31,133 nucleotides of DNA from a virus. Shown in pieces: positions 1 to 31,133 of the stretch; position 1 is the stretch's first letter, and each line of letters begins with the position of its first letter. Below the pieces are notes generated by a model. The model saw only the letters and a program-made list of their open reading frames with translations. It was not told the origin of the DNA and searched no databases. The position numbers and the translations under genes were made by a program. The DNA is taken from IMG/VR virus record IMGVR_UViG_3300025012_000231, positions 1-31,133 of that record; one strand, 5' to 3'.

Positions 1-4
1 AAGG

Positions 5-367
5 ATGCAGAAAGTTAGGGCTGAGTATAGTAGTTTTGTAGGAAATATGGTATTTAGGGGGCTGAAACTACCTGATATGGTATTGAGTGCAATAGAGATA
101 GGTAGAAGAGCTTATGAATATGTGAATCAATATATTAAGAAAATAAAAGATAAAAAAAAGAATATAATAATACCAAATGATAAATTCTATAAAGATTTAG
201 TAGTCAAGTCATTGGAAGAATTTGATATTAAATTTGAGTTTAGTAATTTGGTAGAGTTATATTACTTAGTAAAAAAGTCTAAAATTAGATATAGACTTTC
301 TTTAGAGGAGTTAGGTTTAAAGTTTTTGAGGCAAAGACATAAAAAATATGAGGCTATTATAATATAG
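5..367 (+). CDS. Hypothetical protein, possibly cut by the left edge
   Basis: I do not recognise this 120-residue protein. It is basic and mostly helical in appearance, with a lysine-rich stretch near residues 44-53 (KKIKDKKKN) and a basic C-terminus (LRQRHKKYEAIII). No signal peptide, membrane segment or known catalytic motif is visible. The first ATG is at position 5, so the frame may extend left of the window and this may be only the C-terminal part. It ends with TAG and is followed by about 340 bases without an intact gene. Base composition matches the phage genes that follow. Coding status is likely because the frame is long and uninterrupted; function is unknown. Confidence 0.6.
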   Translation: MQKVRAEYSSFVGNMVFRGLKLPDMVLSAIEIGRRAYEYVNQYIKKIKDKKKNIIIPNDKFYKDLVVKSLEEFDIKFEFSNLVELYYLVKKSKIRYRLSLEELGLKFLRQRHKKYEAIII

Positions 368-391
368 TATTATATTTTTTAATATTTTTGA

Positions 392-637
392 TATTTAAAT
401 AAATCTAATCCTGACATTTTATTTTATACAACACACGAAGAAAAAAGACAAAACCGTTATGAAAATTTAACAGATTTTCTTTTACAAACTTAGATTGGAA
501 ATACTTATAGCTACACTATATTTGATATTGGAAATAACGGTAAAATTTATGTATTGACTAAAAATGGAATTGATAAAAACTTAATTAATCAATTAGAAAT
601 TAATGATACCTTTATGAATTGGATAAATGAATTATAA
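392..637 (+). pseudogene. Decayed ORF with an in-frame TAG
   Basis: This gap between the first gene and position 711 is not empty. One frame stays open from 392 to 490, meets TAG at 491-493, then continues in the same frame to TAA at 635-637. The two halves read like ordinary protein: the first ends near RYENLTDFLLQT and the second begins IGNTYSYTIFDIGNNGK. There is no ATG at a sensible place, so the 5' end is also missing. I read it as the remnant of a gene. TAG is a normal stop elsewhere in the window (ends of the genes at 367, 6950, 7113 and 8962), so genome-wide recoding of TAG is unlikely. Confidence 0.45.
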
Positions 638-662
638 AAAATAATAGGGCTTTTTATTTTGT

Positions 663-690
663 AAAGGACTCAAAAATGAGTCCTTTTTTG
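663..690 (+). terminator. Rho-independent terminator
   Basis: A perfect 10-bp stem (AAAGGACTCA / TGAGTCCTTT) with an AAAA loop is followed by a T run. It closes the upstream transcript just before the next gene, and the candidate late promoter starts immediately after it. Confidence 0.85.
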
Positions 691-707
691 TTTGAATAAA
701 TAATAAT
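691..707 (+). promoter_or_regulatory. Candidate late promoter
   Basis: TTTGAATAAATAATAAT lies directly after the terminator and 9-20 bases before the ATG at 711. The core TTTGAATAAATA recurs on the opposite strand before other virion-type genes (18201, 20844 and 26731 regions). It resembles the T4 late promoter box TATAAATA. The assignment is inferred from recurrence and position. Confidence 0.5.
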
Positions 708-710
708 ATA

Positions 711-2462
711 ATGGCAGATTTAATAGTTTCAATTACTCCAAGTGAAGATACTAATTATTTAACATATAATGGTAATTATAGAATTTATACTACATGTGAA
801 CTAATTGCAAGTGTAGTATCTATTACTGGTTATATGGAAAATATTAATTTTCAAACGTATGACCAACTTGGTATGAAGAGGTCATTTAGATATTCAACAG
901 ACAAACTAAATTGGTCATTATGGATAGACTTCGATTCATCTGATTTAAGCCCACTAACAACTTTACAATTAGATAAACCAATTTATATAAGTATAAAATA
1001 TTTTTATAATTCGTCTATACAATTAGAAGGAGAACATTTAATACCTAATATTAAGATTGAGCAGTTTCAGTTATCATTTAAACCAAGTGTAGAAACTTTG
1101 CCAGATTATATATATATGCCTCCAGTGGAATGTAGTGATGAATTTAGTCCAAATATTGTAGTATGTAGGAATCTGAAATTTGATCCATATAAATTAGCAC
1201 CGATTGTTAATATAATTAAACAATTAAATAATAGTGTAAATCAACAATTTGGACATGAAGTTCTATATTTTAGAACTGGAAGTACTGCACCAGATTATAC
1301 ATTTAAAGAATATACTTTACAAAAAGTAATAGATAAAAAGTGTATTAAAGTATTAGTATTAAATAATCAATTTCCAGATAATAAACCCGTATTTGCAGAA
1401 TTTGGAGTAGACTTTGAAACTCCTTTTGAAATACATATAGTTAATGAATACTTTGAAGAACAATTTGGTAAAAACTCAAGACCTAGAAAAAGAGATTTTA
1501 TGTATTTTCAAAAATTAAATAGGGTATATGAAATACAAGGAAGTTATTCTTATAGAGATATTAATATGGAAGAAATGTATCATAGAGTACAATTAGTTAA
1601 GTATAACCCAAATATTGATATGCAAATGAATGCTGAAAATCAACAGGCAATAGATGATTTAATAGTATCAACAGATGAGTTATTTAAAGATGAATTGAAA
1701 AAAGAAAAAGATGATGCTATATTACCTCAGCAATTTAATACTACAAATAGAATAAAAGGAGATTCTAGAAAATCTATTGATAAAGGACTATTAATATCTG
1801 ATTATAACCAATTAATGAATTGGGGACCTATTATTAATAATTATTATGATCTTTCAAAAATGACAAATAATGTTGCAGTAAATTATAAATATGAATCTAA
1901 TCTTTTAGAAAATGATAATTTAACATTTAGTACTTATTTTAAATTAATAGGTAAAACATCAGGAAATGTAATTTTCCTAGATGGAAGTTTAGGTAGTCCT
2001 ATTGATGGATTAAAAATTAGCGGGCAATATAATAGAACAAATAATATATTAGTTTTAAATATAAATTTAAATACATTATTAAAAACATATACACTCACTG
2101 ATATAATTTTTGATAATTGGTATAATTTAATAATAGAAATATCAAATGAATTTCAACAAATTGGAGTATACTTATATGAACCTATAATAGATTCATCAAT
2201 GACAAATAACTGGAATGATTTTACTCAAATATTTAAGAAAATAGAAACATTAACTAGAACTATAATTAATACTACTGAAAATTATAAATTATTAAAGGGT
2301 GACTTATATTTATCTAATATAAGATTATTTAATTATTTAGTAAAAGAAGAAAATCATAAATTAGTAATGAGTATGCTAACTATAAAAGATGAAGGAAATT
2401 CTCCCATTGTAGATAATTGCAAAAGAGAACTAAAGATACCATATATTGCATTAAACAAATAA
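711..2462 (+). CDS. Putative virion structural protein with LamG-like C-terminal region
   Basis: This is a 583-residue protein without a recognised family. The N-terminal 300 residues are rich in beta-type sequence and aromatic residues, as in neck or baseplate proteins. Residues of about 300-350 are charged and probably a linker (DELFKDELKKEKDD). Residues of about 395-560 read like a concanavalin/LamG-type beta sandwich: alternating hydrophobic strands, FDNWYNLIIEIS, then GDLYLSNIRLFN near the end, a pattern typical of LamG jelly rolls. It sits behind a terminator and a late-promoter-like box and just upstream of the terminase, which fits a late structural gene. A carbohydrate-binding or baseplate role is possible but is inference. 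The ATG at 711 is well placed after the promoter box. Confidence 0.6.
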   Translation: MADLIVSITPSEDTNYLTYNGNYRIYTTCELIASVVSITGYMENINFQTYDQLGMKRSFRYSTDKLNWSLWIDFDSSDLSPLTTLQLDKPIYISIKYFYNSSIQLEGEHLIPNIKIEQFQLSFKPSVETLPDYIYMPPVECSDEFSPNIVVCRNLKFDPYKLAPIVNIIKQLNNSVNQQFGHEVLYFRTGSTAPDYTFKEYTLQKVIDKKCIKVLVLNNQFPDNKPVFAEFGVDFETPFEIHIVNEYFEEQFGKNSRPRKRDFMYFQKLNRVYEIQGSYSYRDINMEEMYHRVQLVKYNPNIDMQMNAENQQAIDDLIVSTDELFKDELKKEKDDAILPQQFNTTNRIKGDSRKSIDKGLLISDYNQLMNWGPIINNYYDLSKMTNNVAVNYKYESNLLENDNLTFSTYFKLIGKTSGNVIFLDGSLGSPIDGLKISGQYNRTNNILVLNINLNTLLKTYTLTDIIFDNWYNLIIEISNEFQQIGVYLYEPIIDSSMTNNWNDFTQIFKKIETLTRTIINTTENYKLLKGDLYLSNIRLFNYLVKEENHKLVMSMLTIKDEGNSPIVDNCKRELKIPYIALNK

Positions 2463-2473
2463 TAAAAAATAAA

Positions 2474-3103
2474 ATGAAACATATAAAACTTTTTGAACAG
2501 TTTATATCTGAAGAAGACATACCTAAACTTAGTCGTAAAGATATATTTATACCTAGGAGGCTTAAAGAAAGATGGGATGACTTACTTATCCATTACCTTA
2601 ATAAAGGGTATACCAAAGAACAAATATTCGTTGCTAAACCTTTTAATGAACTTATTTTTATAACTAAAAATAATATAGAAGATTTTAAGAATATTAAAGT
2701 TATAATTGGTAATGTTAGAATAAGCGAAATACATGATTTAAGAGAGCTAAGTATAGAAGAAGTAAATGGATATTTTAGTTGCTCTTATAATAACTTAACT
2801 AGTCTAGATGGCGTCCCTAAAAAAGTTGACGAATTTTATTGTTCTAATAATAAACTAACTAATCTCAAAGGATCTCCTAGTATAGTTAACGGTGGTTTTT
2901 ATTGTTCTAATAATAAACTAACTAGTTTAGAGGGAGCTCCTAATAATGTTAATGAATTTGATTGTTCTTATAATTATTTAACTAGTCTAGAAGATGCTCC
3001 TAAAATAGTTAATGGAAATTTTTTTATTACTTATAATTATAAAGATTTTACAGAAAAAGAAGTAAGAGAAGTAATCGATGTTAAAGGAATAGCTTATGTT
3101 TAA
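2474..3103 (+). CDS. LRR family paralog 1, CTS-like N-terminus
   Basis: First of seven paralogs. I chose the ATG at 2474 because it gives the shared N-terminus MKHIKLFEQFISEEDIPK; the frame also opens further upstream at 2417. The protein is 209 residues: a leader of about 14 residues with FISE (an I-x-E site), a conserved head with IPRRLKERWDDLL and YLNKGYTKEQIFVAKPF, four repeats of 21 residues (pattern FxCSxNxLTSLEGAP then xxVNG), and a cap beginning FTEKEVREVIDVKG. Such repeats form short solenoids used for protein binding. The leader suggests packaging in the phage head. The next gene, the terminase, is in the same frame, separated only by TAA and five codons. The target of the LRR is unknown. 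Confidence 0.85.
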   Translation: MKHIKLFEQFISEEDIPKLSRKDIFIPRRLKERWDDLLIHYLNKGYTKEQIFVAKPFNELIFITKNNIEDFKNIKVIIGNVRISEIHDLRELSIEEVNGYFSCSYNNLTSLDGVPKKVDEFYCSNNKLTNLKGSPSIVNGGFYCSNNKLTSLEGAPNNVNEFDCSYNYLTSLEDAPKIVNGNFFITYNYKDFTEKEVREVIDVKGIAYV

Positions 3104-3118
3104 AATAATTATTATTAT

Positions 3119-5080
3119 TTGCGTGATTTTTTAAAAGATGGAAATTTTACATCTATCAAGTTATCAGATAGTGAGAGTAAAATTAAAACTGATCCAAAAA
3201 CAGGAGAGGTTATATCTCAGTCTTCCTCTTTTATTTGGACATCTGATAAAATAAATGATATTCTTCAAAAATATAATGACGGTTTAGTTGAAATTAAAGG
3301 GATGTCAAATAGTCCTTTTTTTACTGGAGATATAGAATTGCGCCGAGGAAATATATTGTTTGAGTATACTCCATATGAATTAAATGAAATTAGAAAATGT
3401 AGAGAAGATATATTATATTTTGCAGATACATACTGTAAACTAATGACTGACAATGGGTATGAATTAATAAAAACTGCACCACATCAAAGAGAAGTATTAC
3501 TAAATTATGTAAATAATAAATTTACAATTAGTATGCAATCTAGACAATCATTTAAGTCTACTACTGCTAGTATATTTATAGCATGGGTTACATGTTTTTC
3601 TTATGATAAGAATGTATTAATGATTGCTGATGTTAGTGAAACCACTAAAGAAATAATAGATAAGTTCTGGAATATTTATCGTACTTTGCCATTTTTTATA
3701 AAACCTGGTGTAATAAATGATTCAGTTATGTCAAAGAAATTTGATAATTTATGTAGAATATTTGGCAGAAATACTAGTACTAAAAGTGCTATTGGAGTAA
3801 CTGCATCTATTGTTTATATTGATGAGTTTGCTCATATTGAGCCGTCGTTTATAGAAAAATTCTATAAATCTGTTTACCCAACTATTAGTTCTAAGCCTGA
3901 TGGAAAAGTTATAATAACATCTACTCCAAATGGTCCAAATAAATTTTATGAATTATACTTAGGAGCATTAGATAAACAAAATGAATATGTTCCAATTAGA
4001 GTAGACTGGTGGCAAATACCAGGAAGAGACGAAAAATGGAAAAATCAAGAAATTGCTAACTTAGGTAATATAGAGTCATTTAATCAAGAATATGGTTTAC
4101 AGTTTTTTTCGAGCGACTCATTATTATTAACTTCAGATAATATAAAGAAAATAAACAACTTAAAAACTTCATTTATACATAAATCAATATTTAATTTTGA
4201 AGATGAAGAGATAACATATACTGAATTAAAATGGCATCCTAATTTTAAATTAGATAATTTAAAAAATGATAAACATTGTTATGTATTTACTGTAGATACT
4301 GCTGACGGTATAGAAAACGATTATTCTGTTATTAATATATGGAAATTAACAACTATTCCTTTTAAATCATTATTTAAAAATAGAGATCTATTTAGAAATG
4401 AAATAGATTGCTTTGGATTAGTACAAGTTGGAGTATTTAGAAGTAATACAACTGATATTAATCAATTTAGCCGTATATTAGAAATATTATCATTTAAAGT
4501 ATTTAATACTGATCATGTAAGAATAATACTTGAAATGAATCATAAGGGTGACCTATTAGTTAATAAATTGGAAAATAATAATTCTTATTGGCCAGGATTA
4601 TTATTATACAGCAAGCACTCTAATGAATCTAAAATATTAAAACCTGGTATAAAAACTACATCATCTAATAAAGTCAGGTTTTGTGAAAGATTAAATTATT
4701 TTATAACGTTAGATAAAATAATGCCGACTGACTCTGAAACTATTAAAGAATTAAATGCATTTGGTAAAACTAAAAACGGGTCATATAGAGGACAAAATGG
4801 TCATGACGATTTAAGTATGAGCTGTGTATTTTTAAGTGCATTTTATGAAAGTTCATTATTTATAGAATTAGCAAGTGAAAGCTACGATTTAATACAAAAT
4901 GTTGAATATAAGAAAAAATTTGAAAATGAAATATTAAAATATAATACTGAACGCGAATATAGTACTAATTCTGTAAATTTCAATTCATTAAACCAAATAA
5001 ATAATCTTTTTAATAATGTTAATAATGGAAATTACTTACCACATTCATTGATAAATAGTGAAGACCCTTATAAAATTTAA
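3119..5080 (+). CDS. terL: Terminase large subunit (T4 gp17-like)
   Basis: This is the ATP-driven DNA packaging motor and headful nuclease. It is 653 residues against about 610 in T4 gp17. A degenerate Walker A is seen at residues 141-148 (SRQSFKST, where gp17 has SRQLGKT), Walker B with catalytic Glu at IVYIDEF (D235, E236), and the coupling motif STPNG at 268-272. The C-terminal RNase H-like nuclease shows the three metal ligands: D393 in TVDTADG, E472 in LEMNHKGD, and D563/D564 in NGHDDLS. The start is odd: no ATG is available until residue 62, so TTG at 3119 is the most likely start. The preceding LRR gene is in the same frame and its TAA is only 15 bases away. The tail fibre gene also seems to use TTG, so TTG starts are plausible in this phage. 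Confidence 0.93.
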   Translation: MRDFLKDGNFTSIKLSDSESKIKTDPKTGEVISQSSSFIWTSDKINDILQKYNDGLVEIKGMSNSPFFTGDIELRRGNILFEYTPYELNEIRKCREDILYFADTYCKLMTDNGYELIKTAPHQREVLLNYVNNKFTISMQSRQSFKSTTASIFIAWVTCFSYDKNVLMIADVSETTKEIIDKFWNIYRTLPFFIKPGVINDSVMSKKFDNLCRIFGRNTSTKSAIGVTASIVYIDEFAHIEPSFIEKFYKSVYPTISSKPDGKVIITSTPNGPNKFYELYLGALDKQNEYVPIRVDWWQIPGRDEKWKNQEIANLGNIESFNQEYGLQFFSSDSLLLTSDNIKKINNLKTSFIHKSIFNFEDEEITYTELKWHPNFKLDNLKNDKHCYVFTVDTADGIENDYSVINIWKLTTIPFKSLFKNRDLFRNEIDCFGLVQVGVFRSNTTDINQFSRILEILSFKVFNTDHVRIILEMNHKGDLLVNKLENNNSYWPGLLLYSKHSNESKILKPGIKTTSSNKVRFCERLNYFITLDKIMPTDSETIKELNAFGKTKNGSYRGQNGHDDLSMSCVFLSAFYESSLFIELASESYDLIQNVEYKKKFENEILKYNTEREYSTNSVNFNSLNQINNLFNNVNNGNYLPHSLINSEDPYKI

Positions 5081-5087
5081 TTTAAAT

Positions 5088-5723
5088 ATGAAACATATAA
5101 AACTATTTGAACAATTCATATCTGAAGAAGACACTCCTAAGCTTAGTGCTAAAGATATATTTATACCTAGAAGACTTAAAGAAAGATGGGATGACCTGTT
5201 ACTTCCTTACCTAAATAAAGGTTATACCAAAGAACAAATATTTGTAGCTAAACCCTTTGATGAACCTATTGTTATAACTAAAAATAATATAGGAGACTTT
5301 AAAAGTATTAAAGTTATAATTGGTAATGTTAGAATACGTGGAATAACTGATTTGAGGAAGTTAGGTATAGAGGAAGTAACTGGTTTTTTTGATTGTTCTA
5401 ATAATAGCTTAACTAGTCTAGAAGGAAGTCCTATTATAGTTGGAGGATTTTTCTATTGTTATAATAATAATTTAACTAGTCTTGAAGGAGCTCCTGCTAC
5501 ATTTAATGGATGGTTTAATTGTTCATTTAATAGCTTAACTAGTCTTGAAGGAGCTCCTGCTACATTTAATGGATGGTTTAATTGTTCATTTAATAGCTTA
5601 ACTAGTCTAGAAGGAGCTCCTAAAGTAGTTAATGGCAAATTTGCTATTAATGATAATATAAAGAACTTTACAGAAAAAGAAGTAAGAGAAGTAGTTGATG
5701 TAAAAGGAAAAGTTATTGTTTAA
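5088..5723 (+). CDS. LRR family paralog 2, with exact internal duplication
   Basis: The start at ATG 5088 gives MKHIKLFEQFISEEDTPK; an in-frame ATG at 5058 lies inside the terminase gene and is less likely. The protein is 211 residues: CTS-like leader, conserved head, four 21-residue repeats and the C-terminal cap (FTEKEVREVVDVKGK). Repeats 2 and 3 come from an exact 63-bp tandem duplication (5472-5534 and 5535-5597), so the copy number changed recently. It begins 7 bases after the terminase stop and ends 1 base before the ATG of the next gene, so translation is likely coupled. The role is unknown; protein binding by the LRR and head packaging by the leader are inferences. Confidence 0.85.
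   Translation: MKHIKLFEQFISEEDTPKLSAKDIFIPRRLKERWDDLLLPYLNKGYTKEQIFVAKPFDEPIVITKNNIGDFKSIKVIIGNVRIRGITDLRKLGIEEVTGFFDCSNNSLTSLEGSPIIVGGFFYCYNNNLTSLEGAPATFNGWFNCSFNSLTSLEGAPATFNGWFNCSFNSLTSLEGAPKVVNGKFAINDNIKNFTEKEVREVVDVKGKVIV
5472..5597 (+). repeat. Two identical 63-bp tandem units in LRR paralog 2
   Basis: Unit 5472-5534 is identical to 5535-5597, and a third, diverged unit begins at 5598. The period equals 21 codons, one LRR. Exact identity at synonymous sites shows recent duplication. Confidence 0.95.
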
Positions 5724-5724
5724 A

Positions 5725-6351
5725 ATGAAACATATTAAATTATTTGAAGAATATATTAATAGTATAGAACTAATTACTGAATTAGCGATTAGCCTTGAAA
5801 CACTACTTGATATTAATAATAAGTCTATTGCATTAGTTATGCAAGAACTTAAACATAAAAAGTATAAATACTCTATTTATGATTTTGAAAATTCTAAAGT
5901 TCTTGGATTTATGGAAATTGCTGAAGACGACGGCATAATGCAAGTATCTAAGGTTGCTTCTGAAAAAGGTTATGGCCCGCTATTATACGATATATCCATG
6001 ATGAATATTTATCCAAACGGACTTTCACCAGATAGAAGCTCAATAACTAGTGGAGCTCTAAATTTATGGAAATACTATTATGAAAATAGGCGAGATATTA
6101 TAAAAAAAGAAATTAAACCAGGAGATCCTGCCTATATGGAATCATATAAAATGGGAGAAGACCTTACTATACATACTAACCCTGAAATTTTAAAACTATT
6201 AAACACTATTTATTATTTAAAACCAACTACTACATATTATAAATATACATCATTAAGCAATCAAATAATTAATGATAAAAATGCTTCGCCTAACTATATT
6301 TTAAATAAAGGCCAAACTTACTTTTGGAAAAAATACCTTAATAAAGTATAA
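5725..6351 (+). CDS. GNAT-like protein with CTS-like N-terminus
   Basis: The ATG at 5725 is chosen because it gives MKHIKLFEEYINSIE, matching the leader of the LRR proteins; an upstream TTG at 5716 overlaps the previous gene. The 208-residue protein has FENSKVLGFMEIAEDDG followed by VASEKGYGPLLYDISM near residues 83-98. The GYGPLLYD segment resembles the acetyl-CoA pyrophosphate-binding motif A (Q/R-x-x-G-x-G/A) of GNAT acetyltransferases, and phage proteins of this look are sometimes annotated that way. A downstream segment (YPNGLSPDRSSITSGALNLW) is typical of the same group. If it is a packaged enzyme, it could modify a host protein on injection; that is speculation. The leader lacks the I-x-E at position 11-13 found in most of the others. 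Confidence 0.6.
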   Translation: MKHIKLFEEYINSIELITELAISLETLLDINNKSIALVMQELKHKKYKYSIYDFENSKVLGFMEIAEDDGIMQVSKVASEKGYGPLLYDISMMNIYPNGLSPDRSSITSGALNLWKYYYENRRDIIKKEIKPGDPAYMESYKMGEDLTIHTNPEILKLLNTIYYLKPTTTYYKYTSLSNQIINDKNASPNYILNKGQTYFWKKYLNKV

Positions 6352-6592
6352 AAAACTCTAAATTTAAATACTTATTTACCAATCTATTATAAAAACAGTT
6401 AATATAGATAGGGACAAGTATTTGTCTAATTATTTTAAGTTTATTTAAAACTTTTTTTGGTTTTAATAATATATCTTAAATAAATTCTCTTTGAAAAATA
6501 CAGACTAGAGTTTGCCTAGCAATAACTAGAGTCTTTCTGGTAGTTGAATAAACTTAACTTCAATCATTGAGAATTATCTTATTTAATTAAAT
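6352..6592 (+). other. Intergenic leader before tRNA-Asn
   Basis: No ORF is supported here. The stretch has a weak AT-only hairpin with a T run at about 6437-6458 (AAGTTT / AAACTT), which could end the upstream transcript. ACTAGAGT occurs twice as a direct repeat between about 6509 and 6535. A promoter for the tRNA is presumably here but I cannot place it. Confidence 0.3.
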
Positions 6593-6665
6593 TCCTCTGT
6601 AGCTCAGTTGGTAGAGCACATAACTGTTAATTATGTGGTCGGTGGATCATGCCCATCCAGAGGAG
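6593..6665 (+). tRNA. tRNA-Asn (anticodon GTT)
   Basis: A cloverleaf can be drawn by hand. The acceptor stem TCCTCTG/CAGAGGA is perfect (7 bp); the D arm is GCTC-AGTTGGTA-GAGC; the anticodon stem is CATAA/TTATG with loop CTGTTAA, giving GTT; the variable loop is TGGTC; the T stem is GGTGG/CCATC. The discriminator G fits Asn. CCA is not encoded. The T loop is ATCATGC instead of TTCRANY: the conserved T54-A58 pair is replaced by A54-T58, which is unusual. Anticodon GTT reads AAC and, by wobble, AAT, a very frequent codon in this genome. Confidence 0.85.
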
Positions 6666-6683
6666 CATAAAAACTTTTATTTT

Positions 6684-6950
6684 ATGAATGATACTACTAA
6701 ATTTAAAGAAAACATTGAAAGTATATTAAATGAAATTGGATCTCTTTTAATAGAAAAAAATAGAAAATACGGTAATTCTGCCCTTAATCCAATTAGAATT
6801 ATGAGTAAAGTAGGGCCTACTGAACAGATTCTAATTAGAATAGATGATAAACTAAATCGTATTAAAAATCAGCAATTAGATGAAGACGAGGATGTTATTA
6901 ATGATTTAATTGGATATTTAATTTTATTAAAAATTGCAAGAAAAAAATAG
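6684..6950 (+). CDS. MazG-like / DUF1599 (nucleotide modification associated domain 1) protein
   Basis: The start ATG at 6684 is used; a longer reading from 6633 would begin inside the tRNA. The 88-residue protein reads MNDTTKFKENIESILNEIG, then LLIEKNRKYGNSALNP, EQILIRIDDKLNRI and DVINDLIGYLILLKI. This helical pattern with KNxxYGNSxxxP, RIDDKLxRI and a late acidic-hydrophobic helix matches the small MazG-like family known as DUF1599/Nmad1, found in phages near DNA or nucleotide modification genes. A role in nucleotide pool or base modification metabolism is therefore likely, but the exact reaction is not shown. It lies between a tRNA and the topoisomerase genes. Confidence 0.65.
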   Translation: MNDTTKFKENIESILNEIGSLLIEKNRKYGNSALNPIRIMSKVGPTEQILIRIDDKLNRIKNQQLDEDEDVINDLIGYLILLKIARKK

Positions 6951-6987
6951 ATGCTGTAAAATAAATAGTTAAAAAAAACTATTTAAT

Positions 6988-7113
6988 ATGGCAAAGGGTA
7001 AAAACTCCGGAAATTTCAAAATAAGTTTAAATAAAAAGAAAACAAATAGAAAACCAAAAAGTAAAAAAAGAGGAGGTAACTTTAAGCACTCTTTATTAGG
7101 CCATTCTAAATAG
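6988..7113 (+). CDS. Small highly basic protein (41 aa)
   Basis: A short ORF starts MAKGKNSGNFKISLNKKK and ends GGNFKHSLLGHSK. About a third of its residues are Lys or Arg (14 of 41), with two similar segments, SGNFKIS and GGNFKHS. That suggests binding to nucleic acid, or a tiny virion or nucleoid component. It begins 37 bases after the previous gene, behind a hairpin (AAATAGTT / AACTATTT at 6963-6984) and a TAAAATAAATAG box, and ends 7 bases before the topoisomerase start. The clean fit between two genes supports it as a real gene. No family is recognised. Confidence 0.55.
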   Translation: MAKGKNSGNFKISLNKKKTNRKPKSKKRGGNFKHSLLGHSK

Positions 7114-7120
7114 CATATAT

Positions 7121-8962
7121 ATGTCAAAGGAATCTATAGACGGAAAATATAAAAAATTAACAGATATTGAGCATATTTTAATTAGACCTGGAATGTATAT
7201 AGGGTCTATTAAACCTCATAAAGAAGTTAAATATATTTTAAATGAGAATAATAAGTTTGAATTAAAAGAGATAGAGTATATTCCAGCATTTATTAAAATA
7301 TTTGATGAAATTTTAATAAATTCAGTAGATGAGTCAAAGAGAAAAGGAAGTAAACTTACTACCATAAAAGTTAATATTGATAATAATAAAATTATTATTA
7401 TTGATAACGGAGGAATACCTGTTATTAAGCACACTGAGTACAAGGAGTGGATACCAGAAATGATATTTTCTAATATGAAGTCTGGTAGTAATTTTAATGA
7501 TAACGAGCAAAGAGAATCAGCTGGAACTAATGGGGTAGGATCAACTATTACTAATGTATTTTCAACAGAATTCTATATATCAACGTGTGATGGTAAAAAA
7601 CGATTTGAACAAACCTTTTCTAATAATATGAGAAGCCGGTCAACCCCTAAAATAACTACCTCAAATAAAAATCACACTATTATATCATATATACCAGATT
7701 TAGAAAAATTTGGTTTGACTGCAATAGATGAAACTCATTTTAATTTAATTAAAAAACGAGTTTACGATATTGCTGGGTGTAACCCAAAATTAAAAGTTTA
7801 TTTTAATAATGAAGAAATAAAAATAAAATCATTCCAAGACTATACTAAATATTATATTGATTCCTGTTTTTATGAAGAAGATAAAAGATGGAATATTGGA
7901 ATTGCTTTAAGTACAGACGGATTTCAACAAGTAAGTTTTGCTAATAGTACAGAAACTTATGCTGGTGGAACTCATACTGACTATATAACATCACAAATTA
8001 TAAATCAATTACGAGAATATTTTAATAAAAAACATAAAGTTGATATTAAGCCGTCTGATCTTAAAAGTCATTTATTTTTATTCATTAATAGTACTATCAT
8101 AAACCCAGCATTTAATAGTCAAACTAAAGAAAAACTAATAACTGAAACAAAAGATTTTGGGTCAGAATATATTATTACTAATAAAACAATTCAATTAATA
8201 TTAAAATCAGAAATAGTAGAGCACATCTTAGACTGGATACAACGTAAAAAAGATGCAGAAGAAAATAAATTAGCAAGAGAACTTAATAAAAATCTTAATA
8301 AAATTAAAGTTGATAATTTAATTGATGCAAAGGGCAAAGAACGAATGAAATGCTCTATATTTTTATTCGAAGGATTATCAGCAGGAGCAGCTTTTAGAAA
8401 ATATAGAGTTCCAGAGTATCAGGGTAGTTTTTCATTAAGAGGTAAATTCATTAATGCAATGGAAATACCAAATTCTAAATTAGTTGAAAATACTGAAGTT
8501 GTTAATATAATGGCGGCAGTTGGTCTTAAATTAGGGCATAAACCTGACTTAAAACAAATTAGATATGGCAAAATAATAATTGCCGTTGATATGGATGTAG
8601 ATGGTAACTCGATTTGTGGGTTACTAATTAATTTCTTTTATAAATATTGGCCCGAATTGTTTGATTATGGTATAATATCGAAATTAGAGTCACCGTTAGT
8701 AGTAGTAAAAAATATAAAAACTAAAAAGAAAATATCTTTCTATTCTCAAACTGATTATGATACCTGGGCAATCTCTAATAATCTTAAAGAATATGAAGTA
8801 TCTTATAAAAAAGGATTAGCTGCACTTGTTGAAGAAGAATATAAAGATATAATACAAACTCCTAAATTATTAACATTAAAAAATAATGAGGATAGTAAAA
8901 AATATTTAAATATTTGGTTTGGCAAAGACTCTAATTTACGAAAAATAGAAATTTTGAAATAG
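7121..8962 (+). CDS. DNA topoisomerase II large subunit (T4 gp39/gp60-like, GyrB-type)
   Basis: This is the ATPase and TOPRIM subunit of the phage type II topoisomerase, 613 residues. GHKL ATPase motifs are visible: EILINSVDES (residues 63-72), DNGGIP (95-100) and GTNGVGST (135-142). The transducer QTK loop is at FNSQTKEKL (331-339). The TOPRIM acidic residues are E417 in FLFEGLSAG and the D-x-D-x-D at 490-494 in AVDMDVDG. In T4 this chain is split between gp39 and gp60; here it is one ORF. It pairs with the GyrA-type subunit, which starts 5 bases later. T4 topoisomerase supports origin firing and replication. The call is firm on family and less so on exact orthology. Confidence 0.95.
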   Translation: MSKESIDGKYKKLTDIEHILIRPGMYIGSIKPHKEVKYILNENNKFELKEIEYIPAFIKIFDEILINSVDESKRKGSKLTTIKVNIDNNKIIIIDNGGIPVIKHTEYKEWIPEMIFSNMKSGSNFNDNEQRESAGTNGVGSTITNVFSTEFYISTCDGKKRFEQTFSNNMRSRSTPKITTSNKNHTIISYIPDLEKFGLTAIDETHFNLIKKRVYDIAGCNPKLKVYFNNEEIKIKSFQDYTKYYIDSCFYEEDKRWNIGIALSTDGFQQVSFANSTETYAGGTHTDYITSQIINQLREYFNKKHKVDIKPSDLKSHLFLFINSTIINPAFNSQTKEKLITETKDFGSEYIITNKTIQLILKSEIVEHILDWIQRKKDAEENKLARELNKNLNKIKVDNLIDAKGKERMKCSIFLFEGLSAGAAFRKYRVPEYQGSFSLRGKFINAMEIPNSKLVENTEVVNIMAAVGLKLGHKPDLKQIRYGKIIIAVDMDVDGNSICGLLINFFYKYWPELFDYGIISKLESPLVVVKNIKTKKKISFYSQTDYDTWAISNNLKEYEVSYKKGLAALVEEEYKDIIQTPKLLTLKNNEDSKKYLNIWFGKDSNLRKIEILK

Positions 8963-8966
8963 TTAT

Positions 8967-10304
8967 ATGGAAAAAACTATAAAAGACTTTTTAAATGAAG
9001 AATATAAAGATTTCTCATTATATACAATAGAACAACGAGCTATTCCATCAGTAATAGATGGGTTTAAGCCAACTGCTCGTAAAATAGTTGCATGTAGTAT
9101 TTCAATATGGAAAAACGGAACTGAAAAACCTCTTAAAGTATTTCAATTAGTAGGACAAGTTGCAAGTACAATGCATTATCACCATGGTAACTCTAGTGCT
9201 GAATCTGCTGTTATTACACTAGCCCAAAAATTTAAAAATAATTTACCTCTACTAGATGAAGTTGGCCAATTTGGCTCAATAAGATCTCCTGACCCAGGCG
9301 CAGCTCGATATATTGGAACTAAACTTACTAAAGTATTCAATTTAATTTATAAAGATAATGACTTAGTATCATATAAATATGATGAAGGAGATAAAATAGA
9401 GCCTAATTACTATTTACCAATTATACCTATGGTTTTAATAAATGGCAGCTCTGGCATAGCAGTTGGATTTAGTAGTAATATCTTAAATAGAAATCCGTCT
9501 GACATTACTAACGCCTGTCTAAATATCCTAAATGATAAAAAATTTTATAAAATAAAACCATTTAATAACTATTTTTCTGGAGAATATAAAAATGACCCTG
9601 AAAATAATAAAAGATGGATTATTAGAGGTAAATATACTGTAGAAAATACATCAACTATTAAAATAGTAGAACTACCTCCTAGCATGACATATGAAAAATA
9701 TGAAAAAGTTTTAGATAAACTAGTTGAAAATAGACATATAGCGTCATATACAGATAATTGTAAAGATAATATCGACTACACTATTAAATTTAATAGAGAA
9801 AAATTAGCAAGTCTAACTGAAGACGAAATATTTAATTTATTAAAACTAGAAGAATCTGAAACTGAAATGTTTTCAACTTTAGACGAATATGGTAAACTTA
9901 AAATATTTGAAAGTGCAGAAGATATTATTTACTATTTTGTCAATTTCAGACTAAACTTTTATATAAAAAGAAAAAATAGTTTAATAGATAAATTAAATCA
10001 TGAACTAAAAATAATAGCAAATAAAGCTAAATTTATTAAAACTATTATTGATAATAAATTATCAATTAATAATCGTAAAAAAGACGATATATGCAATGAT
10101 ATAGAAAAACTTAGCCTGGATAAAATAGAAGGGTCCTGGGACTATCTTTTACGATTACCAATATATTCCCTTACTAAGGAGTTATATGATAAATTAAAGG
10201 ACGATTTTAAGTTTAAAATAGAAGAGTTGGATAAGCTTAAGAAGAAGGATCCAAAGTCTATGTATATAGAAGATTTAGAAGAACTAAAACGAAACTTAAG
10301 ATAA
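8967..10304 (+). CDS. DNA topoisomerase II medium subunit (T4 gp52-like, GyrA-type)
   Basis: This is the DNA cleavage and religation subunit of the type II topoisomerase, 445 residues, close to the length of T4 gp52. The winged-helix region has RAIPSVIDGFKPTARKI (residues 24-40), MHYHHGNSSAESAV (69-82) and GQFGSIRSPDPGAARYIGTK. The catalytic Tyr is Y115, in the position of the AAxRY motif of GyrA. The C-terminal beta-pinwheel of bacterial GyrA is absent, as in T4. The C-terminal third has charged helical segments like the coiled-coil arm. It forms an operon with the GyrB-type gene. Its last 9 bases overlap the end of the convergent tail fibre gene, with no clear terminator between the two. 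Confidence 0.95.
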   Translation: MEKTIKDFLNEEYKDFSLYTIEQRAIPSVIDGFKPTARKIVACSISIWKNGTEKPLKVFQLVGQVASTMHYHHGNSSAESAVITLAQKFKNNLPLLDEVGQFGSIRSPDPGAARYIGTKLTKVFNLIYKDNDLVSYKYDEGDKIEPNYYLPIIPMVLINGSSGIAVGFSSNILNRNPSDITNACLNILNDKKFYKIKPFNNYFSGEYKNDPENNKRWIIRGKYTVENTSTIKIVELPPSMTYEKYEKVLDKLVENRHIASYTDNCKDNIDYTIKFNREKLASLTEDEIFNLLKLEESETEMFSTLDEYGKLKIFESAEDIIYYFVNFRLNFYIKRKNSLIDKLNHELKIIANKAKFIKTIIDNKLSINNRKKDDICNDIEKLSLDKIEGSWDYLLRLPIYSLTKELYDKLKDDFKFKIEELDKLKKKDPKSMYIEDLEELKRNLR

Positions 10305-13118
10305 TCCGAGTTTAAATTCTGCAATTTGTATAGTACTACTCGGGCTTCCTAATGTTCCAGTGATAGAGTATTTAAGTTGAGTACCTGCTGGTAAAAATAT
10401 AGTTGGAAGTGATATATAGTAGTGAGTCGGACTAACGTTATCCCTAGTAATTATTTGATTGCTAGTTCCATTCCAAATTTTAAATATAATTTCAAATGTT
10501 CCAGTCGTACCGCCTAAGTACAAATATATTACTCTATCATATGTTGCTGAGCCAACTAGTATATCGTCTAGCGTTAAGGTAAGCTGGGCCTGCCCATATG
10601 TTAAAGTCTTATTCAATACTTTAACTCCACTCGTATTCCATTCTAGGTGTGTTGTCTTAGTAGAGGTACCATTATTCGTAGATAACTCACCTCCGCTATA
10701 ACCGTTTAAATAAGTTTTACCCTGGGGTGCTGCTAATAAAGTTGGAGTCCACAGGGAACCTACCCCTGCCCCTATAACGGTGGTACCTCCAACTCCACTC
10801 CAAATCGCGCCGCCGCCTGATGTAGTATCAATACCTAATGTTAATATAAAGTCTGAAGAAGATGAATTAAGTGTACTTATTGCTAAGTGCTTAAATATAT
10901 TATTAGCAAAGGCAGAATGAAGATGTAAATTATAGTCTGGACTAGTCGTGCCAATACCAACTTTGCCCAATACTCCAGTTGATGTTGTATTTAATATTAA
11001 ATTAGTTAATGTAGAATCGGTAATTGAAGTTGCAGTTCGTAAATGGGCTTTACCAGATTCAGTTTTAATAACTAATTCTGGATATAAATTATCATAATTT
11101 GTAGCAAATCTAAATTCTTTTGAAGTAGATCCTGTATTAAATCTACTTATGTCCGTGGTTACTTGTAAATAGGTAGACTGTGTGATGTCATCTCCTACGG
11201 CGAATTGTCCAGTTGCAGTTTGATTATAAAAATAGAAGTAGTTACTTTGGGAGTCGTCAGCTGGTTTAATCCTAAGCATTGGCATATTAATCTTAGTCGT
11301 TCCAACGTCTCCTGCTAGATTAATCCAAAATTCTGTGTTTTTATTATTATAATCTGCGAAATATAGTCCACCCCATGATTTTTTAGTTATATATCTTCCA
11401 CTTGAAGCAATTCCACCAAAAGTTAATCCATAAATATTTGCAGAGTATTCTCCTCCACCTCCTGTTGCTACTGTAGTAGAACTTGGCATTAAATGAATAG
11501 TTCCAATATCTTTATTTAATCCAGCAATATCAATGAGTGGGTGTTGATTAGCATAAGCTGATACATATGAACTTTGTATTAATACTTTTGTAGTAGAACT
11601 AGATCTATTAGTAGAATCTTGTGTTAAACTTAATAAATCAGAATAGTATGTTCCTAGATTATCATATGCATTAGTTAAAACAAATTGTCCATTTCTTGTA
11701 TTAATTGCAGCAGTTATTCTATCATTAATACTATTATAATTAATATCAGGAGTTCCACTAGTTTTATTATTTCTAAGAGTAAATCCTATTATTGGTACAT
11801 TAGAATCTGAGGTGCTTCTATATCCTGGATTTAATACAATTCCATAGTCGGTTGTATCAGTCGAGTTTCGGGTGTCGTCATTACGTATATATAATCCTGT
11901 TGATTTAAAGTTATCAGTTACTAGTGTAACAGTAAAAGTTCTATGATATTCTATAGCAAAATTACTTACATTATTTTCCGCAAGTCTACTATATCTTAGT
12001 AAATTTAAAGTAGTATTTTTAGTATATCCAAAAATTTGATTATTTGTATTAACATCTATTAAAGCGTTAACAGTTTCTCCACCTTTAAATATTCCTATTT
12101 TTTCATTATCAAATCTAGTATATTCAGTTGTTCCATTTGTTCCACCAAAAAAATTAATACTAGATACATTTCTTTTAAATAAAATATTATTAGTTCCTTG
12201 CTCCCAACCTATTCCAAATTTATTAGTTCCTAGTTCTAGAGTTGTGCCATTCAGCCAACTAGATTTACCAATTCTAAATACATGTTCTTTATCAGAAGGA
12301 TTAGTTTTATCTCTAGTGATAATATTCATACTTGTATTAAAATCTGTTCCAGGTTCAGCTGATCCAATAGTAGATAATAATAAATTTAATTGAAATTCGC
12401 CATTAGTTGGAGTTCCAGTATAATCATAACTAAGTTTTGCTGTTTCGTTTTTATCAGTTAGTCTAGTAATAGGAGTTCCTGACGTATAATCATCTGTAAA
12501 AAATGATCCTATTGCTATATGGTATCTTGCACTATTATTTTTTCTAAAAATTGATAATAATGAATTATATAGTCCAGTATTTGAAAAATTTTTATTAGTA
12601 ATCGTAGAAGATAATGGGTCAAAATTTGTTAATAATAAGGAGTCGTTAAATATATCTGGACCATCATTATTATTTTTAAATACAATAAATTGATTTTCAT
12701 TACCAGGTATAGCAATATCGGATATTAGTCTTTTAAATTCATTTCCAGTTTGAGCAAAAATTGGATTAGAAAATGAAAAAGAAGTTGGAACGAATACGTT
12801 TGAACTTTCTATCCAACTGTATACGTCACCTGTACTTGTATTTACCCAAAGATCACCGTCTAATATTTCAGGAATAGGACTAGTTAATGATGGGTCAGTT
12901 GATGAAATTAGCCATTGTGTTCCTCTATCTCCAGTATCTCCTGTTATTCCTTTAGGTCCAGGAGGCCCGGGAATACCTTGGTCTCCTTGCTCTCCAGCTT
13001 CTCCGATTGTTCCTATTCCAAGTTCTAATAATTTGCGTAAATTATAATTTATTTTCTCAGTATAAATTGATTGAGAGTCTGAACTAAATAATTCTTTTAT
13101 ATTAATTTTAATTGCCAA
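10296..13118 (-). CDS. Tail fibre protein with collagen-like stalk
   Basis: This is a 940-residue long fibre. The N-terminus MAIKINIKELFSSDSQS with KINYNLRKLLELG resembles the virion-attachment end of T4-like fibres, followed by a collagen-like Gly-x-Y stretch at about residues 39-66 (GEAGEQGDQGIPGPPGPKG). Then come TQWLISSTDP and LDGDLWVNTSTGDVYSW, common after such collagen necks. The rest is beta-rich, with VGIGTTSPDYNLHLHS about 180 residues from the end, a motif frequent in fibres and adhesins. It likely binds the host surface. No ATG is available, so TTG at 13118 is the start. The part encoding the last 180 or so residues (about 10310-10850) is visibly richer in GC than the rest, which may mark an exchanged receptor-binding tip. 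Confidence 0.85.
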   Translation of the reverse strand: MAIKINIKELFSSDSQSIYTEKINYNLRKLLELGIGTIGEAGEQGDQGIPGPPGPKGITGDTGDRGTQWLISSTDPSLTSPIPEILDGDLWVNTSTGDVYSWIESSNVFVPTSFSFSNPIFAQTGNEFKRLISDIAIPGNENQFIVFKNNNDGPDIFNDSLLLTNFDPLSSTITNKNFSNTGLYNSLLSIFRKNNSARYHIAIGSFFTDDYTSGTPITRLTDKNETAKLSYDYTGTPTNGEFQLNLLLSTIGSAEPGTDFNTSMNIITRDKTNPSDKEHVFRIGKSSWLNGTTLELGTNKFGIGWEQGTNNILFKRNVSSINFFGGTNGTTEYTRFDNEKIGIFKGGETVNALIDVNTNNQIFGYTKNTTLNLLRYSRLAENNVSNFAIEYHRTFTVTLVTDNFKSTGLYIRNDDTRNSTDTTDYGIVLNPGYRSTSDSNVPIIGFTLRNNKTSGTPDINYNSINDRITAAINTRNGQFVLTNAYDNLGTYYSDLLSLTQDSTNRSSSTTKVLIQSSYVSAYANQHPLIDIAGLNKDIGTIHLMPSSTTVATGGGGEYSANIYGLTFGGIASSGRYITKKSWGGLYFADYNNKNTEFWINLAGDVGTTKINMPMLRIKPADDSQSNYFYFYNQTATGQFAVGDDITQSTYLQVTTDISRFNTGSTSKEFRFATNYDNLYPELVIKTESGKAHLRTATSITDSTLTNLILNTTSTGVLGKVGIGTTSPDYNLHLHSAFANNIFKHLAISTLNSSSSDFILTLGIDTTSGGGAIWSGVGGTTVIGAGVGSLWTPTLLAAPQGKTYLNGYSGGELSTNNGTSTKTTHLEWNTSGVKVLNKTLTYGQAQLTLTLDDILVGSATYDRVIYLYLGGTTGTFEIIFKIWNGTSNQIITRDNVSPTHYYISLPTIFLPAGTQLKYSITGTLGSPSSTIQIAEFKLGLS

Positions 13119-13142
13119 AATGTATAAATTCTTTTTGTATAA

Positions 13143-13157
13143 ATTTATTTATTTAAA
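13143..13157 (-). promoter_or_regulatory. Candidate late promoter before the tail fibre
   Basis: On the minus strand this reads TTTAAATAAATAAA, about 25 bases before the TTG start at 13118. It is a variant of the TTTGAATAAATA box seen before other late-type genes. Confidence 0.4.
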
Positions 13158-13159
13158 GT

Positions 13160-13990
13160 TTAAAGTATTTCATTAATATCAGAAGATGTAATATTATTTT
13201 GAGTAGTATCATCTGTATTATTTGTTCTAATCATATCATCTGAAATATTTAATGTTTTCATTAGTTCAGATTTCATATTTGGATTAGTTAAAGCATATGA
13301 CTCTTTATCTTTATTTAGTTCTTTTATTTTTTCAATTGGAATTTCTTCATTAATTTGTTTTATTAAATTACGTGTTCCTACTCCAACATAATATTCATTT
13401 TTTAATATTTCAGTCGGAGTAGACATAGAGTCAATATTATGAGTATTTGTAGTATATTCTTCTTGATTATTTTTTTCCTGATAGTCTAATTTTAATTTTT
13501 TATATGAATCTTCTAAGAATAATAAATAATTTGCCTTTGTTTTAATTACATTAGTTAGTTGTCCTTGCATTGCTGACATAACTTCTAGTAGTCTAGGGTG
13601 AGTATTTCCGCTTGTTATTTCTTCCATTGCCTTCTTAATGCATATCTTTATAGTTTCTAATTGAAACTCAATATCATTCATACTCTCCTCATCTAGACGT
13701 TTCTTATATTTAAAGTAATCGTCATTATTTATTACACCGAGGTCTATGTAAAAATTAAAAAGACTAGTTAAAAGTTCGTTGCTTTTTATTTTAAATTTAG
13801 ATTCCATTTCATCAAAATTTATTAATGATACTGTATCATTTGCTAAATCTGATATTGTACTTTTTAATTCATCTTGATTATTATTTAATTCGTCTGAAAT
13901 TTTAGTATTAGAATCTAAATTTAATAAAGACTCAATTTCTTCTTTTAATGCAATCTTTTTATCTTTATTTAAAATATTTTTATTTGACAT
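13160..13990 (-). CDS. Hypothetical protein, possible terminase small subunit (gp16-like)
   Basis: This 276-residue protein has an acidic, Asn-rich N-terminus, a central helical region and a disordered Asn/Thr-rich end (NNTDDTTQNNITSS). The central segment GNTHPRLLEVMSAMQGQ followed by LTNVIKTKANYLLFLEDSYKKL resembles the central coiled-coil core of T4-type small terminases, which often read hPRxxEVhxxhhxxhxxhxxxLhxLxxxhK. T4 gp16 is shorter (164 residues). If correct, it recognises DNA and stimulates gp17, but it lies far from the large subunit gene and on the other strand. It sits between the tail fibre and LRR paralog 3, starting 4 bases after that gene ends. The family call is a tentative reading of a weak pattern. 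Confidence 0.45.
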   Translation of the reverse strand: MSNKNILNKDKKIALKEEIESLLNLDSNTKISDELNNNQDELKSTISDLANDTVSLINFDEMESKFKIKSNELLTSLFNFYIDLGVINNDDYFKYKKRLDEESMNDIEFQLETIKICIKKAMEEITSGNTHPRLLEVMSAMQGQLTNVIKTKANYLLFLEDSYKKLKLDYQEKNNQEEYTTNTHNIDSMSTPTEILKNEYYVGVGTRNLIKQINEEIPIEKIKELNKDKESYALTNPNMKSELMKTLNISDDMIRTNNTDDTTQNNITSSDINEIL

Positions 13991-13994
13991 ATCG

Positions 13995-14888
13995 TTAACT
14001 ATAAACTTTTCCTTTTACATCAATTAATTCTCTTACTTCTTTTTGTGTAAATTTCTTTATATTATTATCAATCCAAACATTTCCTTTAACTATTTCAGGG
14101 GCTCCGTCAAGACTAGTTAGCATATTGTTATTACACATAAAACTTTCATTAATTATTCGTGGAGTTCCAATTAAATTAGTTAATATATTATAAGCACACT
14201 TAAAGTATCTACTGACTATATTAGGGCCGCCTTCAAGACTAGTTAAGTTATTATTAGAACAATCAAAATATCCATTAACTGCAGTAGGACATCCTTCTAG
14301 ACTAGTTAGTTTATTAGTATTACAATCAACATATCCATTAATCAATTTAGGCAAGTTGACTAGACTAGTTAAGTTATTATAAGAACAACTAAACGCACCA
14401 CTTACTGTTTTTGGACCTCCTTCAAGACTAGTTAAGTTATTATTAGAACAATCAAAATATCCATTAACTGTAACAGGAGCTCCTTCAAGACTAGTTAAAT
14501 TATTAGCATAACAATAAAAATTTCCATTCACTATAGTAGGAGATCCGTCTAAACTAGTTAAGGCATTATCAGAACAATCAAAAAAACCATCTATTTCATC
14601 TATACTTAATACTCTTAAATCATTTATACCTTTCACTCTAACATTACCTATTATTACTTTAATATTTTTAAAGTCTTCTATATTAGTATGCCCTATACTA
14701 ATAGCTTCATTAATAGGTTTCACTACAAATATTTGGTCTTTGGTATAACCTTTATTAAGGTAAGGAATAAGTAAGTCATCCCATCTTTCTTTTAGCCTTC
14801 TAGGTATAAATATATCTTTAGCGCTAAGCTTAGGAGTAGGGCTTTCTTCTTCAGATATAAATTGTTCAAATAGTTTTATATGTTTCAT
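13995..14888 (-). CDS. LRR family paralog 3, longest member (8 repeats)
   Basis: A 297-residue member of the family with leader MKHIKLFEQFISEEESPT, head containing IPRRLKERWDDLLIPYLNKG, eight 21-residue repeats and cap FTQKEVRELIDVKGK. It has twice as many repeats as most paralogs, so the solenoid would be longer. The head is slightly diverged (KDQIFVVKPINEAISIGHTN). Its ATG overlaps the stop of the upstream gene by one base (TAATG at 14886-14890), suggesting coupled translation, and its stop is 4 bases before the next gene. Repeats carry a Cys at the third position, giving a ladder of Cys along the solenoid. The target is unknown. Confidence 0.85.
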   Translation of the reverse strand: MKHIKLFEQFISEEESPTPKLSAKDIFIPRRLKERWDDLLIPYLNKGYTKDQIFVVKPINEAISIGHTNIEDFKNIKVIIGNVRVKGINDLRVLSIDEIDGFFDCSDNALTSLDGSPTIVNGNFYCYANNLTSLEGAPVTVNGYFDCSNNNLTSLEGGPKTVSGAFSCSYNNLTSLVNLPKLINGYVDCNTNKLTSLEGCPTAVNGYFDCSNNNLTSLEGGPNIVSRYFKCAYNILTNLIGTPRIINESFMCNNNMLTSLDGAPEIVKGNVWIDNNIKKFTQKEVRELIDVKGKVYS

Positions 14889-16171
14889 TATGCTCCAAAA
14901 CCTATAATATTAAGAAAATTATTTAAATCATGACTACTAAAAATATTATCTGCGGCGTCATACGCTTCTAATTTACCATTTGGAAAGCTAACTACTGCAA
15001 CTTTAAATAAATCTTCTATTTTTGAGGGTTTTAACTCTCTTTTTAGTTTTTCAACTCTATTAATAAACGATTTTTCAGTTTTTAGTTTTGATTTTATTAT
15101 ATTAGACCTAATATCTACATAATAAAATGTTACGTTATCACTATACTGATACTTTATCCAATGAGTATTAGTATTAGCCGTAGTACACCATTTTGTTCCT
15201 GCCCCGTATATACAAGACGCTTCATGAGTATGAGGCACTATAATAAACATATCAGAGTTATCTACAATAATGTCAGCTTGCTTTTTAATACCTCTTTCAA
15301 ATTCACTTTTTGTTTTTATTTTATTTAATTCTTCTACTAAATCATATAATTCTTTAAAAGTTTTAAAACGATTTATATCTTTTTTTTCTACTGGAACAAC
15401 TCTTTTATTTAAGAGAGCGTCATATTCTTCTATTTTATTTCTAATATCATTAATACCAATTCCTTCTAAATAAGATTTACCCATAAATGGTAAATACTTT
15501 TTAGTTTTACTAGGATCTATAGATACTAATTGATTAAAAATATCCTCAGGTATAAGATTAGTTTCTAAATATTTTTGTTTAGCTATTTTAACTGACTCGT
15601 CAGTTCTTTCTCCTTTACTTGCAGCAAACCATTTTGAACTAAAATACTCTAAATCTTTATAATCTAGCTTCTTGAGACTTTCTTTAACATTATCATCAAT
15701 ATATCCAAGTTCGTTTAACCTTGCATATAAGTCATTAAACAAATTTATGTTGCTGTGATAAAAGTCTGTATCTTCATGCATACTAATTAAAAAGTCTATC
15801 ATATCTTCTTTAGTTTTGAAGTATGTACTTTCTTTTACTGCAAATTTACCGTTATTCCAACTTTGCATTCCAGGCAATTTTCTTTTATCTTCTTCTGGTT
15901 TAAATGTACCTTCTACTTTAGAATCAAATTCAGTATACTTAGGAGTATCGGCCTTATGCCTTCCTTTAGAAGAACCAATTATAGATCTATATGTATAATC
16001 ATAATGAGGATGTTTAAAATTTTCGCCTCTATCTATCTCATGTTGATACCCTTTTAAAATTTTAGGGTAATCCTTAAATTCTATACGTTTAGACGCTCCG
16101 CCTTCTTTTACCCATTTAAGATAACCTTCATAATCTAAAAGATCTCTTCTTTTTACATTAAATGTATCCAT
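14888..16171 (-). CDS. Hypothetical phage protein with GTKWCTT motif
   Basis: This is a 427-residue protein. The N-terminal third is charged and helical (LKWVKEGGASKRIEF, GSSKGRHKADTPKY), and residues of about 315-350 contain PHTHEASCIYGAGTKWCTT followed by WIKYQYSDNVTFYYVD. The motif H-E-A-S-C-x-Y-G-x-x-T-K-W-C recurs, as far as I remember, in uncharacterised proteins of large phages, where a His/Cys/Trp-containing strand precedes a beta sheet. I cannot give a function. It is flanked by two LRR paralogs: its stop overlaps the start of LRR 3 and its start is 23 bases after the end of LRR 4. It lacks the CTS-like leader (it begins MDTFNVKRRDLLDYEGY). Confidence 0.6.
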   Translation of the reverse strand: MDTFNVKRRDLLDYEGYLKWVKEGGASKRIEFKDYPKILKGYQHEIDRGENFKHPHYDYTYRSIIGSSKGRHKADTPKYTEFDSKVEGTFKPEEDKRKLPGMQSWNNGKFAVKESTYFKTKEDMIDFLISMHEDTDFYHSNINLFNDLYARLNELGYIDDNVKESLKKLDYKDLEYFSSKWFAASKGERTDESVKIAKQKYLETNLIPEDIFNQLVSIDPSKTKKYLPFMGKSYLEGIGINDIRNKIEEYDALLNKRVVPVEKKDINRFKTFKELYDLVEELNKIKTKSEFERGIKKQADIIVDNSDMFIIVPHTHEASCIYGAGTKWCTTANTNTHWIKYQYSDNVTFYYVDIRSNIIKSKLKTEKSFINRVEKLKRELKPSKIEDLFKVAVVSFPNGKLEAYDAADNIFSSHDLNNFLNIIGFGA

Positions 16172-16194
16172 TATACTAACTTTATTTTTTATTT

Positions 16195-16770
16195 TTAAAC
16201 ATAAACTTTTCCTTTAACATCAACTACTCCTTTTACCTCTTCTTCGGTAAAGTTCTTTGTATTATCATTAATAGCAAAGTCGTCATTAACTACTTTAGGA
16301 GCTCCTTTAAGGTTAGTTAGTTTGTTATGACTGCAATAAAATCCAGCGTTAACTATAATAGGAGCTCCTTCTAGACTAGTTAACGTATTATTACTACAAA
16401 AATAATCTTTAGTTACTAATAATTTAGGTCCTCCTTTTAAGCTAGTTAATCTATTAAATGAACAATTGAAATCTCCAGACACTTCATCTAAATTTAATTC
16501 TTTTAAAATATCTCCATTTATTATAACATCACCTATTATTACTTTAATATCCTTAAATTCTTTTACATTATTTTTAGTTATCTCTAGCTCTTCATCAAGG
16601 GGTTTAGCAACGAATATTTGTTCTTTAGTATAACCTTTATTAAGGTAAGGAAGTACTAAGTCATCCCACCTTTCTTTTAGTCTCCTAGGTATAAAGATGT
16701 CTTTAGCACTAAGTTTAGGTTTCTTAGAGTCTTCAAGTATAAATTGTTCAAATAGTTTTATAGGTTTCAC
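16195..16770 (-). CDS. LRR family paralog 4, shortest member (3 repeats)
   Basis: A 191-residue member with leader MKPIKLFEQFILEDSKKP (I-L-E instead of I-S-E), conserved head IPRRLKERWDDLVLPYLNKG, three repeats and the cap FTEEEVKGVVDVKGK. The first repeat has a two-residue insertion (GGPKLLVTKD), so the phase of the solenoid differs there. It is the most diverged of the seven in the leader and in the EELEITKNNVKEF part of the head. It starts 6 bases after the upstream gene stops. The role is inferred from the family only: packaged, protein-binding LRR. Confidence 0.83.
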   Translation of the reverse strand: MKPIKLFEQFILEDSKKPKLSAKDIFIPRRLKERWDDLVLPYLNKGYTKEQIFVAKPLDEELEITKNNVKEFKDIKVIIGDVIINGDILKELNLDEVSGDFNCSFNRLTSLKGGPKLLVTKDYFCSNNTLTSLEGAPIIVNAGFYCSHNKLTNLKGAPKVVNDDFAINDNTKNFTEEEVKGVVDVKGKVYV

Positions 16771-16776
16771 GTTATA

Positions 16777-18180
16777 TTACTTTTGATTTTTATCTAATCC
16801 ATCTTTACTTTCTCCACTCTTTTCAATTTTTAATTTATCAGTTTTTGCATCTGTATAAGACGGATTTTGTCCAAACACAGGCTTAACTTTAGATTTTTTA
16901 AATTCTTCGAAATTCATAACATAGTTTGAATTAGAAGATTTAGAATTAAGTAAAGGATGTTTAAATGATATTTTTTCATCTAAACTTTCCACTTCATCTA
17001 GCTTTTCTTTAGATTTAACTAAAACTCCATCATCTCCATAATGATATACTATAGTATCTCCAATATGATGATCAAAACTTTCAAAATCATCAACTAGTAC
17101 TACAGCAACATAATTATCATCGTCAGAATCATAAAACTCCAAATAATCGGAATAACTAGCTTGACTTCCTATCATATCGTTTTTTAAAGATTCAAGCGTA
17201 CCTTTTTTAATAATTTTAACTAATTCATCATTATAGTCTGAACCTACCATTCCAGGTTTAACCTCATCAAATTCCAAGTATATATTTTTAGAATTTTCAT
17301 CTATTTTTTCTTCAGTTTCTTCTTCATCTTCTGTATCTAATAGATTTAATAGTGCTTTGGGTTTAGGAGTTTCTTCAGGAGATTTTTTACCTGGTCTAAA
17401 TGGATTAACATGAGGTTTACCTTTTTCTTTTTCCTTCTCTTTTTCTTTTGGCTTAACTTCGGGTAATACTTCTACTTCTTCAGTATTAGTTTCATCAATA
17501 GATTCGGAATTACATTTACATTTTCCTTTTACTATTGTACATTCACATTTTTCACATAATTTATCAATTTTTTCTTCAATTTTTTTCATTTCATCTAAAT
17601 AAAAAGTTGTTAAAACTTTATCATCTTTAATTATTTCTAAGTAACCCCCTAAACTTGAATAATATAAATCATAATCACTACCCTTTACAGTCTCATCTTC
17701 TTCAGGATAATCATATTGTTCTAAAGCTTGCTCTCCATCATTAAGCTCAATATAATTATCTGCAAAATATATTTGATATTCGTCAAATTCATCATAATAA
17801 GTATTTCCAATATATAAATTAAAATCTTTTATATTTTCAGTAATATTATTTTCATTTAAAAACTTTTCTCTTTTTAAGATACTATATACTCGTTCAATTG
17901 CCTCTAAAACAAATTGTGGCTCTGTACCAAACCTATTTTGATTTCTTAATGCGAACTCAACAATATCGTCAATTGATATATATAGACTTGCATTAAAAAT
18001 AAATTCCTCAACATTTTTATCATACTGTGATAATGCTCTCTCTATTTTAGAATATAATTCATCAGATATATCAGAAGACCTACTTGCTATTTCGGATAAT
18101 TGCAATTTAGCAGATTTTAATTCACTTGAATATTGAATTAAAAAGTCAGAATATGATTTCTCATTAATTATAGTTTCCAT
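16777..18180 (-). CDS. Hypothetical acidic protein with Cys cluster
   Basis: A 467-residue acidic protein of unknown function. Residues 1-110 are helical (METIINEKSYSDFLIQYSSE). A mid region is rich in Asp, Glu and Tyr. A Cys cluster at residues 209-223 (CEKCECTIVKGKCKC) could bind a metal. It is followed by a low-complexity KEKEKEKEKGK stretch, a Pro-rich linker and another acidic domain containing VGSDYNDELVKIIKKGTLE. The C-terminus is charged (ESKDGLDKNQK). The mix of acidic domains and flexible linkers would suit a scaffold or internal virion protein, but this is not demonstrated. It has its own late-promoter-like box about 20 bases upstream, inside the end of the homing endonuclease gene. 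Confidence 0.6.
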   Translation of the reverse strand: METIINEKSYSDFLIQYSSELKSAKLQLSEIASRSSDISDELYSKIERALSQYDKNVEEFIFNASLYISIDDIVEFALRNQNRFGTEPQFVLEAIERVYSILKREKFLNENNITENIKDFNLYIGNTYYDEFDEYQIYFADNYIELNDGEQALEQYDYPEEDETVKGSDYDLYYSSLGGYLEIIKDDKVLTTFYLDEMKKIEEKIDKLCEKCECTIVKGKCKCNSESIDETNTEEVEVLPEVKPKEKEKEKEKGKPHVNPFRPGKKSPEETPKPKALLNLLDTEDEEETEEKIDENSKNIYLEFDEVKPGMVGSDYNDELVKIIKKGTLESLKNDMIGSQASYSDYLEFYDSDDDNYVAVVLVDDFESFDHHIGDTIVYHYGDDGVLVKSKEKLDEVESLDEKISFKHPLLNSKSSNSNYVMNFEEFKKSKVKPVFGQNPSYTDAKTDKLKIEKSGESKDGLDKNQK

Positions 18181-18200
18181 TTAATAATATTATTTTTTTT

Positions 18201-18211
18201 TATTTATTCAA
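18201..18211 (-). promoter_or_regulatory. Candidate late promoter inside the end of the homing endonuclease gene
   Basis: On the minus strand TTGAATAAATA lies about 20 bases before the ATG at 18180 and overlaps the last codons and stop of the endonuclease gene at 18204. It would restore independent expression of the gene downstream of the inserted endonuclease. Confidence 0.45.
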
Positions 18212-20180
18212 TTTTTTTTAGATTATTCCATTCAAATTTATAATTCCCACAATCATACACTCTATAAATATTCCTACTTATCATTATATCATGTTCAGTC
18301 ATATTACTGTCATAACCCTCTGCTATCAATTTATCCTTTCTAAAATTAAACCTATGCCTCCTTACTCCATCTACTACATACCAATAATTAGGTCTGCTGG
18401 TACTCACATACTCAAATCCTAATTTAATATACAAGTTATTATCCTTGGCGTTTGTCCAACATCTATTAGCATAACTTATAATTTTAATAGGAGTATACTC
18501 TTCCACAAAATATTTAAATAGTTTAGACGCTGCACCTATTACACTAGTATTTAACTTATTACAAAACCTTAATAACTCATACTCTCCATTTTTAGATACT
18601 TGGCCTAAACTTTTTCTTTTATTACCAAATGTCATCAAACTAACTAACTCCTCTCCATAATACAAACCTATATTATATTTACTTACACACTTGCCCTGCA
18701 AATGATTATCTTCTAAAAACTGATTAGACTCTTTAAACGAGACTTCTTTAATTCTACACTTCCTAGAATATATTCTATTAAGAGTCTTATTTAAAAGGTT
18801 AAGTATACGTGATTTAATAATATCTTGCATATAAGTCCAGTCATCTTCCCATATATGAATTAAAGTTATATCATTTTTAATAGCAAGTTCAGTTTTTGTT
18901 AAATGATAGTTTTTATCTCTATATAATTCATTATGCCAATATACTCCATTAAATTCAAATGCTAATTTATAATCAGGTAAATATACGTCAAGTTCCTTTG
19001 GAGAAATAACACTTCTGTCATTAACTGTAATACTTATTAGAGTGTCTATTGATAAAATAAAATCATAAATACTTTTTTGAGAATCAGAGTAACTATATAC
19101 TGGATTACAATGAATACACGGAGTAACTTTATATCTTATTACTCTTAAATATAAAAAATTTAAAAGTATTGAGTACTCATTATTACATTTATCACATAAA
19201 ATTTTAATATTTCTATTTAAATCTATACTTAGAATATTTAAATTATCATATTTTTCTTTTATTCTAATGATAGATTTTTTTAAATTATTATCTTTTATTT
19301 TATCAGTAATATATTTAGATTTAGTTGGATTATCTACCCCATACTTTTCTATTAAAGACTTTTTTATTTTATCTTTAACTAAACCAAATTGAACATTATA
19401 GTCAACTTGGTATTTATCATTACATGTATTTTTTCTTTTAATATTTGAAGTTTGTATTTCTTCTTTATCTCTATTTAAATGAGAATTTTTAATTTTATTT
19501 CTTATTTTTTCTGATTGATTCGGATGGCTAACACCATACTTTTTAATAGAAGTATTTTTAATTTTATCTCTAATTTCTTTAGATTGAGAAATATATTCTA
19601 CTCCGCGTCTTTCTAAATTAGTTTTTTTAATTTTTTCTTTAACTTTTTCTAATTGAAAGACATTATCTATTCCATATTTTTGTTTTATTTTTAGTCTAAT
19701 TTCGTCTTTGCTCTTATTAAATGGATGGTCAGTTTTTGTTTTACCATTCTTATAAGCAACTTCCCATGGAGAGTTACCTCCATTTTTTTTCATAGTTTCT
19801 TTTTTAAGTAGAATCGTTTCTTCATTAATTACGCATTGTGAACAACAATACTTTCTATACCCAATTGAAATATTTCTATAATCAACAATATTATTACATT
19901 CTTTATTATTACATTTAATTATAGAAGTTATATCATTTATATAATGATATAATAATTGATTAAAATATTTATCATTTCTTAATAAACTTTCCAAACTATT
20001 TTTAATACTGTAATTTAAAACTTCTAAATATAAATTAAAATAATTTTTCTTTATATATTTTTCAGTACATCTGGACGCTGGCCTATCTAATATAAAATCT
20101 ATTATACCATTATACGAATCTTTAGGTTTTTCTGTAAAAACATTTTCTTCTAAAAGACTAATAACTTTATTTTTATCCAT
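18204..20180 (-). CDS. Free-standing homing endonuclease (EDxHD / Vsr-like nuclease fold)
   Basis: A 658-residue site-specific endonuclease of the family that includes phage Hef and I-Bth0305I-type enzymes. An N-terminal Cys cluster (C90, C95, C112, C113, C116) probably binds zinc. Residues of about 158-305 hold repeated basic units (for example KIKKTNLERRGVEYISQS and KIKNTSIKKYGVSHPNQS) that presumably read DNA. A second CxxC pair is at 329/332 and 355/358. The Vsr-like nuclease follows: KELDVYLPDYKLAFEFNGVY (396-414), then HLTKTELAIKNDITLIHIWE and DDW. The C-terminal region has SLMTFGNKR, ELLRFCNKLNTSVIGAASKL and ISYANRCWT, typical of this family. It is inserted between the tail tube gene and the 16777-18180 gene, after a terminator. 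It appears intact. Confidence 0.9.
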   Translation of the reverse strand: MDKNKVISLLEENVFTEKPKDSYNGIIDFILDRPASRCTEKYIKKNYFNLYLEVLNYSIKNSLESLLRNDKYFNQLLYHYINDITSIIKCNNKECNNIVDYRNISIGYRKYCCSQCVINEETILLKKETMKKNGGNSPWEVAYKNGKTKTDHPFNKSKDEIRLKIKQKYGIDNVFQLEKVKEKIKKTNLERRGVEYISQSKEIRDKIKNTSIKKYGVSHPNQSEKIRNKIKNSHLNRDKEEIQTSNIKRKNTCNDKYQVDYNVQFGLVKDKIKKSLIEKYGVDNPTKSKYITDKIKDNNLKKSIIRIKEKYDNLNILSIDLNRNIKILCDKCNNEYSILLNFLYLRVIRYKVTPCIHCNPVYSYSDSQKSIYDFILSIDTLISITVNDRSVISPKELDVYLPDYKLAFEFNGVYWHNELYRDKNYHLTKTELAIKNDITLIHIWEDDWTYMQDIIKSRILNLLNKTLNRIYSRKCRIKEVSFKESNQFLEDNHLQGKCVSKYNIGLYYGEELVSLMTFGNKRKSLGQVSKNGEYELLRFCNKLNTSVIGAASKLFKYFVEEYTPIKIISYANRCWTNAKDNNLYIKLGFEYVSTSRPNYWYVVDGVRRHRFNFRKDKLIAEGYDSNMTEHDIMISRNIYRVYDCGNYKFEWNNLKKIE

Positions 20181-20198
20181 TTCTGTATTTGCTAAACT

Positions 20199-20226
20199 AA
20201 AAGAGCTGCATTATGCAGCTCTTTTT
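20199..20226 (-). terminator. Rho-independent terminator after the tail tube gene
   Basis: An 11-bp perfect stem (AAAGAGCTGCA / TGCAGCTCTTT) with a 3-base loop has a short T run on either side, so it could work on both strands. It lies between the tail tube stop (20254) and the start of the homing endonuclease (20180), and would shield the endonuclease from tail tube transcription. Confidence 0.8.
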
Positions 20227-20253
20227 ATATTAAAAAGAATTAGTTTTGTTTTT

Positions 20254-20814
20254 TTATGGTTTTCTTATTTCTGTCCAAGAGTCTGCTCTTAATGATAAGT
20301 CTAATGCATAAAGTTCTTCTGAATTATAATCTAAAGCCATAGGATTAAATTTTTCATTTAATATAACGGGACTAAATTTAAATTCTCTAAAAATATCTCC
20401 GTTTTTGTTGTGTATAGCAATATAACATTCTCCGGCATAATCTTTTTTAAGTCCTTGTGATCCTGTCTCAGGGTCAAATTGAATATCTGCCCATTTACGT
20501 AGTATATTATATACGTACATACTATTATTATCGTTTAAGTTAACGGTGAAGTTAATTTTAAGATCTGCTGTAGTATTTTCAGGTTTAGACTTAGCATATG
20601 ACCTAGTCGAGAATTTATATTTTTGTTCAACGACTCCAACTGGCGTAATTTCAGGTAGTCCTTCTATTTTTAGAACGTGTTCAACTAAAATTTCAGATCC
20701 TGCTGAAACTGTAGCCGGAGGAGTTATAATAACTTGAAATTGATTTAAAAATACAGGTTCGTAGTTTTTTACACTAGCTGTTGAATTTTTAAAATGTGGT
20801 AAGCCTGATGCCAT
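20254..20814 (-). CDS. Tail tube protein (T4 gp19-like)
   Basis: A 186-residue protein with the layout of the T4-type tail tube subunit (gp19, about 163 residues). NQFQVIITPPA near residue 25 forms the first strand; VEHVLKIEGLPEITPVGVVE matches the segment where gp19 has a short loop and PxG; TADLKINFTVNLNDN matches the central strand; MYVYNILRKWADIQFDPETG is the helix; and EELYALDLSLRADSWTEI ends the fold, like the gp19 terminus with its aromatic-acidic pair. It would polymerise into the inner tube of the contractile tail. A late-promoter-like box sits 30 bases upstream and a strong terminator follows, giving it its own short transcript, as expected for an abundant protein. Confidence 0.85.
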   Translation of the reverse strand: MASGLPHFKNSTASVKNYEPVFLNQFQVIITPPATVSAGSEILVEHVLKIEGLPEITPVGVVEQKYKFSTRSYAKSKPENTTADLKINFTVNLNDNNSMYVYNILRKWADIQFDPETGSQGLKKDYAGECYIAIHNKNGDIFREFKFSPVILNEKFNPMALDYNSEELYALDLSLRADSWTEIRKP

Positions 20815-20843
20815 CTATATAGTATTATTTTTAGTTATTTATT

Positions 20844-20860
20844 TTATTTATTTATTCAAA
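20844..20860 (-). promoter_or_regulatory. Candidate late promoter before the tail tube gene
   Basis: The minus strand reads TTTGAATAAATAAATAA, ending about 30 bases before the ATG at 20814, in the gap after LRR paralog 5. It is almost identical to the box at 26731-26748. Confidence 0.55.
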
Positions 20861-20870
20861 AAAAAAACTT

Positions 20871-21506
20871 TTAAACATAAACGTCTTCTTTTACATCAAT
20901 TACTTCTATTACTTCTTTTTTTGTAAATTTCTTTGTATTATTAGAACAATCAAACCATCCATTAATTGTAGTAGGAGCTCCTTCAAGACTAGTTAAATAA
21001 TTATAAGAACAATCAAAACCTCCATTAACTGTAACAGGGGCTCCTTCAAGACTAGTTAACTTATTATTAGAACAATAAAAATATCCATTAACTGTAACAG
21101 GAGCTCCTTCAAGACTAGTTAACTTATTATAAAAACATGAAAAATATCCATTAACCGTCATAGGAGCTCCTTCTAGACTAGTTAAGTTAGTATTAGAACA
21201 ATCAAAATTTCCAACTACTTCTTCTATATTTAGCTCTCTTAAATCGTTTATTTCCTTTATTCTAACATTACTAATTATGACTTTAATATTCTTAAAGTCT
21301 TCTATATTATTTTTAGTTATAAGCATATCTTTATTAAAAGGTTTAGCAATAAATATTTGTTCTTTGGTATAGCCTTTATTTAGGTAAGGAAGTAACAGGT
21401 CATCCCAACGTTCTTTAAGTCTTCTAGGTATAAATATATCTTTAGCACTAAGTTTAGGAGTTTCTTCTTCAGATATAAATTGTTCAAACAGCTTTATATG
21501 TTTCAT
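20871..21506 (-). CDS. LRR family paralog 5
   Basis: A 211-residue member with leader MKHIKLFEQFISEEETPK, conserved head, four clean repeats plus a partial one, and cap FTKKEVIEVIDVKEDV. It starts 5 bases after the upstream membrane protein gene stops. Its 3' end shares 74 identical bases with LRR paralog 6 (20922-20995 equals 22744-22817), and both have the head variant AKPFNKDMLITKNN, so these two have exchanged sequence or arisen by recent duplication. The final cap residues (EDVYV) differ from the usual GKVYV. The function is inferred from the family. Confidence 0.85.
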   Translation of the reverse strand: MKHIKLFEQFISEEETPKLSAKDIFIPRRLKERWDDLLLPYLNKGYTKEQIFIAKPFNKDMLITKNNIEDFKNIKVIISNVRIKEINDLRELNIEEVVGNFDCSNTNLTSLEGAPMTVNGYFSCFYNKLTSLEGAPVTVNGYFYCSNNKLTSLEGAPVTVNGGFDCSYNYLTSLEGAPTTINGWFDCSNNTKKFTKKEVIEVIDVKEDVYV

Positions 21507-21511
21507 TATTT

Positions 21512-21838
21512 TTATGAATTTATTTGAGTAGAAGTATCTATTGTTTGCGATGTATCTGACAATTTTACAACTTCGTCTGATACAGATGGTCCAGTTGATA
21601 ATTTGCGTACACCTAATAATGATGCTCCTAATGTTATTATACCAGATGAGTAAAAAATTATGTCGTTTTTATTACTTATATATGAAAAATCTATGCATCC
21701 ATATATAAAGCATAATAGTCCTATTAAGATTGTAATAACTCCACATACTCCAGTAGAACTAGTTTTTCCATCGGAATTAGACAGCATTTGTTGCCAGCTA
21801 AATTTATTAATATTTTCTTTTAAATCTTCAATTGTCAT
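21512..21838 (-). CDS. Small membrane protein with two transmembrane segments
   Basis: A 108-residue protein. The N-terminus MTIEDLKENINKFSWQQM leads into SNSDGKTSSTG, then two hydrophobic segments at about residues 31-50 (GVCGVITILIGLLCFIYGC) and 61-80 (IIFYSSGIITLGASLLGV). The C-terminus is polar and Ser/Thr-rich. Proteins of this kind appear in T4-like phages among virion genes, but I do not know a function; a role in head assembly on the membrane or in injection is possible. It lies in the run of - strand genes, 7 bases after the 60-residue gene at 21846-22028 and 5 bases before LRR paralog 5. Confidence 0.65.
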   Translation of the reverse strand: MTIEDLKENINKFSWQQMLSNSDGKTSSTGVCGVITILIGLLCFIYGCIDFSYISNKNDIIFYSSGIITLGASLLGVRKLSTGPSVSDEVVKLSDTSQTIDTSTQINS

Positions 21839-21845
21839 TTTTTAT

Positions 21846-22028
21846 TTATATTTTTATTTCTCCTCTATATATAATTTGATTAAAATCGCTCATATGGTCT
21901 ATTACGAATCGTTTAGCAGAATCTTCAGATTTAAAATATAAAAAATCATATTTATCTATTACTCCAATAAGATAATTAATTTTTACTTCATATCTATAGT
22001 TATCATCAGACTTATATGTATAATCCAT
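21846..22028 (-). CDS. Small hypothetical protein (60 aa)
   Basis: This small protein reads MDYTYKSDDNYRYEVKINYL and ends RVFIDHM-like and SDFNQIIYRGEIKI. It is rich in Tyr, Asp and Lys, with no membrane segment. It is kept as a gene because it fills the gap between neighbours with tight spacing (12 bases before, 7 after), is on the same strand and has a normal ATG. It may be a small beta-alpha fold. The family is unknown. Confidence 0.5.
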   Translation of the reverse strand: MDYTYKSDDNYRYEVKINYLIGVIDKYDFLYFKSEDSAKRFVIDHMSDFNQIIYRGEIKI

Positions 22029-22040
22029 ATTATTTAATTT

Positions 22041-22670
22041 TTATTTAGGAGGGGTAGTCGCTGCTTCTTTTTTTCTATCTATTACTCCATAAATTATTTT
22101 ACTTCCTTTTTTAAAGTCTTGAATACTCCTAAATCTAAAAAATGTGGATCCTTCTACTACTATTGCAGTATAAGAAATTTTTGAATTTCCTAATTCAGTT
22201 TTAGCTTTAGATATATTTTGTGGATTTATTAATTCAATTTGTAATTGATTTGTTGTATCATCTGCTTCATTTAATGGAAATGTAAAGTATATAATATACA
22301 CGTCACCAGATCTCCAATTATCAGAGTATAGTATGCCATCTAATTCGTCTTTATCAGAATCATCTAAGTTTCTCCATTTTTCTATTTTATAATTTCCTTT
22401 TTTAAATCCAATTGGTGAATCCCTTTCCATATTTCCAACTGAATATCCTTCGTCTTTTAAGTATTTTCTTGCATCATAAAATGCTTGAAAATCAGTTTCT
22501 CCTTTATCTACTTTTTCGGCTAATGCTACGTTTCTATTTTCGATTCCAAAATCATTTTTAATTAAATCAATATCAGATACTTTTTTATTAATGAAATCAT
22601 ATAAGGTTTCATTTTTAATACTTACTAAATTTTCTTGTATAAATTCTTCAAATAATTTTATAAATTTCAT
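22041..22670 (-). CDS. Hypothetical protein with CTS-like N-terminus
   Basis: The ATG at 22670 is chosen because it gives MKFIKLFEEFIQENLVS, the shared leader with an I-Q-E site. A longer start at 22700 would add a low-complexity (FKNKNKNKN) stretch encoded by a hexanucleotide run and overlap LRR paralog 6. The remaining 195 residues show NRNVALAEKVDKGETDF, YLKDEGYSVGNMERDSPIGF and a beta-rich part ending in STFFRFRSIQDF and IIYGVIDRKK. I do not recognise the fold. The leader groups it with the proposed head-packaged proteins, and the start lies about 20 bases after the end of LRR 6. Confidence 0.65.
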   Translation of the reverse strand: MKFIKLFEEFIQENLVSIKNETLYDFINKKVSDIDLIKNDFGIENRNVALAEKVDKGETDFQAFYDARKYLKDEGYSVGNMERDSPIGFKKGNYKIEKWRNLDDSDKDELDGILYSDNWRSGDVYIIYFTFPLNEADDTTNQLQIELINPQNISKAKTELGNSKISYTAIVVEGSTFFRFRSIQDFKKGSKIIYGVIDRKKEAATTPPK

Positions 22671-22692
22671 ATTTTTATTTTTATTTTTATTT

Positions 22693-23328
22693 TTAAACAT
22701 AAACCTTTCCTTTTACATCAATTACTTCTCTTACTTCTTTTTCTGTAAATTTCTTTGTATTATTAGAACAATCAAACCATCCATTAATTGTAGTAGGAGC
22801 TCCTTCAAGACTAGTTAGTTTATTCGTATTACAATCAAAATATCCATTAAATGTAGCAGGAGCTCCTTCAAGACTAGTTATATTATTAATAAAACAATAA
22901 TAACTTCCCTTAGCTATAGTAGGACCCCCTTCAAGACTATTTAACTTATTATTAGAACAATAAAAACCTCCATTAACTGTAGTAGGAGATCCTTCAAGAC
23001 TAGTTAAACTATTATTAGAACAATAAAAAAAACCAGTTACTTCGTCTATATCTAGCCCACTCAAATAAGTTATTTCATGTATTCTAACGTTACCTATTAT
23101 AACTTTAATATTCTTAAAGTCTTCTATATTATTTTTAGTTATAAGCATATCTTTATTAAAAGGTTTAGCGACAAATATTTGTTCTTTAGTATAACCTTTA
23201 TTTAGGTAAGGAAGTAACAGGTCATCCCAACGTTCTTTAAGTCTTCTAGGTATAAATATATCTTTAGCACTAAGTTTAGGAGTTTCTTCTTCAGATATAA
23301 ACTGCTCAAAAAGTTTTATATGTTTCAT
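22693..23328 (-). CDS. LRR family paralog 6
   Basis: A 211-residue member with leader MKHIKLFEQFISEEETPK, four repeats, a partial fifth and cap FTEKEVREVIDVKGK. Its ATG overlaps the stop of the upstream gene as ATGA (23325-23328), so the two genes are probably coupled in translation. The second and third repeats are the most diverged (NKLNSLEGGPTIAKGS, INNITSLEGAP). It is closely related to paralog 5 in the head and shares 74 identical bases with it near the 3' end. Its inferred role is the same as that of the other members. Confidence 0.85.
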   Translation of the reverse strand: MKHIKLFEQFISEEETPKLSAKDIFIPRRLKERWDDLLLPYLNKGYTKEQIFVAKPFNKDMLITKNNIEDFKNIKVIIGNVRIHEITYLSGLDIDEVTGFFYCSNNSLTSLEGSPTTVNGGFYCSNNKLNSLEGGPTIAKGSYYCFINNITSLEGAPATFNGYFDCNTNKLTSLEGAPTTINGWFDCSNNTKKFTEKEVREVIDVKGKVYV

Positions 23329-24020
23329 TTTAATTCGTCTTGATTTAAATCTAGTACTTTATTAAAATTGTCATTTGATATTAACACAACTTTCATAGGC
23401 TGGTTATTAGTATATTCTAAGTAATTTAATTTTGGGAATGCTATAAATTTAATATCATTATATTCAAACAAAAATGGGGATTCAATTTGTTCTTTAAATA
23501 TATCAGATCCTGATGGTAATGTAATACTAGTTTTTTTAGATTTTACCCCTATATTTTTAGCAAAAAACTCTACAATATTTTTATTTGAAGTTTCAGTAAA
23601 TATTAATAGACTATTAATATTCGTTTCTAAAGTTTTTAAAAGACTTGGGAATAATGTATTGTTTAAATAAGTAAAATATTGTTGTTCTTTAAGTATATTT
23701 TCAGCTTGCTTAATTGATTCATCATCTTTAGTGTCATTCGCAGGCTCAGCTTCATTAATGAATGATAAAAAATCTTTAGTATATTGTTCATCTATTTTAT
23801 AAGTAAACCAGTTTGATTTTTCATTTAATTTAATACCAAATAATGATTTATTATTATAATTTATAGTTGAAATATAAAATTTTTTATTATTTGTTAGTTC
23901 TATTAATCTTATAGATTCTTTATTATTTTCTTTTATTAAAGAAATATTTTTTATTCTATTAGGTAAAATATTATTAGAATATAAAAAATTAGAGATTATA
24001 GTATTTAATTGTCTTTCCAT
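23325..24020 (-). CDS. Hypothetical protein
   Basis: A 231-residue protein beginning MERQLNTIISNFLYSNNILP. It has alternating hydrophobic segments (SLLIFTETSNKNIVEFFAKN, IESPFLFEYNDIKFIAFPKL), a central acidic linker (FINEAEPANDTKDDES) and a C-terminus KVLDLNQDELK. No motif is recognised. The overall look is of a mixed alpha/beta domain with a flexible middle. It is tightly packed: its ATG directly follows the stop of the 24021-24320 gene, and its TGA overlaps the ATG of LRR 6. It lacks the CTS-like leader, although FINEAE inside the protein around residue 91 contains an I-N-E site. Confidence 0.6.
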   Translation of the reverse strand: MERQLNTIISNFLYSNNILPNRIKNISLIKENNKESIRLIELTNNKKFYISTINYNNKSLFGIKLNEKSNWFTYKIDEQYTKDFLSFINEAEPANDTKDDESIKQAENILKEQQYFTYLNNTLFPSLLKTLETNINSLLIFTETSNKNIVEFFAKNIGVKSKKTSITLPSGSDIFKEQIESPFLFEYNDIKFIAFPKLNYLEYTNNQPMKVVLISNDNFNKVLDLNQDELK

Positions 24021-24320
24021 TTAATTTAATTTATTTTGAATAAAATATGTTATTTTAATACTACCATCAGCTTGAGTATCTATATCAAATAATTCAGTAT
24101 CCCATAGATCTCCTAGGACATCATTCATTAGTTCTATGGTTAAAGTATCTTCTGGAATAACATTATACACATAATTTCCATCTGTAGTTACTCCATCATA
24201 TTCTATATCTCTAGCATGTTCTTTAAAGGTATTCCATAATATTTTTTTAATTTCATCTGGGTGATACTCTTCAAATTCATTAATAAATTCCTCAAATATT
24301 TTAATGTGTTTCATTTTCAT
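24021..24320 (-). CDS. Small protein with CTS-like N-terminus
   Basis: A 99-residue protein starting MKMKHIKIFEEFINEFEEYH. Either the first or third codon could start translation; the first forms an ATGA overlap with the stop of LRR paralog 7, favouring coupling. The leader matches the shared pattern, with I-N-E at residues 13-15. The rest (IKKILWNTFKEHARDIEY, VYNVIPEDTLTIELM, DIDTQADGSIKITYFI) looks like a compact alpha/beta domain and is unrelated to the LRR proteins. It ends exactly where the next ATG begins. It is a candidate packaged protein of unknown activity. Confidence 0.65.
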   Translation of the reverse strand: MKMKHIKIFEEFINEFEEYHPDEIKKILWNTFKEHARDIEYDGVTTDGNYVYNVIPEDTLTIELMNDVLGDLWDTELFDIDTQADGSIKITYFIQNKLN

Positions 24321-25015
24321 GTATAAACTCCACCTTTTACTTTAACAGCGTTTCTCACTTCTTTTTCTGTAAATACTTTACTATTATAAGTAATAGTAAA
24401 ATTTCCACCAACAATAGTAGGAGCTCCTTCTAGACTAATTAACATATTATCAGAACAATGAAAATTTCCAGTAACTGTAGTAGGAGCTCCTTCTAGACTA
24501 ATTAACATATTATCAGAACAATGAAAATTTTCATTAACTGTAGTAGGAGCTCCTTCTAGACTAGTTAATTTATTATTAAAACAATAAAAATCTCCATTAA
24601 CTATAATAGGGCTTCCTTCAAGACTAGTTAATTTATTATTAAAACAATAAAAATCTCCATTAACTATAATAGGGCTTCCTTCAAGACTAGTTAGCTTATT
24701 ATTAGAACAATTAAAATATCCAGTTACTTCTTCTATACCTAGTGCTCTCAGATCAGTTATTTCTTTTATTCTAACACCACCTATTATTACTTTAATATTT
24801 TTAAAGTCTTCTATATTATCTTTAGTTATAATAATAGGTTCATTAAATGGTTTAGCAACAAGTATTTGTTCTTTGGTATAACCTTTATTTAGGTAAGGAA
24901 TGAGCAAATCATCCCATCTTTCTTTAAGCCTCCTAGGTATAAATATATCTTTAGCGCTAGGCTTAGGAGTTTCTTCTTCAGATATGAATTGTTCAAAAAG
25001 TTTTATATATTTCAT
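24317..25015 (-). CDS. LRR family paralog 7 (5 repeats)
   Basis: A 232-residue member with leader MKYIKLFEQFISEEETPK, a head with IPRRLKERWDDLLIPYLNKG, five repeats and cap FTEKEVRNAVKVKGGVYT. Four consecutive 63-bp units occur as two pairs: 24561-24623 and 24624-24686 are identical, while 24435-24497 and 24498-24560 are nearly identical, so the repeats arose by two recent duplications. Both ends use ATGA overlaps with neighbours (25012-25015 and 24317-24320). Two repeats have LISL in place of LTSL. It is the clearest case of ongoing repeat expansion in the family. Confidence 0.85.
   Translation of the reverse strand: MKYIKLFEQFISEEETPKPSAKDIFIPRRLKERWDDLLIPYLNKGYTKEQILVAKPFNEPIIITKDNIEDFKNIKVIIGGVRIKEITDLRALGIEEVTGYFNCSNNKLTSLEGSPIIVNGDFYCFNNKLTSLEGSPIIVNGDFYCFNNKLTSLEGAPTTVNENFHCSDNMLISLEGAPTTVTGNFHCSDNMLISLEGAPTIVGGNFTITYNSKVFTEKEVRNAVKVKGGVYT
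24435..24686 (-). repeat. Four 63-bp tandem units in LRR paralog 7
   Basis: Units start at 24435, 24498, 24561 and 24624, exactly 63 bp apart. The last two are identical and the first two differ at only a few bases. Each encodes one 21-residue LRR. Confidence 0.93.
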
Positions 25016-25476
25016 TTTCCTCCAATGTGATCTCCTATTATTGCTCCAACTGAGGCATTAAATAATCTACTTGTTAATAGGTCATATAAAATACCTTTTT
25101 CAATTCCTAGAGCTTTTGATATAGCTTTACCAATCCATGGTCCAGCAATAAACCCTGTTACGCCTCCTACTAATTTAGATATTATGCCTTCGTCTAATTT
25201 AGAAATTTCAGGATCCTTTTTTAGTTCTTCTAGTAGTTTAGTTTCTATTTCTTTATAGATACATAAAATGTCTTCATCATTTAATGATTCTTTAGTATTT
25301 TCATTAATTTTATAAATAATACTAATATTTTCTGCAATTCTAAGTATATTAGAAACAATTAGGTCTTTATTATCAATGAAGATAATTGTATCATCCAATT
25401 CCTCTAAAATATTTGCAGATATTATTTCTTTATCTAAAATAATAGTTTCTACTATACAGTCATTAAATAATTTCAT
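25012..25476 (-). CDS. Hypothetical protein with glycine-zipper C-terminus
   Basis: The ATG at 25476 is preferred: it gives MKLFNDCIVETIILDKE, leader-like with I-V-E, and lies 4 bases after the upstream stop. A longer start at 25515 would overlap the previous gene by 35 bases. The 154-residue protein has an N-terminal alpha/beta half and a C-terminal segment, SKLVGGVTGFIAGPWIGKAI followed by LYDLLTSRLFNASVGAIIGD, with small residues spaced as in glycine zippers. This may insert into or cross a membrane. I recall similar C-termini in T4-like marine phage proteins but no assigned role. Membrane activity plus possible head packaging would suit a function during DNA injection; this is inference. 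Its TGA overlaps the ATG of LRR 7. Confidence 0.6.
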   Translation of the reverse strand: MKLFNDCIVETIILDKEIISANILEELDDTIIFIDNKDLIVSNILRIAENISIIYKINENTKESLNDEDILCIYKEIETKLLEELKKDPEISKLDEGIISKLVGGVTGFIAGPWIGKAISKALGIEKGILYDLLTSRLFNASVGAIIGDHIGGK

Positions 25477-25480
25477 ATTA

Positions 25481-26107
25481 TTATTTATATAAATTATGTA
25501 GTTTTTCTTTAGCATTTTTTAATTTATGCTTATCCTCACTAGATAGTTTCGTGCCTGCTCTATTAATATAATAATTTAGTCTAGACATTGCTTGTTTTAG
25601 GCTATCCGATTCTTTCTTAAGATATTTAGCTATTTCAATTGCATTTTTTGTAAAAATTCCTTCTTTAGGCTCCCATTTAGTTTTAACTTTTCCAGACCAT
25701 TTCTTTTCAAATACATGTTTTTCATTTAATTTAAGTGATTCGTCATAAGTAACTTCTTCCCAAGATATAATTTCTTTTAATATTCTTTCATAAATAAGAC
25801 CAGTTAATCGATCTTCTATAGTTACTGATTTTGGTCCTTTTTCATTATCAAGTTTAATATCTTTTGCTGCTTTTAATGCATCATCAATTGATGTATATTC
25901 ACCGATAACTGTAATTCCAGAGTTATCTTCATAATACTCTGAGTCAATATCTAAAAATGTATTACTAACACTAACCCAAAACATATTAGGTTCTTTATCA
26001 TCCCCTACCATCTCTTTTGCATTTTTAGCAGCTTCTGTATTTTCAGTATAGTTAGCATAGGATTCATTTACAGATTTCCAGTCAGAATATTTTTTAATAT
26101 AATTCAT
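25481..26107 (-). CDS. DUF3175-like C-terminal domain protein
   Basis: A 208-residue protein. The N-terminus MNYIKKYSDWKSVNESYANY is of the type common to virion-associated proteins of large phages and loosely like the CTS leader (V-N-E). The C-terminal 75 residues, from KWSGKVKTKWEPKEGIFTKN through EIAKYLKKESDSLKQAMS to RLNYYINRAGTKLS and KLKNAKEKL, match what I remember of the DUF3175 family (W-S-x-x-V, G-V-F-T, IAxxLKxS, AMSxLxFYINRAGxxL). DUF3175 is found mostly in bacteria and has no known activity. The joining of this domain to a phage leader is notable. A box resembling the late promoter lies about 15-30 bases upstream. Confidence 0.7.
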   Translation of the reverse strand: MNYIKKYSDWKSVNESYANYTENTEAAKNAKEMVGDDKEPNMFWVSVSNTFLDIDSEYYEDNSGITVIGEYTSIDDALKAAKDIKLDNEKGPKSVTIEDRLTGLIYERILKEIISWEEVTYDESLKLNEKHVFEKKWSGKVKTKWEPKEGIFTKNAIEIAKYLKKESDSLKQAMSRLNYYINRAGTKLSSEDKHKLKNAKEKLHNLYK

Positions 26108-26120
26108 TTTAAATTTTTGT

Positions 26121-26140
26121 TTTTTTTATTTATTTTGAAA
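26121..26140 (-). promoter_or_regulatory. Weak late-promoter-like box
   Basis: The minus strand reads TTTCAAAATAAATAAAAAAA, about 14-33 bases before the ATG at 26107 and overlapping the stop of the GIY-YIG gene. It shares the ATAAATA core but differs from the best boxes. Confidence 0.3.
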
Positions 26141-26425
26141 TTCATTTAGTATTTTTAAGTTATTATGTAATTTTTCACATAGAGACATAAAATCGGGTCT
26201 TTCATTTTCTATTAAATAAAACCATTCTCCATTTATTTTGTGGTGTTTCCATATTCTATGAAAAAACCCTTCTAAATTCCTTGCATATTTACTTTTAAAT
26301 GTTGAAATTACTTCAATTTTATTTGGACATCCAGTTTGTAAATTTTTTAATCTTGACTCTAAATCTCGAGTAATCCCAATTTTATAATTATCAGTTTGGT
26401 CTTGTCTTAGTAAATAAATTAGCAT
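26126..26425 (-). CDS. GIY-YIG-type nuclease domain protein (T5orf172/MUG113-like)
   Basis: A 99-residue single-domain protein. MLIYLLRQDQTDNYKIGITR corresponds to the GIY...YIG half motif in the divergent T5orf172/MUG113 form (I-Y-L-L...Y-K-I-G). It is followed by DLESRLKNLQTGCPNKIEVI with the catalytic-type Arg, and NLEGFFHRIW with the conserved Glu and His, then NGEWFYL. This family cuts or binds DNA and is common in phages as small stand-alone proteins, sometimes mobile. No extra DNA-binding domain is present. Its ATG overlaps the stop of the upstream gene by one base (TAATG). Whether it acts in homing or in DNA metabolism cannot be said. Confidence 0.82.
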   Translation of the reverse strand: MLIYLLRQDQTDNYKIGITRDLESRLKNLQTGCPNKIEVISTFKSKYARNLEGFFHRIWKHHKINGEWFYLIENERPDFMSLCEKLHNNLKILNEFQNK

Positions 26426-26706
26426 TACTTTGTTAATTCAAAATATTTTTCACCAGAATCTATTTTATAACCAGATTTTTCTAGAAAATACTTCCATTCA
26501 TTAGGATTATGACTTTTTAAAAAATCTTTTAGCTGAGCAATTTCATCTTCGATGTATATATCATATATTGTAAAATTAATTGATGAATCTAAATTTGAAC
26601 CAATAAATAGGAGGTTATTATCCGGAGAATATAAAATACCTATAGTTTCATCCAAAAAATTCTTTTCTTGTTCAACTATGTAATCTTTAAATGATTGAAT
26701 TTTCAT
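26425..26706 (-). CDS. Small protein with CTS-like N-terminus
   Basis: A 93-residue protein starting MKIQSFKDYIVEQEKNFLDE. The first 12 residues match the leader pattern (hydrophobic and aromatic, then YIVE with I-V-E). The rest (GILYSPDNNLLFIGSNLDSS, FTIYDIYIEDEIAQLKDFLK, WKYFLEKSGYKIDSGEKYFE) looks like a small alpha/beta domain with no recognised family. It is the first gene of the long - strand run, with a strong late-promoter-like box 25 bases before its ATG. This suggests expression with the late virion genes. Confidence 0.65.
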   Translation of the reverse strand: MKIQSFKDYIVEQEKNFLDETIGILYSPDNNLLFIGSNLDSSINFTIYDIYIEDEIAQLKDFLKSHNPNEWKYFLEKSGYKIDSGEKYFELTK

Positions 26707-26730
26707 ATTAAAATGTTTATTTAACTCTAA

Positions 26731-26748
26731 TTTATTTATTTATTCAAA
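26731..26748 (-). promoter_or_regulatory. Candidate late promoter at the head of the minus-strand run
   Basis: The minus strand reads TTTGAATAAATAAATAAA about 25 bases before the ATG at 26706. It is the best copy of the recurring box and stands in the divergent gap (26707-26911) between this run and the helicase. The rest of the gap is AT-rich, and I cannot place the helicase promoter in it. Confidence 0.55.
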
Positions 26749-26911
26749 ATGTGTTAATCCATTTGTATTAAATAATAGTAATTGGTTTCTTTACTTATAC
26801 TTATAGTAGTGTGTAAATGATAAACAATAGAGTTAAAACAATTTAGCTATAAAAACATACATAAAGTATATATTAACTTAAAAATGGTGAGCCTTTAATA
26901 CTTTAAATTTA

Positions 26912-28561
26912 ATGGAAGTCATATCTAAAAAACTCATAATAGATAAATTAAATTCTTATAAATTTAAAGTTAAAGAATTTCAAGTAGATATTATTTATGA
27001 AATACTAGACTCATTTTTAAATGGATATACTAATGTTATATTGAATGCTCCAACTGGTGTAGGAAAAAGTGTAATTGGATTTATTGTAGCGGATATACTA
27101 GGAGATATTGAGAAAGAAAAATTAAAATCAATAATATTAATACAAAATAATTCATTAGTCGATCAATATAAAGATATGTTTCAATATTTTTCAAATACTG
27201 AAATTATAAAAGGTGCCGATAATTATGAATGTGAAATTTTAAATAAAAGTGCAAAGTACTGTATTTATAATATATTAAAAGAACAAAAAAGTAAAGGTAA
27301 ATTATATAATTGTTATAACTGTAAATTTAAGAAGTCAAGACAAAAAATAAATGAAATACCTCATCTTATAACAAATTATCAATATTTTTTCATATCGCGA
27401 CTATATTCAGACCATTTAGAAAAACGATTAATTACAATATATGATGAGTGCCATGAAATTAATGACGCTTTTTCTAATAGTTATACAATATATATTTCTG
27501 AGCAATTACTAAATGAATATTTAAAAGAATTACAAAGTGAAGACCCTAATATTCTAAGTAGAGCTTTAAATATATTTAATTTTGTATCAATATTAGATAA
27601 AGATTATCGTAAAACCTTAAATTTTTTATTTGAAGCATATTCGTTATTAGAAAAATATTTTCATGATAAAGCATTAGAAAGAGTTTTGAAAAATGATTAT
27701 AAAGGGTACTATAAATATAAATCTAAAGAAATAAAATATAAAGGGCTAGGTTGTAAAATTGATGATTTATTAAAATATAACTACACTCACACTGTAGATA
27801 TTAATAATGTAACTAACGAGCTAACTATAAAACCTGTATTTATAAATGATTTGTTTAGTAGTATTACTTTTTCAAAATTTAATCTATTCATGAGCGCAAC
27901 AATTCATCAAGATTTTATAATTAAAACTTTAAATTTAGATAAAAATGCTATAAAATTCATAGGAGCAGACTCTCCATTTAAAAAAGAAAATAAAAAAGTT
28001 ATATTTTTAAATTCACATACTTTAAATTATAAGAATACTAAAGACTCGGGTGTTATACAAAAAATATCAGATATATGTAATTTAATAATTGAAAAAAAAC
28101 ATAAAAACGAAAAAGGTATTATCTTAACACCATCTTTTTATTTAACAAATGAAATATTTAATAATTTTATAAAATTAAATTCAATTAAAGTATTTAAACA
28201 TGAAAGTGGACAAATCCTAAATTTAATCATAAATGATTTTAAGTTATATAATGGTCCAGCTTTACTAATATCTCCATCTCTATTTATAGGAATAGACTTA
28301 CCAAACGATTTTTCAAGATTTCAAATAATGATAAAGGCACCATTTCATTCTTTAGGAGATTCGCGTATGTCATATATATTAAAAAATTACCCTGATATTT
28401 ATAATATAATTACAATGTTTAAAATTATACAAGGATTTGGAAGAAGCACTAGAAATGAACATGACTACTCGACTACATACTGCCTAGATACTAATATCAA
28501 ACGGCTATTTAATATCGCCCCACTGGAAATACAAAATCAATTTGATATAATAAATGTATAA
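26912..28561 (+). CDS. DinG/XPD-like superfamily 2 DNA helicase
   Basis: This 549-residue protein belongs to the Rad3/XPD/DinG group. Motif I is NAPTGVGKSV (residues 45-54). The DEAH box is IYDECHEI (176-183), so the variant is DECH. Motif III-like FNLFMSATIHQDF and motif VI-like QGFGRSTRNEHDYSTTYCLD are clear. Between motifs I and II lie four cysteines (C107, C117, C134, C137), in the position of the iron-sulfur cluster of XPD and DinG; two are in the CxxC of YNCYNC. It probably unwinds DNA 5' to 3' in replication or repair of phage DNA. It is transcribed away from the late minus-strand run, as expected for an earlier gene. Confidence 0.88.
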   Translation: MEVISKKLIIDKLNSYKFKVKEFQVDIIYEILDSFLNGYTNVILNAPTGVGKSVIGFIVADILGDIEKEKLKSIILIQNNSLVDQYKDMFQYFSNTEIIKGADNYECEILNKSAKYCIYNILKEQKSKGKLYNCYNCKFKKSRQKINEIPHLITNYQYFFISRLYSDHLEKRLITIYDECHEINDAFSNSYTIYISEQLLNEYLKELQSEDPNILSRALNIFNFVSILDKDYRKTLNFLFEAYSLLEKYFHDKALERVLKNDYKGYYKYKSKEIKYKGLGCKIDDLLKYNYTHTVDINNVTNELTIKPVFINDLFSSITFSKFNLFMSATIHQDFIIKTLNLDKNAIKFIGADSPFKKENKKVIFLNSHTLNYKNTKDSGVIQKISDICNLIIEKKHKNEKGIILTPSFYLTNEIFNNFIKLNSIKVFKHESGQILNLIINDFKLYNGPALLISPSLFIGIDLPNDFSRFQIMIKAPFHSLGDSRMSYILKNYPDIYNIITMFKIIQGFGRSTRNEHDYSTTYCLDTNIKRLFNIAPLEIQNQFDIINV

Positions 28562-28657
28562 AAATAAACGATTGATTATCAATTAATTATATTTAGTTCA
28601 AAAATAAAGTACTTAAAAATTTTAATATATCAAACTTATTTCTTATTTTTGTATTAA

Positions 28658-28810
28658 ATATAACGGTTACAGCCTTATTTAGTGTGGGCAAAATTTTTGT
28701 TTTCTTTTTTCTCCTCACAGTTCGTAGTAATGTTGATACGAAGCACGGTTATTGCATGTAACGTTTTCGGGCTTGGAGATAGTTTTTAATGCGATTTAAA
28801 CAACAGAAAT
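28658..28810 (+). repeat. First cassette boundary, degenerate attC-like remnants
   Basis: ATATAACGGTTACAGCC opens the region (28659-28675). ATGTTGATACGAAGCA (28730-28745) matches the right end of the site at 30530, and ATGTAACGTTTTCGGGCTTG (28757-28776) matches the left part of that same site. It seems to contain pieces of two sites with little between them. The pairing is poor, so these may be decayed. Confidence 0.45.
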
Positions 28811-29059
28811 ATGTTAGAAAAGATACAGAAAAAAGTAGAAGACCTTAGAATAAAGGTATATGCTGGACAGAACAACGAAGACACAGAAAAATACTTATAT
28901 GACATTGAGCAAATGATATTCAAAGCGATGGACGAAGCATTAAAGATTTCTTCCAAGCCAGTGTTAGCAGATAGTTGCCAACATAATTGGCTGAAATCTC
29001 ATTCAAGGCATATGCTCTATTGTGGGAGCTGCGGTAAATATAAACCCGAAGGCTCTTAG
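28811..29059 (+). CDS. Cassette protein 1, C-terminal zinc-ribbon-like
   Basis: An 82-residue protein. Its N-terminal half is helical (MLEKIQKKVEDLRIKVYAGQ, KYLYDIEQMIFKAMDEAL). The C-terminal end, CQHNWLKSHSRHMLYCGSCG, holds one Cys followed by a CxxC and nearby His residues, which resembles a half zinc ribbon. Codon and base use are less AT-rich than in the phage genes. It is the first intact gene of the cassette-like array and stops 11 bases before the next attC-like site. The function is unknown; most cassette genes are novel. Confidence 0.65.
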   Translation: MLEKIQKKVEDLRIKVYAGQNNEDTEKYLYDIEQMIFKAMDEALKISSKPVLADSCQHNWLKSHSRHMLYCGSCGKYKPEGS

Positions 29060-29070
29060 TTGGCAATTTC

Positions 29071-29156
29071 TGCTAACGTTTTGCAGATAAGCGAAGGCAC
29101 AAATAGCTTTGGCTTTGTGGGGTGGGATTTGGGCTTTTGCTTATGTGCTGTTATGT
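29071..29156 (+). repeat. attC-like site B
   Basis: It starts with TGCTAAC and ends with GTTATGT. Inside, GCAGATAAGCGAAGGC (29083-29098) pairs imperfectly with GCTTTTGCTTATGTGC (29134-29149), and a shorter stem CACAAA/CTTTGTG lies between. Total length is 86 bp, within the usual attC range. Confidence 0.68.
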
Positions 29157-29228
29157 GTCTGTAAAATTTTTAATAATTATTTTTTGCGTGGGAATTAATC
29201 AATTTAATCATTTAATAAAAACAACAAA

Positions 29229-29759
29229 ATGGAAACTTTAAACAAATTATTTACCGAACAAGATGTAGAAAATGTATCAGAAAAAATACTTTCATCAACT
29301 AAACAAAAAATCAAAGACCAAATTGCTGATACCTTTTACGAAGAAATGTCAGATTGTTTGTTTGAACATTACAACAATTTCAAAGACGGAATGAAAGCCG
29401 ATTTGCTAAAGGAAATTACAGACCAATATGTAAGCGACCCTGTAAATTATCAATTTAGAGAATTTAGAAATAAGCTATTTGCAGAGAACAAAGATGTAAT
29501 TCTAAAATCATTGACCGACCAAGCAATTTTTGAAACAGTTGAGAGTATCATTTTAGAATATACTCATAAACAACAAACTTTTGGATGGATGTGGAATGAG
29601 GCTATCGCAAAAATTGTATTAGCAAATTGGGGTAAATTCAAAGATGATGAAAGAATACAAATGTCATTTGGTAGAGAAATTGATAATTTGAAAGGACAAA
29701 TACAAAGACTGCAAGAACGACTAAATGAAGTTTCATCAATAGTAGACGAAAATCATTAA
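29229..29759 (+). CDS. Cassette protein 2, helical
   Basis: A 176-residue, almost entirely helical protein: METLNKLFTEQDVENVSEKI, then KQKIKDQIADTFYEEMSDCL, and a C-terminal heptad-like stretch EIDNLKGQIQRLQERLNEVS that should form a coiled coil. It contains a Trp-rich segment (FGWMWNEAIAKIVLANWGKF). No enzyme motif is seen. The ATG follows AACAACAAA, with no Shine-Dalgarno sequence, as is usual in Bacteroidota. It stands alone between two attC-like sites. The family is not recognised; similar-looking proteins occur as single-gene cassettes. Confidence 0.7.
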   Translation: METLNKLFTEQDVENVSEKILSSTKQKIKDQIADTFYEEMSDCLFEHYNNFKDGMKADLLKEITDQYVSDPVNYQFREFRNKLFAENKDVILKSLTDQAIFETVESIILEYTHKQQTFGWMWNEAIAKIVLANWGKFKDDERIQMSFGREIDNLKGQIQRLQERLNEVSSIVDENH

Positions 29760-29803
29760 ATCATTTGTGCGGTGGGAAAAATAATTATTAAAAATTTTAT
29801 TGC

Positions 29804-29899
29804 ACATAACGGTTGGGGGTTTGCGATAGTGCCGCTTACCACAAATTCCAATTTCAGCACTAAACTTCATAGCGGCATTTTGCAAACCCTGTGTTATAT
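29804..29899 (+). repeat. attC-like site C
   Basis: It starts with ACATAAC and ends with GTTATAT, 96 bp. GGGTTTGCGATAGTGCCGCT (29817-29836) pairs with the sequence around 29871-29889 (AGCGGCATTTTGCAAACCC), with one extra base in the left arm. This imperfect palindrome with an unpaired base on one arm is characteristic of attC. Confidence 0.72.
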
Positions 29900-29943
29900 G
29901 AAGTTTTATTTTTTGAAGGGCGGGCAACAAACAAATTATTAAA

Positions 29944-30213
29944 ATGGAAAAATTAACATCAATCAGATTGCAGCCAATGATTAACATCAATAAACCCAAT
30001 ATGGATTTGTGGTGTCCGACATTAAATTTTGGAAGAAAGAAAGCAGGTAAATTCAAATTTCCAATAGTATTTAAAAGTATTAAACCTGCTGAAAAACTTT
30101 ACGATGAACTCCAAAATTTAATTGGCAAATCATTGGACGAAGTGAAAGCTGCATCTGAACCGCTTTATGATAAATACAAGAAGTACGATTATCGGGTGGG
30201 TGGTAAAAAATAA
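29944..30213 (+). CDS. Cassette protein 3
   Basis: An 89-residue protein of unknown family. MEKLTSIRLQPMININKPNM and DLWCPTLNFGRKKAGKFKFP suggest short beta strands, followed by helices (KLYDELQNLIGKSLDEVKAA) and a basic end (RVGGKK). It has no membrane segment. A reverse-strand ORF of 106 codons overlapping this gene and site C is a shadow. The composition and attC-like sites on both sides mark it as part of the cassette array. Confidence 0.62.
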   Translation: MEKLTSIRLQPMININKPNMDLWCPTLNFGRKKAGKFKFPIVFKSIKPAEKLYDELQNLIGKSLDEVKAASEPLYDKYKKYDYRVGGKK

Positions 30214-30219
30214 AATTTC

Positions 30220-30252
30220 CTATAACGGTTTGGTATAAACGCAGTGTTTAAC
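30220..30252 (+). repeat. Short attC-like site D
   Basis: CTATAACGGTTTGGTATAAAC is followed closely by GTGTTTAACTAAAC. The inner stem TAAAC/GTTTA forms a small hairpin. It is much shorter than sites B and C, so it may be truncated or simplified. Confidence 0.4.
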
Positions 30253-30284
30253 TAAACTTAATTTGAAATACAAAACTTAAAATT

Positions 30285-30491
30285 ATGATAAAGACATTGA
30301 TTGAAAAACTGGAAACATTACGTTTATACTTTGTTAGTAAACGCTGTTTTAAAGTAACTTATAAAAGTAAATTGAATGGTAATATAGGAACAATTGGATA
30401 TTATGGTAAATCAATTGATGGTGTTAAGAAAAAGTTTCAAAAAGAATTTGAAAATTCAATTATTTTAGACGTTTCTTACAATGTTTACTAA
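30285..30491 (+). CDS. Cassette protein 4 (68 aa)
   Basis: A small basic protein: MIKTLIEKLETLRLYFVSKR, then CFKVTYKSKLNGNIGTIGYY, then KKKFQKEFENSIILDVSYNV. The order helix, strands, helix, strand suggests a compact alpha/beta fold. No motif is recognised. Its stop codon lies within the TACTAAC box that starts the next attC-like site, so gene and site are immediately adjacent, as is frequent in cassettes. Confidence 0.6.
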   Translation: MIKTLIEKLETLRLYFVSKRCFKVTYKSKLNGNIGTIGYYGKSIDGVKKKFQKEFENSIILDVSYNVY

Positions 30492-30538
30492 CGTTATCGG
30501 GCTTGGCGAAGGGCGATTATTAACCGAGAATGTTACTA
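30486..30538 (+). repeat. attC-like site E
   Basis: It starts with TACTAAC and ends with GTTACTA, 53 bp. TAACGTTATCGG (30489-30500) pairs with CCGAGAATGTTA (30524-30535) with two mismatches. The right end ATGTTACTACGAAGAA resembles 28730-28745 and 30814-30829. Confidence 0.62.
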
Positions 30539-30576
30539 CGAAGAACTAAACAAAAATTTAATAAATAAAAAAAGCG

Positions 30577-30783
30577 ATGGAAATAGATGTAAAAAAACTG
30601 ATGCCAGAAGTAACAGATAATCATTTTGAAACGATAGACTTGTTACTTAAAGCAAACCAAGAAATAATTGAAGCATTACATATTATGCAATCCAGCATTG
30701 ACAATTGGGATGATGCAGAATGTATGCAAATCAATAAAGACAGAATGATAAAATACTTTAATAGATTTAGTAAGGAGGTGTAG
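30577..30783 (+). CDS. Cassette protein 5 (68 aa)
   Basis: A small acidic helical protein: MEIDVKKLMPEVTDNHFETI, LLLKANQEIIEALHIMQSSI and NKDRMIKYFNRFSKEV. No motif is recognised. It sits between site E and a group of broken attC-like pieces. The ATG follows AAAAAAAGCG and has no clear Shine-Dalgarno sequence. It is accepted as a gene because of its frame, its spacing and the one-ORF-per-unit layout of the array. Confidence 0.58.
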   Translation: MEIDVKKLMPEVTDNHFETIDLLLKANQEIIEALHIMQSSIDNWDDAECMQINKDRMIKYFNRFSKEV

Positions 30784-30800
30784 GCTTTTTATTTATTAAA

Positions 30801-30915
30801 TTTTTGAACCGAAATGATAATACGAAGCGATAAACTAAGCCTTTTGCCAAGCCTGTGTTATAAGGCGAAGCGAACCGTTGGCTTTTCGCCAATGGCTTAT
30901 AACGGTTTGCAGGTT
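30801..30915 (+). repeat. Clustered attC-like half sites (site F)
   Basis: GAACCGAAATGATAATACG (30806-30824) resembles the right half of site E. GCCTGTGTTATAAGGCG (30851-30867) resembles the right half of site C. GTTATAAG (30857-30864) and CTTATAAC (30896-30903) form an inverted pair around 31 bp that itself has a hairpin (CCGTTGGC / GCCAATGG). This looks like recombined or decayed sites with a tiny or empty cassette. Confidence 0.5.
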
Positions 30916-30946
30916 TATTCAGTTGCGACTTTAAAAACGAAAAATT

Positions 30947-31117
30947 ATGATAACAGAAAAACAATACTTAAAAGCGAAAAAGTTAATTGCAGACTACGAA
31001 AGCCAGCAATTGAATAAACATGTTGTTATAAGCAGTAAGCCGACCTCAAAAAAGAAGAAGGTGATTATAGATGCAGATAAATTTTCAAAGATGTGTGATG
31101 TTATTAAACGGATATAG
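30947..31117 (+). CDS. Cassette protein 6 (56 aa)
   Basis: A short ORF starts MITEKQYLKAKKLIADYESQ and ends FSKMCDVIKRI. It is basic, with a KKKK run in the middle. It has a clean ATG at 30947 and stops 9 bases before the TGCTAAC that ends the window, following the same gene-then-site layout as the others. Two longer overlapping ORFs in other frames (30767-30964 on the minus strand, 30814-31017 on the plus strand) span the repeat pieces and are less plausible. The function is unknown. Confidence 0.58.
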   Translation: MITEKQYLKAKKLIADYESQQLNKHVVISSKPTSKKKKVIIDADKFSKMCDVIKRI

Positions 31118-31133
31118 GCTTATTGCTGCTAAC
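31115..31133 (+). repeat. Start of another attC-like site cut by the window end
   Basis: GGCTTATTGCTGCTAAC ends with TGCTAAC, identical to the first box of site B. It is also an imperfect reverse complement of GTTATAAGCAGTAAGCC at 31025-31041, but that copy lies inside the coding frame of cassette 6 and may be chance. Confidence 0.45.

Follow-up and report, generated by a model that had tools for sequence, protein, structure and literature searches.

A conserved N-terminal leader on LRR paralogs and unrelated proteins of huge T4-like phages as a candidate capsid-targeting sequence

The DNA analyzed here (the window) is a virus fragment of 31 kb (31,133 nucleotides), contained in the 246,115-bp genome G001 (IMGVR_UViG_3300025030_000041), with 3,106 of 3,110 sampled 40-mers falling at a single offset. 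The window encodes seven LRR paralogs, all of which were found where a previous sequence-only reading had placed them (Table 1); six of them are 59–75% identical to the longest. The common leader, head region and C-terminal cap proposed for this set are seen in all seven sequences, with DIFIPRRLKERWDDL and YLNKGYTK.QI as the head residues in common. The same reading gave 3–8 repeats of 21 residues; their regularity held, while the figures shifted to a spacing of 20–21 residues and a count of 4–8 in the six paralogs covered by pattern-based counting (all but the one at 16195). The consensus of the leader is MKHIK-L-F-E-Q-F-I-S-E, with a core of aromatic-x-x-aromatic-aliphatic-x-Glu, present in every window paralog as F7-x-x-F10-I11-x-E13. 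The I-x-E noted earlier is indeed carried by all seven leaders, which end in F-I-x-E (FISE in six and FILE in one).

The LRR family of the parent genome comprises 18 members, i.e., 16 with leader and head, one with the leader and another head, and one with the head and no leader. I-x-E is contained in 15 of the 16 full leaders, the exception being FILK, and a variant at 95362 of G001 has Asp in place of the Glu. Repeat number varies between the expanded paralogs. The LRR genes run in the same direction as their neighbours and are surrounded by structural genes, both within the window and in the head region of G001; some are next to the genes for prohead protease and capsid. The mature LRR proteins have masses of 16–31 kDa, and the pI is below 7 in 12 of the 16 with leader and head (range 4.9–9.1). 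LRR proteins also occur in other phages, some without this leader, e.g., in Vibrio phage SRILMA; some of those in G007 likewise lack it.

Table 1. Window LRR paralogs and other window proteins with the leader or a leader-like N-terminus
Feature	Position	Strand	Length (aa)	Leader or N-terminus	Remarks
LRR paralog 1	2474..3103	+	209	MKHIKLFEQFISE	Conserved head, LRRs, cap
LRR paralog 2	5088..5723	+	211	MKHIKLFEQFISE	
LRR paralog 3	13995..14888	-	297		8 repeats; AlphaFold2 model made
LRR paralog 4	16195..16770	-	191	MKPIKLFEQFILE	GTG start
LRR paralog 5	20871..21506	-	211	MKHIKLFEQFISE	
LRR paralog 6	22693..23328	-	211	MKHIKLFEQFISE	
LRR paralog 7	24317..25015	-	232	MKYIKLFEQFISE	
Non-LRR protein	22041..22670	-	209	MKFIKLFEEFIQE	Same leader; length from inner ATG
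Non-LRR protein	24021..24320	-	99	MKHIKIFEEFINE	Same leader
Non-LRR protein	5725..6351	+	208	MKHIKLFEEYINS	Aromatic pair kept, I-x-E absent there
Non-LRR protein	26425..26706	-	93	MKIQSFKDYIVEQE	T4-type N-terminus, weaker form
Protein with weaker leader-like N-terminus	25481..26107	-		MNYIKKYSDWKSVNE	C-terminal DUF3175 match, E=1e-10

The Pfam LRR_4 match of an LRR protein reached 22.1 bits, below the cut-off of 27. PHROG 7816 and 21719, which are phage LRR proteins of unknown function, matched the LRR region with E-values of 2e-10 to 3e-4, the match beginning at residues 100–104, past leader and head, in the two window proteins scanned. The AlphaFold2 model of paralog 3 (mean pLDDT 87.9, pTM 0.80) has an ordered fold from about residue 35, with the LRR solenoid mostly above a pLDDT of 90, residues 1–34 below 50, and the leader ending at about residue 13. 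Human SDS22 was its best Foldseek match; the 50 listed PDB matches were mostly LRR proteins by title, and one of the 50 had an E-value below 0.001. Based on this model, the proteins are predicted to carry an LRR solenoid fold. The higher matches included the injected bacterial effectors IpaH, YopM and SspH1, which are alike in the LRR solenoid and are structural neighbours only, the matches being weak (E about 0.002–0.1, TM-score about 0.3–0.5). In contrast to these effectors, the phage proteins lack an enzyme domain and have a head-targeting-like leader, and both route and targets differ. Within the LRR strand, pN/pS was 1.75 at variable positions and 0.21 at core positions; the position groups were set after the variability was known, so that the value of 1.75 is partly built in, and the pooled counts ignore gene conversion and shared ancestry. 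Judged by these substitutions, the variable strand positions appear to change fast.

Values of dN/dS were 0.09 for the leader (over 16 paralogs), 0.095 for the first half of the head, 0.40 for the linker and 0.73 for the repeats. The leader codons are under strong purifying selection, and the conservation is at the protein and not at the DNA level; by eye, the 45 nt upstream of the paralogs hold no common sequence. A role of the leader as a DNA element or ribosome-binding feature was rejected, since the upstream regions are not alike and synonymous change is frequent inside the leader, and so was a role as an LRR N-cap, since the leader is present on non-LRR proteins and disordered in the AlphaFold2 model.

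Several window proteins outside the LRR family have the leader as well (Table 1). The one at 22041 had no PHROG match at 0.001 and a sub-threshold Pfam match only (AftA_C, E=0.055), and the one at 24021 had no Pfam match at 0.1 and no PHROG match at 0.001. In G001, 17 of the 287 non-LRR proteins have a T4-derived motif that begins at one of residues 1–20, where about 3 would be expected by chance; among 2,709 internal windows, the motif was found in 31 (p=8e-7). When homologs were merged, the counts were 16 of 286 against the same 31 of 2,709 (p=3e-6). A leader common to otherwise unlike proteins is as expected of a targeting signal. For annotation, we used 91 leader-bearing proteins, which are the 93 listed minus two LRR paralogs; the listing omits proteins shorter than 110 aa and two that cross locus borders. 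Pfam gave 49 families for this set, 17 of the 25 listed being matched by a single member, and PHROGs gave 41, while 20 leader-bearing proteins scanned singly yielded a Pfam match for six, five of them above the curated cut-off. Among the leader-bearing proteins elsewhere are an RNA ligase, a radical SAM, a PPK2 and a protein with a glutamyl/glutaminyl-tRNA-synthetase family domain. For some of the 91, such as a topoisomerase subunit (L146:5332), the motif match is certainly fortuitous, and the set is therefore no complete inventory. By the motif evidence, the tag appears to be present on many unrelated proteins of the G001 phage and of related huge phages.

T4-type leaders were enriched at the N-termini of non-homologous proteins in 6 of the 11 phage genomes examined. 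The number of families marked by a leader pattern was 16 in G001 and at most 63 in 400 kb of LR756502. A prediction fixed before the genomes were fetched held, with enrichment in LR756502 (26/578, p=7e-8) and none in Lak-A1 (4/407, p=0.43). In G001, 21 of the 31 proteins that have the pattern show [ILVMF]xE directly behind the aromatic pair, a high share; the segment is less common in LR756500 (10/21), LR756501 (15/42), LR756502 (11/70), G006 (6/51) and G007 (2/41). Many leaders without it at that place have, by eye, an inner I-F-E or L-F-E. The T4-type motif was not seen in PAU and PTm1, PAU having a leader of its own. In the T4 proteome, the motif was found in 5 of 254 proteins (p=0.12, not significant), including ipII and ipIII and missing ipI. 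T4 gp61.1 begins with MKTFKEFIKED. A second N-terminal pattern, found in the huge phages without a preset motif, matched 7 of the 254 T4 proteins, ipI, ipII and ipIII among them (hypergeometric p=1.3e-5), these matches using the initiator Met as the first letter of the pattern. The second pattern was also weakly enriched in Lak-A1 (p=0.018), a genome without the scaffold repeat described below.

The prohead protease gene, which the sequence-only reading had proposed to look for in the rest of the genome, is present in G001 as a Peptidase_S77/head-maturation-protease protein (PF03420, 37.8 bits, cut-off 27; phrog_207, E=2e-33). A search of the window itself returned none, because the window is only a 31-kb fragment. 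This gp21-family protease is fused to a scaffold-like tail and adjoins the major capsid gene and LRR paralogs; when viral contigs were searched with the full protease-scaffold, matches were found in G001 and G002 only. The scaffold is built of 14-residue repeats that resemble the leader core, in runs of 11–13 (looser in one genome) and with exact 14-residue spacing in the runs of four genomes. When internal copies of the core were counted with a relaxed pattern, the scaffold came top of the proteome in all five enriched genomes in which it was seen, LR756500 by the relaxed count alone (4; strict count 2, with 3 in another protein). Across all ten genomes, the T4-type leader and the scaffold repeat are present together or missing together, as had been predicted beforehand for two of them; the five genomes without scaffold repeats do not have this type of leader. 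The G001 scaffold contains 23 [ILV]-x-E, compared with 10.3 in shuffles, and eight [ILV]AE, compared with 0.48 (none of 2,000 shuffles reached eight), which are candidate cleavage sites. By eye, [ILM]-x-E also precedes the mature domain in the capsid proteins of G001 and seven others aligned with it.

In T4, proteins fused to a capsid-targeting sequence (CTS) enter heads. The T4 leader given in the sequence-only reading, MKTYQEFIAE, is correct, ipII and ipIII having MKTYQEFIAEA, and its alignment of FI-x-E with T4 FIAE proved sound, since this register meets the IPIII residues that passages of PMC9026906 map for targeting (4 and 7) and for processing (8 and 10). The likeness to IPI, IPII and IPIII covers a short N-terminal leader with aromatic-x-x-aromatic-aliphatic-x-Glu (ipII and ipIII; the aromatic pair in ipI), its presence on otherwise unrelated proteins, and genes for a gp21-family protease and a scaffold-like protein in the same genome. 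Unlike T4, the G001 leader has three extra residues ahead of the core, and the cargo is an LRR family of 18 copies, mostly not basic, whereas T4 IPII (pI 9.6) and IPIII (9.7) are basic and IPI has a pI of 7.9 (first ten residues removed). Furthermore, G001 has its protease and scaffold joined in a single protein with leader-like repeats of 14 residues, of which T4 gp21 and gp22 have zero copies. Ejection proteins of the phiKZ/SPN3US type are head-packaged and lose their propeptides to the prohead protease, as described in parts of PMC10052503 and PMC5694885; the SPN3US propeptides given there have mostly 111–254 residues (two have 20 and 24), in contrast to about 13 for the leader here, and a long propeptide of the phiKZ type (>100 residues) is absent from the LRR proteins. 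A literature search for virion proteomics, covering the phages compared here as well as PAU-like and Bacteroidetes jumbo phages, found none; in passages of the MA9V-1 paper (PMC10537231), "proteomic" refers to a tree, and an SDS-PAGE is shown. LRR and internal-protein terms were absent from the portions covered of a huge-phage overview (PMC7162821) and a jumbo-phage overview (PMC7824862), and capsid-targeting terms from those of the latter.

We consider it likely that the LRR set, seven proteins in the window and 18 in G001, consists of head-packaged, most likely ejected, target-binding proteins, and the sequence gives good support to packaging. The leader might instead target the prohead while the LRR proteins serve as structural core or head filler, not ejected or without a role in the host cell. 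This would accord with the one core motif common to leader and scaffold repeat, with the co-directional position of the LRR genes among structural genes, and with the link of IPIII to head assembly in passages of PMC9026906. We regard it as unlikely, however, since fast strand change and the multiplication of paralogs that differ in repeat number better fit the binding of variable targets, and the leader is also found on the RNA ligase, radical SAM, PPK2 and tRNA-synthetase family proteins. It is quite unlikely that the shared element is a protease recognition site alone, with targeting by another element, for example the conserved head: the Glu motifs are dense in the G001 scaffold and precede the mature domains of the capsid proteins, yet the aromatic pair is kept even where no I-x-E follows (leaders of G006, G007 and LR756502), and headless proteins carry leaders too.

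The leader is short, aromatic and possibly amphipathic, which would also suit an N-terminal element with a non-head job (membrane anchoring, localisation, translation or stability), as would the weak enrichment of the second pattern in Lak-A1. Such a job appears very unlikely, given that the pattern learnt from huge phages picks all three T4 internal proteins among its seven matches, that the T4-type leader follows the scaffold repeat in every one of the ten genomes, and that the upstream DNA is unconserved. That the seven genes arose by ordinary dispersed duplication, with conservation of an N-terminal LRR cap and no targeting signal, is scarcely credible: leaderless LRR proteins do exist in Vibrio phage SRILMA and G007, but this explanation is contradicted by the leader on unrelated G001 proteins, several times above the chance expectation, and the predicted disorder of the leader and the variable linker before the fold speak against a plain N-terminal LRR cap.

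In the packaging and ejection reading, which we prefer, the leader would act as a CTS. Its core resembles one repeat of the protease-fused scaffold, and the leader is therefore likely to be taken into the scaffold core as an extra repeat. The gp21-type protease would cut after the Glu at the candidate sites and free the mature protein while dismantling the scaffold, and the mature proteins would remain with the DNA and be ejected together with it. As the structural model and the substitution patterns suggest, the conserved head and the LRR solenoid with its fast-changing strands may bind host proteins, the paralogs representing a set of variants that face variable targets. By analogy with T4 Ip1–3, anti-defence would be the likeliest use. 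To a broader reading we give an even chance, namely that the CTS is a detached copy of the scaffold repeat and a general shipping label of the huge T4-like phage group, loading tens of unrelated families per genome into the head, with the diversifying LRR sets as an injected binder repertoire against variable host defences.

To our knowledge, most genes of huge phages have no known function. Should the leader prove to be a shipping label, sequence alone would flag proteins that may accompany the DNA into the cell, ahead of phage gene expression, and the leader would name candidates for first-strike anti-defence functions. The likeness of leader and scaffold would account for the loading of unrelated proteins into a head by a short tag, and would allow the tag of a phage to be predicted from the scaffold. 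With the LRR set, phages would then have a counterpart to diversified binding repertoires.

All seven LRR paralogs that the sequence-only reading had proposed are present in the window, and all are built alike. A leader very similar to MKHIKLFEQFISE is joined by a short, variable linker to a conserved head (DIFIPRRLKERWDDL..PYLNKGYTKEQIF), and ~21-residue repeats with a shared C-terminal cap follow. The window, a 31,133-bp virus record, sits nearly unchanged (offset 127,505) in the related contig G001 (IMGVR_UViG_3300025030_000041; 246,115 bp). The LRR family numbers 18 there: 16 members have both leader and head, the one at 95362 combines the leader with another head, and the one at 168289 lacks the leader. 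The small contig G002, which is the same phage as G001 in their overlap, was left out of the enrichment counts. The window encodes a T4-like terminase, whose best matches among 40 listed records, with identities of 31-36%, were Sphingomonas phage PAU, uncultured 462-642-kb phages, Lak phages and Tenacibaculum phage PTm1.

Coordinates of the capsid gene and of individual observations in the window and the compared phages
Feature	Sequence	Position	Observation
Major capsid gene	G001	85449-87068	phrog_138, E=9e-34
Large homing/HNH endonuclease gene	window	18204-20180	phrog_3339, E=8.6e-132; structural genes on both sides; two genes neighbouring the G001 capsid gene resemble it by eye
tRNA-Asn(GTT) gene	window	6593-6666	overlaps start of ORF at 6633
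Protein with collagen-like stretch near start	window	10296-13118	weak tail-fiber PHROG matches in that part
Internal match to T4-derived motif	window	14888-16171	some distance inside the protein; probably chance
Tandem LRR genes without leader	G007	3423-6148	relatives elsewhere in the contig have the leader; some matches read across stops
Proteins with PAU leader, head region (L102)	JQ362498	e.g. 110719-113735	one annotated 'internal capsid protein', one 'scaffolding'
1,691-residue protein	LR756501	21458-26533	seven more leader-core copies (FV[KN]Y[IL].E), spaced 58-61 residues
Gene 61.1 (L222)	T4, NC_000866	18966-19130	annotated hypothetical; starts MKTFKEFIKED, fitting the capsid-targeting pattern
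LRR protein (L105)	Vibrio phage SRILMA	2968-3603	50% identity in repeats; starts MCTFEEWFGED, spacing as in T4 leader
Leader-bearing protein (L050)	G001	110689-111384	HEIGH motif, presumably zinc metalloprotease-like; no PHROG match at 0.05

The likeness of the leader to that of the T4 internal proteins, also put forward from sequence alone, held on inspection: F7-E-Q-F10-I11-S-E13 is spaced as in MKTYQEFIAEA, the N-terminus of T4 ipII and ipIII. According to PMC9026906, the first ten residues of IPIII are enough for packaging, with residues 4 and 7 acting in targeting and residues 8 and 10 in processing, and Asp at position 10 blocks processing while targeting is kept. The variant paralog at 95362 in G001 reads FVND, with Asp at the processing position. 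We regard the product of T4 gene 61.1 as a candidate for a further T4 internal protein, judging by its N-terminus.

Several observations mark the leader as a separable module. It also occurs on non-LRR proteins, both in the window and in G001, and in G007 LRR proteins sharing this head are found both with and without it. By our own counting over 16 LRR paralogs, dN/dS was 0.09 for the leader, 0.40 for the linker, 0.095 and 0.71 for the first and second halves of the head, 0.73 for the repeats, and 0.86 for the last repeat plus cap. The DNA upstream of these 16 paralogs revealed no common sequence. In an AlphaFold2 model, residues 1-34 are disordered (pLDDT <50), and the LRR solenoid is mostly above 90.

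To follow the leader across genomes, starts of the T4-derived motif [YFW]xx[FYWL][ILVMF]xE within the N-terminal 20 residues of non-LRR proteins were compared with those in internal 20-residue windows; the ORFs came from our simple ATG-to-stop calling, so that protein starts and counts are approximate. The motif was enriched at N-termini in G001 (17/287 vs 31/2,709, p=8e-7), G006 (13/339 vs 46/3,250, p=0.003), G007 (13/234 vs 21/2,010, p=2e-5), LR756500 (27/662 vs 52/5,266, p=4e-8; the LRR filter was a pattern, and a small number of LRR proteins from a different class stay in this set), LR756501 (first 400 kb of 735; 36/528 vs 54/4,692, p=5e-14) and LR756502 (first 400 kb of 642; 26/578 vs 52/4,761, p=7e-8). 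When homologous proteins were merged, all six remained significant, G006 barely (p=0.03). No enrichment was detected in G005 (3/220, p=0.17), T4 (5/254, p=0.12), PTm1 (4/297, p=0.30), PAU (0/288) or Lak-A1 (first 400 kb of 542, code 15; 4/407, p=0.43). In a search without a preset motif, [ILVM][KR]x[FYW]xx[FYW] was the top-ranking N-terminal pattern for G006, G007 and LR756501; it came second in LR756502, where 72 proteins from 63 non-homologous families carry it. This pattern was weakly enriched in Lak-A1 (8/407, p=0.018) and also in T4 (7/254, p=0.0005), where ipI, ipII and ipIII are three of the seven matching proteins (hypergeometric p=1.3e-5); the T4 scan can thus be taken as an unplanned control for the huge-phage pattern. 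The T4 matches use the initiator Met as first letter, a position excluded from the original search, and the common part is therefore K-x-aromatic-x-x-aromatic at the very start. PAU has a leader of its own, MKT[LI]xxL[YF]E, on at least 14 proteins, at least five of them within the head gene region.

The sequence-only reading had named the absence of a prohead protease as evidence against packaging. No protease is encoded in the 31-kb window on its own; in G001, the major capsid gene adjoins the gene for a protein of 681 residues that combines a gp21-type protease domain (phrog_207, E=2e-33; PF03420, 37.8 bits, cut-off 27) with a long scaffold-like tail, and the packaging reading is therefore not refuted on this ground. 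Further along on the same strand lie the LRR paralogs at 89200, 90366, 92501, 94707 and 95362.

The tail consists of 14-residue repeats, e.g. FSNYIAENLNKSIE in G001 and YSEYIAENLDDNIA in G006, whose pattern, aromatic-x-x-aromatic-aliphatic-Ala-Glu, is the core of the leader. Exact runs at 14-residue spacing, with Glu not required, comprise 11 repeats in G001, 12 in G006, 13 in LR756501 and 11 in LR756502, and in LR756500 the arrangement is looser, with 7 repeats at multiples of 14. When internal core copies with Glu were counted over whole proteomes with a relaxed pattern, the protease-scaffold ranked first in 5/5 genomes, as compared to the next protein: 8 vs 2 in G001 (304 proteins), 13 vs 2 in G006 (350), 4 vs 2 in LR756500 (666), 15 vs 7 in LR756501 (530) and 12 vs 2 in LR756502 (578). 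With the strict motif it was first in four, the LR756500 scaffold (2 copies) not being first. The protease/scaffold proteins of G005, PTm1, PAU, Lak-A1 and T4 have 0-1 copies. T4-type leader enrichment thus follows the repeat scaffold in all ten genomes whose scaffold was seen (5 vs 5, Fisher p=0.004, which overstates independence because the genomes are related); for two of the ten, the outcome was predicted in writing before their remaining sequences were seen. The G007 contig gave no protease match, and its scaffold is therefore outside this comparison.

Candidate cleavage sites are in excess in the scaffolds: [ILV]xE occurs 23 times in G001 (10.3 in shuffles), 26 in G006 (12.9) and 17 in G005 (8.5), and [ILV]AE 8 (0.48), 13 (0.83) and zero times, respectively. 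Eight aligned capsid proteins, that of G001 among them, each show by eye an [ILM]xE ahead of the mature domain and close to the position of the T4 site, which is no more than suggestive. In the leaders, the aromatic pair is often followed directly by [ILVMF]xE in G001 (21/31), LR756500 (10/21) and LR756501 (15/42); the rarity of this arrangement in LR756502 (11/70), G006 (6/51) and G007 (2/41) speaks against a simple cleavage picture. Many leaders of the latter three instead contain KxYKIFES or KLFENF, in which the inner I-F-E or L-F-E is a putative site.

The AlphaFold2 model matched, at weak scores, a wide range of LRR proteins, among them the binding domains of bacterial effectors that are injected. 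Among 62 repeats from 17 proteins (a set without the GTG-start paralog at 16195), the most variable positions include 1, 3, 6 and 8, where Tyr, Asp, Asn and Lys are frequent, and to a smaller extent 5; assuming the usual LRR layout, positions 1, 3 and 5 should point outward on the strand. Pooled pN/pS was 1.75 for positions 1, 3, 5, 6 and 8 (singly 2.0, 4.6, 3.0, 1.8 and 0.7), 0.21 for the core and 0.95 for the remaining group, a contrast that is a lead and not a test because the groups were set after the variability was seen.

Other leader-bearing proteins, with the residue at which the domain starts, include a radical SAM protein (22), a Glu/Gln-tRNA-synthetase family protein (27), a DUF2201 protein (29), a T4-type RNA ligase (78) and PPK2 (166). 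In LR756500 the leader also occurs on a different class of LRR proteins, and in L021 on one LRR protein with a different head; Pfam LRR_8 matched 3 of 91 leader-bearing proteins scanned, a set that includes chance motif matches.

Our literature search found no report of such leaders in huge phages, of LRR cargo or of the scaffold resemblance; novelty is not proven, as bioRxiv preprints and most subscription papers lay outside the search. The use of the leader to find ip genes of T-even phages is already published, as stated in PMC12373910, which also describes the leader as the sole common part of T4 Ip1, Ip2 and Ip3, each of which blocks different GmrSD restriction enzymes; IPIII minus its leader works in the cytoplasm, according to PMC9391042. 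By analogy, we infer that the LRR proteins would be packaged in the phage head, cut, and probably ejected towards host targets, and a growing LRR set under one leader would fit the logic of T4 Ip1-Ip3.
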